Shown one piece after another: positions 1 to 64,000 of a stretch of DNA of 64,000 bases. Each line of letters opens with the position of its first letter. Positions within the stretch are counted from its first letter, which is position 1. The stretch is from Gambelia wislizenii (lineage: Eukaryota > Chordata > Lepidosauria > Squamata > Crotaphytidae), in assembly GCA_030847615.1 (NCBI GenBank), contig JAUMIR010000001.1:444780687-444844686 (forward strand), given 5' to 3'. The notes beneath the pieces were generated by a model. It did no database searches. It was given only the letters and a program-made list of their open reading frames with translations, and had not been told where the DNA came from. The translations under genes were made by a program, and so were the position numbers.

Positions 1-545
1 ATGGGTCTGAAACATGGGTTACCTATCGCCACCACCTATGACTCCTCAAACGCTTTCATCAGCGTTGTATACGCACAATCCTAAATGTACACTGGACTGA
101 CTATGTGACGAATGTTGCTGTCCTTGAGCAAGCAGGGATCACCAGCATTGAGGCCATGATATTGAGAACACAGCTGCGCTGGGCAGGGCATGTTTCTAGG
201 ATGGAGGACCATCGCCTACCAAAAGTACTACTCTACAGTGAACTCGCCACGGGTCAGCGTAAGAGGGGGTGCTCCAAAAAAGTGATACAAGGACTCCCTG
301 AAACAACATCTCAGGCTTGGCCAAATTGATCACCAACAATGGTCTGCCCTGGCCTCACAAGTCTTGAAGAGAAACGACAATGCAGAAAGAATCACAACCT
401 GGAACCATCACCCAAGGAGACCTTCTGCTGTGCTTTCTGCAACCGGACTTGTTTATCTCGGATTGGTCTTTTTAGTCATCAGCGCGCTTGCAGAAAGTGT
501 GGGATGAGTCCTTCCTGAATCTTCGTTTGCAAAGAAAAGCCAGAG
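1..545 (+). mobile_element. 3' end of an endonuclease-type LINE, copy 1 of 3
   Basis: From about 105 the plus strand codes for an RT C-terminal stretch containing RWAGHVSRMEDHRLPK. Downstream, in another frame, is a finger-like motif CNRTCLSRIGLFSHQRAC followed by a stop. This tail is common in vertebrate APE-type LINEs; I cannot fix the clade. Two further copies lie on the minus strand at 32962-33427 and 43898-44460. Relative to those, this copy has a frame break and an arginine-to-TGA change near 270-285, and lacks about 80 bp after 355. Its 5' part lies beyond the window edge. It ends in AAGCCAGAGAGGGG with no poly(A). Non-functional fragment. Confidence 0.75.
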
Positions 546-589
546 GGGGGACTTGGACTCTCATCAGTTAGTACTAGTATATGTAGGTG

Positions 590-884
590 TAAAGATCCCA
601 AAGCTACTTGACCTCTTGCTGTCAAAGCCACAAGGTTATAAGTTCGATCCCAGAGGGCTCCAATGTTGACTCAGCCTTCCATCCTTCTGTAGGTTGGTAA
701 AATGAGTACCCAGCTTAGAATCAGAATCATAGAATTGCAGAGTTGGAAGAGACCACGAGGGCCATCCAGTCCAACCCCCTGCTACGCAGGAAATCTTGCT
801 TGTTGGGGGCAATTAGCTAAGAAACCATGTAAAGTGCTTAGGGAGTGCTTTGGCACTGACAAGTGGTATATAAATATCAATACT
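590..884 (+). mobile_element. Sauria-type tRNA-derived SINE, split by a CR1 tail
   Basis: The left part (to 716) has a B-box-like stretch (AAGTTCGATCCCAGAGGG) and the body ending TGAGTACCCAGCTT. The right part (798-884) resumes with GCTTGTTGGGGGCAATTAGC and ends in a BovB-like tail (CACTGACAAGTGGTATATAA). A 4-bp GCTT (713-716 and 798-801) is repeated on both sides of the insertion. RNA polymerase III SINE presumably mobilised by an RTE/BovB LINE; no protein. Confidence 0.75.
717..797 (-). mobile_element. CR1 3' terminal fragment inside a SINE
   Basis: Reverse-strand copy of the CR1 3' end: read on the minus strand it holds GGGGTTGGACTGGATGGCCC and TCTTCCAACTCTGCAATTCT, then the ATTCTATGATTCTGATTCT tail. 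Only about 80 bp are present, the usual extreme 5' truncation of CR1. It interrupts the SINE at 590-884. Confidence 0.85.
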
Positions 885-2435
885 ATTGTCTGAGAACCAT
901 TGTTTGAGAAGTTTCCTCTTGTCAGTGTGTCAGCCTTTCATATACAGTGCTCTTACCATCTTGCTTTCAGATGTGCCTGTCCTTTGATAGAACTAATGTT
1001 TGTTTCTTAGAGCAGCTTTGACCTTCACAGAGACTGGAAGAGAACACAAACTAGAATTACCCTGCATTCCCTGTTTCTCAACTTTTCTTTCATGGCCCAA
1101 GCTGATGCTTTGCAAATGCCAATAGTGTAATGCAGAAACTGCCCCTGCTTTCAAAAAATATAGGATAACCTGTTGAGTTTTAGCTGTATTTTTTTTTTAT
1201 GTTGTAAGCCACTTTGGGCTTTTCATGGGGAGAAAGGCAAGAGATACCAATACACACAGAGGTGGACAACTGTGTGGGGGACCAGTGTCAATTCTTCTAC
1301 CACCCCGTCAGCTGTACCGGTCCCTGAAAGCCCAATTACTTCTGTTTTCCTCTATAGTCACTCTCAAAATGGCAATTGGAAATGAGGTACATCACATCCT
1401 GGGCTTGTCTACACTGGCCAAATAAAACAACCCCACCTTGTTTTCACTGTGAGCTGTCCAGATGACATACGGCTTGAATTTGGGTCTATTCAGCACCTCG
1501 GGGCTTTAGAATTTACTCTAGATTTGAGCAGAAAATCCAGATATTCATGTGGGGGCTGCTCTCCATAGCAATGCTGATGTGGGGCAAAGGGGAGGAGATC
1601 TTGGTGGATGAGTGGAAGAGGTTGTGAGGATCAGCTCCCTGGGCCAGGCAATCAGCTTACCTTTCCCTCAAAGAAATGCCTCTTTCCCTCTTTCAATTAT
1701 AGTGGTTCCTTCCCCATTTTTTTTTTTTTTTGCATATGTGGCAATTGTTCAGAGAACCATGTACCTCAGATTAATAGGATGTCCAATGCCCCTCCGGTCC
1801 ATGAGAAAAGACATATGTACATTCATATGCATGGAGCAAGGGGGGAGGGAACCAGAGCGGCCACAGTGATGTGGCGGCACATTGTGTGAATTATTGGGCA
1901 GGGCTGCATTTGAAAGGGAGAACTGTGTATGGACAGTACTCCCAAACTTGCCTCAGCATGTGTGATGATCATGTAAACAAGCCCATGGTTGCTGTGGACC
2001 ATGATACACCAAAGGCAAGCTGGATTTTCCTGTTGGTGCAAATGAGCCCTCTGTCTCCACTTTGAGAAGGACTACAAAAGAAAACCAAGGCACAATATTT
2101 GGGATAGTTAGGGGTTTCTGGGAGGTTGAGTGGGCAGGACTAGGGTGCTTTTGTTCATTTTCATTTCTTTAGGGGATTTTCTGTGGATTTACCTGAAAAT
2201 TGTGCCAATATTTTTAAGGGGGGTTGGGGAGGGACTAATACAGGATTTCTGAAGCTACAAAAATGTGCAGCACTATGCCCACCCCAATATATAGTATCCC
2301 TGATTAGTGCATAGAAATCTGTGCAGACATGTATTAAAATAAAGATATGGGCCAGTATTCAGTATCAGCTACTTATTTAAGTTTATGGCACAGTTATGGA
2401 TGGATATCTAGATAACTGTTCCATATTCATGATTG
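885..2435. other. No gene seen; possible LINE tail near 1181-1255
   Basis: Low-complexity T tracts at 1190 and 1720 and several short spurious frames. The piece 1181-1255 (TGTAAGCCACTTTGGGC, then GGGGAGAAAGGC) resembles the 3' end of sauropsid LINEs of the CR1/L2 group. No splice-flanked coding exon or RNA gene is recognisable. Confidence 0.4.
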
Positions 2436-2438
2436 CTA

Positions 2439-2476
2439 CTACTACTACTACTACTAATAATAATAATAATAATATT
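2439..2476. repeat. Compound (CTA)n(ATA)n microsatellite
   Basis: About six CTA units pass directly into about six AAT units and then TATTTATTTATATCCCACCC, the reverse of a LINE 3' end. The microsatellite therefore sits at a LINE tail. Confidence 0.9.
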
Positions 2477-2834
2477 TATTTATATCCCACCCCTCTACAA
2501 AATGCAATCTGGGTGGCTTGCAACATTTCAAAGTACATTTAAGACCCTCCATCCTACCCACCCCTTAAAATACAATTAAATAATCCAAAAAATTAAAACA
2601 TACTTAATAAATACTAAAAATAACAATAAACAATAAACAGTGGCTGTATTGGGATCAGGACAAATTAGATTTTTCTTTCTGATGGCCGGGTATCTATTCA
2701 GGGAAGGCCCACCAGAAGAGATCTGTTTTAAGAGCTTTTAAAAAGCTATTTAAGGTGGTAATATGATAGATCTCATCCAGTTGGCCATTCCATTCTAATC
2801 CGGCAGGCTGTTCCATCATCCGGCTACTTAGCTA
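2477..2834 (-). mobile_element. CR1/L2-group LINE 3' region, reverse strand
   Basis: Begins TATTTATTTATATCCCACCC, then ATGCAATCTGGGTGGCTTGC, the reverse of a typical sauropsid LINE terminus. Further in are phrases such as AGAAGAGATCTGTTTTAAGAGC and GGCAGGCTGTTCCATCATCC that recur in this UTR family. I recognise the family but not the exact subfamily. No coding capacity seen. Confidence 0.55.
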
Positions 2835-2839
2835 CTTAG

Positions 2840-3461
2840 AAGATTTCCAGAGGGGAACAAAAAAAGTGTTCCCCTCTCACAGTCTCCTCTCCCACCCCTC
2901 TCCTGTCCCTGTAACAACAGAATTTCCCCCCCTAGACCTACCTTGTTCACACGTCCTTCCCTCGGCAGGGCAGCCCAGGAGTGAAAGGTGCTCGAACGGA
3001 GCCCCTTTTACTTCCTGGATTGAAATCCCGGCTGCTCTCGTGAGAAGACCAGAGCACTGGAAATCCAAAAATAAAAAGCAATATAAGAAAAAAGAAAAAA
3101 GAAAGTTACACGAAGCACCTAAACACACTTAAAGCATTACAAGTAACCCAGGGAAGGTACAAAAAAGTGTGTCACCTACCTTGATGTCCCAATCTCACCT
3201 GGAAGTGTTCTGGCATGGACCGCCCATTGACACTGGCATCACGCCAACATAACGGGGCACCATTTCAATCGCACGTCATTCCATTACAGAAACAGAATGG
3301 GGGGTCAATTCACAGCTTAGCCCGTGAATAAAAAGAAGCACTAGTGTAACGAAAGCCTAACAGGAGCATGATGACACAGGAATGAGAACGTCTGAAAGGG
3401 AAGCCCTTTAGTGATCTCCTGGCATCGGTATCACACCATATTTAGCCCATCTGAAAATCTC
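2840..3461. mobile_element. MITE with GAGATTATCAGA-type ends, 600-bp subfamily (degenerate copy)
   Basis: Same subfamily as 51620-52210 and 57445-58030. Shared blocks in the same order: AACAAAAAAAGTGTTCC near the left end, CCCAGGAGTGAA, TTCCTGGATTGAAATCC, GTGAGAAGA, then TACAAAAAAGTGTGTCACC, AAGTGTTCTGGCATGGACC and a right end CATCTGAAAATCTC. The left terminus is worn (AAGATTTCCAGA). Flanks CTTAG (2835-2839) and TTTAG (3462-3466) fit a 5-bp target duplication with one change. No transposase; mobilised in trans. Confidence 0.7.
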
Positions 3462-3466
3462 TTTAG

Positions 3467-4049
3467 TCACAATTGTAACACTAATGGCATGATCATACCA
3501 CCACCACCCAATTTACTGGGCATCAGTTGCACAGGGAGAAGGAGGTCCATTCTGCCATTGATTGGATCATGAGTGAATAATGTTTCCATCAGGTTGGGGG
3601 GTGGGTCAGGATCCATTTGGTTACTTAGTTACTTAATACTGTATACTTAAGTAAGGACTCATCTACATGCTGGTGTATCCTGCCCGTGGATCAGGCACAT
3701 TCCTCCCGTTACTTGGACAAAACAGGTCAGAGTCCAGACAGGCATGCTCGCCCATCCCTGCAACCACAGCTACCAGCTTCACCTGTATCCCACTCAAGGC
3801 CTTGGTCACATGCTATGGGCCCCCTTCCTGGATCCAGAAGAGCAAGGCAGTTGGCAGCTACAGTGATGAACTGGTGTGCTGGAATAGGCTCCTGCAGTGC
3901 CTGCTCCATTTTATTTTGGCTGGAACAGATTTGAACAGGCATATTCTTATAACATTTTATCGGGCCCTACCCCGTCTTAGCCCTGACTTTGCCCTGGAGG
4001 TCATGAGGACTGCCTGGGGTCCAAACAAGACAAAAGCCCTGCACTTTAT
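3467..4049. other. Unassigned interval
   Basis: Open frames of up to 136 codons occur on the plus strand from 3667, but their products show no recognisable domain. The interval runs into a LINE-like 3' end at 4050. I see no support for a gene. Confidence 0.4.
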
Positions 4050-4245
4050 ACCGATCTACACAAGTACATGGTTTTGAATTGCTTTATAGTATTTTAACTT
4101 GTCTTAATCTGTCTCCTTTTAAAACATTGTTTAACATGTTTTTAGCTTTTAACAGTCATTTTATTGTTTACGTTGTTTTAAACTGACTGTGTGGGTTTTA
4201 TTGTACTCCACCCTAAGATCTTTAGATAGAAGCAAATAAACCAAC
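4050..4245 (+). mobile_element. LINE 3' UTR of the CR1/L2 group
   Basis: T-rich UTR with repeated TTTTAAAACATTGTTTAAC-like words ending in TACTCCACCCTAAGATC and AGCAAATAAACC. This is a worn version of the sauropsid LINE terminus that normally reads GCCCTGAGATCTTCGGG and then ATAAATAAA. No ORF. Confidence 0.5.
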
Positions 4246-4249
4246 CAAG

Positions 4250-5330
4250 AGGACGTTATTGCTAGCTGTCATTCTTCTCCCTGTGTTGCAGAGTCTCATA
4301 TTCAGTTGATGTTGTCTATCCTGTCCAGGCCTAAAGGTGAAATGGCTAGAAATATTAAAGAGGTAAAATAAAACATGACATATGACCCTTTCTACTACAT
4401 GGCTGAAATCACATCACTGGAATTGGGCTTTGACTCTCAGAAATTCAATTTTGCTCAATCCAATGTTCCCTTTGAGCCTATGTCAGCAGCATTAGTCAGA
4501 ATGGAAAAGGACACCAACCTTTGGAAACTGCAGTCCCCCAAAGCAAATTTGATGAAACAGAGCCAGTGGTTTCAATGGGCCTACTTTGGATTAAGTGGTT
4601 TGGTGGCTAAAGCTCAACTCATACTGTCAGCAGAAACTTGGAGGATATATTTCTAGAATTAGAATGAAAGCCAGCTCCTTTGAGGGGGAAAGATAACAGT
4701 CTTTCTTACAAAGTTTCCTCACTGAAATTGTTAGTAGATTTAATAGTGGGGAAACTGAGAGAAACATGGCAGAGCTCTGAATGCATGTTCATTTAGTCAT
4801 CATCCACTGGGTGGGGTGTTGCAAGAGATGGGGTTAAAGCTGTGTAGTTTAAATCGGTAAGGAGGCATGTGGGAATGACTCTTCAATGTGCTTTCTTTCC
4901 CATTTAAATTGTATTCCCGACAGCTCACCCACAGCTGTTTGGCAGGCTGGCAGGAGCATGATTTTAAATAGGGAAGACAGTGTCCTGGTTTGACTTTCTA
5001 ACATGCTATCATCCCAGCACAGACACAGAGCCAGTGATGTGGGGTGTGTGTGTCAGCTGTGTGTGTGCAGGTGTGTGGGTGTAGCAGATCTTGAACACTT
5101 GTGGTGAGCCACACAGAAAACCTTCAAGGACTGTGGGTTACCTACATAATGTGCCTCACTGTCAACTTTCTCCTTTTGCCTGTCTCCATTTCCTCCCCGT
5201 CTTCTTCTCTCTCTCTCCTTTCTCTTTCTTCTCCTTACTAACATGCTTTTTCTCTACCTTTCCATTAAAAATAGCTCTCAAGGCAGTGAACAGCATCACT
5301 AAAAACAAATTGGACAATAAAAACATAAAT
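4250..5330. other. Unassigned interval with a TG-rich tract
   Basis: A frame of 93 codons at 4375-4656 has no recognisable homology. TG-rich sequence at 5040-5080 and a CT-rich stretch at 5160-5240 are simple sequence. No gene supported. Confidence 0.4.
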
Positions 5331-5333
5331 ATA

Positions 5334-5612
5334 TCATCACCATCACTGGTGGCGCAGTGGTTAAATGCCAGTACTGCAAGTCACCACGTTGCAAGTTCAA
5401 TCCCAGAGGGCTCCAAGGTTCCCTCAGCCTTCCATCCTTTTGTAGGTCAGTAAAATGAGGACCCAGCTTGTGGGGGCAATTAGCTAACACACATTGGAAG
5501 CTGCTTAATGCAGTGTAGATGTGTAAATTGCTATTGCTTAAAACAGTTTGTAAGCAGCTCTGATAGCCTTGTGGCTGAAGAGCAGGGTATAAATAAATAA
5601 ATAAATAACCAT
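5334..5612 (+). mobile_element. tRNA-derived SINE, nearly full length, alternative 3' tail
   Basis: Starts CTGGTGGCGCAGTGGTTAAA (A-box region), then GTTGCAAGTTCAATCCC (B-box region). The body GTAAAATGAGGACCCAGCTT, GGGGGCAATTAGCTAAC matches the Sauria-type SINE at 590. The 3' part differs: GTAAGCAGCTCTGATAGCC, TTGTGGCTGAAGAGC and an (AAAT)n end. A second tail of this type lies at 47341-47491. No protein. Confidence 0.8.
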
Positions 5613-5619
5613 AAAACAA

Positions 5620-6180
5620 TAAAAAATTATTTTAAAAATCCAGCGGGGGAAACAATTACTAGACCAGTTACAAGAGATGTTTCCTCACAATTTTCCTAAA
5701 AGCAGAGAAAGTGGGAACTGATTATGAAAGAAATGGATTCAACGATCTGGGAGTAAGACAAGAGGAAGTCCTTTCCTATTTGCCTATCAAGTGGGTCATC
5801 ACATGTGATGGTGTTCTCAAGAGGGCCACTTCCATTCCTTCCAACTATCCTGATTTAGCAGGGATAGTCCCAAGTAATCCTCTGTTGTCCCACTCTTTCA
5901 GCTGCTTTTAAAATGTCCTAGTTTCTCAATCCCCCTTCCCTTTTCTTGTTTTGGCCTCAGCTTACTTCAATTGCTGCAAACTGAATTCAAAATGCAAAAG
6001 TAATTTGCAATCAGCCAACTCAGCAAGGGGAAAGAAGGATGGGAGAATTTTGCCCTTCGCAACAGGTTATGGAAAAAGCAAACTGCTGCAGCCTCTTCTA
6101 GCTTGTGTACTTCTCCATTCATAATCGTGCCATCTTGACCACACTCTGATGTTGCTTGGCCACACGTGTTCTAGTTTTCA
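5620..6180. other. Unassigned interval
   Basis: No repeat end, RNA gene or protein domain recognised. A frame at 5711-5911 gives a product without known motifs. Confidence 0.4.
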
Positions 6181-6184
6181 TCTA

Positions 6185-6470
6185 AAATGTTGGAGGGTAT
6201 GCCACGTCTGAAATTTTTAACATCCAGGTAGGTTCATAACAAGGCAGGTGATCCCTTAGATAGCCAGGCTCCAAATCATTTAGGGCTGTCAAGTTTAAAA
6301 CCCTGAACTGGGCATGGAAAGTGATTGAAAACAAGGACAGGCCTTTTAAGTATGGAGGTAACATGGTCCATATATCATGCAGCAGTTAGTAGCTTAGCTG
6401 CTGCCTTTTGCACAGAGTGAAGTTCAAGAGTAGGCTTATGTGCAGTGTGTTGGAGAATCCCAGCATTCTC
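6185..6470 (-). mobile_element. CR1/L2-group LINE 3' region, reverse strand
   Basis: Carries, in the order expected of this repeat, TAGCCAGGCTCCAAATCATTT, AGGGCTGTCAAGTTTAAAACC, CCTGAACTGGGCATGGAAAG, GGTAACATGGTCC and GCTGCCTTTTGCACAGAGTG. These are worn forms of a common sauropsid LINE UTR. The same element seems to resume at 7255-7790; a Tigger-like MITE and other sequence lie between. Confidence 0.55.
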
Positions 6471-6858
6471 TCCCCGACCCCCTTGCTGTTAGGGCAATTG
6501 GGGGTTTAGGTAGAACAGGACTCCTGCATGTTAAACCCTTCTGGGGTTCTTTCCTCATCTAAAGCCTCAACATTTGCTTTTCCTATCTTTGGCAATGCAT
6601 GATCCAAAATAATTTTGTAACCAATTGGACCATGTGGGCCAGGACACTTCCTTGGGCCATTGAATCACCCCTTTGTATTATCTCTATGATACTAATTCTT
6701 TGATACTCTGATTCTTTCCTGCTCTTCAGCCAAACTTTGCTTCTTTAACAAACGATGGTGAGTTATGAGATGAAGCTACTATCTTTTACCCAATGTTTTT
6801 ATTAGGTAGTTAGGCTGTAGCCCCTCTACATGTATATGTAAATGTGAAACCATTAGTA

Positions 6859-7093
6859 CAGTAGGACCCTCTTATCCACTGGTGATCAGTTCTGAGGGGA
6901 CATGGATACCGAAAACCATCAATAATAGTGAACACCATTGAAAATCATGGGATTTCCAGTTTAAAATACCATAGAGTTGCCTTGGAGGACCTAGAAAATG
7001 GCTAGAAAGGACACATTTTCTAGGAAGATTCTGGTAGGTGTGCTGTTTTGTGTCTTGTGGATAATTGAATCAGTGGATATGGGGGCCCTATGG
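6859..7093. mobile_element. Tigger/pogo-like MITE, copy 1 of 3
   Basis: Left end CAGTAGGACCCTCTTATCC and right end GTGGATATGGGGGCCCTATGG are inverted versions of each other, and TA lies on both sides (6857-6858 and 7094-7095), as expected for Tc1/mariner-type insertion. The end sequence resembles the MER2/Tigger group. 235 bp, no ORF. Other copies at 36932-37151 and 58515-58712. Confidence 0.75.
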
Positions 7094-7254
7094 TAAACCT
7101 TTTCTAAGTTTGTTGCCTGCCTAGTTGGTTTTTGACTCTGTTTCAGTTCTCAGGGAAGCATCACCACTTTATCTGCTACTCTGCTAAAAAGAAGGCTGAT
7201 TCTTAACACTTTCAGTTTCCATAGTTTCTCAAAAAGAGTTAACACTCTGGGACA

Positions 7255-7790
7255 TTCTTAGTTCCCAACACAGTGCACTGCAGTAGTCAAACCACAAAGT
7301 AATGTTTGACTTGGAAAAAGTCATAGCTGGAACACTAAGTAGAACTGTGCAAAAACACTCCACATGGCTGCTGCCACCTCAGAGTCCAGTGCCAATGTGG
7401 AGGCATGAAATACTACACTTCCAGATTATGAACCTGACTTTTGAGAAGGAATACAATCCATCTAGAAAAGGTTGAAGCACAATCTACAAACCAGACTTTC
7501 AGCGGATTATCATGACCTCTATTTTGCAGGATGTATTTTCAACTTGTTCACCCTCATCCCACCCATTATCAAACTCAGGTAAGGTTCAAGCATATCCACT
7601 GCTTCCTTGGTGTTAGATGAGAAAGAGCAATAAAACTGAGTGTTGTCAACATATTGGTCACACGGGGCACAGTGTAGAACCCTGTGGGCCATCATATGCC
7701 AAATTCATGGAGTCAGACAGTGATTCCCCCAGCACCACTTTGTAGGTATGACTTGACAGGAAGCATCAGAGCATATCATTATATTTAATG
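7255..7790 (-). mobile_element. Continuation of the reverse-strand CR1/L2-group LINE 3' region
   Basis: Contains CAGTGCACTGCAGTAGTC, TTTTCAACTTGTTCACCCTC, ACTGAGTGTTGTCAACATATT, GTAGAACCCTGTGGGCC and CCAGCACCACTTTGTAGG. These are degenerate but ordered forms of the widely repeated sauropsid LINE region whose intact version ends in a GCGGGATATAAAT-type tail. Heavily mutated; no reading frame remains. Confidence 0.5.
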
Positions 7791-8233
7791 GCAGAGGGGA
7801 CAACAGAGCAGAGGGATTATCCAACATATGCAACCAGCCCCACAGCCCTCAGAATGCTGAAAGACTGAGGGGGGAAATAAGGAGAGACTTGACAGTTTTA
7901 GTGATGCGTTCTGCACAGCCGATGAGCAATAGAGTGTTTTTCAGGGAGCTGGGGCTGTTTGTGAGAAAGAGAGAAGTAGGTGGGAGTTAAGGAGAATTTG
8001 ATACAAGTGGTAACACTGAAAGAAGTGGTGAGGCAGCATTTATGCTTGAAGATACAAGGAAGCCTTTTATCCAGTAAATGGTTTTGTTGTTGCTATTTTA
8101 ATCTCTGCCTGTGTTTTTCATTTAGGGGGACAGTGAATATCTGGATCACCCAGTCACAAAGGCCTTTGTAAGCACTCACATCAGCAACACTCCATCATCC
8201 ACTGCATAATTTAAGCATTAGTCCTTAGACCAA

Positions 8234-8985
8234 AATACCGTAAAGGCACCAGATCCCATCAGATCTTGGAAGCTAAGCAGGGTTAGCCCTGGTTAGTATT
8301 TGTCAGGGGTTATGAAATTCAACCCTCCAGTGCATATGCAGAGTTTAAGCACAAGCACTATGATGCAAGGTACTTACTGCTTTCCAGCTGTAGCAAGGAT
8401 TCAGCAGAGTAACAGCTTCTTGGTTAAAATAAGTTTACTAAGTACAACAGCATATAGGAACAGTACACTAAGTATTAGCAGTCTGCCTCTAATAACCAAC
8501 AACTCCAACTAACTCCACAGATTAAATAACACGCACTGCATGTGCAAAGCCTCATGTTTTAAATAGACCAAATTGGCTGATGCAAGCCTCTGAAATTGCC
8601 TAGTCATTGCAACAGGTGCATGAGATCTAGCCAGGAGCTCAACTCATCCAGGTGTTCTTGATTAGCTGCTGCCTTAAGTTTTGGCCTTGGAGAATTTGGC
8701 TTGCTTGTTTCAAGGCTGGCTCAGCTGAAACACTTTGTCTTTGAGACTCCCTTTCTGTTTAGTTTCAGTAAAATCCATTTCTCATATATTTGGTAAATCT
8801 ACAAACCCTGACAGTACCTGGATGGGAGACTGCTAATGAATACCTAGTGCTGTAGGCTATATTTTAGAGGAAGGAACTGGCAAAACCACCTCTAAGTAAT
8901 CCTTGCCTAAGAAAATCCTATGAAATTGATGGGGTCAACATAAGTCAACAGGTTACTTGAAGGCACATACACACATATTGTGACT
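8234..8985 (+). mobile_element. 5S rRNA-derived SINE, split by a hAT element
   Basis: Left part 8234-8302 matches the 5S rRNA internal promoter region: CAGATCTTGGAAGCTAAGCA and CCCTGGTTAGTATTTG. Right part resumes at 8813 with AGTACCTGGATGGGAGAC and GTGCTGTAGGC, then the SINE body (AACCACCTCTAAGTAATCC, ATGAAATTGATGGGGTC, ACTTGAAGGCACA). Other copies at 9250-9540, 36567-36755 and 54533-54745. The tail is shared with the tRNA SINE at 12575-12830, suggesting one LINE partner. Confidence 0.85.
8303..8812. mobile_element. Non-autonomous hAT element, 510 bp
   Basis: Left end TCAGGGGTTATGAAATT and right end AAATCTACAAACCCTGAC form imperfect terminal inverted repeats starting CAGGG. Flanks AGTATTTG (8295-8302) and AGTACCTG (8813-8820) are an 8-bp duplication with two transitions, diagnostic for hAT. 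The duplicated 8 bp belong to the 5S SINE, proving the insertion. No transposase frame. Confidence 0.8.
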
Positions 8986-9249
8986 CATCAGGACTGTGAC
9001 CTTTATGTGCTGTTATAATGTTTTTTTCTCTGTACCAAAAGGAATATCTATCAAGTAATGCTAAGTATTTGCTCCCCTTGCTTTGGCCAGGATACTGCTT
9101 TAACTGCTGATGCACAAATAACTATTTACACAGCAGTCATTGCTGCTAAAATTAATTGGCAAGGTATTTATTGTTTGGGAAGTTTTACTGTCTTACTTTG
9201 AAATTAAGACATTACTGGTGGAAACATTATGTAGAGTACAATGTTGAGG

Positions 9250-9539
9250 AGGCATCAGATTCCATATGATCTTGGAAACTAAGCACAATCAGCCCTGCTT
9301 AACTTTCTCTAAAGGTATCAGATTCCGTCTGATCTTGAAAGCTAAGCATGGTCAGCCCTGGTGAGTACTTGGATGGGAGACTACCAATGAATGCCAGGTG
9401 CTATAGACTATATTTCAGAGGAAGGCACTGGCAAAACCACCTCTAAGGATTCCTTGCCTATGAAAACCCTATGAAATTCATGTGGTCGCCATAAATAAAC
9501 AGGTGACTTGAAGGTGCATGTCTGTATGCATGTGCAAAT

Positions 9540-9540
<1 letters not shown>
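9250..9540 (+). mobile_element. 5S rRNA-derived SINE with a duplicated head
   Basis: A first 5S-like head (GATCTTGGAAACTAAGCAC, about 9252-9303) is followed within 15 bp by a second (GATCTTGAAAGCTAAGCATG) that continues into CTTGGATGGGAGACTACC, the SINE body and the tail ACTTGAAGGTGCATGTC. The second head belongs to a full copy. Ends in a CA microsatellite. Confidence 0.8.

Positions 9541-9572
<32 letters not shown>
9541..9572. repeat. (CA)16 microsatellite
   Basis: Uninterrupted CA repeat directly at the 3' end of the 5S SINE. Confidence 0.95.
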
Positions 9573-9574
<2 letters not shown>

Positions 9575-9809
9575 GTTGAAGAAGAGAAAGATATAAAATT
9601 ACAGGAATATGAGGCCCTTGGCCTGGGGCCATTACAAAAGCTCTGGAGTGTCAACTAATTACTTATGCTGAGATTTTGATGCCCTGTGATGAGCATTCTC
9701 TGCCAGAGTTTTTGTGAATCTTCAGAGATCTGCTGAAATCATAGTTGTAATCCTTTGATACGAGATAGCTGAGAACAGGTCAGGTGACTTGTAATACTAC
9801 CATTGCAGA

Positions 9810-9860
9810 TGCTGCTGCTATTACTACTGCTGCTACTACTACTAAATAATAATAATAATT
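9810..9860. repeat. Compound CTG/CTA/AAT trinucleotide repeat
   Basis: Runs of CTG and CTA pass into AAT. Translated, it gives a leucine then asparagine run, which explains an apparent 61-codon frame here; it is not a gene. Confidence 0.9.
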
Positions 9861-9869
9861 GGTGTAAAT

Positions 9870-10610
9870 TGAAGGACTTATATTGGAGATCAAGAACAGA
9901 TGCTTCATTCAAATTGCATCAAGGCAAATATTGGAACCAAAAAATACCTACAGCTAGTGAATGTCATCTATGTAAAGTAAAAGATTAAATTGTTGATCTT
10001 ATTAGTTTGTGAAGTTAGACTGCACTGATGGAATATAAGACAAACCATTATAAAGTGGCTGCAATGGTACATTGGAATCCATGAAAAAAAAATATGAAGC
10101 TGCAAAGAGCTGGTGGGAACATATGCCTGACAAGTTTTCAAAAATTGTGAAGTAAAAATCTTATGGGACTTTAAAGTTCAAAGTAATAAGCAATTAGAAC
10201 GCAGTATGCCAGATATAACTGTTCAGAAAACAGTTTAGAAAAAGAAAGATTGGATTAAACATGCAGTTCCTGGGTAATAGCAGAATTGAAGACAAAAAGA
10301 GGGAAAAGATGATGAAATATCAAGGCCTACAAATTGAGATTCAGCACCTCTGAGAAAAGAATTCAACTTAATTCAAGTGGTAATGGGTGCTCTGGCAGCA
10401 GTTCCAAATAGACTGACAAAATATCTCTATGAAGACTCCACAGAGAGGATCACAATAGCAAAATTACAAAAAGTGGCATTATTTGGAACATGCCACATTA
10501 TCTGACATTACCTCACTAAGAATCAAAATCATTCTTGGATAAAATCCAAATCATTAATGGTCCAGAACTCCAGTCAATAACATCTGGTAGACTGTAGAAC
10601 CAAGAAAATA
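9870..10610 (+). pseudogene. Decayed C-terminal end of a LINE with a restriction-like endonuclease (R2/R4/NeSL-like)
   Basis: Three frames of the plus strand together resemble the C-terminus of RLE-type LINEs. There is a finger-like CHLCKVKD near 9955, then an ILWDFKVQ stretch near 10155, RSMPDITVQKTV near 10200 (the PD motif of the restriction-like nuclease), NSRIEDKKREKMMKYQGLQIE near 10280, and WVLWQQFQ and HYLEHATL-like pieces to 10510. Stops and frame shifts are frequent. In the R4/Dong or NeSL group this endonuclease cuts the target for priming. The 3' UTR and tail are not clear; an older CR1 begins at about 10625. Confidence 0.6.
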
Positions 10611-10624
10611 ACTGATGTAAAACA

Positions 10625-11796
10625 CTAGGAGTATATCAATAGGAGTATTGTTTCTAGATCAAGGGAAGCAATAGGGCCATTCTATTCTGCTTTATTCAAA
10701 CCTCATACTGTGTCCAGTTCTGGGTGCTGCAATTCAAGAAGGATGTTGACAAGCTGGAGCATGTCCTGAGGAGGGTGACCAAAATGGTATGAGGTCTGGA
10801 AGCCATGCCCTTTGAGGAGTGGCTTAGGGAACTGGGAATGTTCAACTTGAAGAAGAGAAAGTTAAGAGATATGTTTAAATATGCGAAGGGATGTCATATT
10901 GAGGATGGAACAAGCTTGTTTTCTCCTGTTCCAGAAGCCAGGACACAGTGTGATGCGGCAGCTAAAAAGGCCAATGCAATTTTGGGCTGTATCAATAGAA
11001 GTATAGTGTCTAGATCAAGGGAAGTCATAGTGCCACTCTATTCTGCCTTGGTCAGGCCTCACCTAGAATACTGTGTCCAGTTCTGGGCACCACAATTCAG
11101 AAAGGATATTGACAAATTGGAGCGTGTCCAGAGAAGGGCAACTAAAATGGTGAAAGGTCTGGAAACGATGCCTTATGAGGAGAGACTTAGGGAGCTGGGT
11201 ATGTTTAGCCTGGAAAAAAGACAGTTTAGAGGCGATATGATAGCCCTGTTTAAGTATTTGAAGGGATGTCATGCTGAGGATGGAGCAGGCTTGTTTTCTG
11301 CTGCTCCAGAGACTGGAACACGGAGCAATGGGTGCAAGCTCCAGGAACAGAGATTCCACCTCAACATGAGGAGGAACCTTCTGACAGTAAGAGCTGTTCG
11401 GCAGTGGAACACACTCCCTCGGAGCGTGGTGGGGTCTCCTTCCTTGGAGGTCTTTAAACAGAGGCTGGATGGCCATCTGTCGGGGATGCTTTGTGATTTC
11501 CTGCGTGGCAGGGGGTTGGACTGGATGGCCCTCGTGGTCTCTTCCAACTCTGCAATTCTATGATTCTATGATTCTATGATTCTATAAACATGAGGAAGAA
11601 CTTCCTGATGGTAACAGATGTTCAACAGTGGAATGTGCTGCCTTGGAGTGTGATGGAGTCTCCTTCTTTGGAGATTTTTAAACAGAGGCTGGATGGCCAT
11701 CTGTTGGGAATGCTTTGATTGTGTATACCTGCATGGCAGGGGGTTTGACTAGATGGCCCTTGTGGTTTCTTCCAACTCTATGATTCTATGACTAGC
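10625..11796 (+). mobile_element. Older CR1 3' fragment, split by a younger CR1
   Basis: Left part (10625-10949) codes in pieces for the CR1 ORF2 C-terminus (for example [17 protein letters not shown]). Right part (11588-11796) resumes with AACATGAGGAAGAACTTCCT and runs to the tail GGTTTCTTCCAACTCTATG. About 40 bp of CR1 sequence seem lost at the junction. More diverged than the insert, so older. Confidence 0.85.
10950..11587 (+). pseudogene. Younger CR1: ORF2 C-terminus, 3' UTR and (ATTCTATG)n tail
   Basis: 5'-truncated CR1 inserted in the same orientation into the older CR1. It codes for [36 protein letters not shown] and [11 protein letters not shown], the conserved C-terminal RT-thumb region, and ends with three ATTCTATG units at 11552-11587. 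The frame is open and fused to about 48 codons of the older CR1, giving a 252-codon frame (10805-11563). It lacks the RT catalytic part, so it cannot move itself. Confidence 0.9.
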
Positions 11797-12574
11797 AAAG
11801 TAAGGCTCTGTTTACATCAGATAAAGTATTAAAAATACATTTTCTTGATGGAATCAGGAGGTGCTTTTTTTAAAGGAATGACATTTGGGAGGATAGGCAT
11901 GACACCCATCAGTATAACACAGATGACATTTTGTCACAGTATAACACAAACATATCACAGTATAACACAAAGTCATTTTGGTGGGACAGAGTTTTATGAT
12001 GACAGTTATCCTTTCCCACATCACTCACTATATTGCCAGAGTCACACAGCTAGTCAAGCACACGAAAGAGGAGTGAAGTAGAAAGGAAATCTTACTATCT
12101 TCTCAGCCAGAGGGACATAGCTTGCTAGGAATGGGTGTCCTTGTGACACAGAGTGAAGATGGTGTGTTAAGAGGATTAGAAATGTGATACAAGTCATAAG
12201 GAAGGAGGCCGATTTGGCTACTTGAAACACTAATGAGTTCTTAAGTCTCTGGTGGCTAATAGTGCTGTCCCCAATTCTATCTTTAGCCTTGCTTAGAGTG
12301 GGACCAGAACAGGAGAGCAGATCAATGCTGCAGAAAGTCACAGCCAAGCACTGTGCAGGCAGCCAGTAAGATAACTGGACAAAGCTATATTGCTGCTCCT
12401 TTTCAGAGTGGCCATGCTGGCTGTGAGATTTTGGCAGTTGTAGTCCAAAAATGTAGTTTTTCCAGATAATTATTTTCCTAAACTGGACATGTTATTATAC
12501 TCTCTGAATTCGGGGCGGGCCATTCATTCCAAAGATCTAGCCCCTCCCACAGGGTATTGCCTTTCACAAATTGA
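11797..12574. other. Unassigned interval
   Basis: A short tandem of CACAGTATAACACA occurs three times between 11915 and 11970. The piece at 12400-12470 (GGCCATGCTGGCTGTGAG, AGTTGTAGTCCAAAAA) resembles the end of a common MITE. No gene supported. Confidence 0.4.
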
Positions 12575-12830
12575 GTAGGATTTGTTGTTCTTGTGTGCCC
12601 TCAAGTCATTTCCAAGTCATATAGTGACCCTAAGGCAAAACTATTATGGGGGGTTCTTGGCAAGATTTGTTCAGAGGGGGTTTGCCTTGGCCTTCCTCTG
12701 AGGCTGACAGAAGGTGACTTGCCCAAGATCACCCAGCAGATTTCATGGCTGAGCAGGATTCAAACCTGGTCTCCAGAATCATAGTCCAATGTTCAAGCCA
12801 TTACATCATGCTGTCTCTCATGGAGTAGGA
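12575..12830 (-). mobile_element. tRNA-derived SINE, reverse strand
   Basis: On the minus strand: a head with GTAATGGCTTGAACATTGGAC and a B-box-like GGTTTGAATCC, then CTTGGGCAAGTCACC, AATCTTGCCAAGAACCCCC and a tail AAATGACTTGAGGGCACAC. It shares the tail with the 5S-derived SINEs of the window. A second copy, itself interrupted, is at 28025-28966. No protein. Confidence 0.75.
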
Positions 12831-13185
12831 GACCAAACTCTATTTAAGTGACAGTCTCCAGTTTCCATTAAGGGAAGGAAAAGAGAAAGACGTGGTTTAA
12901 GAAAACCCAGTTGATGTGTTGCTGAAATGTTGCAACAAGACAAACATATAAATGGATTATTGAAACGATCTGAATTAAGAGAAGGCAGAATTACTCACCA
13001 CCTTCTTTGCCTCAGTGTTTTCAGAAAAGGAAAAGGGTGATCAACCTGAGGATGATGGAACAGAGGAAACAACAGCAGAAATCTAGCACAGAATAAGCAA
13101 AGAGGTAGTACAGGAATACCTTCTTAATCTAAATGAATTTAAATCCCCAGGACCAGATGAACTACATCCAAGAGTATTAAAAGAG

Positions 13186-13210
13186 TGCTTTGGCACTGAC
13201 AAATAAAAAT

Positions 13211-13252
<42 letters not shown>

Positions 13253-13253
13253 G
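13186..13253 (+). mobile_element. SINE 3' tail plus (ATA)n inserted in CR1
   Basis: CR1 sequence ...GTATTAAAAGA is interrupted by GTGCTTTGGCACTGACAA, identical in type to the Sauria-type SINE tail at 835-865, and then by about 13 AAT/ATA units (13213-13252). CR1 resumes with CTGGCAAATATAATCTCAG. A severely 5'-truncated SINE. Confidence 0.75.
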
Positions 13254-13379
13254 CTGGCAAATATAATCTCAGAGCCATTGGCAATAATCTTTGAGAACTC
13301 TTGGAGAACAGGAGAAGTCCCAGCAGATTGGAGGAGGGCAAATGTTGTCCCCGTTTTAAAAAAGGGTTAAAAGGAGGAT

Positions 13380-14660
13380 CCCAACAATTATCGTCCAGTT
13401 AGTCTGACATCAATACCAGGGAATATTCTAGAGCAGATCATTAAACAGAGAGTCTGTGAACATTTAGAAGGCAATGCCATAATCACAAAAAGTAAACATG
13501 GGTTTCATGCCAGACTAATCTGATCTTTTTTTGGGGGGGGGGGGATACAGTTACCAGCTTGGTAGAGGAAGGGAATGCTGTGGATATTGCATACCTTGAT
13601 TTCAGTAAGGCCTTTGACAAGGTTCTGCATGGCATTCTTGCAAACAAGCTTGTAAAATGTGGGCTAGGCAAGTTAACTGTTAAATGGATTTGTAATTGGT
13701 TGGCTGGCCAAACCCAAAGGGTGCTCAGCAGTGGCTACTCTTCGTCTTGGAAAGATGTGACCAGTGGGGTGCCACAGGGTTCTGTCCTGGGCCCAGTGCT
13801 ATTCAACATCTTTATCAATGACTTGGATGAGGGAATTAGGGGCATACTTACCAAATTTGCAGATGACACCAAATTAGGAGGAGTAGCTAATACCCTAGAG
13901 GACAGGATCAAAATTCAAAATGACCTGAATAGACTTGTAGAAAGCTGGGCCAAAGCTAACAAAATGAAATTCAGTACGGAGAAATGTAAGGTACCACACT
14001 TAGGGCGGAAAAATGAAATGTATAGATATAGGTTGGGGGAGACCTGGCTGAATGTGAGAAAGGGATCTAGAAGTCCTAGTAGACCACAAGTTGAACATGA
14101 GTCAATAGTGTGATGTGGCAGCTAAAAAGGCCAATGTGATTTTGGGCTGCATCAATAGAAGTATAGTGTCTAGATCAAGGGAAGTCATAGTGCCACTCTA
14201 TTCTGCCTTGGTCAGGCCTCACCTAGAATACTGTGTCCAGTTCTGGGCACCACAATTCAAAAAGGATATTGACAAATTAGAGCGTGTCCAGAGGAGGGCG
14301 ACTAAAATGGTGAAAGGTCTGGAATCAATGCCTTATGGGGAAAGACTTAGGGAGCTGGGTATGTTTAGCCTGGAAAAAAGATGGTTAAGGGGTGATTTGA
14401 TAGCCCTGTTTAAGTATTTGAAGGGGTGTCACATTGAGGCTGGAGCAAGCTTGTTTTCTGCTGCTCCAGAGACTAGAACACGGAACAATGGATGCAAGCT
14501 CCAGGAACAGAGATTCCATCTCAACATTAGGAATAACTTTCTGACAGTAAGAGCTGTTTGGGAGTGGAACACACTCCCTCGGAGCATGGTGGGGTCTCTT
14601 TCCATGGAGGTCTTTAAACAGAGGCTGGATGGCCATCTGTCAGGGATGCTTTGGTCATGA
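13380..14660 (+). pseudogene. CR1 reverse transcriptase, broken ORF2
   Basis: Codes for RT fingers and palm: VDIAYLDFSKAFDKV (motif A with its catalytic Asp, about 13575-13620), SGVPQGSVLGPVLFNIFIND (motif B, 13763-13822) and FADDTKLGG (motif C, 13855-13882). The thumb and C-terminal part ([33 protein letters not shown]) follows in a second frame from 14115. The two frames are separated by a shift and stop near 14110. A G9 run at about 13530 marks another break upstream. The endonuclease domain is absent. Dead copy of the ORF2 that performs target-primed reverse transcription. Confidence 0.9.
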
Positions 14661-14884
14661 TTTCCTGAGTAGCAGGGGGTTGGACTGGATGGTCCTTGTG
14701 GTCTCTTCCAACTCTACGATTCTATGATTCTATGAGATACGATACAAATGGGGAAACTCCAGTGAATTTGATAGTACTCCCCCCCAAATAAGTGCTTAAT
14801 GATTATTAAGACATTTTTATAGACCCAAAAACTCTGTGCTCTAATACCAATGGTGGCTGGTAGCTCCAATGTCACTGGGATTTT

Positions 14885-14960
14885 TGTATTTATTTATTCA
14901 ATTTATATGCCGCCTTCCTCCTAGAATGGGACCCAAGGCATCTCACAACACATGAACTTC
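14885..14960 (-). mobile_element. Short LINE tail, reverse strand
   Basis: GTATTTATTTATTCAATTTATATGCCGCC then GGGACCCAAGGCATCTCAC, the reverse of a sauropsid LINE terminus. Under 80 bp. Confidence 0.45.
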
Positions 14961-15027
14961 CAAGAGCTAGTCAAGATGCTAAACCCCATCCTCAAAATTG
15001 GTTCATCACTTTGGACAGTTCCTTAAA

Positions 15028-15372
15028 AGTGTGGCTCTTAACCTTTTCTTTATTAGGGACTCCCTTTAAATATCTTTTGTTTCCACAGACCCCCAGGATT
15101 ATTAGGATTTAAAACCCTAATAATAATAAAAATAACAGAGGCATTGGAGGGGGTGGGAAGACTTTTCTTCTGCTTCTTCCTGCAAGTTTGTTGCCGGAGC
15201 GGATTGAATGGCAATGCACAGGCCAAGCCAGCCAGCCTTGCCGTGGCTCTTGTCCAGTGGCCCCTCCACTGCAGGGAGGAGGTGAGCCAAACAGCCGTTA
15301 AGCTTTCATGGACCCCCTGTGAGGGCATTGCAGACCCCTGGGGGTGTGCAGACTACAGGTTAAGAACCACTG
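15028..15372. mobile_element. hAT-type (Charlie-like) MITE
   Basis: Left end AGTGTGGCTCTTAACC and right end GGTTAAGAACCACTG are the CAGTGGTTCTTAACC-type inverted termini of hAT elements; inside the ends come GGGACTCCC and GACCCCTGGGGG. A second, clearly homologous copy (shared GACTTTTCTTCTGCTTCTTCC, GATAAGCCAGCCAGCC-like blocks) is at 27335-28005. No transposase. Confidence 0.75.
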
Positions 15373-17109
15373 ACCTACACAATAAAAAAGTGAAAAGATT
15401 AAATAATTCTGTAATGGAAGGAAAATGGCTTGAAAAGGTTGGTGATGTGATTCATGAAACAGATATTTAGAAAAAAATATGAGAAGCTTTTGTGGGGAAA
15501 TATTTACAGTTTCTATATAGCAGGCTCCAGTGCCTACTAAAACAAAACTTGTGTTGATCAAAATTAAGGGAAAGACTAATTTCATTTGTAAGGTAAATAA
15601 TAAACTATCCAAAGGGTATCTTTATACTGATGAAAGGTTTAACAGAATCAGACACAATTTTGTGTATATGTGTTTACTTGCCTAATTATAATTAGAAACA
15701 ATTATTTACAAGTTCAGTAACGACACCGAATACGTAGATTTGGGTTTCCATCAGTGGATCACACAGTTTAAAGATGAATAGTCCTACAAGAATAGGGCAT
15801 GCTTATAATAATCCAGATCTGTTTAAGTCATTATTGAATTACCTTTTTCTTACTGGAAGCAATTAGAGCTTGGAGGTAAAGCAATACAAATAGCAACATA
15901 ACTTGTAATGCATTATGTTTTGGGATAATGAGGGCATAACAACATTCACTTTTTTTAAAAAAATGTTGATGGGGAGTGGGTTAACAGAATTTATAATGTC
16001 TCTAATTACTTTTCTTCATTCCCATTGGGGCGCATGCACTGAGGGGCATTTTTAGATTTGTTTCAAATTTTAGGCCATTTTTGTCCCCCTTTAAAAGGAT
16101 TTTAAAAATAGAAAGGAATTAGGCACCAGCACCATGACAACTTATTGAAAATATTTGCAGTGCTAAATTAATTAGTTAGTTAAAGAAAGAAAGGAAGGAA
16201 GACAGTGAGTTACTTGGAAGGGAGGGCTTTCAATTATTTATTAAAAGCAACTTTCCACACTCTGGAAGTAACATTATTTACAGTGCAAACTTATAGATTT
16301 CAGATCAGAAAATAGCTCCCTTGAGCTTCCATGGAGTTGACTCCCAAGGTAGGCAGATTCTATGCTAACTTACCTAAGAGTAAGTCTAAGTGCAACCAAG
16401 TGGACTTACTTCTGACTTTTGAATAGACATATATGGGATCATTGTTGGTATATTTTATTCTCACATTTTAGTTCTTTCTTTCTTTCTTTTGTAAAAAAAA
16501 GAGAATTAAACAGTCTCAAAGGGAAGCCGTGATTTATGCTGATCATGCACCATTACTTCGTTACTAGGACACTAATTTAAGAAAGGTATATATTTGGTAT
16601 TTACATAAACGACTAGGGGAGAAGCATAATATATTAAAATAGTAAATGGAATTGACCCCTACCTGCAAACTCATTCAGCATCTGCTGTGAACCCAGGTAA
16701 TTTTCTGGGTCCAGGATGTATACAAAGCATATATTAGAGATTAGCATCAGTCTTGGCATCCAATGGGGAAAAGAACCAGAATGATGTAATGAAAGCATTG
16801 ATTCATTAGAAAATAATAATGGCAACAACTACAACAATGGAACACCGGCAACAACTACAACAATGGAACACCTCCATAAAATAATGTATACAGAATGTGT
16901 GTGTGTGAGAGAGAATGTGAAAAAACTGCTAGGAAGACAAATGTGTTCCAGAAGCAATCCTTTAGTAAGAATTAAAAATTTATTTCCTAAAACTAATTCA
17001 GAAATAAGTACTGAATGTATAGTACTGGATTCAGAAATGCCTTCCATAAACAGAAGGACTCCTATTAGTAGGAGAGACTGCAATCCAACACAGACATCAG
17101 TCAGAAGAA
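15373..17109. other. Unassigned interval between a hAT MITE and the copia provirus
   Basis: AT-rich. Contains a TTTCTTTC tract near 16475 and a perfect 26-bp tandem duplication at 16821-16872. Nothing codes for a recognisable protein. Confidence 0.45.
16821..16872. repeat. Perfect 26-bp tandem duplication
   Basis: GGCAACAACTACAACAATGG plus AACACC occurs twice head to tail without a mismatch, so the duplication is recent. Confidence 0.95.
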
Positions 17110-17114
17110 GCATT

Positions 17115-17633
17115 TGTCCCCCCAGTATAGGCTCACTGAGAGGTACCTGGCACCTGGGAGTGGACTAAGCCCAGGAGTAGCCAAACAGCCTAGAAACTAC
17201 ACAGCAGAATAGGGCTTGAAAAACAAAGGCTTCAGCTAGAAGGCTTTATCACTGCTCTGACCCACTTTCACCCACAATAAGAGGACTTACAAGCAGCAAG
17301 GTCCTTCTGGAGGCTTTATTTTCAGTTCCAGTACAAAACAAACACAGAATACATACAGCAAACCTCAATGGAGGCTTTATTTTCAGTTCCAGTACAAAAC
17401 AAACACAGAATACATACAGCAAACCTCAATAATGAATCCAACAGCAATTCTCCAAACACTCCTCAACACCAACCCACAACAGTAATTCATACAGAGTGTA
17501 TCTATATAGGAGTGTTTTGCTAGTCACCTTCTGCCTAGCTACAGCTGTGCACAAACCCACTTCAGCTGTACTAGCCTGTGGTCTGTTGTTCCAACATTTT
17601 CTCTCTGGACTTAAAATGGATATTATCCTGACA
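17115..17633 (-). repeat. 3' LTR of the copia provirus
   Basis: Plus-strand start TGTCCC and end CCTGACA give TG...CA termini. It aligns with 22905-23340 throughout (TATAGGCTCACTGAGAGGTAC, AGTTCCAGTACAAAACAAAC, ATTTTCTCTCTGGACTTAAA). It is longer than the other LTR mainly because of a 61-bp tandem duplication (17309-17430) and about 21 bp near 17550 that the 5' LTR lacks. Confidence 0.92.
17309..17430. repeat. 61-bp tandem duplication in the 3' LTR
   Basis: The unit starting GGAGGCTTTATTTTCAGTTC occurs at 17309-17369 and 17370-17430 without mismatch; the 5' LTR has one unit. The duplication therefore arose after integration. Confidence 0.95.
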
Positions 17634-17646
17634 ATCCCCTCCAAAA
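17634..17646 (-). promoter_or_regulatory. Polypurine tract of the copia provirus
   Basis: On the minus strand TTTGGAGGGGAT lies directly before the 3' LTR start TGTCAGG. The position and purine content fit the plus-strand DNA primer of LTR elements. Confidence 0.75.
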
Positions 17647-17649
17647 TGT

Positions 17650-18335
17650 TTGCAACTGACCATATGCATTACATACATTATACCACATACATGTTACATA
17701 GATTACACCGTCTTTGGTACATGCTATTAGACCAAGCATTTCTTGGTGTTTCTGACATGTTAATGCTTTTGTGAAAATGTCTGCAATGTTCTGCTCAGAC
17801 ATGCAATAATGCAACTTTATGATAGCTTCTTGCACCAGCAGTCTAACATTCATATAGCGGACTCCTATATATTTAGTCCTACTCCTTAGGTTTTCAGTCT
17901 TTGCCACTGCAATGCACGTTTGGGAGTCTTCACTGACTTTGATTGGTTGCTCACACTTTTCTCCCAGATCCACCAACAATTGCCTGAACCATAGTACTTC
18001 TCCTGATAGCTCTGAAAGAGCTGCAAACTCTGCTTCTGCAGTTGAGAGAGCTACCTTTGTCTGCTTTTTGGATTTCCATGCAATTACATTTTCTGCATGT
18101 TTTATTACCATATCAATTAGAGATTTCTTATCCCTTTCCTCTACAAATGAACTATCTGAATAGCATTCAATATAGTTCTGGCGTGTTCTTTGCAATTATT
18201 AGACACAGGTATCATGCACCTTTTAGATATCACACTACTCTTTTTAGTGCTATGCAATCATATATGCTAGGTTTTGACACTCTCCTACTTAACAAACCAA
18301 CTGCAAAGCTTACATCTGGTCTAGTGTCTTCCATT
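17650..18335 (-). pseudogene. copia RT end and RNase H
   Basis: Minus-strand translation first gives TRPDVSFAVGLLSR and KRVV-stop-YLKG (end of the RT region, 18330-18220), then in another frame the RNase H domain: CYSDSSFVEERDKKSLID, WKSKKQTKVALSTAEAEFAA, SEDSQTCIAVA, RTKYIGVRYMNVR and NIADIFTKAL. The acidic residues expected of RNase H (D in YSDSS, E in TAEAEF, D in EDSQ) can be seen. In life it removes the RNA template during reverse transcription in the element's particle. At least one frame shift and one stop; inactive. Confidence 0.88.
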
Positions 18336-19932
18336 GCTCATTGTGCCTTGCTGCATACAAATTAATAAAATAAGATTCCCAGATTTTAACAGGAATATAG
18401 GAGTCTTTTAATCCTATCTTGCTATCTAACCCCCTGGACACAATCTTCCAAAAAGTGATTGAGTCATGTGTCCTTGCCGCATTGATTAACTTCTCCCAGT
18501 TTGCTCTCATCCCTAAGTCCTTTTTGACTTTAATTAGTTTTTTTATATCTTTTTTTAAACAAGAACCATTCAGATGGTAAAGATGGCAAATTCAGATCCC
18601 TATATCTTTTATAATGACTTATTAGTAAATTCTTTATGTCCAAGCACTTTTGGTCAAACCAGAATTTAGATCTTTAGGAAACTGGGTTCTGTTTTATGGA
18701 GTTGTTTCGTATCAGACACCTTTGTAAATTTGTAACTATCTTCTGGTATAAATTTAAAATCTCTTCAGGTGTTCTTGCAGACAGGAGAGACTCCTGTAAT
18801 ATAAGCCTATGTTCTGAGTTAAGCAGTGCAGTTACAGTACCTTCAACCTTAGCTGACCATCTCACTCTAGGTACTCCTTTGCCCAATTCCGCCATCAACA
18901 ATGGTTCGTATTCTGTATACACAACCTGATTCTGGACAGGTAGGGGTGCTATTAAAGGAAAATGGTCACTCTCTGTATGTACCCCAGTCTCAAAGCTAAG
19001 CACCAAGTTTAACAGCTCATAGGACACAATAAAATAATCAACGGTAGAGGCTCCGCATCCAGTCAAAAAGGTGTATCATCTGGGCTTATCTCCTTCCATT
19101 CCACCATTTAGTAAAACTAAATCTAAACTATTTATCATCTTAGAAAGATAAAGCCCTGAAGAATTACAACTCAAGTCTTTAGATTGCCTATCAGGAATTA
19201 AGTGAACAGTTTCTACTTCAGAAGAGAGTTCACCAAAATGATTATATAGAGCTTCATCATTTTGACCAATTCTGGCATTAAAATCTCCTGCTAATACAAT
19301 GGATGCATCGGGGTATGAAAATGATATTCTACTAATGAATTTTTGTAATTCAGCCCACCTATGTTTGTTTTGATGTTTACTCTGGGGTGGTGGTAAATAA
19401 ACATTAATCAATAATAGAGTACTAATTTGTAATGTAATTACCAATGAGACTGCAATATTAGCAAATGAAGTAAAATTAAGATAGGTGGCTCAAAACTTGG
19501 TGGAGACTAAAATCCCTAAACCTCCTTTCGAGCGACCTCCTCTGGCACTCGCTTCGGCTTTAAGTGTGTAACTTGTAAACCCATCTAACTCCAAATCCCC
19601 CTTCTCCCAAGTCTTTTGAAGTAACCCTATATCATATTATTTGATATAGCTTTGAAAAGTGGGGTCCATAGCTTTTCTTCGCCAGCCTGCAATGTTCCAA
19701 GAGAGGTAAGTCAACCTAGAGACCTGTTGTTGGACTGAGGGTCAATTGATCCTTTCAGGGGTATTTCTTCGATGTTTGGTATGGATCTTACTTCCCACTG
19801 TCATACAGTCACTTGTCCCATATAACCCAGTGGAGACCACTTCATCCTCTGCCGGTTTAATCAACTCCAACAATGGACTCCGCGTACTTATAGTGGACTC
19901 TACTGGGAACACAGAGGTGAATACCTAAGTGT
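18336..19932 (-). pseudogene. 5' part of an APE-type LINE (endonuclease, no RT) inside copia
   Basis: Minus strand: LTYLSWNIAGWRRK (endonuclease start, near 19710), GGLGILVS (near 19510), LLINVYLPPPQS and IVLAGDFNARIG (19410-19250, the GDFN core), STVDYFIVSYEL and ESDHFPL (19050-18950, the SDH block), then WEKLINAARTHDSITFWK (18500) and WESYFINLYAARHNE, just where an RT domain should begin. Several stops interrupt it. AGTGT is found at both junctions with copia. Clade uncertain. No poly(A) or 3' UTR: the RT half is missing, which is odd since target-primed insertion normally loses the 5' side. Confidence 0.8.
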
Positions 19933-20745
19933 GGTTTGCAATGTACAATAAGCTTCCAACTACAGAATGATACAGATCTGATTTATCAAATATTTCACTC
20001 GGTGTCAGATTCACAAAATCTGTAGTCATAGGGGGTTTTACTGCATTAAGTGTCTGTTAATCCACATCTGATTACTAGCTGGTTTATCTTGGTCTTTTGG
20101 CTTAAAAGTATACCACCATTCTGGTCTTTCTCTACTTCTATACCCAGATAGTGCCTTAATGAACCCAAATCCTTTAACTTAAATCTGCTTCCTAGTTGTG
20201 GCTTTACCATATTTATCACATCTAGGTTTTTAGCTGCTATTGTTAGGTCATCCACATAAATTACAAGTATAAATAACTTGTCACCAGCTCCTCTAGTGTA
20301 GACACAAATATCAGACATGCTTCTGGAAAATCCCAGTGCACATAATTCTTCATGAATGCACTCATTCCAACACCTAGCTGACTGCTTAAGTCCATGTATG
20401 ACTTTTCATAACTTTCTTATCACCTGCACTATCATAGCCTGGAGCCTGTCTCATATACACAGTCTCTTTGAGATATGCATTAAGGTAGGCTGTCTCAAAG
20501 TAAAAATATCTAATTTCTAGGCCTTTTTGCACTGTTAATGACAGGACTAGTTTAAGACTCTCGGGTTTTGCAGTGGGTGCAAACATCTTGTCATATGACT
20601 CATACTTTTCTTGAGAAAACCCTGTGCTACAAGCCTTGCTTTATACTTAGTACTCCCATCTGGCATGACTTTCCTCTTATTTACCCATCTAGACTCCCCA
20701 ACTTTCTGGTCTTTAGGCATGTCTACAATTTCAAAAACGTTAGAC
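19933..20745 (-). pseudogene. copia reverse transcriptase
   Basis: Minus-strand order: VFEIVDMPKDQK and SRWVNKRKVMPDGSTKYKAR (N-terminal RT, 20730-20620), MFAPTAKPESLKLVLSL and ETAYLNAYLKETVYMRQAPG (20586-20400), then LFILVIYVDDLTIAA with the catalytic YVDD (about 20258-20247), LKDLGSLRHYLGIEV, and SDLYHSVVGSLLYIANHT (19990-19935). Frame breaks near 20380 and 20587. The reading continues at 18335 after the LINE fragment. Reverse transcribes the element's RNA in the particle; inactive here. Confidence 0.9.
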
Positions 20746-21308
20746 CTTAGATTTTCCTTGGTTTTTTTTCCGGGCTGTGAGGCCGTGTTCTGGAAGAGTT
20801 TATTTCTGACGTTTTGCCTACATCTGTGGCTGGCATCTTCAGAGAATGGGTGGGTAGGAGTGTGTGTGTGTGTGTGGGGGTAATATACTGTGAACCCTTT
20901 TGGGGAGTATATATAAATTTGTGTAATTGAATGGTTAGTTTATGGGTGAGATATGCAAGGAAGATTAGTATCTGTTTGGCTAATGGTTTGGTAGGTGTGT
21001 GTGTGGAGTTTATGTGCTGTGAACCCCTGTTGGGGAGTATATTTAAATTTGTGTAATTGAATGGTTAGTTTCTGGGTATAGAAATGCAAGCCTCGTTAGT
21101 GTCTGTTTGGCTAATGGTTGGTTGATGGGCCATTATCTGCTGGAAAGCCCCCTGTCCCTAGGTGGAGTTCATTTGCAGGTGCTGAGTTTTGATTTTAGTG
21201 CTTTTCAGGACTGACAGCCAGTTTTGTTTACTTTTAGGGTTTCTTCTTTCCTGTTGAAGTTGTCCAGGTGTTTGTGGATTTCAATAGCTTCTCTGTGCAT
21301 TCTGACAT
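20745..21308 (-). repeat. Inverted 3' arm of the Penelope-like element
   Basis: Reverse complement of 21733-22160 with an additional duplicated block. Contains GT runs at 20858-20876. The switch to forward sequence occurs at TCTGACAT/CACAAGAGC, about 21308. Confidence 0.85.
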
Positions 21309-21423
21309 CACAAGAGCAGCCAGACCCAGAAAAAACCACAGGAATGAAGAAGAAAAATAGCCACCCAAAGGGAAGGCATTTTTACCATAAATCAAAGGAG
21401 TCACAGACAGAATAGGGAAACTG

Positions 21424-21978
21424 ATGAGGAAACACAACCTCCAAACAATCTATAGACCAACGAAAAAAAAAATAATCCAAGAAATGCTACGCTCAGCGAA
21501 GGACAAAAGAGACCCTCTCACAGCTGCAGGAATTTACCACATACCATGCAGCTGTGGACAAGTTTACATAGGGACCACTAAATGCAGTGTGCAAACACGA
21601 ATCAAGGAACATGAGAGACACTGCAGACTGGGGCAGCCAGAAAAATCAGCAGTAGTAGAACATGTTATAAACCAACCTGGACACAAAATGCTATTTGAAA
21701 ACACAGAAATTCTAGACCAGGCCAACAACTATCATGTCAGAATGCACAGAGAAGCTATTGAAATCCACAAACACCTGGACAACTTCAACAGGAAAGAAGA
21801 AACCCTAAAAGTAAACAAAAGCTGGCTGCCAGTCCTAAAAAACACTAAAATCAAAACTCAGCACCTGCAAATGAACTCCACCCAGGGACAGGGGGATTTC
21901 CAGCAGATAATGGCCCATCAACCAACCATTAGCCAAACAGACACTAACGAGGCTTGCATTTCTATACCCAGAAACTAA
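21424..21978 (+). pseudogene. GIY-YIG endonuclease domain of the Penelope-like element
   Basis: Frame of 184 codons. Residues 36-65 hold AAGIYHIPCSCGQVYIGTT: the GIY and YIG halves with the CxC cysteines seen in Penelope nucleases, followed by QTRIKEHERHCRLG (catalytic Arg region) and VVEHVINQPGHKM. The frame ends past the domain in UTR-like sequence. In complete elements this domain follows an RT and nicks target DNA; here no RT is in front, so the piece cannot act alone. The domain itself is uninterrupted, which suggests a fairly young insertion. Confidence 0.88.
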
Positions 21979-22189
21979 CCATTCAATTACACAAATTTAC
22001 ATATACTCCCCAACAGGGGTTCACAGCACATAAACTCCACACACACACCTACCAAACCATTCTCTGGGGATGCCAGCCACAGATGCAGGTGAAACATCAG
22101 AAAGAAACTATTCCAGAACACAGCCTCACAGCCCGGAAAAAAACCAAGGAAAATCTATGGATGCCGGCCGTGAAAGCCTTTGACTTCAC

Positions 22190-22660
22190 AGTCCCAGTTT
22201 TAATTGAGGCTTCTAACGACAATGTAGGCTTTTTGTGACTCTGGCAAAAACATTCCTCTGTTCTCCAGTTCAATGAAGAGAGCTCTTATCTTCTCTAGAT
22301 GAAGCCTGATGTCATTACCATCTGAGTCTGGTGTTATACAGTCTCTAGTCAATATCATTTTGGAAGTACATGTGTCTCTCTGGTACTTCTGACACTTCCA
22401 GCAATCTTCAGCTGTGGCAGTATTATGCACATATATCAGCTGACCTGACTCTAAAGACAATATAATTGATGCTCTAGCCTTTTTATCAGCCCGTTGCTTC
22501 TCAGCATTCCAGGGCTGGGCAGGAAGGTTATGTACATAGTCCCACAAATTCTCCCTAATGAGAAAGCTTTGCATCATTATGGATCAGGTGTGATAATTGG
22601 AGCTGTTTAGTTTCTCAAAATTCAGCATGCCTAGGTTACTGGCCATATCTGCAGGCATGT
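22190..22660 (-). pseudogene. copia gag, N-terminal part
   Basis: Minus strand, starting near MASNLGMLNFEKLNSSNYHT (22640), a typical opening of copia gag, then after a stop MMQSFLIRENLWDYVHNL (22577), RADKKARASIILSLESGQ, TAEDCWKCQKYQRD, IRLHLEKIRALFIELENRG and YIVVRSLN, where a stop follows. This is the UBN2-like capsid region. The CCHC knuckle and everything up to the RT is gone. Structural protein of the particle; truncated. Confidence 0.82.
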
Positions 22661-22889
22661 CCAAACACAGACAGAGAAACAAAAACAAATGCTGAAGGTA
22701 ATTTGTCTTCAGTGAAAGATAAACAGGGTCAGGCAAAAGTGAAACAAGAACAAGCCAAGTGCTAGCTGATTGGCTGCCTTCTTCAAAAGCACACAGAGTC
22801 CAAAAAAACTCAGTCAGAAAGCTTGTCAGAGGCCTCGCTTTACCCCAGCAGCAAAACATAACTCTGTACTGGGATATACTGGCCTATAA

Positions 22890-22903
22890 TGGGCCCATAA
22901 CCC
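22890..22903 (-). promoter_or_regulatory. Primer binding site matching the anticodon region of initiator tRNA-Met
   Basis: The plus strand reads TGGGCCCATAACCC, the anticodon loop and 3' stem of vertebrate initiator tRNA-Met; the element lies on the minus strand, so its RNA is complementary to it. It sits one or two bases inside the 5' LTR. This is the copia-style use of a cleaved, internal tRNA-Met end as primer rather than the CCA end. Confidence 0.8.
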
Positions 22904-22904
22904 C

Positions 22905-23340
22905 TGTGTACTCACTATAGGCTCACTGAGAGGTACTGGGCACTGCCTGTGGGCGGACTAAACCCAGGAGTAGCTAAACAGCAGATAAACTACACAGCAG
23001 AATACGGCTTGAAAAACAAAGACTTCAGCTAGCAGGCTTTATCACTGCTGCCCTGACCCACTTTCACCCACAATACTTACAAGAAGCAAGCTCCTTCTGG
23101 AGGCTTCATCTTCAGTTCCAGTACAAAACAAACACAGAATACATACAGCAAACCTCAATAACAAATCCAACAGCAATTCTCCAAACACTCCTCAACACCC
23201 ACCCACAACATTAACTCAGATAGAGTGTATCTATATAGGATTGTTTGGGTAGTCACCTTCTGCTTAGCTACAGCTGTGCTAGTCTGTGATCTGTTGCTCC
23301 AACATTTTCTCTCTGGACTTAAAGGAATATTATCCTGATA
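22905..23340 (-). repeat. 5' LTR of the copia provirus
   Basis: 436 bp, homologous to 17115-17633. Plus-strand start TGTGTACTCAC; the end CCTGATA has lost the canonical CA by one change. It should hold the promoter for minus-strand transcription. Confidence 0.9.
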
Positions 23341-23345
23341 GCATT

Positions 23346-23607
23346 TTCCCTTGAGCCTGCCCCACTGCCACCCACACCATTGGTGTCTATGTGTGCGTGT
23401 GTAAAACACATCCCCTTTGAGCAGATTTTCTGGGGGCCATAAGGAGCTGGCTACAAGAGGAAGGGTTAACTGATGTAAATGAAGAGGTCTGTTCCTCCAG
23501 CAGAAGTATCCCACGAGCAGAGTTCTGCTCGTGGCAACTCTGGATCCAAGCTGTTATTTTGATGCTCTGATCAGACAGGATTACTGTTCATTCTAAAGAG
23601 TCTTACC
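23346..23607. other. Unassigned interval with a short perfect hairpin
   Basis: Only notable element: CCACGAGCAGA (23511-23521), two bases, then TCTGCTCGTGG (23524-23534), a perfect 11-bp stem. Function unknown, possibly chance or a relic of a palindromic element. Confidence 0.45.
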
Positions 23608-23869
23608 ACTCTCCAAGGAAAAGCAGCAAAGCAGCAGGAACAGTCTGTCTTTTTTGCGGCCTTCCCACACGACATTGACATCCTTCCGGCATCCTTTCAT
23701 TCTAGTCCCATGGGGGACCGAGCTAAAACCATGTTTTTTTGCAAACAGGTTTTTTGGTTAGCAAAAAAACACGGTTTTACCTCAGTCCCTTATGGGACCA
23801 GAATGAAAAAAACACTATGGTGGAAAGCAGCAGGAAAGACAACATTGCTTTGCTGCTTTTCCTCAGAGT
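23608..23869. mobile_element. Palindromic fold-back MITE, family P1, copy 1
   Basis: The two halves are inverted copies around 23751: ACTCTCCAAGGAAAAGCAGC pairs with GCTGCTTTTCCTCAGAGT, and the middle holds TTTTGCAAAC/GGTTAGCAAAAAAACACGG. Same family as the larger palindrome at 33799-34355 (shared CCAAGGAAAAGCAGCAAA and CATCCTTCC). No coding capacity. Confidence 0.75.
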
Positions 23870-25195
23870 GCGATCTGCACTGAAAAAATGCACTCTTCTG
23901 TAAAAAATAAATGATTAGTTCCCAGCGAGCCTCCAAATGGGTGCTCCCGCAGCATTTATGGTGAAAAGGAAGACAGGTGGCTTGACAGGGCAAAGGGAAG
24001 AGTGTGGCAGCTGTTTGGTACAGTGGGTGGTGGGTGGAACAGGGAGGGTCTCTGGTGCCTGGAGTCTGGCTTGGCTGAAGGCATGAGGATTTTCCGCCTT
24101 TGCTCCTAAGCTCAGGACACTTTGCTTGGTTGCAGCCGGAGCAACTCCTAAGGAGCCCAGTTTCCTTTACTGGTCCACCCAGTGTCAGTTTTGAGCTGCT
24201 GGTAGACCAGTTAAAAATGTTAACACAAGATTTCAAATTTTGTGTATCATTATTATTATTGAAATTCATCAATTTTGCAATGGATGTTAAAAAACAATCA
24301 ACAAATTATGCTATTACCAAGAAACACAAAAATATATTACACAGTTGGGCTTGGGTCCCCTTCCAGACTGCCAAGCCTGGGCAATTTGTACTGGCTTCCT
24401 CCCTCTCATCAACCCTGGTAGCTGGGACTAACAAGCTGGGACTCTTTCTTCTGATCCGTCATTATTAATCTAAGGTTTATGTCTCAGCTGTCTAATATAA
24501 CAAGGACAGTTACTGCTTGTTTGCTTTGGAATAAAGAGATCTTTTGTAGATCATATGGGGTTTTTTGCTATGTACTATGTGTAAAAGTGTGGGCCTAAAC
24601 AATGAAACCAGAGATCCTCTTAAGCAGGGTGAGAAACGGTTGTCTGGCAGCCCAGGGAAAGGGCCCAACAAAATCCTAACTAGAAAAATGGGGCATAGGA
24701 ATGAATACTTTTCATGCAGAGCAAATGAAGTCAGATGAAATCAGTAGGCAAGCTAACCTATAAACTTCTTGTTATGTGCCACCAGGTCAGAGCATACTTG
24801 TGAGGACCCTGTGCGGGAGAAATCTCCAAGAGTACCTGTTATTAAGTTTGGGTCTTACAACCTTGGGGCTGTGGTTTCCTTTATCGGCTCAGTCTATCTG
24901 AAACATGGGAAATATTATCTTTTCCACTGAGTCACACTTTCTCATAATACCCAAAGTGAAACTTCTTCAGCTTAGTGCATCTGGCTTCTAGTGAGAATTC
25001 AGGCTTGATTTGTTCTAGGACCCATTTGTTTGTCTTTTGGGCAATCCATGGTGTCTTCCTCCAGCACCACATTTCAAATTAATATTATTCTTAAAAATAC
25101 AACATATGAATCAACCATGTAGTACACAGGCCGAAACGTTTGGGCTTGTTCAAAATAAAAATGAAAATAAAAAACCCACCCACTGAGCACTTGGA
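23870..25195. other. Unassigned interval
   Basis: Frames of 122 and 160 codons here have no recognisable domain and overlap on opposite strands. No repeat end recognised except at the borders. Confidence 0.4.
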
Positions 25196-25199
25196 GATG

Positions 25200-25316
25200 T
25201 GAAGTCGAAGGCTTTCATGGGCAGCATCCATAGGTTTTAATGTTTTTTTTCCAGGCTGTGAGGAAAACTCTTCCAGTACACAGCCTCACAGCCCAGAAAA
25301 AACCCACAAAAAACTT
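25200..25316. mobile_element. Fold-back Penelope-like 3' tail
   Basis: Left: GAAGTCGAAGGCTTTCATGGG and TTTTCCAGGCTGTGAGG; right, inverted: CCTCACAGCCCAGAAAAAAC. This is the same terminal sequence as 22080-22172 in both orientations with only a short gap, a very short inverted Penelope relic. Confidence 0.75.
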
Positions 25317-25564
25317 GGAGATGTATTTCCCTCTTTCCCCTGTGGATTCTATTTGGTGGTCTCTAGTATTTGCCTCCTCCTCCTTCTTTTCTCTGATGAA
25401 GCACTGAATTATCTGTATGATGTCAGCATATGCGTCAAAGTCGGAAGGTCTGCTTTTACCTGTCACAGTACCTAAAATTATTCTGTGCAGCCGCGGTTAA
25501 AATACGTCAGACAATGAGCTCCACAGTAGAATAGTACCAACCTTGTCTTGTTATACTGGAGGTA

Positions 25565-25708
25565 TGCAGTCTGAAGGGTCATCTTAAATATTGCCTTCAT
25601 CCTGATTTTACCCTGTGTTTTTACCTTTTTACCTTCTTTTTATTCTGTATCCCCTTTTTACCTGTACTGGTCTATGACCATAATAAAGATTCTCTTCTAT
25701 TCTATTCC
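25565..25708 (+). mobile_element. LINE 3' terminus with AATAAA and (TTCTA)n-like tail
   Basis: T-rich UTR followed by GTACTGGTCTATGACC, AATAAAGATTC and TTCTATTCTATTC. The phrase is a frequent lizard LINE ending; subfamily not determined. Confidence 0.5.
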
Positions 25709-25983
25709 TAAAATTTTCTCCAGACTTTACAGTGCAGAGATTTCATAAGAGAAAGACTATACACTGCCCAGGAAGGAGATTTTTGGCCTTGAAGGAAGTG
25801 TCACATCCCCCCTAAAACTTCCCAGTATTTTCTCTTCACTTGGTACTCTCCTAAGTTAAATAAACATCCATTTATTCTTTTTTAAAAAACAATGACAACA
25901 CACCTCTCTTCTAGTGTCTTTACATGATTCCAGTGCTTGTTGTGAAGTCTCTCTCTTGCTCTCTCCTGAGTCCAGTGTCTGAG

Positions 25984-26320
25984 GAGATTATCAGATGCAG
26001 GAGAATGCAGCAAAAAATAAAATAAAATAAAATAAAAATAAAAATAAATGTTCCCAACCACATCAGAAGAAGGGGAGGAGAACAGAAAGGGCAACCTTAC
26101 TAGATGCCCATGTCCTTTAGCCATTCCGGGGGTGTAGTGCTGCCATGGACAAGGCTCCATTTTCCTATTGATGGGAACAAGCCACTAATAAAATGGGACA
26201 CTTTACTCACGGCTGCGCTACAACCCAGGGATACTGAAGGATGATGTTGTCTGATAATCTTGCCCTTTCCTGTTCTTCTCACTATCTTCTGACGTGGTTT
26301 TTGCCATGTCTGATACCCTC
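25984..26320. mobile_element. MITE with GAGATTATCAGA ends, 310-bp subfamily
   Basis: Left end GAGATTATCAGATGC, right end CATGTCTGATACCCTC. Perfect 5-bp duplication CTGAG at 25979-25983 and 26321-26325. Inside each arm the terminal word recurs inverted (GATGTTGTCTGATAATC at about 26243-26259; its left partner is worn). An A-rich AAAATAAAAT tract (26010-26046) is inserted in the left arm. Related copies at 46477-46784 and 51051-51358. Confidence 0.8.
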
Positions 26321-26326
26321 CTGAGG

Positions 26327-26517
26327 CTCTCCTCCACTTGGCTGCAGTACAGCATACAGCAACCAGGGCCAGCAAACACAAACACAGGGCTTTGCTTACT
26401 CTGTTATGTACATTGCTCTATTTGCTCACACACGTGCTCTGCTTTTCTTCCTTCCTTCCTTGCTCACTCCCTTGTTGCTTGGGAGGGGGGCACACATGCA
26501 CTTGAAATGCCAGTCTA
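26327..26517. other. Unassigned short interval
   Basis: CTTCC-rich stretch near 26448. No recognisable element or gene. Confidence 0.4.
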
Positions 26518-26727
26518 ACACTTGTTGCATGGCAGAAATCATGCAGTTTGACACAGTTTTAACTATCATGGCTCCATCTTACGGAATCCTGGGATATGTA
26601 GTTTGTTGTGGCACCAGAGCTCTCTGACAGAGAAGGCAAAACTACAAATCCCAGAATTCCATAGCATTGAGCCACAGCAGTTAAAGCAGTGTCAAACTGC
26701 ATGATTTCTGCAATGTGGCAGCAGTTG
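26518..26727. mobile_element. Inverted-repeat MITE with TGCAGTTTGACA ends
   Basis: Left arm GGCAGAAATCATGCAGTTTG pairs with CAAACTGCATGATTTCTGC on the right. Inside are GGAATCCTGGGATATGTAG and CTACAAATCCCAGAATTCC, also inverted. Same family as 30787-30995. No ORF. Confidence 0.75.
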
Positions 26728-26949
26728 CAGTCTCCTTGCAGTGCTCACTCAACACAGCATGTTTTCCCCCCTTCTGAGAGCTGCTGCCTGCTAAGTCCCA
26801 GAATGATTTGCAAGAACAAAGAGTTGTAATGCAGGGAGCTTCAATTTGACCTGATCTTCTGATTCTCCTGACCGAGCTTTGTAAACTCCAAGTGTTAACT
26901 TTTATTCCTTGTTTGTTCAGAACAGCAAACACTGGAATTCCTCTGGCTT

Positions 26950-27170
26950 GCAAAGTGAGACGTTGAAAATTGTTCACACCTACAGCTCTTATATTTTCTC
27001 TGCTAGCATTGCCTTCATAACGTTGCCTGCCCCTTTTCTTTGGTTGCCTAAACTGTATTTCTAAATGGTTAACTTAGGTTTTAAGTTGCTGCAATGTTGG
27101 ACATTTGGGGACTGAAAGCAAATTTCATTTGAAGGGGTAGAAGTTTTATTTGATGGGGTAATGCCCTCAT
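26950..27170. repeat. Dispersed repeat of unknown family, copy 1
   Basis: Aligns with 29110-29350 in the same orientation: GTTGCCTGCC/TTTGCCTGCC, TTTCTTTGGTTGCCTAAAC, CTGTATTTCTAAATG, GCAATG, ATTTGGGGACT and GGGGTAATGCCCT. I recognise neither ends nor coding capacity. Confidence 0.6.
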
Positions 27171-27174
27171 TCCC

Positions 27175-27212
27175 CACCACCACCACCACTTCACCACCAC
27201 CACCACACCCCT
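27175..27212. repeat. (CCA)n repeat
   Basis: CCACCACCACCACCACTTCA followed by a further CCACCA run. Simple sequence. Confidence 0.9.
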
Positions 27213-27334
27213 GGCCTCGGGTCGATGTTACTGGCATGACCTTCACCCGGTACCTTCCATCATTGTCCCTGCTCCTAAAATTTGCTTAGAATTTGTTAAG
27301 GAAAACAGCATGCAAATGAAGAAATGCCATAGAG

Positions 27335-28005
27335 CAGTAACTCTTTACCAGGGACCCCCTGTAAATATATTTTGTTGCCGTGGGCCCCCAAGGACTTTTT
27401 CAGACACATAAAAAGTGCTGCGGAGGGCTCGGGAGAGGTACATGCCTGTTTCGCGGCAGGAGGTCCTTTTTGGATGCCGCCGTCCCTCTCGCGTTACCCT
27501 CTGTGTTCCTTCCGTGTCGCATGGAAGGAAAAGGCACCACTTTTTATTCACAAAGAACTTCTGTGAGTAAAAAGTGGTGCCTTTTCCTTTCATGCGACAC
27601 GGAAGGAACACGGAGGGTAACGCGAGAGGGACGGCGGCGGCCAAAAAGGACCCCCTGCCGCGAAACAGGCACGTACCTCTCCCGAGCCTTCCGCAGCACT
27701 TTTTACGCATCTGAAATAGTCCCAAGACTTACCCCAATATCAAGAACAACAACAACAATACAATTACAGTACATAATCCATTAGACCTCCCCTCAGAGGC
27801 ACTGGAGTGGGGGGAAGACTTTTCTCCTGCTTCTTCCTGCAAATTTTTGGCTGGAGTGGATTGAACAGCAATACACAGGATAAGCCAGCCAGCCTTTGCC
27901 TTGGCTCCTGCCACATGAGCGGAACAGCCTTCAAGCCTTAGCAGACCACCTGTGAGGACATCAAGGACCCCTGGGAGTCCGTGGACCACAGGTTAAGAAC
28001 CACTG
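27335..28005. mobile_element. hAT-type MITE carrying a palindromic insertion
   Basis: Left end CAGTAACTCTTTACC, right end GGTTAAGAACCACTG. Flanks CCATAGAG and CTATAGAC agree at 6 of 8 positions, as expected of an old hAT duplication. Homologous to 15028-15372 (GACTTTTCTCCTGCTTCTTCC, AAGCCAGCCAGCC). The palindrome 27393-27721 lies inside. Confidence 0.8.
27393..27721. mobile_element. GC-rich 329-bp palindromic MITE
   Basis: Almost the whole element is one inverted repeat: GACTTTTTCAGACACATAAA at the left pairs with GCATCTGAAATAGTC at the right, and CTCTCGCGTTACCCTC recurs inverted as GAGGGTAACGCGAGAG. The centre is near 27555. Flanked by a perfect CCAAG duplication (27388-27392 and 27722-27726). 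The ends belong to the ATTATCAGA group. Apparent overlapping frames of 126 and 134 codons on the two strands are a by-product of the symmetry. Confidence 0.88.
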
Positions 28006-28024
28006 CTATAGACCTTACCTCTAA

Positions 28025-28966
28025 CAATAATTGGTTCCTGTGTGCCTTCGAGTCATTTCCAACTTATGGCAACCCTCTAACAGGGTTTTCTTGGCAAGAT
28101 TTGTTCAGAGAGGGTTTGTGTTGGGGGAGGGTTTGTATTGGGGGGGTATGAGTATAAAATTAAAAATTTATTAAATATTCCAGGGAGCAAGCCCTTTAGG
28201 AATATCTTCTTAAGAAAACTTTATTTCAAAGTAAGCAGAGTTAACAGGGAAGACTTTGACCCAGCTCAATTTGCATTTGTATGTGGTCTAATCACCCACT
28301 CAAGTAGACAAATTAAGGACAATAAAGACGTCTGCTTAAAATGCATACCAAAAGTTTACTGAAGGTATAGCAATCTTAATCTACATATTCAAAACAAATC
28401 TAAGTCCTTAACTAACTAAGAGCATTACAGTTCAGAGTAGAAAACTCACCCAGTCTTGGGAAGTTCAGGTTAGGATAATCAAATCAGAAGTTTCCAAGTA
28501 TTACAGCAGTAATATCCATATTTCCTCGGATAAAGAGGTGATTGCAAGTCAGCAAGAGCTTGCCTCTTTTCTTCATGTTTTGGAGGTTAGATGCATGGAG
28601 GAAAGGGGGGGGAAGGGAAGAAGAAGCTTCATGTAGAAGCTGCTAAAACCCCCGAGAAGAAGCAACACAAAGCATCATAAAGCATTTAAATTAGGAGGCC
28701 ATGTGATGAATGACTCAGTGGTCACCCCATAGCTCCAAATGGCTAAGACAGCCTGAGAAGAGAAGGGGGGGTTGGAAACTTAAGCATGCAAGGAATTTCC
28801 TAAACTTACTAAGCAGGGGTGCAAGAAGAGTGATACATTTCCCTTTGCCTTCCTCTCAGGCTCAGAGAGAGTGACTTGCCCAAGGTCATCCAGGGGTAGT
28901 CATGGTTGAGTGGGGATGTGAACCCTCGTCTCCAGAGTCCTAGTCCAATGCTCAAACCACAACATG
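28025..28966 (-). mobile_element. tRNA-derived SINE, reverse strand, interrupted
   Basis: Tail half 28025-28124 (TGTGCCTTCGAGTCATTTCC, GGTTTTCTTGGCAAGATTTG) and head half 28839-28966 (GACTTGCCCAAGGTCATCC, TCTCCAGAGTCCTAGTCC, CAAACCACAACATG) are separated by about 710 bp of unrelated sequence. Same family as 12575-12830. Confidence 0.75.
28125..28838. mobile_element. Unidentified insertion in a SINE
   Basis: The SINE body is continuous outside these approximate limits, so this block is an insertion. It starts G-rich (GGGGGAGGGTTTGTATTGGG) and ends TAAGCAGGGGTGCAAGAAG. No ORF of note, no clear inverted termini or duplication found; a solo LTR or non-autonomous transposon is possible. Confidence 0.4.
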
Positions 28967-29109
28967 AATTTAAAGCCCAATGTAGGGAAATTCCTTTCCA
29001 TTTACCTTTATTTGATTAAAGAGGCAAACGTCAGTGACAGGAAAGTTTTTCAAATTTTTAAAAGTGTTATAGCTAATTATGAAAATAATTTTTAAAAGCC
29101 TTTGTGGTC

Positions 29110-29350
29110 AGTCTCCAAATTTCTAGCACTGCAGAGAGTGGGACATTGAAAACCATTCGCTCCTAGAACTTTTCTGTTTACTGTGTTTGCATTTCTTTAG
29201 TCACTTTGCCTGCCTCTTTTTCTTTGGATGCCTAAACTGTATTTCTAAATGCACACGTGAATTTTTAAGTTATTGCAATGCTAGAAATTTGGGGACTAAA
29301 GGAAAATGTTGTTGGGAGGCAGAATTCTTATTTAGGGGGAGGGGGCAATG
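29110..29350. repeat. Dispersed repeat of unknown family, copy 2
   Basis: Same order of blocks as 26950-27170, including TGCCTAAACTGTATTTCTAA, AATTTGGGGACTAAAGG and GGCAATGCCCT. No coding capacity. Confidence 0.6.
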
Positions 29351-29355
29351 CCCTG

Positions 29356-30439
29356 GATACAGAACAACAGTTTTTGATGACCAACCAGAGATTCCATGTG
29401 TTAACTTGCCCCTTGGTGTACAAGTACTGATGGTAAATAAGCTCTACAGCCAAGAATCAGAACTTCAGAAAACACCTTCAGCAAACCTGCAAGTTTCCAA
29501 AGACATTTCGATAATAGGTGTTCTCTTAAAAGCCTTCTAACAGTACCTTTCTTAGTCATCTTTGTCTAGTTCTGGGAAAGTTCATGACCTGATCCACTGT
29601 TCTTTCTCACCCTCATCTCTCTGAGTCCCTTACCGGTGAGAACATCCAACCTCCTCTGTGACTAGTTAGTCAGACATGCTCTGATTTCTAATGGGCTCGT
29701 TGACTTGTTCCAATGAATTAAGTGCTCAAGGCAAGTTATCTAGCTAATAGGTTGTGCATGTGGTGTGCAGGCTGTACTTCTTTAACTGCCAGCTTATTTC
29801 TGATTCTAATAAGTTTGCCCAGCTCTGCTCTGCCACCCTCCCCACTGCACTTTCACTTAACATTTATTGGAAAAAATAATTGGATGGATTGAAGCGCAGC
29901 ACCATTTTACTTAACAGATAAGAAATTTCATATCTTCCCTGATTAGAGGCTGTGAGATACCAGCTCTCCATAGCTAGCAGCAGAGGCAATTTCATTTCAC
30001 TTCTGCTGATATGTGGTGAAAGTTGGTGGACTGCACACAGCAACTGTGTTGCTTTAATATCCTGGCCCATAAGTTGACAACTTTCATAATAACAGTCACC
30101 CATAGTGGGCATCTCCATCCTACCTCAACAAGAATTTTTCAGGTGGGAGCCATTCCAAATTTTCTTCCCACTGCAGATACCATGCACAGGGGATTTGATT
30201 CCACTGCAGACTATGCCAGGAATAAAGGGGCAAAGTCCTTCCACATGCATACACACAAACCAGTGGGATCCTCTGCTCCAGCTTGTAGTTAAGGGGGTAG
30301 TGGAAACCAACTACAATAAGCTAACTACAGATTATATTAACTGTTATGCTAGTTTGGCCACAAAATGTAGCAAGTCAGAACCAGATTTAGGCACAGCTGA
30401 CTGGATAAGATCCCAAGGTGTAAAGATATATAATTGAAT
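29356..30439. other. Unassigned interval
   Basis: No recognisable domain, SINE head or transposon end. Short frames on both strands are without motifs. Confidence 0.4.
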
Positions 30440-31112
30440 AGCAAAGTCAGGCTGATCCACACCATAGTATTTCTGACTTCTATGTACGGTTGAGAAAGCT
30501 GGACAGTGAAGAAAGCTGTCAAGAAAAAAAATGCAACCAATTTTCAAATGTGGTACTGAAGGAGAGTTCAACAGATACCATGGGCCACCAGAAAGACAAA
30601 TCAATGGCTCTGAGAGCAAATCAAACCTGAACTCACACCAGAAGCCAACATTACTAAAATGACACTATTGTACTTTAGACATATCATGAAATGAAATGAC
30701 TCACTGGAACACACAATAATGATCAGTAAAGCAGAAGGCAGTATGAAAAAAAGACATACTACAGATAGATTGACTCAGGCTGCTGACACACTATAGAAAT
30801 ACTGCAGTTTGACCCTGCTTTAACTGCCATGGCTCAATGCTATAGAATTCTGGGATGTGTAGTTTTGTCAGATATTTAGCCTTGCTTTGGTGCCAAAGCA
30901 AACTACAAATCCAAGGATTCCATATGATGGAGCCATGATCGTTATAGTGATGTCAAACTGCATAATTTCTGCAGTGTGGCAGCAGCAGCTGTGAGGGGAA
31001 CCATGGTCCTGAGTTTCCAGGTCCGAGCAGGGCTGTTAATAATAGGGACTCTTGGAGGACACTCATCCATGGGGTCACCATAAGTCAAAGCTGGCTTGAC
31101 AGCACATAACAA
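30440..31112 (+). pseudogene. BovB-like RTE ORF2 C-terminus and tail, split by a MITE
   Basis: Scattered frames resemble the RTE C-terminal region: CTVEKAGQ near 30490, RYHGPPERQINGSESKSN near 30575, YCTLDIS near 30668 (worn FGHIMRR) and a basic stretch near 30745. The tail 30996-31112 holds GTCCGAGCAGGGCTGTTAA, CATCCATGGGGTCACC, ATAAGTCAAAGCTGGCTTG and ACAATAACAA. Stops throughout. Other ends of this family at 48483-48718 and 55645-55912. Confidence 0.65.
30787..30995. mobile_element. Inverted-repeat MITE with TGCAGTTTGAC ends, inside the RTE
   Basis: CTGCTGACACACTATAGAAA at the left pairs with ATTTCTGCAGTGTGGCAGCAG at the right; CTGCAGTTTGACCCTGC and TGATGTCAAACTGCA follow inside. Same family as 26518-26727. 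It interrupts the RTE between its coding end and tail. Confidence 0.7.
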
Positions 31113-31339
31113 TAACAAAATTATGTTCATGGAAGAGGACTTCCCCTTCCCACTCCTACCTATGACAGCTCGTCCAGCCCAAAAAATGCTACCCCAAACC
31201 CCTGAACTTGGGTGTGGATGCTTTTTCTGAGCAAAGCCCTTCTACTCGTAGCCCAGTACAACCAGTCTTCCCTTGCTTCTTGGGCTCCCTAGTCCTTACT
31301 TCTGCGTAGATTGAATGTAAACACAGTGCAAGAGGAACA

Positions 31340-31476
31340 CCATGGTTGTGTGCTTTTGGGTGCCCTTTCAGCACTGGCTTAGTAAATGCTGGCATTGGTG
31401 GGATTCGTTGGATATTCTTGACCATTCTGGCTGGGGTTTCTGGGGGTTGGATGGCCAAAGGTTGAGAACTACTGGG
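31340..31476. mobile_element. Possible end of a hAT element
   Basis: The right end GGCCAAAGGTTGAGAACTACTG resembles the CAGTGGTTCTCAACC-type hAT terminus in reverse. A matching left end was not found. Confidence 0.35.
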
Positions 31477-32050
31477 CGGGGCTACAGTAGGGATATCTCT
31501 GTGTTATTTGATCTGCACACTTATCACATATCACTTCAGTGCAAACCTATGCATTTTTCTTATGGTTTTGCATACTTTTAGACACCATTCTTCTATACAC
31601 AGAATAATCACAGGCCTTCCTTCCACACTTCTGGGCTCAGACATTGGGTATATTAGCAATATCTAGCACTTTTCAGGCAGGAATGTGGTTCTGAACATAG
31701 GCAGAGTGCACTTCTCTTGTGTCTACACAAGGAAAAAATTCTGTACATACCCTGCATCTGGTGCTATAGGAACACAAGATGTGAGGCCCTTTTCGCACCA
31801 AAAGCACTTATTTTTGCTTTTAATGTGATATTAAAATGTTTACTTCTTGCTATGCAGTTTCCAGGAAAACCCGATATTTACTGGTCTTCTGTACATGTGG
31901 CCATTTGGATCGGGATAGCATTGGACTTTTGGATGGCAAGCATCGCCATTTTTTGTTAGAGGTTCAGTGGTAGTTGCTGGGGTCGCTTAGCAGTAACAAT
32001 CCAGAGCTGCCACTCATTCCCCAGCCAAGCCTAGCCATGAAAAATAAATG
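31477..32050. other. Unassigned interval
   Basis: Frames of about 80 codons without motifs; no repeat ends recognised. Confidence 0.4.
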
Positions 32051-32314
32051 TCCCCTTCTCCCTGGGGCCACTCCTTCTCAGCCAAGCACCTCTGCAGCAG
32101 AATGCCACTGATGCACAGTTGCTTGCTCCGAGGTCAGAACAGGTGCCCAGCTGTGAGATCAATGGCAAGGGGGTCAATTGGGCTACCCCCTCACCATTGT
32201 TTGCATGGATGGGTGCTTCATTCTGACCCCAGAGCAAGCAACTATGCTGGTGGGGCTCTGCCACACAGGTGCTTGGCTGGGAAGGCAGCAGTTGTGGGCA
32301 TGAGGAGAAGGGGA
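32051..32314. mobile_element. Palindromic fold-back element of about 264 bp
   Basis: TCCCCTTCTCC at the left pairs with GGAGAAGGGGA at the right; CAGCCAAGCACCTCTG pairs with CAGGTGCTTGGCTG; AGTTGCTTGCTCCGAGGTCAG pairs with CTGACCCCAGAGCAAGCAACT. Centre near 32178 (GTCAATTGGG). Overlapping frames of about 150 codons on both strands result from the symmetry. Confidence 0.75.
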
Positions 32315-32361
32315 ATAGCAAGCAGTACTGATTCAGGCTTTGGTCAGGGGATATGTTTGGA

Positions 32362-33602
32362 CAGTGGCAGACTGGCCAGGGTGTCAGCTTGCACAATGGC
32401 AAGTGGGGCCTGTGTATCCCTGATGAAGTGGGCCCCCTTGCGCACCACCTCTCCCGCCCAGCACACACGCTCCTTCGGGCCCTAAAGCCTCCCACTCCAC
32501 TTCCCCTGCTGTTTTAGAGGAGCATTTGTGGGTGAGCCATTTGAAAGCTGCCCACCTCTTGCTCCTTTATGTGTCCTGAAGCAAACTTCCTTTCTCACCC
32601 CTATTCATCCTTAACATCTTCTGTTGTTGTTGTTGTTGGGGTGTGTGTGTGCTTCTTCTTTTTTGAAATTTGGGGCTGTTCTTTACCAGCATATCCTGCA
32701 CAGACTTTGGAAAACAGCACTCCATCCCTGAAAGGGGGGCAATCTCCCTTTCTTCCAGTGCATTTGGAGAGAGTTGCATCATCTCTCCAGAAAGAAGTGT
32801 CCTTATTGATTGAATGGGAGGGAAGCACAAGCAAACTGTTTAAAAATATCCACCATTTATTTAAAAATTTTTAAAAATTAAAAATTCAATCATAACAATC
32901 GGTACTTACATTTAGTATCTACTGTATATTGCCAGTAATATGTACAATATATGTACACTGTCTCTCTCTGGCTTTTCTTCTCAAACAAAAATTTAGGAAG
33001 GACTCATCCCGCGCTTTCTACAAGCACGCTGATGACTAAAAAGGCCAATCCGAGATAAACAAGTCCGGATGCAGAAAGCACAGCAGAAGGTCTCCTTGGG
33101 TGATGTTTCTGGGTTGTGATTCTTTCTGCGTTGTCATTTCTCTTCAAGACTTGTTCAGCGTGAGTTCTCAAATAAGGCTGCAGCATTGTGGATAGTGTGT
33201 CTCCATGCCTCCCGATGTGAGGCCAGGGCGGATCATTGTTGGTGATCAATTTGGCCGAGCCTGAGATGTTGTTTCAGGGAGTCCTTGTATCGCTTTTTTG
33301 GAGCACCCCTCTTACACTGACCTGTGGCGAGTTCACCGTAGAGTAGTATTTTGGGGAGGCGATGGTCCTCCATCCTAGAAACATGCCCTGCCCAGCGCAG
33401 CTGTGTTCTCAATATCATGGCCTCAATGTAATATGTACAATATATGTACACTGTAATTACTAAAAAAAATACATTTATTGCACTTATGTATTTTTTGAAA
33501 AATTTGTTTATTCCTTATAAAAAATAAATGATACCCTTTTAGTAGTGGGTGGGCCCCCTTTGTTTCCTGGCAACCAATATTTTTAGACCCAGTCTGCCAC
33601 TG
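32362..33602. mobile_element. hAT element with a perfect 8-bp target duplication
   Basis: Left end CAGTGGCAGACTGGCC and right end GACCCAGTCTGCCACTG are inverted repeats. TGTTTGGA lies at 32354-32361 and again at 33603-33610. After subtraction of the LINE inserted at 32962-33427 and its duplicated target, about 750 bp remain, with no transposase frame. Contains a TGT/TG microsatellite at 32620-32656. Confidence 0.9.
32962..33427 (-). pseudogene. APE-type LINE 3' end, copy 2 of 3, with a perfect 27-bp duplication
   Basis: Minus strand codes for IEAMILRTQLRWAGHVSR, RLPKILLYGELATGQCKRG, RYKDSLKQHLRLGQIDHQ-stop, then CIRTCLSRIGLFSHQRAC and a stop. The 27-bp sequence starting GTAATATGTACAATATATGT flanks it at 32935-32961 and 33428-33454 without mismatch. 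The 3' end is CCAGAGAGAGA with no poly(A). Fragment of the RT C-terminus and a finger-like motif; 5'-truncated on arrival. Lies inside a hAT element, so it is younger than that. Confidence 0.9.
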
Positions 33603-33798
33603 TGTTTGGATATCAAAATGATATCACTTCAGCATAAACCAAGTAGGTGTGGCACTAATGGGCTGAATCCGGGGTGGCTCCAGGCCAGAGTAGTCCAAAT
33701 TCCATCTGGAATTTTGCCCCCAGTGTAGACACAATCCAGGAGAGGTATCTATCACCCCATCTCAGGGACTATATCTAGTGAAACACAGAGTAGCAACT

Positions 33799-34355
33799 AT
33801 GTAGTATTGCTCTGAATTAATAGAATTATTTTACTAATGCTATAATAGTATATTTTACTATTCTTTAACTAAGTTGGAAAGGGTAATTGAGTAGCAAATA
33901 CGTATAGCCTTCCCATACTCCAAGGAAAAGCAGCAAAACAGCAGGAACATTCCATTTTTCCTGCTGCCTTCCGACATGAAATCGGCATCCTTCCAGAGTT
34001 CTCTCGTTCCATTTGCATGGGGGACCGAGGAAAAACTGTGTCTTTTTGCTAATGGGTTTTTCCGATTAGCAAAAAGACACGGTCTTACCTCACTCCTCCA
34101 TGTGAACAGAATGAGAGAACGCCGGAAGGACATCGACATCATGTGGAAAGGCAGCAGGAAAAATGGAATGCTCCTGCTGTTTTGCCGCTTTTCCTCAGAG
34201 TATGGGAAGGCTATAGGTATTTGCTACTCAATTACCGTTTCCAACCTAGTTAAAGAATAGTAAAATATACTATTGTAGCATTAGTAAAATAATAGTAAAA
34301 TATACTATTGTAACGTTAGTAAAATAATTCTATTAATTCAGAGCAATACTATATT
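33799..34355. mobile_element. Large palindromic fold-back MITE, family P1, copy 2
   Basis: Inverted repeat over essentially the full length, centre near 34059 (TCTTTTTGCTAAT...ATTAGCAAAAAGA). Outer arms: TAGTATTGCTCTGAATTAAT pairs with ATTAATTCAGAGCAATACTA. The right arm has a tandem duplication of about 33 bp (AGTAAAATATACTATTGTA twice) absent from the left. The inner part matches 23608-23869. Two 94-codon frames on opposite strands are symmetry artefacts. Confidence 0.85.
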
Positions 34356-34384
34356 GCTCGGATTGTGGGAAGACTCCTAGCCAA

Positions 34385-34745
34385 AGGGCCTTCATAGTTG
34401 CTGCTCCCTAGCTCCAGAACTCCCTTCCTAGACAGGGTAGATGGCTCCCTCTTTGTTGTCCCTTTGTTGGCAGGCGAAGAATAAAAAATAATAATGACAA
34501 GACTTTGGGAACTGACTATTTATAAGGAAAAGGTTTTTACTAGCATGCTGTGCTGTTCTTATTTATTGCTTTTTAATGGATATGTGTTTAAATTGGTTTT
34601 TAATTCTATTGACAGTTTAATTCTGATTTAATTTTTGTGTATATGTTTACTAATGTCTGCTTTAATGTGTATCCATTTTAGTTTTCATAAATCATTTTGA
34701 GTTACCAGGATGGGGAAAAGACAGGATATAACAAGAATAAAACAG
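34385..34745 (+). mobile_element. CR1/L2-group LINE 3' end
   Basis: TCCAGAACTCCCTTCC, then T-rich UTR with TTTTTAATGGATATGTGTT, and the terminal ATCATTTTGAGTTACCAGG, GGGGAAAAGACAGGATATAA. These are worn forms of the common sauropsid LINE terminus. CAG repeats follow at 34745. Confidence 0.55.
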
Positions 34746-34749
34746 CAGC

Positions 34750-36339
34750 AGCAGCAGCTAATACAAAAAATGGAATGTGCAAGATGGCTTGTTTGAAGAT
34801 CGACACAAAGGAACAATTCACAGAACGAAAGTTCACAATGTGGTATATGAGATTTTGAATTATGGCCAACTCCTTCCATAGGCTGGATGCAAATAAAAAA
34901 GGGGGAAATAGATGTGATGGGAAAAGAAATAGAATTTAGCTCGTTCCCAAAGTCGAAAGATGATAGTAAAAATGTTCTTACAGTCTAATTATGAATGATA
35001 CCTTATTTATTTATTTAAGCAATTTCTACACCTCTTTTTGCCAAGGCAGCCCTCTAAGCCACTTTACATAAGATATCAATAATTTCTGTAATAAAATGAT
35101 AAGACACATTCACTTGGCTCCAATTGTTAATCTTAAACAGGAGCATACCGGGCAAGAGAAGTGAATTATAATCATGAGTCTATACACATCTACTCAAAAA
35201 TAAGTGCCATCAGTTTCAAAAGGTATTTCCCAGATAAATATTATTTGGGAATCCCGGCTGGCTGGCTGGCTGGCTGGCTGGCTGGGACAATGCAGCCATC
35301 TACCATCCATGTTTTTAGCTAATCTAACTTGAAAACATTACTTCTCCAGCTAACATTTCCAATTGAGTTGTAGTCCAAAAATGTAATTACTGTATTACCA
35401 AAAGCATCTGGGTCTAAGTTCCACAAGGCTCAGAACCAGAATCCCTTTTGAATGCCATGGTTCAATCACAGAAGGATAACCTCTGAGCATGTGTATTGTT
35501 GCTTTCATTACCAAGCAACAATAATGTTCAAATGCAGAAGATATCCAGAAAAATCTGTTCCAGACACAGAATGGGGGAAATAAAAACATAGAAAGACAAC
35601 AAACATAAAACCTAAGGGTTCCTCTATATGAGGAGGGGATGGATTGCTCCACAGTAATAGCAATTTGCAGCAGCTGTGAACTGTCTTAAGTGATATTTCA
35701 TGTTTACAAAAAAAGAGAGAGAAAAGAGAGAGACAAAGAGCACTGTTTTATCACCTTACCACTTCCTCGCTAAGCCAAAAATCCAACATGGCGGCAGTGG
35801 GCATTTGCCCTGTTTGCAAGCCCCACTCCCCAATGCTTATCCAGCCAATCAGCTTGTGCTGCCTCTCCTATAGAAAAGTGCAGTGATGTGAATGCAACTG
35901 TCTTAATGAGCAGGAATGTGCATCTCCTACAGAACTTTTTTAAAAATCTGAAAATAGCCACAAAGTCTCTCTGGGAGTAGTTTTTAGCTGCTTCCCTTTC
36001 AAATACGATGCATTGATACGGATTCCTGTTAGGACAAATTGATTTCCCAACAAATTCTATGAGGATTATTTTTACCATTTAGACAGGACCCTAGGCTCTA
36101 CCAAATTGCCATGTGCACAACCAAGTATGCTCAGCTCCATCTTTGCCACTCATACATTGGGAGGCAAGTGTCAGCAGCTCAACAGCATTCTCACAATCTT
36201 CTCAAAGTAGCCATAAGAAAAAAGGAGAAGCTACGGGGTTACGTTTCTATTACTATTTCTGTTATCAGGGCTGAGGTGAAACAGAAATAATGGAATCATA
36301 AATACCCTGAAGGCACCATACTATACAGTTTCATACTAT
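34750..36339. other. Mostly unassigned interval with a (GGCT)n repeat
   Basis: A reversed LINE or SINE tail at 34990-35075 (TTATTTATTTATTTAAGCAA, AGCCACTTTACATAAG). About seven GGCT units at 35257-35286. A piece at 35360 (GAGTTGTAGTCCAAAAATG) resembles a MITE end. No gene supported. Confidence 0.45.
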
Positions 36340-36566
36340 ACTATACTTTCATACTATACAGTTACAGCGGTATGATTCCCCTTTAACTGCTATGGTTCCA
36401 TCTTATAACATTCTGGGATTTGCAGTTTAGGGAGGGATATTTAGAATTATCAGCCAAAGAGGTGTTGTGCCTCACCAACAGCAAGCCTCAGGATTCCATT
36501 GGGTGCAGCCATATCTGTTACAGTAGAACCATAGTGCCAAAATTGTATAATGTGAAAGGGTCCCAA
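36340..36566. mobile_element. Inverted-repeat MITE, GGCTCTTTCACA-type family (worn)
   Basis: CCCTTTAACTGCTATGGTTCC, TTCTGGGATTTGCAGTTTAGG and the right part GTATAATGTGAAAGGGTCCC correspond to the better copy at 45609-45831. Left end obscured by repeated CATACTATAC words. Confidence 0.55.
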
Positions 36567-36755
36567 TCCCATCTGATTTTGAAAGCTAAGCAGAGTCAAG
36601 CCTTGTTAATACTTGAGAGACTGCTAGCCAGGGAATACCAGGTGCTGTAGGCTATATTCAGAGGAAGGCAATGGCAAACCTCCTCTGCATCTTGTGAAGA
36701 AGACCCTTTGATAGGGTTGCTATAAATTGGAGTCATATATAAGCAGCAACAACAA
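36567..36755 (+). mobile_element. 5S rRNA-derived SINE
   Basis: CCCATCTGATTTTGAAAGC, TAAGCAGAGTCAAGCC, GGAATACCAGGTGCTGTAGGC, then GGCAATGGCAAACCTCC, GATAGGGTTGCTATAAATT and a CAACAACAA tail. Confidence 0.8.
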
Positions 36756-36931
36756 AAGCTGCCTATAGAGCAGTTGCAGCTATTGGGGCAGTGAATCCAC
36801 TCTGAGTTTTAGTCTGAAATTTAAAGGAGGTATCCACAGTTCTGAATCCCATCCCCCAAAGAGTTCAACATCATGGACAAATTCTTTAAAGTTTGGATTA
36901 AAACTTTAAAAAAAAACCCCAAATCAGACTA

Positions 36932-37151
36932 CAATTGTCCCTTCATATTCGCTGGGGTTTGGTTCCAGGCCCCCCCCCCCCATGGATACCAAAATCTGTG
37001 AATACTCAAATCCCATTATATGCAATGGCATAGCAAAATGGTGTTCCTTATATAAGATGGCAAAATCACAGTTTGCTTTTTGGATTATTATTTTTTAAAG
37101 AATATTTTCAAACCATGAATACTTAAATCTGTGGATACGGAGGGACAACTA
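36932..37151. mobile_element. Tigger/pogo-like MITE, copy 2 of 3
   Basis: CAATTGTCCCTTCATATTCG at the left and GTGGATACGGAGGGACAACT at the right are inverted repeats next to TA. Also TTTGGTTCCAGG and CCATGGATACCAAAATC as in MER2/Tigger-type elements. No ORF. Confidence 0.8.
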
Positions 37152-37179
37152 TATACCCAGATTCACTGCCCTACTGTGG

Positions 37180-37773
37180 GACATTATCAGAGGCAGCAAA
37201 AACCATGGGATTACAATATCAGGGTAGCGCAAATGAGCCCCACTATCACAGGACATCATCATCTTTGCATTATTACTCCATGCTCCAGCCACAAAAGAAG
37301 GCATTCTTTCTCATTCATGGGACAAGCCATCAATGAATCATCAATAGATCTCTTTTCGCTCTATTGACTGGGTGTGGAACCACATCCTGTTGTAATCATG
37401 AGCTTACAGCATGAATGGGCAGTCCTCAGCGAGAAAACGTTCCCGTGAGAATGTGAAAATGAAGCACAGGACACTCTTCTCATGAACTGTCCCCTTTAGT
37501 CTGAACATTTTAAGGCTTGATTCAGTGCTTGTGTGTTCATTTACTTTGTTAATTAAGGGTTTTTTGGAGTTGTAAGCATGTTCATGCCTTCTCATGAGAA
37601 CCGCCAAAATCTCACCTGTTCTTAAAGTGCTAGTGATCATTGTGTGATCATTCCATGGCATTTCTGTTGCATGATTACAGTTATGTGTGATAATAAGTAT
37701 TATAATGCCACGATGTTCCTGCTATCTTCATTCGCAGAAATGCACTGTTTTTAGATGCTAGTCTGATAATGTC
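37180..37773. mobile_element. MITE with GACATTATCAGA ends, 595-bp subfamily, copy 1
   Basis: Left GACATTATCAGAGGCAGC, right GCTAGTCTGATAATGTC. Internal blocks shared in order with 59807-60404: GGCAGTCCTCAGCGAGAAAA, AATGAAGCACAGG, TTACTTTGTTAATTAAGG and TTCTCATGAGAACCGCC. Flanks TGTGG and CATGG are a possible worn 5-bp duplication. No ORF. Confidence 0.8.
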
Positions 37774-37778
37774 CATGG

Positions 37779-38935
37779 ACACCAACAGCTGCCTTTGTGT
37801 AGGATGTAATAAGCCTTGTCACATGATCCTCTTTCCAACTGTCTCATCCAAGTCCAAAAGAAGGATAATAATGTGAAGAGCAACATGACTGTTTGATGGA
37901 ATGAAGCTAATCTTTAATCCTCTTCCTTTCCATAAAGGGAGGGGTCTGATAATGTCCCTCTTCCTTCAAGAGGGGGAAAGGGTACTGCCAGTTGAAGTTG
38001 TACAATCTAATGTACAATGAGTAGTGATGCCACCCAAATCTATCACGCAGTCTTCAGGGACCAGTTCTGAAGGGGTGGCATCCTCATGATGCCAGGCCAC
38101 TTTGTCTCAACAGAATCTGTGGTTGGATGGGAGGGATTCCCTGGCCTTGAAATTTAAGGGCATATTTATATGCAAGCCTGTTAAAAAACATTACTTTACT
38201 TTTGAAAGTGATGGATGATGATGAAAGAGATGCAAATCAAAAAAGACAAGAGAAGAAGCACCTTTTTGTGTATATAGATGAATATCAATGAGGTCCTTGT
38301 AGAAAAGTGTGTATTCTTTTATGTATTATTTTCTGCCCAAAATCTGCTAGCGTGAAAAAGGGGGGGGGAATCTAGAAAGAGCACTCTGTGGATGACAGAT
38401 TGGACAAGAGTACCTGACCTGCAGAAACATATGCAGTGTGGATTTGATTCATGCATCATTAGCAATCAGCCTGTCTCAGTCATGGAACTTTATGGGGGCA
38501 CAGGATAAAATCATCTTTCCTCTCATGTTTTTTCCACTACTGCTGTTGTCTTTTTTCATTTTTAAAAATCCTTTAAGGAGGAAGTGACAGAATATCTGAG
38601 CAATGTTGTTTGACTAGGAGCCCTAGGAGCCATCTGTCTGGAAGCACCATAAACAACAATAAAGAAAAACAAAAGCATTGGTTAAAGATGTAAGGTTATG
38701 TAGGGGTGGGAGAATATCTTGTTTGTCTTGCCTTTTATTGTGAACTTTCCTAATTTTACAGTTCCAAACCAATACCCAAATACAAACTCTTTTCTTGCAA
38801 AATTTGCACTTCTCTAGAGTTTCCAGTGGAGTTCTCCAAGCAAAAAAGGCACATGTTTTCGGGGTACACACAAAAAATATTTATATAACATAACACAGGC
38901 ATAGGATCTTTTCTGAGAAAGAAGGCCAACAGGTA
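37779..38935. other. Unassigned interval
   Basis: G9 tract at about 38360. No gene or repeat family recognised. Confidence 0.4.
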
Positions 38936-38957
38936 TGGGGGGGGGATACAAGAGGAG

Positions 38958-39977
38958 TTGGGACAGGGAAGCCCAAAGTTCTCTTTCAGTGACTACTTCA
39001 GAAGACTGAATATGCAGAGTGAGGGAGCTGCTGCAGTCACCTGCAACACCTGTGGGATAGATGTCTTCTTGCTAGAGGATGTGGAGAGCTACATCTGCAG
39101 CAAGTGCAAGTTGGTGGCCCTGCTGGAAGAGAAAGTCAAGCATCTTGAGGACGGGGTATCTACTCTTCTGAATATAAGGGAGCAAGAGGTTTTCTTGGAA
39201 AGAGCGGAGAAGGCCATCCTGGAAGTGGAACACACTGGGGATGTGTCTGCAGAGGAGGCCATAACCCATACACAGGAAATGAACACTTGGAGGAATGTGA
39301 CACAGAGAAGTAGAAGGGCCAGGGCTCGTTTGGTCAGCTTGAAGCTACAGAATTGATTTGAAGCTCTCTCCCTTTCCAAAGAAGAAGAAGAATAGCAGCA
39401 GTGCCAGGACTTAGGAAATATACAGGAAACCTTGGTAGATCCAGCACATGAAATGGCCTCTGCCAAGACTCAAAGGAGGAAGGTGGTGGTAGTAGGGTAT
39501 TCCCTGTTGCGAGGAACAGAAGCAGTAGTCTGCAGGCCTGACCAAATGTCTTGGGTGGTATGCTGTCTCCCTGGGGCAAAAATTCAAGATGTAACAGAGA
39601 GGCTGACAAGACTCATCAAGCCCTCTGACCATTATCCCTTCCTTTTGGTCCACATGGGAACCAATGATACTGCAAGGCATAGCCTTCAGAAGATCACAAG
39701 GGCTTTGGGTAGGAAGCTGAAGAACCTGGATGCACAGATAGCCATTTCGCCTGTCCTTCCAGTGGAAGGGCATGGCCCAGGAAGGGAGAGAAGAATAGTA
39801 GAAGTGAACAACTGACTACACAGATGGTGCCACCAGGAAGAATTTGGCTTCCTCGACCATGGGGTGCGGTTTCTGGAAGGTGGACTTCTGGCAAGGGATG
39901 GATTGCACCTCACAGCGGTTGTCAGGAATGTTTTTGCTGAGAGTCTGAAAGATCTTATCAGGAGGGCTTTAAACTGA
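38958..39977 (+). pseudogene. CR1 ORF1: zinc finger and SGNH esterase
   Basis: Frame 1 (38958-39356): about residues 28-55 hold CNTC...ESYICSKCKLVALLEEK, a Cys-rich finger followed by a coiled-coil-like stretch (LEEKVKHLEDGVSTLL). After a stop and shift, frame 2 (39432-39815) gives VVVVGYSLLRGTEA (nucleophile block; the usual GDS reads GYS, Ser kept), LLVHMGTNDTARH (GTND block) and SPVLPVEGHGPGR. A last shift near 39815 leads to LARDGLHLTA (DxxH block) and the end LIRRALN. In CR1 this protein binds element RNA and has an esterase. Broken by at least two frame changes. Confidence 0.85.
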
Positions 39978-40125
39978 GTTGTATGGGGGAGGAGACAGTA
40001 CTCTTGAAGGCAGGAGTTCATTGAGTGCTAGAGATAATAGCCCAAATGTTATACTGAGACCAAGACAAATAGCACAACAACCCAACAATGGGAGGAATAA
40101 ACCCTTTAAAAGGCAGATAGGGGAA

Positions 40126-40709
40126 ATGGCCCATGGTCTTAGATGTCTCTATACTAATGCACAGAGCATGGGAAATAAACAGGATGAACTTGAACTTTTA
40201 GGACAGCAAAACAAATATGATATAATAAGCATCACTGAGACCTGATCAGATGAGTCTCATGATTGGAATGTAGGAATAGAGGGGTATAGCATATTTCAGA
40301 GAAATAGACCAAACAGGAAGGGTGGTGGAGTAGCATTATACATTAAGGATGTGTACACCTGTGAACAGATCCATGACTTAATTTCTGGGAGTCAGGTTGA
40401 GAGTATCTGGGTAAAAATCATGGAAGAGAGAAACAGCAAGGATGTCATTGTAGGGGTCTACTACAGACCTCCAAGCCAAACCAAGGACTTAGATTATGCC
40501 TTCCAGATGACTGCACATATAGAAAGGAGAGATGTAGTAGTAATGGGGGATTTCAACTATCCTGATATTTGTTAGAAGTCCATCTCTGCCAAGAACTTAA
40601 GGTCCAACAAATTCCTCACTTGCCTTGCACACAAGTGCAATTCCTCACAGGTGCCTTCCACCTTCATTGTCCAGAAGGTGGAAGAGGCAACAAGGAGACC
40701 AGCTATTTT
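40126..40709 (+). pseudogene. CR1 ORF2 apurinic-like endonuclease domain
   Basis: Follows ORF1 after about 150 bp. HGLRCLYTNAQSMGNKQDEL, IISITET-stop-SDESHDW (a Trp codon has become TGA near 40243), GGVALYIKDVYT, VIVGVYYRPPSQ, VVVMGDFNYPDIC-stop (second Trp codon, now TAG near 40573). The GDFN core that binds metal is present. The endonuclease nicks the target for priming. The domain is cut by two stops and then by the L1 at 40710. Confidence 0.85.
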
Positions 40710-42768
40710 TTTATTATTATTATCTTTATTAGAATTTTTCCCATAATATATAAAACGACAAAGAAAACATAACATAACATAACATATCATAACATAACAT
40801 AGGCCCTAAGGCATAAAAACTAACCACCAAAAACATAAACATAAATATGAACATAATCAACTTCCATCATTCCATCTTCCTGTTGGGCTTTATAACTTCA
40901 AATAAATTCCTCACCATCAAATACCTACTAGATTTCCTCTTAGTTCAATTGTTTCTCTTTACTTCCCCTTATTAATTCTTTCTTCAACTATTACTCTGTT
41001 ACAACATCCAATTGTTTCCCCAGTATTCTTTCCATAATTTACTCATTTTTTCCCCAATCTTGTAAATCCTTCAATGTTTTCCCTTCATCTATTATAATGG
41101 ATAATTTATCCATCTTATACATTTCACAAAGCTTTTCTATCCATTCCTCTACGGTGGGAACTTCCTTCCCTTTCCATTTTTTTGCAATTACTAGTCTGGC
41201 GGCCGTAATCACATATAATAATACCTTTCTATATTTTCCCCTTATATCTCCGTCCACTCTATCCAACATATTTAGCAAATATATCTCTGGTTGTAGTGGG
41301 TACTCGATCTCTAATGTCCTGTTTAGTAGCCTATGAACCTTCCCCCCAATTTTTTTTATTTTCTTACATTCCCACCAAACATGGTAATATGTGCCTTTCG
41401 AGTTGCCACATTTCCAACAATTATTAGATATATTCTTATAAATCTTATTCAATTTTTCAGGTGTCATATACCACAAATTCATTATCTTATAGTAATTTTC
41501 TTGCAAATTATTACTTTTAGTAAATTTTATATTTTTACTCCACACTGTTTCCCACTGTTCTAATTGTATCTCATGACCCATAAATTGTGCCCACTTCACC
41601 ATATAATTCTTTATTACTTCCTTTTCTTGACTAAAGCCCAGTAAGAGTTTATATATTCTTGAAGTTATTTTCTTTTTCCCTTTGTCTTTCAATATCTGGT
41701 CAAATTCTGTTTGTTCACTTTCTATTCCATCTAGTTTCAAATCCATTTTAAATTTTTCCATTAATTGTCTGTGCAGAAACCAATGACATTCTATGCCCTC
41801 ATGCCTTAATTCTTCCTGCGTTTTCATTTTATATTGTACTCCATCTTTCTTTAGGATTTCCTCATACGTTAACCATTCTCCTTTAAATAAACTTTCCCTT
41901 TGATAAAACGCTTCATGGGTAGAAACCCATGTTGGTATCTTTGAGTAAATCCACCTTTTATATTTCTCCCAAACTCTCCATATAGCTTTTCTGACAAAAT
42001 GATGTCCAAACTCCTTATGTACCACCTCTTTCTTATACCAGATATAAGCATGGAATCCATATCTTAAATTAAACCCTTCTAACCGTAGCAGTCTCTTGTC
42101 TTTTAAATGTATCCATTCCGAGATCCAGTTTAGGCAACTTGCATTATAATATAATTCCAAATCTGGAAGTCCCAGTCCGCCCCTTTCCTTAGATTCCACT
42201 AATATTTGCCTCTTTATTCTTGGTTTTTTCCCAGCCCAGATAAATTTAGCCAAATCTTTGTTCCAATCTTTAAATATCACAGATGAAGATAGAATGGGAA
42301 TATTTTGAAATAAATACATCACTCTTGGAAGTACATTCATATTTACTGTTGCAATTCTTCCTAGTAAAGATAGTCTTAATTTCGTCCATCTCCTCAGATC
42401 TTCTTTAATTTCTCTCCATCCTTTAATATAATTATTCTTATACAGATCTATCTTTCTGTTTGTTATATTTATCCCTAAATATCTTCCCTTCTTTCCCATC
42501 TTGAAATTCGATATTTTCTCTAATGCATCTTCTTCATACTTAGACATATTTTTAGTTATTACTATTGTTTTTTCTTTATTAATTTTAAATCCAGCTAATT
42601 TCCCGTATTCCTCAATTGTTCTCACTAATTTATTGATACTCTCCTTCGGATTATCTAGAAAAAAGACAAGGTCACCCGCAAAGGCTTTATATTTAAATTC
42701 ACTTTTTTATACTTTCACTCCTCTAATCTCTGAATCATTATTGATTTTTCTATTAAGAATTCTTAATA
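40710..42768 (-). mobile_element. L1-clade LINE, 5'-truncated, in CR1
   Basis: GAGACCAGCTATTTT occurs at 40695-40709 and 42769-42783, a perfect 15-bp target duplication. The 3' end is at the left: minus strand ...AATAAAGATAATAATAATAA. 2.06 kb, reverse to the CR1 it interrupts. The 3' UTR is 40710-41038; the rest is ORF2. Confidence 0.92.
41039..42768 (-). pseudogene. L1-clade ORF2, RT palm end to C-terminus
   Basis: The frame opens in the RT: a stop after EIRGVKV, then FAGDLVFFLDNP where FADD is expected (one catalytic Asp reads Gly), TIEEYGKLAGFKINKEKT, YLGINITN, RIATVNMNVLPRVMYLFQNI, FIWAGKKPRIK, KERGGLGLPDLELYYNA. The C-terminal finger is CWKCGNSKGTYYHVWWECKK (about residues 408-427 of the 528-codon frame 42625-41039). 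That open frame is long and uninterrupted, so the copy is fairly young. Endonuclease and first RT motifs were lost by 5' truncation. Confidence 0.9.
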
Positions 42769-43640
42769 GAGACCAGCTATTTTAGATCCAGTCCTAACCA
42801 ATAGGGATGATCTGGTTAATGGTGTGGAAGTGGTGGGATCCTTAGGAGAGTGACCATGTTCTCCTGGAGTTAGTTATACAGAGGAAAGGGATAGCCAAGC
42901 ATAGTCAGACATGCATTCTAGACTTTAAGAAAGCTGATTTTAGTAACCTTAGGGAATTACTGGGGGTGAGCCCATGGTAAGGAATACTAAAAGAGAAGGG
43001 AGTTCATGAGGGATAGGAGTTTCTTAAAAGTGAGATATTGAAGGCACAACTTCAGACAGTTCCAATGAGGAGGAAAAAGGGGAGGTGTATAAAGAAACCA
43101 GGATGGATGTTGAAAGAACTCTCAACTGAGATTAAACTTTAAAAGGACATGTACAAGAAATGGGAAAAGGAGGAAATCACCAAAGAAGAATTCAAGCAAT
43201 TAGCCAGCTCATGTAGGGGGAAAGTCAGAAAAGCTAAAGCACAGATGGAGCGCAGGCTTACTAGAGAGGTTAAAAACAATAAAAAGGGATTTTTTTAAAA
43301 AAAAATGTCCATAGTAAAAGGAAGGACGAGGAAATGGTAGGGCCACTGTGTGGAGAAGATGGTGAAAGGCTAACAGAGGACAGAGAAAAGGCAGAACTAC
43401 TTTAACACCTTCTTTGCTTCAGTCTTCTCCCAAAGAGGGAAGAGTGCTCAACCAGGGGGAAATGGAGCAGATGATACAGTAGGGGAAATACAGCACAGAA
43501 TTGGTAAAGAGGTAGTTCAGGAATACCTGTCCAGTATAAATGAGTTCAAGTCTCCAGGGCCAGATGAACTTCATCCAAGGGTATTAAAAAAAACTGGCAA
43601 TAGTAATCTCAGAACCACTGTCAATAATCTGCCAGGGGAG

Positions 43641-43897
43641 AGATTTTGGAAAAGAGCATAAGAGCTAGTAAGGGGCCCCTTGTACCACATCCCAAACAAA
43701 ACTTACATGCACATAACCTATACATTGATATGTCACTAATAGGATTCTAGCCAAGGCCTAGATATTTTTCAATCTGTGCAGAGACAGGAGAGGACAGAGG
43801 ATAACTGGTATCTCCAGGCATGCTGTCACTTTATTTATTTGGTTTACGGCCTACCTTTGTCCCCAAACTGGGATTCAAGATGGCTCATAACAAAAAG
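43641..43897. other. Unassigned, with a reversed LINE tail
   Basis: 43830-43885 (TTTATTTATTTGGTTTACGG, then GGGATTCAAGATGGCTCATAA) is a worn LINE terminus in reverse. Nothing else recognised. Confidence 0.45.
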
Positions 43898-44460
43898 GGG
43901 GCTCTCTCTTTGGCTTTTCTTTACAAACGAAGATTCAGGAAGGACTCATCCCACGCTTTCTGCATGCGCACTGATGACTAAAAAGGCCAATCTGAGATAA
44001 ACAAGTCCAGTTGCAGAAAGCACAGCAGAAGGTTTCCTTGGATGATGTTTCTGGGTTGTGATTCTTTCTGCGTTGCCCTTTCTCTTCAAGACTTGTTCAG
44101 TGTGAGTTCTCAAATAAGGCTGCAGCATTGTGGATAGTGCGTCTCCATGTCTCCCGATGTGAGCCCAGGGCGGATCATTGTTGGTGATCAATTTGGCCAA
44201 GCCTGAGATGTTGTTTCAGGGAGTCCTTGTATCACTTTTTTGGAGCACCCCTCTTACACTGACCTGTGGTGAGTTCACCGTAGAGTACTATTTTGGGGAG
44301 GCGATGGTCCTCCATCCTAGAAATGTGCCCTGCCCAATGCAGCTGTGTTCTCAATATCATGGCCTCAATGCTGGTGATCCCTGCTTGCTCAAGGACAGCC
44401 ACATTCGTCACATAGTCAGTCCAGTGTATATTTAGGATTGTGCGTATACAGCATAGCTCA
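43898..44460 (-). pseudogene. APE-type LINE 3' end, copy 3 of 3
   Basis: Minus-strand pieces match copies 1 and 2: LEQAGITSIEAMILRTQL, GHISRMEDHRLPK, the KDSLKQHLRLG stretch, and the finger-like end followed by a stop. It extends further 5' than copy 2, to about 44460 (GTATACGCACAATCC on the minus strand), as copy 1 does. 3' end AAAGAGAGAGC, no poly(A). A target duplication is not clear. Confidence 0.8.
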
Positions 44461-45608
44461 AAACATCATTAGGGTACTCAAGCCTCTCTCCCATGACAAG
44501 GGGACATCAATGGAGAGGAAATGGGGGCTAGGCAGGCATAAAAAGCCTTGATAAAAAGGATCTTCACTGACAGAGTCTTTGTTAAATGGGGTATACCTGT
44601 ATCATAATTTTATGCTAATAATGGTAAGACAATTAATGCACCAAATAACATGTCCTAGCTACAAGAAACCTGGAGACTAGTGGCTCTTAAAATATTGTTG
44701 GACTGCAGTGCCTATCATTCTGCATCATTGGCCATGCTGGTGAGGGCTGGTGGGAGTTACAGTCCAACAATATCTGGACAGGTGCATGTTTCTTTCCTTT
44801 GCTCTATAAGGAAACCACAGAACTAGAAAAACACTGCTCTTTTATTTTGGCACTGCACATTCCATGCTGACTAGGGGATTCTGAAAATTACAGTCCCCAA
44901 AAGTGCATTCCTACGCTCTGGGTAGCCATTTTAAAACCCTGTGCCTGCCTGCTCCCTGCCATCACCACATGTGCAGTGCTAGCTACTTGGAAGATTCAGC
45001 ATTATTGCAGAGCACTGCAAATACTAAATATCTGGAGTGGCATGAGAAATACATAAGCCTTTGTATGGTGATAGCAGCATCCCATCATCCAGCTATAGGG
45101 GCAGGGAGCTAGGCTGTGGAGGATTTTCAGTAGAGCCATGCGGTGCTTCCCTTGAGCCAAGTGCTGGAAGGAAATGAAATTTCAGCAGTCATGAAAGAAA
45201 ACTCAGGAAACATTCTTCTGCTCAAATGCAAAAGTGATGCTGAGTTTTCTAAATCAATACCTTCACCTTCTAAAATGTTCCAGAAGAGCCTGTAATGATT
45301 TTTAATCTATTCTAAATGTCAGAACAAACAGCATTTCTTCACAAATCCTCAACTGGAGAGAGGCAAAAGATGAGCAGGCAGCACTGTCCCATCTCTCACA
45401 CCGCTGCCCATAATTATGGTTGACTCTGCACCAGGCTTTTAACGGGCAAAGCTTTGCACTGGTGCTCAAGGGGAGATGATACTGTAAAATACATAAACTA
45501 CCACCTGTGTCACCATGGCCCAGTCAAACGCTGTTGTTTTTTAAAAAAACACATTCTGTAACCAATCTAAATGCTTAGGTAAACCATTTAGCTTGAATGT
45601 ATGACAGG
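44461..45608. other. Mostly unassigned; palindromic MITE at 44688-44784
   Basis: 44688-44784 is an inverted repeat (AATATTGTTGGACTGCAGTG pairs with AGTTACAGTCCAACAATAT) with GGCCATGCTGG in the middle, a common sauropsid MITE. The rest shows no gene. Confidence 0.55.
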
Positions 45609-45831
45609 GGGCTCTTTCACACTATAGAATTACAGCACTATGATTCTTCTTTAACTCCCATGGATACATCCTATAGAATCCTTGGGATTACAATTTGGTG
45701 AGGCACTAGAGCTCTTTGGCTGATAATTCTAAAGATCCTCCCTAAACTGCAAATCCCATGTTTCCACAGCATGGAACCATGGCAGTTAAAGTGAAACCAC
45801 AGCAATATCATTGTGTAATATGAAAGAGCCC
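45609..45831. mobile_element. Inverted-repeat MITE with GGGCTCTTTCACA ends
   Basis: GGGCTCTTTCACACTATAGA at the left, TAATATGAAAGAGCCC at the right; internally ACTCCCATGG/CCATGGCAGTTAAAG and GGATTACAATTTGGTGAGG/CCTCCCTAAACTGCAAATCC. 223 bp, no ORF. Related to 36340-36566. Confidence 0.75.
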
Positions 45832-46384
45832 AAGGTACAACCATGCTGCTCTGGACTGGAGGGCTACAGGTCAAGAATGGTGGAGTCCCAACAGGGCCCT
45901 ACTTAGTCAGAGCTGGTGGCTCTCATGTAGCAGATGGTGACTCAGTTCCTGGCTTTAGTCTGAACTTTAAAGGAGTTATTCAGGGTGCCAAACCCTCCCC
46001 TCCCAAATAGGTTCAGAACTATGGATATCTCTCTTTAAGTTTAGAGAAAACCCCAAAGCAGATTCACAGCTCCATTGAAATGGATTCCATTAGCCCCCAC
46101 AGTCCCCACCGTTAAATAAGATGAAGCAGCTATCTTAAATACCTATAACAGATTCAAGATGACATGAAAGGTTGACAAATTGTTATAATTTGTTTTTATT
46201 ACACTGATGGAGTGGGGAGAAGCACTTGTTGGAGTTTCTGCCTCACATGCCAAAATCACTGGCCTGGCTAAGTGCCTTGACTGGAATAGGGGCAAGCAGG
46301 GAGGATTTACTGTTCTACCTCAGGAAGCAGAACGTCTTCAGCCAATTCTAGTTCTTCATTTCCTTCAAGTGCTGCCATCTATAA
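45832..46384. other. Unassigned interval
   Basis: No gene, RNA or repeat end recognised. Confidence 0.4.
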
Positions 46385-46458
46385 CCTGTTTTGAGGTTAT
46401 AGCCACTGGTAGAGGGTTGGACTAGATAGCCCTGGGATGCCTTCCAATTCTATTATTG
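46385..46458 (+). mobile_element. CR1 3' tail fragment
   Basis: GAGGGTTGGACTAGATAGCCC, then CTTCCAATTCTATTATTG: the CR1 terminus with a worn ATTCTATG tail. Confidence 0.7.
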
Positions 46459-46476
46459 TAACTCAGTTCATAACAG

Positions 46477-46784
46477 GAGATTACCAGATGTGGGGAAACG
46501 TGGAAAAAAACCATGTCCCAAACCATGTCAGAAGAACATGACAAGAACAGAAAGGGCGACATTATCAGACACCCATGTCCCCAGCTGTTCACAGGGTATA
46601 GTGCTGGTGTGGACAAGGCTTCACTTTTGTATTGATGAGGCTAAGCTGCCAATATAAAGGGACACCTTATTCACGCCTGTGCTATGCCCCCGGAATGCCG
46701 AAGGACAACAATGTCTGATAATGCCACCCATTTCTGTTCTTGCCGTGTTCTTCTGATGTGGTTTTTGCCACGTCTGATAATCTC
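46477..46784. mobile_element. MITE with GAGATTATCAGA ends, 310-bp subfamily
   Basis: Left GAGATTACCAGATGTGG, right CCACGTCTGATAATCTC. Each arm of about 80 bp is inverted (AGAAGAACATGACAAGAACAG pairs with CTGTTCTTGCCGTGTTCTTCT) and ends in a second copy of the terminal word: GACATTATCAGACA at about 46559 and TGTCTGATAATGCC at about 46712. Flanks AACAG and CTTAG do not give a clear duplication. No ORF. Confidence 0.8.
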
Positions 46785-46789
46785 CTTAG

Positions 46790-47340
46790 AGGGGGGATGG
46801 GCTTCAGGGGTTATATCACACCACAAGGAGACCTTGGAGGACTACACCCACTGCCACACACCCCATGCAAAACAAACTCCAAAGACATTGGCCCCAGATG
46901 TCCTCTAGTGGGTGTAAAGTTTTGCCATGTTCTGCCAGGAGAGCATTTTTTAAAGTTCACATCCAGATCACTCCCTGTTATTAAAAAAGGCCTCCCCTAG
47001 ACCTAAAATGCTGGGGAGGGCATAGCAAAATGACCCACCCAGGCTTCCAGAGGGCATTTGGGGACACTGTGTGTCCCAAAAATCTGGAAAAAAATTGGAT
47101 CTAGGAGGCCCTTGGGGCCACATAAACAGCTCTGGGGGCCACAGGCAGTTCATGAGCCACACTTTCCGTTCCCCTGCCTTAAAGGATATGGTGGCGGCAG
47201 AGCTGAGGAAAAATATATTTTTTGATTTTAAGTCCCCTAATCTTCCTGATAGTACAGCCACTGGGAAAGCTCTAAGTAGAACTTACCCAATGTTCTTGGA
47301 TAAGTCTTCTGTTTAACCTTCCTCCCACAGAGACTTCTAA
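46790..47340. other. Unassigned interval
   Basis: Overlapping frames under 100 codons on both strands; no recognisable motif. Confidence 0.4.
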
Positions 47341-47491
47341 GACCAGCTTGTGGGGGCAATTAGCTAACACACATTGGAAACTGTTTAATGCAGTGTAGAT
47401 GTGTAAATAGCTATTGCTTAAAACAATTTGTAAGCCGCTCTGATAGCCTTGTGGCTGAAGAGCGGGAAATAAATAAATAAATAAATAAATG
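47341..47491 (+). mobile_element. SINE 3' half with the alternative tail
   Basis: CAGCTTGTGGGGGCAATTAGC, GCAGTGTAGATGTGTAAAT, TTGTAAGCCGCTCTGATAGC, TTGTGGCTGAAGAGC and (AAAT)n, nearly identical to the 3' half of 5334-5612. Confidence 0.85.
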
Positions 47492-47518
47492 TATATTATA
47501 ATTTAAATTAACATATGG

Positions 47519-49473
47519 GGGTTGTCCAAGCAGTGAAAAAACTCCTCACAGAATGCAAGGGGAATCCTACCTGTCCTAATGGCATTCTGAGTGATTTTGC
47601 CATATTGTGAAGAGGGGGGGGAGGCCAAAAACCTCACCAGAAAAGCCTTCATGGCTTTCCCTGTTTCTTTTCAAAACCAATGAGGGGGTGCACGTTTCTA
47701 CTTGTTCGAACAAGCGAGTGGATTTGATTTGCTTGCTCAAATGAGAGGGAGCACAAATCTGATTGGCCAGACATGCAGGGGGAGTTGCTGACAGGGCAAA
47801 CACCCTCAGCTGCCATTTCCCTCCCCCTGAAGCGATCAGGGATGGGGAAGGGAGGTGGGCAGCTGTCATTACCACCCACCCACCCCATCCACTGCTGTCA
47901 TCGCCCCCATGGAGATTGGGTGAGGTAGGAGGGTGACTGCCATCCTCTCCCCCTTCCCTAATTTCTCCCCCTGCTGCCGCCATCACCATGCTGCTGCCCC
48001 CCCCCACACCAGCTGTTATCTTTGGATGCAAAGCTTATGGGGGCTGCTGGGGGGAAACCACCATTAAGACAAGTTGTAGCTGCTGCGACTTGCTCTTACT
48101 GCAGGGCACTTTGTCCCCCCTCCCTCATATAGATGGGGCTTGGTGTGTCACTCACTGCACTGTTTTCTTTTCTAGGCTAGTGGCCCCCCTTGCTGCTCAT
48201 TATAGCAACTGGGTTAATGAAAAGAGTTCAACTACATCATACAAAAAAGTGCTAGAAACCATTTCAGTTGTTGTTCAACATTTTCCACTGTACCAGATTT
48301 AGTGCATCTCACTCAAGTGCAACTTCTCTCTACTCCAAAAGATCTTGGTTCAAGAGAATCTTAAGTGGAAATCATACATGTGGTGTGCTGCATCCCATGA
48401 TGGCCCTATATAGTCTTCTTCTATTGGTTTTATAGAAGACATTACACATAGAGTAAATCAAGCCTAAACTCTCCCTAGAAACCAACTGAGACTGTCATAC
48501 TTTGGACATATCATGAGAAGACATGACTCACTAGAAAAGACAACAATGCTTGTTAGGAAGGCAGTAGGAAAAGAGGAAGATCACAGCCCAGATGGATAGA
48601 TTCAATCAAGGAAGCCTTGGCCCTGAGTTTGTAAAAGCTGAGCCAGGTTGTTAATGACAGGGTGATTCGGAGGTTTCCCATTCATAGGGTACCCATAAGT
48701 CAAAGTCAGTGGCGGTTACTGTAACAACAAAACACCTCAAATGTAACTTTCAAAGCAGGGGCCTGTCTATATGTGTGTGTGTGGGAAACATAGTTCCCTG
48801 CAGTAAGAGCAAGTCACAGCAGCTGTGAGTTGTCTTAATGGGGTTTCCCCCCCCCCAGAAGCCCCCAGAAGCTTCACTTCCCAGATGACAGCTGGTGCAG
48901 GGACAACAGCACGGTGATGGAGGGAAAAGCAGGGAAGGGGGAGAGGATGGCAGCTGCCCTTCCACCTCCCCCAATCCCCATGAGGCGATGGTAAAGCAAC
49001 AGTGTGGAGGAGGAAACCCGGGGAAGGGGGAGAGGATGGCAGCCTCCTCCTATCTCCCCCAACCCCATGAGGTGATGGCAACAGTGGCCAGGGTGGGTGG
49101 GTGGTAATGAAAGCTGCTCGCCTCCTTTTCCCATCCTGGATCACTGGGGGGGATGGCGGCTGCAGGCGCTTGCCCTCTCAACAAGCCCTGCCCTCTGTGC
49201 ACATCTGGCCAATCAGATTTGCACTTCCTCTCATTTGGGTAAGTGAATCAAATCGACTGGCTTGTCCTAACAAGCAGAAATGCATACCACCTTGTTGTTT
49301 TTGAAAAGAAACAGGGAAAGCCACAAATGTTTTTCTGGTGAGGTTTTTGGCCTTTTTTGCCCCCCTCCTTCACAATATGGCAAAATCACTCAGAATGCCA
49401 TTAGGACAAATAAGATTCTCCTCGCACTCCACGAGGAGTTTTTTCACCATTTGGACACCCCTCAGTCTTGGAT
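47519..49473. mobile_element. Fold-back element of 1.95 kb with arms of more than 600 bp
   Basis: Left arm 47519-48146 and right arm 48756-49473 are reverse complements over most of their length. Examples: GTGAAAAAACTCCTC with GAGGAGTTTTTTCAC; TCCTAATGGCATTCTGAGTG with CACTCAGAATGCCATTAGGA; CTTGCTCTTACTGCAGGG with CCCTGCAGTAAGAGCAAG. Termini GGTTGTCCAA and TTGGACACC. The arms are GC-rich and poly-G/C interrupted; the right arm has an 89-bp tandem duplication (units start at 48932 and 49021). The 610-bp centre holds an RTE tail. No transposase frame. Confidence 0.85.
48483..48718 (+). pseudogene. BovB-like RTE 3' end inside the fold-back element
   Basis: Pieces read LSYFGHIMRRHDSLEKTTML, a basic GKRKIT-like stretch, IDSIKEALALSL-like codons, then tail GACAGGGTGATTCGG, TAGGGTACCCATAAGTC and GTAACAACAAAAC. 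Typical C-terminus of RTE ORF2, only about 235 bp; RT catalytic part absent. Confidence 0.7.
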
Positions 49474-50984
49474 CTTCAGGCCTTCTACCATGTTTGATGC
49501 ACACATATTCCCAAAAGCCTGCCATTTCATAGGAATTAGATTCATTCTGCCCATTTTCTTGTCAGGAGAGGGAAAGATGCGCAGACATCATTAGACTCCT
49601 TTCTCAGGGGGCCTTTTAAAAATCTTCTGTTGTTTCTAATATATCTTGCTGGCTGTGCCTTTGCCTTCCCCTTCTTCCACTATATTGAACCACAGGAACA
49701 AAAAGTGGTGGAGATTTGGAAATGATGAATTTGCTGAAACAGATCATCTTGAAGATACCCCCATGCTTCACCTGCTGAGAGAAGTCAAGATTTCTGAGGA
49801 CCCCAAGAGGTTTAATGACAAGTGCTAAGCCATTTAGAAGAATAACATATAGGTTGATATAGTGGCTTACTGAATCTATTAGCCTCATGGCAAAAGGTAC
49901 AAACAGCTCCTATCCATCAGCTGAGCAACCCCAAACTGGCTAGCAGTAGCTTTAGCCCGGGTGGGTGATTTTGATAGACATGCAGTCAAATATGGTTCCA
50001 TCACCTTAAGATAGTCAGGTGGAAGTAGAATGGCATCATGAAGAAGCAAAGGGCTTCTAGCAAGTGGGAGGAATAGCTAGGGATGGAATGAAGCCTCAGA
50101 TAGAGAAAAGGCCCAGCAGGAACTTAGCTGCAGGTCCTCATCTCCCCCTCTTTCTCACACACACACAAACACAAACACACACACACTGGTGTTCTGAGTG
50201 GTGGTCAGTTAGCAGAATGAGAAAGAGCAATTTCCTTTTTCCATTTGATCTCAATCTTACTGTTCAAGAGTAAGTGCACTTGTCAAAAAACCAGGCGAGG
50301 ATATAGCGTGTTGTCTGCCCCCAATCATTTCTCTCCCGTAAGGATGTAAACAGCTCAGCTTGTCTCCCCATCCCCACCTTTTTTTTTCTTTTTCTTTTTT
50401 CTTTTTTTTTGATGGCTCAAGAGCAGAAAATCTATGAAATCTTGTCCTCGGAGGGGGGGGGGAATGTTTGTGAGATCACTTAACTTGGATAATATTTGTA
50501 ACACAGTTTTATCCCTTTCGTGTTCATATGATACAAATGAAAAGAGATGGCATTTTCTGGATTTAAAAAATAAATTTTTCAAGAGTGGTGTGGATTATTT
50601 TAGTACTTTGTTGTTGTTTTTAATGCATGGACTTTATGGCTGGAATTCAGTTTATTATACTATTTTACATTAAAATTTTGGTTTCATAAGATTGTTACTT
50701 GTCCTGATCATGTGAACTCAAGAACATAAAATGAGCCATATTGGATTAAAGTAAAGCTCTCTCTAGCCCAACACTCCATTTACAAACTGGTTAATCCATT
50801 ATCCACAGGAAGGCCACTAAGCAGGATATGAGTGCAGTTGCACCCTCCATTTTGCATTCCACAGCAACTGATACACAGTGGTATATTGTCTCTGACACCA
50901 GCAGGAGTAAAGCCACCCTGATAGGCCCATCCTCTGTGGATTTATTCAGTCATCTTCTAAAGCCCTCCAGGTTGGCAGTCATAG
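49474..50984. other. Unassigned interval
   Basis: AC-rich simple sequence at 50158-50188, poly-T near 50380-50410, G9 near 50453. Frames under 105 codons lack motifs. Confidence 0.45.
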
Positions 50985-51614
50985 TTATATTTGAAGGGAT
51001 GTCATACTGAGGATGAAGCAAGCTTGCTTTCTGCTGCTCCAGAGACTAGGGAGATTATCAGACACAGCAAAAATTGTGTCAGAAGATTACAACCAGAACG
51101 GGCTCCATTATCAGATGACATCATCCTTTGGTGTCCCTGGGGCATACCGTGGCTGTGAGTAAGGCATCTCTTTTTATTGGTGGCTTGTCCCTGTCAATGA
51201 AAAAGGAAAGCCTTGTGCATGGCAGTGCTACGGCTATGCTCTGGTAATGACTAAGGGCATGGTCGTCTGAGAATAACGTTCTTGCTGTTCCCATTGCATT
51301 CTTTTGATGTGGTTTGGAACACTTTTTTCCCCCATGTTTCACCATATCTGATAATCTCCAAGGACATGGAACAATAAACTCAAACTACAGGAAAAGAGAG
51401 TCCACCTAAACATTAGAAAGAACTTCCTGATAGCAAGAGCTGTTCAGCAGTGGAATGCAATGCCTTGGAGTGTGGTGGAGTCTCCTACTTTGAGGTTTTT
51501 AAACAGAAGCTGGATGGTCATTTGTCAGGAATGCTTTGATTGGGTATTCCTGCATGGCAGGGGGTTGGACTAGATGGCCCTTGTGGTCTCTTCCAACTCT
51601 GTGATTCTATGATT
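50985..51614 (+). pseudogene. CR1 3' end, split by a MITE
   Basis: ATTTGAAGGGATGTCATACTG and CTGCTGCTCCAGAGACTAG (to 51045), then after the MITE GACATGGAACAATAAACTC, CTAAACATTAGAAAGAACTT, AGCAGGGGGTTGGACTAGA-like terminus (51560) and ATTCTATGATTCT. Only the last ORF2 codons and the UTR. Confidence 0.85.
51051..51358. mobile_element. MITE with GAGATTATCAGA ends, 310-bp subfamily, in CR1
   Basis: Left GAGATTATCAGACACAGC, right CATATCTGATAATCTC, flanks CTAGG (51046-51050) and CAAGG (51359-51363). The CR1 is continuous outside these points, so the flanks are the target duplication with one change. An internal copy of the terminal word (CCATTATCAGATGAC) lies at about 51109. 308 bp. Confidence 0.88.
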
Positions 51615-51619
51615 CTAGG

Positions 51620-52210
51620 GAGATTATCAGACAGGAACAAAAAAAGTGTTCCTATCCCACAATCTCCTCTTCCGCCCCTGATCTGACCCTGTCCCGGCAC
51701 AGTAATAAAAATTTACAGACCTACCTTGAGTAGCATCAACAGGCAGCCCAGGAGTGAATGGAGCTCTAATGAAGCTCCGTTCACTTCCTGGAGTGAAATC
51801 CTACGGATTCTCATGAGAAGACATGAGTGCAGGAAATTCAAAAATAAAAACCCAAATAGAGCAAAAAAAAAAAAAAAAGTTGCTAAAAGCACATACACAC
51901 ACTTTAAAACTTCCAAGTAAACCAAGGAAGTTTTTAAAAAGTGTGTCACTTACCGGAGGTGTTTTGGTAGGGACCTCCCATTGATGCTGGGATCTCTCCA
52001 GCATAACAGAGCACCTTTTCACTTGCAAGAACATCCGCAATAGAACATCCAATCTATTGATGGCTTCTCCTATCAATAAAAAGCAGTGCTGACAGAACAG
52101 CAGCAGAACGGGTGCATTACAAGGGGAAAACAACGGCATCTGAAAAGGGAGCCTTTTAGCGGATCTCCTGGCATTTGTGTAACACCACTTTTAATGCACC
52201 TGATAATCTC
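51620..52210. mobile_element. MITE with GAGATTATCAGA ends, 600-bp subfamily, best copy
   Basis: Left GAGATTATCAGACAGGAAC, right CACCTGATAATCTC. Flanks CTAGG (51615-51619) and CTATG (52211-52215); the target was the CR1 tail TTCTATG, so CTATG is the original. Contains an A15 run at about 51864-51880. No ORF. Confidence 0.88.
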
Positions 52211-52215
52211 CTATG

Positions 52216-53029
52216 TGGCAGTGAGTTCCACAATTTAACTACACCCTGTGCAAAAATGTACTTTATTTTCTGAACAATGTAGGTTGTAAAAAGCAGGTAA
52301 ACAGGTAAACTCAGATTCTTACATCTTGTCCGTGATGATTATATTAAGCAGATTCAGGGCAGACAAATCTTCCAGTGTAATATGCATATATAAACCAAGA
52401 ACAGTTTAGATGCCTGAAGGGCAAACAGGCAATGCAGAGAGATCTCTTTCTTTGTCTTCATGCTCCTTGGAAGAGGCATACCAAGTTCTGGCCCAAATCT
52501 GTTCATCTTCTGCAGTATTATGAAATCAAAGCACCAGGCACACTGGCGGTCAGCCACTGAGCCAGATGGGGTGTTAGGGCAATGGCTCATAGGCTTGCAC
52601 TTAAAGCTTGTTTCAGATTGGAGCTGAATCCAGCTCATTCCAGACTGCTATCCTACATGAAGGTTCAAATTATCTGGCAAAAATGCCCAGTGCTGATGCC
52701 AGCCCTCTCCACATTGTTTCTCTCTTTGAATAAATCAGGTCTCACGCCGCCAACAACTCCCTCCCTTATCCTGCGGCTGAGGTTTTCAGGGGGGAAGCCA
52801 AAAAGCATCTCTGAGGCTTCCGGAAAATACTCTTCTGTTTCTTGGCAGGTTTATTGCCCAACCTTCCCCAGTGGATTTTTTATTGCCTCACTAGGAATAC
52901 CTTTGCTTTCGGGATGCTATACTAGCTGACAGTATTTCCAAAGCCCGTGACTGAAGAATATCTGGCAGCCTTGTTCCACCTTTGTCCCAAAGTGAGGTGA
53001 AAAAAGAACAATTCATAAACAGGCTTTAC

Positions 53030-53070
<41 letters not shown>

Positions 53071-54532
53071 CTATAGGGCAAGAGCCCCCAAAAGTTGAAC
53101 TGAACCAGAACGGCAACTAAGCAAGGAGCTCCAAAGATCATCCTCTTCAGAGTGTTTGACTTTGGCAAAACAGCAGTTTCTCATGGCTACACAGGGCAGC
53201 AGTGCAGGCAGAGCAGAAGCAGCGATTAAGGCAAAGAAAATTTTCATTTCCCTCTTGTTGCCCTGCTGCGACTCAATCCCTGTAATCACTACCAAAGCCT
53301 CTGAAGGGAGAAGCCTCAGTAGATGTGCAAGGAGCGTGACAGAAGAGGGTCAGAAGAGCTGCAAAGGGCCTGGTGCTAGAAAATCCCCAAGATCTGCCAT
53401 TCTTCTCTTTTCATCATTTTCATTTTCTTACTTAAAAAAAAGAAAGAAAGATTGCAGTTATGAGAAGAGATGTACCAACTGGTAGTCGCCAGCTGAATCA
53501 TCAGCCTGGTTTTAAACACTTTTCTGACCACCACAGAGACATGGTGGCTTCCCCAAAGCCCATGTCAATCTTAGTCAATACAGAGTTAACATATTTTGCT
53601 GACTTTTGTAATAAAGAACTACAACAGCCTGAATTGGAGGCTCTTCAAGAGACATGAGGTATGTCTCCCCCAGCTGTAGGCTAAAAACTGAGAAGTGTTT
53701 CTGGGGTCACTGGAAATAAAAGGAACATGGAATTGCACCTGCCATATTCATGCACATCATGCAGCTGCCTTTCAGATCTATGGTCTCCTTGTGACAGGAG
53801 GTTTCTTGGGACTCAGCTTGAAAACATTTTCACTGTAACAGCCAAAACCAAACATGAAGACCTGCAAACTTTTAATACTCCATCAGCATCACTTTTGTTT
53901 CCATTGCATGATGATTTTAAAACCATCTTTGCCTGATGAAGAAGCCAGTGAGCTTCCAAAGCTAACATAATAGTTTTTGTGCCTTCTGGTTGGCCTAATA
54001 AAGGTATAATCAATGTGTATTTTGGATTTTGTTTAATTATCATCACAAGTACTCCTGCAATTCTGTAACTGTGAAGCATTCCTTGAAAAAAATCAGGAGA
54101 TAGCATCTCCACCCTTTTCAAAAGTGAGGAAGAGAAAGATTAATTAAGGTTCAGGTATGAATGACAGTATTTTGTAGACCTTCTCATTCCATTCTAGATT
54201 TACCAGTCACAGCAGGTTTAGTGTAGAGCTTAAGAGGCTGATCTTCAAATAATAAATTCCTTGAGCTCAAATCTCAGCCATACTGTGAGTTTATTTACTT
54301 CATGGCCTTAAGAATCGGGTAGCCACACACACACACACACACACACACAGATGGATTGAGAGAGAGAGAGAGAGATCACCAAAGCAGAGGGTGAAATGGT
54401 ACTATGTGCACATCCTAATTTGGATATACAAATGCAAATTTAGAAAGATTATTGTAAATATAATTGAAATGTCATCCTCAGAGTTCTACAGACACCACAA
54501 ACTGCAAAAAAGACAAATAAATGAGTCTGAAT
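52216..54532. other. Unassigned interval with microsatellites
   Basis: (GT)n at 53031-53069; (CA)n and (GA)n at 54323-54375. A piece near 53935-54030 (CTGATGAAGAAGCCAGTGAGC, GGCCTAATAAAGGTAT) resembles a repeat 3' end seen in sauropsids but I cannot name it. Frames of 94-115 codons at 52354-53485 lack domains. No host gene supported. Confidence 0.45.
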
Positions 54533-54745
54533 ACACCAGATCCTGTCTGATTTAGGAAGCTAAGCAGGGTCAGTCCTGGTTAGTATTTAGATGGGAGACC
54601 ACCAGGGATTACCAGATGCTAGAGGCTATATTTACAAGGAAGACTATGAAAAGACAATTGTCACTATTCCTTGCCTAAGAAAACTCTGTGAAATTCATGG
54701 GGTCACCATCAGTCAACATATGACTTGAAGGCACATACACATAGA
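54533..54745 (+). mobile_element. 5S rRNA-derived SINE
   Basis: CAGATCCTGTCTGATTTAGG, AAGCTAAGCAGGGTCAGTCC, TTAGATGGGAGACCACC, then ATTCATGGGGTCACCATCAG and GACTTGAAGGCACATACAC. Confidence 0.85.
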
Positions 54746-54799
54746 GAGAGAAAATGAAGCCTGAACCCGTACTAGAAGACAAAATTACAACAATCATAC

Positions 54800-55640
54800 A
54801 TCCATATAATCATATAATCCAGCTGCTGTTTAAAGATCTCCACAGAAGGAGAGTCCACCATCCTATGAGGCAGTCTGTTCCACTATCAAACAGTTTTTAC
54901 TGTCAACAAGTTCTTAATATTTGGGTGAAATCTCTTTTCTTGTAATTTGAATCCACTGGTACATGTTCTAGTTTCTGCAACAGCAGAAGACAAACTCATT
55001 CCATCTTTTACGTAACAACCCTTCAGATATGTAAAAATGCCTATCATATATCAGTCTTTGCTTCTCCAAGCTAAATGTACCCAGCTCCCTAGGTCAATCC
55101 TCATACAGCTTGGTTTCCAAACCTTTAATCATTTTGGTTGTCCCTCTGGACACATTTCAGCTTGTTAATATTCTTCCTGGCAGTTCTTGAACTGTAATGT
55201 CCAGTATTCCAGGTGGAGTCTAAAGCAAAACAGAGTGGCACTACTATTTCCCTTGATCTGGACACTACGCTCCTGTTACCATAGCCTAGAATGGCATTTT
55301 TGCTTTTTTGGCTGACATGTCACACTGTTGATCCATGTTTATCTTGTGATCTACTAAGACCTCTAGATCCTTTTCACATGTACTGCTTTTAAGGCAGGTT
55401 TCTCTCATCCTATACTTGTGCATTTCATTTTCCCTCCCTTGATGTTGCACCTTACATTTATCCCTGCTGAAATTCATTTTTCCAGTTTTCATCCAGCTCT
55501 CTGATCTCTGAAGGTCATTTTGAATTCTGTTCCTGTCTTCTGGGTTATTAGCTACCCATCCTAATTTGGTGTCACCCATAAATCTGACAAGCATGTTTTC
55601 TAGTTCATCATCCAAGTCATTTAGAAAAACAACAGTGAGC
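54800..55640 (-). pseudogene. CR1 ORF2 C-terminal half, reverse strand
   Basis: Minus strand: MDDELENMLVRFMGDTKLG (motif C reads FMGD instead of FADD, about 55580), DRNRIQNDLQRSESW, KCKVQHQGRENEMHKYRM, KDLEVLVDHKINMDQQ, then after breaks the thumb region (55300-54960) and the block TCTTTAAACAGCAGCTGG (reverse of 54822). The 3' UTR and ATTCTATG tail are lacking. Strongly diverged from the other CR1s, so old. Confidence 0.8.
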
Positions 55641-55644
55641 CCAG

Positions 55645-55912
55645 GACAGAACCCAGGACTAAACTGAGAGTATTAGACTTTGGACGTATCATGAGATGAC
55701 ATGGCTCATTGGAAAAGACAATAATGCTCATTAAAGTGAAAGGCAGTAGGAAAAGAAGAAAACACATTACACATGGATTGATTCAATCAAGGAAATCAGG
55801 GCCCTAAGTTTGCGAGAGCTGAGCACACCTGTTAATAACAGGGTGTCTTGGAGGTCTCTCATTCATGGAGTCACCATAAATTAAAACTGACTTGATGGCA
55901 TGTAACAACAAA
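55645..55912 (+). pseudogene. BovB-like RTE 3' end
   Basis: LDFGRIMR, HGSLEKTIMLIKVKGSRKRR, then IQSRKSGP-type codons in another frame, and the tail CACCTGTTAATAACAGGG, GGAGTCACCATAAATT, ATGGCATGTAACAACAAAC. Directly abuts the reversed CR1. Confidence 0.7.
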
Positions 55913-55949
55913 CATCGAGGCTTCTGCTTTCCATTCTTATGGCTCTTTG

Positions 55950-56819
55950 AAGATTATCACACCAGGTTTCTAATGTGCAGCAATTACATTAGTGAAGCAA
56001 ATGGAAGTATATCAGTATTGAAGCAATCCTTAGTGCACCTCCACTTCAATACCGGTATGTTTCGGTTTGCTTCACTAACGCAATTGCTGCACAATACCAG
56101 CAGGAGGGTGGGGGGGAAGAAAAGAGACAGATGGGGTGGGGGGAATAGTCAGATCATGCAAGTGTGGGAGAGAAGATGGCAGAAAGGTGTGTGTGGGGGG
56201 GAGAGATAGACCAGGCAAGAGGGAAAATAGTCAGATCAGGAAGGTGGGGGTGGGGGGAGAAGACCAGGCTGCAGAAGGGTGGGGAGAAGAAAAGAGATAG
56301 ATAGGCAGGAGTGGGAATATTCAGATTGGGCAGGCAGCAGAGGAAAAGACCAGGTGGCAGAAAGGTGGCGTGGGGAGAAAAGACACAGATTGGGCGGGAG
56401 GGGAAATAGTCAGATCAGGCAAGCAGAAGGGGGGGGGGAACAGGCAACAGAAAGTTTGTGGGGGGGGGAGAAAAGAGATAGATCAGGTGGGAGTGGGAAT
56501 AGTCAGCTCAGGCAGCAGAGGAGGTCAGAGAAACAAGGGGAAGAGAGAGAGAAGAGGACAAACATGCCCACTCACCCCCCACGTGATTGCTGGTATGGGA
56601 ACTGAAGCAGAAAAGTATGAAGTGCACAGAGGCAATAATGAAAACACAGTGCTATTGAAGGCTATTGATGGGTTTCGCCCATCAATAAAAAGGTGCCCTC
56701 CAGCAATGGTTTGAATGCAGACTGGCCACAGAACAGAAATGACATTGTGTGATAAGGAATGGTTGCATATGCTATTATCCTGCTCTAGTAGCGCTGGTAA
56801 AGCCTCATGCGATAATCTT
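55950..56819. mobile_element. 870-bp element with AAGATTATCACA ends and an internal minisatellite
   Basis: Left AAGATTATCACACCAGG, right GCCTCATGCGATAATCTT. Flanks CTTTG (55945-55949) and CTTTA (56820-56824) fit a 5-bp duplication. Near the left end is a hairpin (GTGCAGCAATTACATTAGTG pairs with CACTAACGCAATTGCTGCAC, 55975-56090). The middle is a purine-rich minisatellite. Ends resemble the ATTATCAGA group. Confidence 0.7.
56115..56565. repeat. Purine-rich minisatellite, about five units of 80-95 bp
   Basis: Units carry AAAAGAGATAGAT, CAGG, GGGAATAGTCAGATCAGGCA, GGCAGAAAGGT and G runs. Unit starts at about 56121, 56201, 56291, 56379 and 56473. One strand is almost free of pyrimidine runs. The apparent 108- and 114-codon frames here are repeat artefacts. 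Confidence 0.85.
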
Positions 56820-56824
56820 CTTTA

Positions 56825-57439
56825 TCTCTGAACCAGAATCAGTCTAGGCAGCGCTTTCATATAGAGGGCAGTCCTCTATGAGGTACAACACATAACCATG
56901 CTACTTTACTTACACAGGACCCTCCCAACAGAAACATTGCTTTTTAACACGGCCACATCCAGAATCCTCCAGCCAGCCTGGCAACCTGCCCCTCTGGCTG
57001 TGAGATTCTGGAAGTTGTAGAAAGTGACCTTTTCCTGTTCTGCAAGTACACTGTCCTATCTGCAATTTGGGATAATAGCAATCTCTATAACAAGGCTGTT
57101 AATGCTTAAATCTGTACATATCAAGTGAACGTTCTCAAGGTGGCAAGAAAATGTTCACAAAGTGCTTTAATACTTTAAAAAGCTATATTAATGCTTGTTA
57201 TTGTTATTTATTTAGGTGTTAAAATGTGCAGGGATGGCAGTGCCTTGAAAGCCACTCTTGAACCAAGTTAGCTTGGAGGACACAGCTGCACCTTGCCTTG
57301 TTGTGAACAGAGTTTAGCAACTGGTAAGTCACAACCTGACAGTCTGGCCACCATCTATGCAAGAATGAGGCATGTTCTCAGGCAAACAGACATGTTCTCT
57401 GGTTAACAGCATGGAAACTGTTGATTTGTAGAGTAGAAA
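56825..57439. other. Unassigned interval
   Basis: The piece at 56970-57050 (CAGCCAGCCTGGCAACC, GTGAGATTCTGGAAGTTG) resembles a MITE end. Nothing else recognised. Confidence 0.4.
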
Positions 57440-57444
57440 CTGTG

Positions 57445-58030
57445 GAGGTTATCAGACAGGAACAAAAAAAGTGTTCCCGTCCCACAATCTCCTCTCCTCT
57501 CCCTGTCCAGGCAGGGTAACTAAAAGTTTCAGACACACCTTATTCACATGTCCAGATCTGCCCAGGAGTGAATGGAGCTCTAACGGAGCTCCAGTCACTT
57601 CCTGGAATGAAATCCCGGCTGTTCTTGTGAGAAGACGAGAGTGCGGGAAATTAAAAAATAAAAAGCAAAATACAAGTCAAAAAGTTACACCAAGCACCTA
57701 AACTCACTTAAAACTTTACAAGTAAGCCAGGGAGGGTACAAAAAAGTGTGTCACTTACCTGGATGTCCCAATCTCACCAGGAAGTGTTCTGGCACGGACC
57801 TCCCATTGATGCTGGTATCGCGCCAGCTAAATGGGCATCTTGTCACTCACACAAACCTCTGTGACAGAAACAGAATTGGGGATCCATTGATGGCTAAGCC
57901 TGTCACTAAAAAGCAGTGCTGGCATAATGAGAGCCGAACAGGAGCATTATGAGAGGGGAACAACATCATGTGAAAGGGTAACGATGTCCTAGCGTAGCAA
58001 TAATGCCATATTTACAGCATCTGATAACTC
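57445..58030. mobile_element. MITE with GAGATTATCAGA-type ends, 600-bp subfamily
   Basis: Left GAGGTTATCAGACAGGAAC, right GCATCTGATAACTC, flanks CTGTG (57440-57444) and CTGTA (58031-58035). Same block order as 51620-52210 and 2840-3461; the best match of the three to the 2.8-kb copy (AAGTGTTCTGGCACGGACC, AAAAAGTGTGTCACTTACC). Confidence 0.85.
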
Positions 58031-58194
58031 CTGTAAATGGTCTTTGTGACTGGCAACACAAAAATTAAGGGAGCTGAAAAAATAAGGAAGCATATTTTTG
58101 CATGTTGTTACACTTGCAACATGAGTAGCTTTACATTCTCAGCCTCTCTCTTTTCACACTGGCTACAGAACCCCCGGGGTTTGTGCAGGAGACA

Positions 58195-58275
58195 GAATCA
58201 TAGAAGAGAATTTTAGAGATGGAAAGGACTACCCAGACCATCTAGTCCAACCCCCTGCCATGCAGGAATACACAA
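58195..58275 (-). mobile_element. CR1 3' tail fragment, reverse strand
   Basis: AGAATCATAGAAGAGAATTTT, ATCTAGTCCAACCCCCTGCC and ATGCAGGAATACACAAC, the reverse of the CR1 terminus. Confidence 0.8.
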
Positions 58276-58512
58276 CTAAATTCTTCTTATACAGAAGATT
58301 AGCCTCAGGTAGCCACCCTCCCAATTTTTGTCCTGAGACTTCTTTATGTGGGTTTAAATCACCACATCATATGAGGATGTGACTGAAATCCATTGAAATC
58401 TTTGCTATCCTTTCCCATCTACTGCTTGTGTTTATCAAAGGATGGTTATTAAGTGACAGGAAGGGTTTCCTAATTTGTTTTCAGTTACTTTGAATATGTA
58501 TCCAAAGGAAAG
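58276..58512. other. Unassigned interval
   Basis: No recognisable element. Confidence 0.4.
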
Positions 58513-58514
58513 TA

Positions 58515-58712
58515 CAGTTTAACCTCCATATCTGTGAGGGTTCCCAGATTTACCGTGAATAATAGCACACCCTATTAAAATAAAGGACTTTTGGTATAAA
58601 CATACCATTATGTTGTATTGGAGGACTTAGAAGTTGTATGTCCTTTTTTTTTTTCCAGTCATGGATAACTGAAACTGCAGATATTGGTTCCGTGGATACA
58701 AGGGTCCAACTG
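58515..58712. mobile_element. Tigger/pogo-like MITE, copy 3 of 3
   Basis: CAGTTTAACCTCCATATCTG at the left and GTGGATACAAGGGTCCAACTG at the right, with TA at 58513-58514 and 58713-58714. 198 bp, no ORF. Confidence 0.8.
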
Positions 58713-58714
58713 TA

Positions 58715-59801
58715 TCATATCTGCCATTGTGGTATAGTTCAAAGAATAGGCAAAGGTCCCTGCACAATGCCTTTTGAAATCTAGGTGCTATATGTGGCCA
58801 GGAGACATGAACATTTGATTTACAGAAGATGCTACAGGAGCCTGCTTGATACACATCCAGTTGTCAGTACCTTGAACCACATACCAAAAAATAATAATTT
58901 CTTCAGCAGTTGGGGATAGCTGACTATCCCCAGCACATTAGTTACACGCTTCTCTTGAGCCATAGCTCTTACATTTCATCACTAATACCTGCTTGTTGCT
59001 ATGGAAACTCTTAGGACAAGAAAGGGGAACTGATCTTCAACATAGTTTGGTCTGTGCTACAGTCACACAGGCCTTTGGCAAGGAGCTGCTTCATGACACC
59101 ACATTGATCCCTGCCATGCAAAAGCCCAGGGCACTGCTCATACAGATCTTCACACTTATATATCAAATTCTCACACTTATCTGACAGAAGGACTTCAGAT
59201 CTGAAAATTGGCAAGATCTCTCTGTTGGTTTCTTTCCACATAATGAGGAACAAAATGAGATGTGGGGATATATTTTAATGGAAGAATATTTCTAGAAATG
59301 TTAAGCAAACAAGCATGTTTTCAAGTAAACATGGTTGAACCATTCAACATGCAGGAAAATGCACTCCATGCCTAGCTAGCTAAAAGAGAGGTTTGACAAT
59401 GGGACATACCTCATAACCCTGTTCCTTGATATTTATTTCCCCGAGAAAAGGTCAAATTGTAAAAGACACAGACAAAGCTGCCATCACTCTGAACCTATTT
59501 CTTCTCTCTGCCTTGTAACTTCCAATGTGTGATGTGATACTTCCTTATGCCCACCTTGCACAATTGCCTAATGGTGCATCACATGTTGTTTGGGTGAGAT
59601 GACAAAAGAAAGGAGAGTCTAAGAGACCATGGTGTTCTGTTAGTTGGTGCTGTGTCTTTCAAGGTGTCTAGTTTGACCTTTACAAACTGTTCTGGATGTT
59701 GACTTAGGGTGGAACCCTATAGTCTATATCACTACATGTAAAAGAACTCAAATGATCTTTAAGAAAAGCAGTCTGACAAACCTCTTGTAGGCACGACCAG
59801 T
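58715..59801. other. Unassigned interval
   Basis: Frames up to 80 codons, no motifs. No repeat end recognised. Confidence 0.4.
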
Positions 59802-59806
59802 CCAAG

Positions 59807-60404
59807 GACATTATCAGATGTGGCAAAAATCACACTATTACAACATCATGGTAGCGCAAACAGGCCCCGCTATCACACTATGTCGTCATCTTCGTGTGGT
59901 TACTGTGTCCTCCAGCTGCGAAAAAGGCGTTGCTTCTAATTGACAGGACAAGCCATCAATAGATCTTCAATATCGGTGTTGTTGCTGGCATGCAAAACCA
60001 CATCCCATTATAATCGCAAGATTACAGCATAAATGGGCAGTCCTCAGCAAGAAAACATCTGGGTGAGAATGCAAAAATGAAGCACAGGTGCTCTTTTTAT
60101 GAACTGTCCTGTTAAGTTTTGACATTTTTAGGTTTGTTTCAGTGCTTGTGTGTTTATTTACTTTGTTAATTAAGGTGTTTTTGGAGTTTTAAGTGCACTT
60201 GTGTCTTCTCATGAGAACCGCCGAAATCTTGCCCATGTTGAATCACGAAAGTAAACTCCCGTTCTTAAAGTACATGCAATAATTCCGTGCTGGTTGTTTG
60301 CGCAATTACAGCAACATGCGATATTAAGTTTAATAATGCTACGATGTTTCAGTTATCCTCATTCACAGAATTACAACATTTTTAGATGCTCATCTGATAA
60401 TGTC
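59807..60404. mobile_element. MITE with GACATTATCAGA ends, 595-bp subfamily, best copy
   Basis: Left GACATTATCAGATGTGGC, right GCTCATCTGATAATGTC, perfect CCAAG duplication (59802-59806 and 60405-60409). Same blocks as 37180-37773 at nearly the same length (598 and 594 bp). No ORF. Confidence 0.9.
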
Positions 60405-60719
60405 CCAAGACATTTTGTTGCCTGAGCCAAAAGACAAAAAAGTGCCTCAACCCATTCCTTGTAATAAAGCTAATCAGATGATGGCTGAATTATACTTCAG
60501 TGCCATGACCCAGGAGGTCAACTGTAACTTAAATGTTGACTCAGAGGCTGCAATCCTACATCAGCTTGGCAGAGAATAACACTACACCAGTGTAATTCTT
60601 CCCTCCCCAAACCAACATGCTGTGATACTAGACTGCACTCTTACTGCCAGTTAGTGGGTTGAGAAGGACAGCCAGGCAATGTCTGACACATTTCTGCAGT
60701 CAGGAGCACAGAGACAATG

Positions 60720-60890
60720 GACATTTTCAGACATGTAAAAAGTGCTGCAGAGAGCTCGGGGGAGGTATGTGCCTGTTTTGTGGCAGTGGGCCAGTTTCTG
60801 ACGACAATGTCCCTCTCGCGTTACCCTCTGTGTTCCTTCCGTGTTGCATGGAAGGAAAAGGCACCACTTTTTACTCACTGAAGTTCTGAG
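60720..60890. mobile_element. Single arm of the GC-rich palindromic MITE family
   Basis: GACATTTTCAGACATGTAAA, AGTGCTGCAGAGAGCTCGG, CCCTCTCGCGTTACCCTC and AAAAGGCACCACTTTTTAC match the left half of 27393-27721, then the sequence departs. Either a longer relative whose second arm lies further right, or a broken copy. Confidence 0.75.
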
Positions 60891-60904
60891 CCGATGATCG
60901 CATA

Positions 60905-61345
60905 TTCATTCACACACACACACCCGCCTGCATCCGCTCCATTTGTTTAAAGGCACAGTAAAAATGCCATTGTCTGAGCAGACGATCACACATTCACACA
61001 CACACACACGCCTGCATCCTCACTTTCAATGGGCTTTAAATGGTGTTCTTTCAATTCGGAAGGACAGCGAAGGGTATAGCCACTGGGCGCCCCTTCCTTC
61101 CTCACTTTCAATGGGCTTTAAAATGGTGTTCTTTCAGTTCGGAAGGACAGCAAAGGGTGTAGCCACTTATCACTCCTTCCTCCCCACGTTAGGTCACAGA
61201 TCGCTCATTCCTCCCCTCATCCTCTCATCCCCTCATCCCCAACACAGAAGCTTTAACAAACATTTGAGTGAGCCAATAGCATCGCTCGTGGCACGAAACT
61301 CTAAAGGAAGTACGTCACTGAGTTTGTGAAAAAACAAGTAATCGC
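60905..61345. repeat. 82-bp tandem duplication and CA-rich sequence next to the L1
   Basis: TCACTTTCAATGGGCTTTAA to TAGCCACT occurs twice, starting at 61020 and 61102, with a few differences. CACACA tracts at 60910 and 60995. Possibly the inside of the element starting at 60720. Confidence 0.7.
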
Positions 61346-64000
61346 ATCCTTTTTTAAAAATTAATTTTATTCGGCATACATATTTACATAGCATACATCA
61401 CAGGTCATACATAGATATTTCCCCCAGATCTTGTTATATTATAGAAAGAAAGTATTTACAACCTGTTATATCATTATTTGCCTAATTACTAATAAAATAA
61501 ATATACAATTGTGTCCGCATTAATCAATTTATAATACATATACTTCTTAATGACTTCCTTACTGGTAGCCTCCAAGAATTTTTATTATCTATTAGCTGAC
61601 ATCGATTTCTCCCCCCACCATGGGAGGGTTCCTTCCCGATATGACTTGGCTTCTATATTTACATGTAATCTTATTAAAATACATTTTGCCCTTAGTCTCT
61701 GTTGCAATCTATATTACATCCCCTATTTTCCCTCCTTTTCCCTTTCCCTTTCCACTTATTTCCCATTACACTAGGGGATTACCACCGATTTGCCCCATCT
61801 ATCAGATAGATAAGCAACAATCTTTGTCCATTCCTTTTGGTGCCTCCCCTCTAATTCTCCTTTTAATTTCATAGTTAATCTATCCATAAAATAAGATTCA
61901 AATAATTTTTCGAGCCATTGGTCAATTGTAGGGGGGTCCTTATTCTTCCACATCTTTGCGTAAATTATCCTGGCCGTAACTAGCATATAGAAGATTATTT
62001 TTCCATTTTGAATCTCCTGTGATTTCTCTATCATCCCAAGCAAAAATACTTCGGGTTTCCATTGAAGACAGACATTCAGAATTTGGTTGATTGTTTGTTG
62101 AACTTGAATCCAATATTTTTTTACTTTTTTACATTGCCACCATAAATGATAAAAGGTGCCATTCTTATCCCCACATTTCCAACAAATATTTTGAACACCT
62201 TTATACATTTTTGACAATTTGTTAGGGGAAAGATACCACCTAAAATACATCTTATACACATTTTCTCGTAGATCTTGGCTCAATGTTCTTTTCATTTGAT
62301 TTATCCATAAGTGTTCCCAATTATCCATACTAATTGTATAGCCAAAGTTTTTTGCCCAGGCTATCATATTAGGTTTAATTGTTTCTTCCTCTGTGTCCCA
62401 TTGTAGGAGAAGCTTATAGAGTCTCGTAATCATGTTTTTATTGCCTGTTTCCATAATGGTCTCCCATTGTGATTTCTCGGACATAATTCCACATAGTCTT
62501 CCATCCATTTTAAATCTCTCTTTTAACTGCATATGCAAATACCAGTGACAATTTACTCCTTCCTTTTTTATTTCTTCTTGAGATTTCATTGTTTGACTCA
62601 CAGCTTCTATTTTAAGGACATCTTTGTATCTTAACCATTGATATGTTGATATACCTTCTCTATTATGAAATGCTTCGTGAGGTGATGCGCATAAAGGGAT
62701 TTGGTGAAAAAATCTGATTTTCACCCTCTGCCAACATTTAATTAAGGATCTTCTAATACAGTGATTACGAAAGTTCCTGTCAATTTTATCCTTATCATAA
62801 AAAAGGTATGTGTGCCATCCAAAATGATTTCCTTCTTCTTCCATTGCCAATAATTTCTTGTTCTTTAATGTAACCCACTCATTTAGCCACATTAGATAGC
62901 ATGCTTCATAATATAATTTAATATTTGGCACATTCAGCCCTCCTCTCTCCTTAGCATCCTGTAATAGTTTCATTTTTACTCTTGGCTTCTTTCCAGCCCA
63001 AATAAAGTTAGATAAATCCGCTTGCCAGTCCTTGAATATTTTTTGTCCAATTTCTATCGGAATATTTTGGAAGAGGAAGATCATCTTGGGGAGAACGTTC
63101 ATTTTTATGATACTTATTTTACCTAACCATGATGTTGTAATTTTCGCCCAATTCTCCAGATCTCTTTTAACCTGCGTCCATAATCTTTTATAATTATTAT
63201 TGAAAAGTTCTTGGTTATTGTTCGTAATATTTACCCCCAGATACTTTACTTGTTTCACTATCTTAAAGCCAGATTGGTCTGCTAATGCACTTTCTTCATT
63301 CTTAGAGAGATTTTTAATTAGGACCATTGTTTTATCCTTATTTATCTTCAGTCCTGTTAGCTCTTCAAATTCTTTTAAAATATTCATCATGCCCGATATC
63401 TCTTCAAGGGGATCACTCAAGGAGATTATTAAATCATCAGCAAACATTTTTATTTTATGATTTCATTTTTGTATTTTAACTCCTTTTATTTCTTCACCCT
63501 CATTTATTCTTCTGCCCAACATCTCCATAACAGTAATAAATAAGAAGGGGGAAAGAGAGCACCCTTGTCGTGTCCCCTTCTGTATTTGGAACTTATCTGT
63601 TTTCTCTCCGTTTATTAGAATTTTTGCTGACTGATTTTGGTATATAGTTTTAATCCATTTTATAAAATTTTCTCCAACCTTTATCTGTTCTAAAATTCCA
63701 ATCAATGCTGTCCAATCTACGTTTTCAAATGCTTTCTCTATATCCAAAAAGATTAACGCCAATTTTTCCGCTTTATGCATTTCATAATGTTCAATCAAGT
63801 TTATGACATGTCTGATGTTGTCTTTCAGGAATCTGTTTGGTAAAAAGCCCCGTTGGTCTTCACTTATCCAAGCACTTAACACTTTTTTCAGTCTATCTAC
63901 CAAGATGGAAGCAAAAATTTTGTAATCCACATTTAAAAGAGATATTGGGCGATAATTTTTGGGATCTTCTGGATCTCTATCTTCTTTGTGGATTAGAGTA
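61346..64000 (-). mobile_element. L1-clade LINE, 3' part; continues past the window
   Basis: The 3' end is at the left (T6 at about 61351, then AT-rich 3' UTR to 61770). ORF2 fills the rest to the edge. A target duplication cannot be seen because the other end is outside. It lies next to the palindromic arm at 60720. Confidence 0.92.
61771..64000 (-). pseudogene. L1-clade ORF2: reverse transcriptase and C-terminal finger, one stop
   Basis: Reading from the edge: TLIHKEDRDPEDPKNYRPIS (RT start), FLDIEKAFENVDW (motif A), KGTRQGCSLSPFLFI (motif B), a TGA at 63463-63465, then in the same frame MFADDLIISLSDP (motif C, FADD intact), LTGLKINKDKTMV, FIWAGKKPRVK and the C-terminal finger CWKCGDKNGTFYHLWWQCKK. 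The frame ends at 61771 after 558 further codons. All RT signature motifs that are visible look intact; the only visible lesion is the single stop. The endonuclease lies beyond the window, so full length cannot be judged. Confidence 0.92.

What the first reader, a model, noticed from the sequence alone, without database searches (positions are those of the whole stretch)
2840..60404. A group of size-diverse MITEs sharing ATTATCAGA termini and 5-bp target duplications
Seen directly: elements at 2840-3461, 25984-26320, 27393-27721, 37180-37773, 46477-46784, 51051-51358, 51620-52210, 57445-58030, 59807-60404 and probably 55950-56819 start with GA(G/C)ATTATCAGA or a close variant and end with its inverse. 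Flanks are CTGAG/CTGAG, CCAAG/CCAAG (twice), CTATG/CTAGG, CTAGG/CAAGG, CTGTG/CTGTA, CTTAG/TTTAG and CTTTG/CTTTA; for two copies the CR1 target confirms the boundary. Internal sequences define at least four subfamilies. Known superfamilies with 5-bp duplications (Transib, some hAT5-like) have other termini as far as I recall. Inference: one transposase family mobilised all of them, with a preferred target near CYNRG.
Basis: partly seen in the sequence, partly recalled or inferred. Interest (0 to 1): 0.78.

Follow-up and report, generated by a model that had tools for sequence, protein, structure and literature searches.

The report
Old PIF/Harbinger-type MITEs, 3-bp duplications
These are old, non-coding hitchhiker copies of a cut-and-paste DNA transposon, present in tens of thousands in what is probably a lizard or snake genome; they are real, but they duplicate 3 bases of target on insertion, not 5, which fits a known transposon superfamily.

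Summary
The ten elements are real. Each is one base longer at both ends than stated: the terminus is GGA(G/C)ATTATCAGA. The genome holds 53,512 exact GA(G/C)ATTATCAGA matches against 590 for the reversed-pattern control. The '5-bp duplication CYNRG' is a misparse. The outer G and C belong to the transposon, and the duplication is the inner 3 bp of a preferred C|NNN|G site. A 5-bp duplication would make G next to the terminus and C at -5 equally frequent over pooled ends; they are 85.6% and 60.4%. In 11 of 11 informative comparisons among 25 well-matched pairs the outer base follows the transposon (one is weak). An empty site agrees. Three-base duplication, GG termini and a target near A-G-W-C|TWA|G-W-C-T fit the PIF/Harbinger (PHIS) superfamily, near its NuwaII C|TNA|G group. 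Coding Harbinger elements of the same genome use the same site (C at the flank in 17 of 22). No transposase-bearing element with these termini was found in a partial search. The main subfamily's best copies are 88% like a rough consensus, so it is old. Verdict: new members of a known kind. The data answer, for this assemblage, a 3-versus-5-bp question left open in print for NuwaII.

The parts
2839..3462 (.). MITE, about 600-bp main subfamily; duplication TTA/TTA; termini decayed
   Evidence: 77% to the 12-copy consensus
25983..26321 (.). MITE, about 308-bp subfamily; duplication TGA/TGA
27392..27722 (.). MITE, palindromic subfamily (91.6% self-complementary); terminus GGACTTTTTCAGA; duplication CAA/CAA
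37179..37774 (.). MITE, GAC subfamily; flanking triplets GTG/ATG
46476..46785 (.). MITE, about 308-bp subfamily; flanking triplets ACA/TTA (no duplication recognisable); internal terminus-like motifs at 46558(+) and 46725(-)
51050..51359 (.).
51619..52211 (.). MITE, main subfamily; triplets TAG/TAT
55949..56820 (.). MITE with internal tandem repeats and variant terminus GAAGATTATCRCA; duplication TTT/TTT, outer bases G and A (3-bp reading)
57444..58031 (.). MITE, main subfamily; duplication TGT/TGT, outer bases G and A (3-bp reading)
59806..60405 (.). MITE, GAC subfamily; duplication CAA/CAA
60719..60888 (.). truncated copy of the palindromic subfamily (84% to 27392-27722), one end only (GGACATTTTCAGA)

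Best explanation
An old, extinct or decayed assemblage of non-autonomous PIF/Harbinger-superfamily (PHIS) elements. Shown: common termini GGA(G/C)ATTATCAGA...TCTGATAAT(C/G)TCC; a 3-bp target duplication; a palindromic target near A-G-W-C|TWA|G-W-C-T whose central triplet is duplicated; no Pfam domain above its cut-off in seven open frames of three subfamily consensuses; tens of thousands of matches genome-wide. Inferred: a PF13359-type DDE transposase of the superfamily (with, by analogy, a Myb-like partner protein) bound the shared termini, cut the elements out and inserted them across a 3-base stagger at C|NNN|G. Any DNA between two such ends could be carried, which explains the unrelated interiors and sizes.
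For: (1) 53,512 exact matches against a control of 590. (2) Pooled over both ends, a 5-bp duplication requires G at -1 and C at -5 to be equally frequent, whatever the target. Observed: 45,813 of 53,512 (85.6%) and 32,326 of 53,512 (60.4%). (3) Among 25 of 36 assembled pairs with at least 2 of 3 inner matches: where the left outer base was not C (6), the base after the element was C in 6 of 6 and never the outer base; where the right outer base was not G (5), the base before the element was G in 5 of 5. (4) Empty site: the nested element in L007 sits at CTTA^CC in related copies L043, L048 and L057, so the target's outer base is C, yet the element begins with G. (5) Target bases over 60 flanks of 30 elements: C at -4 in 46, A/T at -5 in 55, A at -7 in 35 (p = 5e-20, 1e-8, 3e-6 against window composition). 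(6) 22 distinct 5' ends of elements in PF13359-bearing loci of the same genome show the same signature: C at -4 in 17, A/T at -5 in 21, A at -7 in 16. (7) In print, most PHIS elements have 3-bp duplications, and NuwaII has mostly GG ends and a C|TNA|G target (PMC4482050).
Against: No element with these termini and a transposase was found; the coding Harbingers whose ends were seen have other termini. No consensus match lay in 47 transposase-bearing loci, while 27 of 28 MITE loci matched in the same run. The triplet is not strictly TNA (21 of 100) or TWA (14 of 100). In 3 of the 25 pairs (L046, L055, L056) the base before the element is A or T, not G, though the right outer base is G: substitutions on either reading. 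One of the 6 left-side cases (L056) is weak, since related repeats have C at that place. Of all 36 pairs, mispaired rows included, the outer base follows the transposon in 9 of 11 on each side and equals the target in 1 of 11.
Confidence: 0.85

Rival explanations
1. One reading: 5-bp target duplication (CYNRG) by a Transib- or hAT5-like transposase with unusual termini.
For: 3 of 10 window elements have perfect 5-mer matches; 5-mers match perfectly whenever the target happens to be CNNNG.
Against: Unequal frequencies of the two outer bases over 53,512 matches; 11 of 11 informative outer-base comparisons among 25 pairs follow the transposon; empty site of the nested L007 element.
Confidence: 0.03
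2. A different superfamily with 3-bp duplications (for example Zator, recalled) mobilised them, and the target resemblance to Harbinger is coincidence.
For: No autonomous parent found; the termini differ from those of the coding Harbingers seen.
Against: The same extended target (A.WC|NNN) at insertions of coding Harbingers in the same genome; 1,527 first-look PF13359 candidates point to a large resident Harbinger population.
Confidence: 0.1
3. Several related PIF/Harbinger lineages with similar termini each mobilised their own MITE subfamily, rather than one transposase for all.
For: Terminus variants (GGAG/GGAC, GGAGATTTTCACACC, GGACTTTTTCAGA, GAAGATTATCRCA) go with different interiors.
Against: The same 3-bp triplets and C|NNN|G preference in the subfamilies examined, and the same first 12 bases in most copies.
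Confidence: 0.35

Closest known systems
PHIS superfamily, NuwaII group (Han et al. 2015, PMC4482050; sections 5 and 8 and other passages read)
   Same: Mostly GG at the terminus, target C|NNN|G, and the 3-or-5-bp ambiguity; reported in a turtle among 12 species.
   Different: The triplet here is TNA in only 21 of 100; no transposase is tied to the elements; 53,512 terminus matches here against 7,564 copies reported for all NuwaII.
PIF/Harbinger group and its Tourist-like MITEs
   Same: 3-bp duplication; per-position consensus triplet T-W-A over 60 flanks; palindromic extended target, as recalled for plant PIF (CWCTTAGWG, recalled; a search for that string found no paper).
   Different: Strict TWA is a minority (TAA and TTA 14 of 100).
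Chompy MITEs of crocodilians (recalled; only one table row naming Chompy was seen, PMC7561263)
   Same: High-copy reptilian MITE families (recalled).
   Different: Terminal sequences could not be compared; Repbase and Dfam are not available here.

Membership tests
PIF/Harbinger-type (PHIS) non-autonomous element | 3-bp target duplication | tested here: met
PIF/Harbinger-type (PHIS) non-autonomous element | short terminal inverted repeats, first bases A/G or GG | tested here: met
   GGA(G/C)ATTATCAGA; expectation from PMC4482050
PIF/Harbinger-type (PHIS) non-autonomous element | termini shared with an element encoding a PF13359 DDE transposase | tested here: inconclusive
   none found, but the search is partial: 47 loci read of 1,527 first-look candidates, many too short to reach the ends. 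One search (30 loci, up to 2 mismatches) gave a 2-mismatch motif in 7 loci of one Harbinger family, one more in L035, and a 1-mismatch variant end in L017 1.4 kb past the domain; none was shown to be the end of a transposase-bearing element. One search (12 loci, 1 mismatch) gave none; no consensus match in 47 loci
NuwaII group | C|TNA|G target | tested here: inconclusive
   C|...|G preferred (46 of 60 flanks; 60.4% of matches), but TNA in 21 of 100 triplets
PIF/Harbinger group in the narrow sense | TWA duplication | tested here: inconclusive
   per-position consensus T-W-A (37, 48 and 35 of 60), but 14 of 100 triplets are TAA or TTA
Transib / hAT with 5-bp duplications | 5-bp target duplication | tested here: not met
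MITE | short, non-coding, high copy, terminal inverted repeats | tested here: met
   no Pfam domain above its cut-off in 7 open frames of three consensuses

The most novel reading that the evidence does not exclude
One PIF/Harbinger (NuwaII-like) transposase lineage, now lost, mobilised a whole community of MITEs with unrelated interiors through a shared 13-base terminus and an extended palindromic target (AGWC|TWA|GWCT). It left more than 50,000 recognisable terminus copies in one squamate genome and shows by count that C|TNA|G-type PHIS elements duplicate 3, not 5, bases.
Probability: 0.45. Interest if true: 0.5.

Novelty: new member of a known kind. Interest (0 to 1): 0.33.

Why it matters
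It corrects a false lead: a supposed 5-bp-duplication superfamily with unknown ends. It also gives a simple test: with pooled ends, a true n-bp duplication forces equal frequencies at its two outer positions. That test separates 3 from 5 bp where empty sites alone may not, an ambiguity stated in print for NuwaII (PMC4482050). It adds a large PIF/Harbinger-type MITE population and its target preference for a squamate-like genome that also holds young, near-identical coding Harbingers.

Tried and rejected
5-bp duplication: rejected. Resident young Harbingers as direct parents: the ends seen differ (GGGGCCGGTTACACGG, GGCCTCGGTTCCACGG, GGGGTCGGTTCCACGG, GGGGCGGTTTACACGG and similar), and none of the three subfamily consensuses matches the transposase-bearing loci (42 loci; repeated with 47 loci, where 27 of 28 MITE loci matched as a positive control). 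Terminal-repeat search around transposase loci: no GG...CC pair with a matching triplet worth keeping (12 loci, 11 of them). The longer elements L007 (1,196 bp) and L042 (1,759 bp) as remnants of the parent: no transposase was seen by eye in their translations. L007 holds a nested MITE; L042 carries a LINE 3' piece (by eye, resembling the LINE part of the frame) and large inverted halves. Open frames of the three consensuses: 7 scanned, two weak matches far below cut-off. The terminus variant GGAGATTTTCACACC could not be counted genome-wide (tool busy). Literature: Chompy is named in two papers of the library, one unrelated; of the other one table row was seen. A search for GAGATTATCAGA, TCTGATAATCTC and GACATTATCAGA found three papers, unrelated by title and start of abstract, so these termini were not found in print in this library. 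CTNAG with TSD appears only in PMC4482050. Of PMC10379679 and PMC11304231 passages were seen. All other papers were seen as search listings only. One search's 36 pairs include a few cross-pairings (for example L001 1500-1911, L048 300-2003, window 46558-46784); its result on all 36 is given under evidence against.
Full report
What is there. The window belongs to an unnamed 2.47-Gb genome (window = C1:444,780,687-444,844,686). All ten listed elements exist, and groups them into five kinds; a looser linking with fetched copies joins the main and GAC kinds. The termini are not chance. In the window, 10 exact matches to GGA[GC]ATTATCAGA stand against a mean of 0.0 in 5 single-base shuffles. In the genome, GA[GC]ATTATCAGA occurs 26,736 + 26,776 times against 283 + 307 for the reversed pattern. 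Some matches are not ends but internal copies of the motif, such as window 46558. A 608-base rough consensus of the main subfamily drew 16,159 first-look candidates; the 40 scored were 86-88% identical, nearly all end to end. The main subfamily is therefore large and old, with no young copies among the best matches. The other subfamilies were not searched genome-wide.

The duplication is 3 bp. That is also what a terminal G...C pair of the transposon would give. The two readings can be separated. If 5 bases are duplicated, then over pooled ends the base next to the terminus and the base five away are the same pair of target positions read from both sides, so G at -1 and C at -5 must be equally common. 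They are 45,813 of 53,512 (85.6%) and 32,326 of 53,512 (60.4%). Internal motif copies are mixed in and would dilute both figures; how many there are was not counted.

Copy by copy, 36 end pairs were assembled from the window and fetched loci, and 25 of them have at least 2 of 3 inner bases matching. In the 6 of 25 where the left outer base is not C, the base after the element is C all 6 times. In the 5 of 25 where the right outer base is not G, the base before the element is G all 5 times. One of the six (L056) is weak, because related repeats carry C there. In L046, L055 and L056 the base before the element is A or T although the right outer base is G; these are substitutions on either reading. 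With all 36, mispaired rows included, the figures are 9 of 11 on each side, with 1 of 11 equal to the target.

Empty sites were shown by joining flanks and finding related repeats without the insertion. The clearest is the element nested in L007: TTA is duplicated, related copies L043, L048 and L057 read CTTA^CC, and the inserted DNA begins with G, which is not the target's base there. L039 lies at the same site of another copy in the opposite orientation, so this site was hit at least twice.

Target. Over 60 flanks of 30 elements the outer base is C in 46, the next A/T in 55, and the base two further out A in 35; inside the duplication T, A/T and A lead with 37, 48 and 35 of 60. The site reads roughly A-G-W-C|TWA|G-W-C-T. 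As whole triplets, the first 100 listed sites with C at -5 give TAT 14, TAA 9, ATA 9; TNA 21 and TWA 14. The preference is therefore loose.

Which transposase. PF13359 (DDE_Tnp_4, the Harbinger nuclease family) has 1,527 first-look candidates in this genome; 150 were scored and all 150 exceeded the cut-off. Several families among the loci read are young, with copies agreeing at 99-100% over kilobases; others are 90-97% alike. At the 22 distinct 5' ends matched by the terminus strings of such elements, the flank shows the MITEs' signature: C at -4 in 17, A/T at -5 in 21, A at -7 in 16. Their termini differ from those of the MITEs. No element joining MITE termini to a transposase was found, but only 47 of the 1,527 candidate loci were read, many without their ends. 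One search did list the motif with 1-2 mismatches in nine places: seven inside one Harbinger family, one in L035, and a variant end in L017. The assignment to PIF/Harbinger (PHIS) thus rests on duplication length, terminus type and target, and is an inference.

Host. An intact 458-residue Harbinger-derived open frame (L065) has its 12 best matches at 85-91% identity. The 10 of these that carry a name are all squamates (Anolis, Varanus, Pogona twice, two geckos, Rhineura, Thamnophis, Phrynocephalus, Podarcis), and turtle and Alligator proteins follow at about 50% (best 120 of 715 listed). The genome is therefore probably a squamate (inference).

In print. Han et al. 2015 (PMC4482050; sections 5 and 8 and other passages read) define NuwaII elements by C|TNA|G targets and mostly GG ends, state that they could not judge 3 from 5 bp by empty sites but think 3 likelier, and count 7,564 copies in 12 species including one turtle. 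The present elements resemble this group closely, but membership stays open: the triplet is not strictly TNA and the transposase is unknown. Chompy MITEs of crocodilians are a recalled comparison that could not be tested.

Noticed in passing
L012-L014, L017, L018, L031; L023-L028; L064/L072; L073/L074: Several PIF/Harbinger families with copies 99-100% identical over about 2.7-6.4 kb (termini GGGGCCGGTTACACGG in the first group, GGCCTCGGTTCCACGG in the second); apparently recent activity in a reptile genome.
   Followed up: partly
L065:3595-4971 (-): Intact 458-aa Harbinger-derived open frame with 85-91% identical proteins across squamates; looks like a conserved, possibly domesticated host gene.
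   Followed up: partly
L066:3385-5181 (+): A Harbinger transposase frame runs on in frame into what looks like a LINE reverse transcriptase, apparently an insertion (by eye).
   Followed up: no
L007:1605-2183: A second MITE type (termini GGAGATTTTCACACC, TTA duplication) nested inside a MITE of the main type.
   Followed up: partly
L042:300-2060: A 1.76-kb MITE with these termini carrying a LINE 3' piece and large inverted halves; possible capture of other repeats (by eye).
   Followed up: no
window 61774-63462 (-), 41042-42706 (-), 13496-14110 (+), 21391-21975 (+), 17626-18195 (-): Retroelement pieces: three frames with PF00078 reverse transcriptase matches (the first two below its curated cut-off), and by eye a Penelope-like GIY-YIG frame and a Copia-like frame (no Pfam match).
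   Followed up: partly
C1:51734173, 51738723, 51743277: Three PF13359 matches about 4.55 kb apart in the same orientation, as if a Harbinger element were tandemly repeated.
   Followed up: no
main MITE consensus, reverse strand: Two splice-donor-like CAG/AAG-GTAAGT motifs inside the main subfamily, possibly relics of the parent's first exons (by eye).
   Followed up: no
window 46558 (+), 46725 (-), 26261 (-), 51104 (+): Internal terminus-like ATTATCAGA motifs inside the 308-bp subfamily, possibly extra transposase-binding sites.
   Followed up: no
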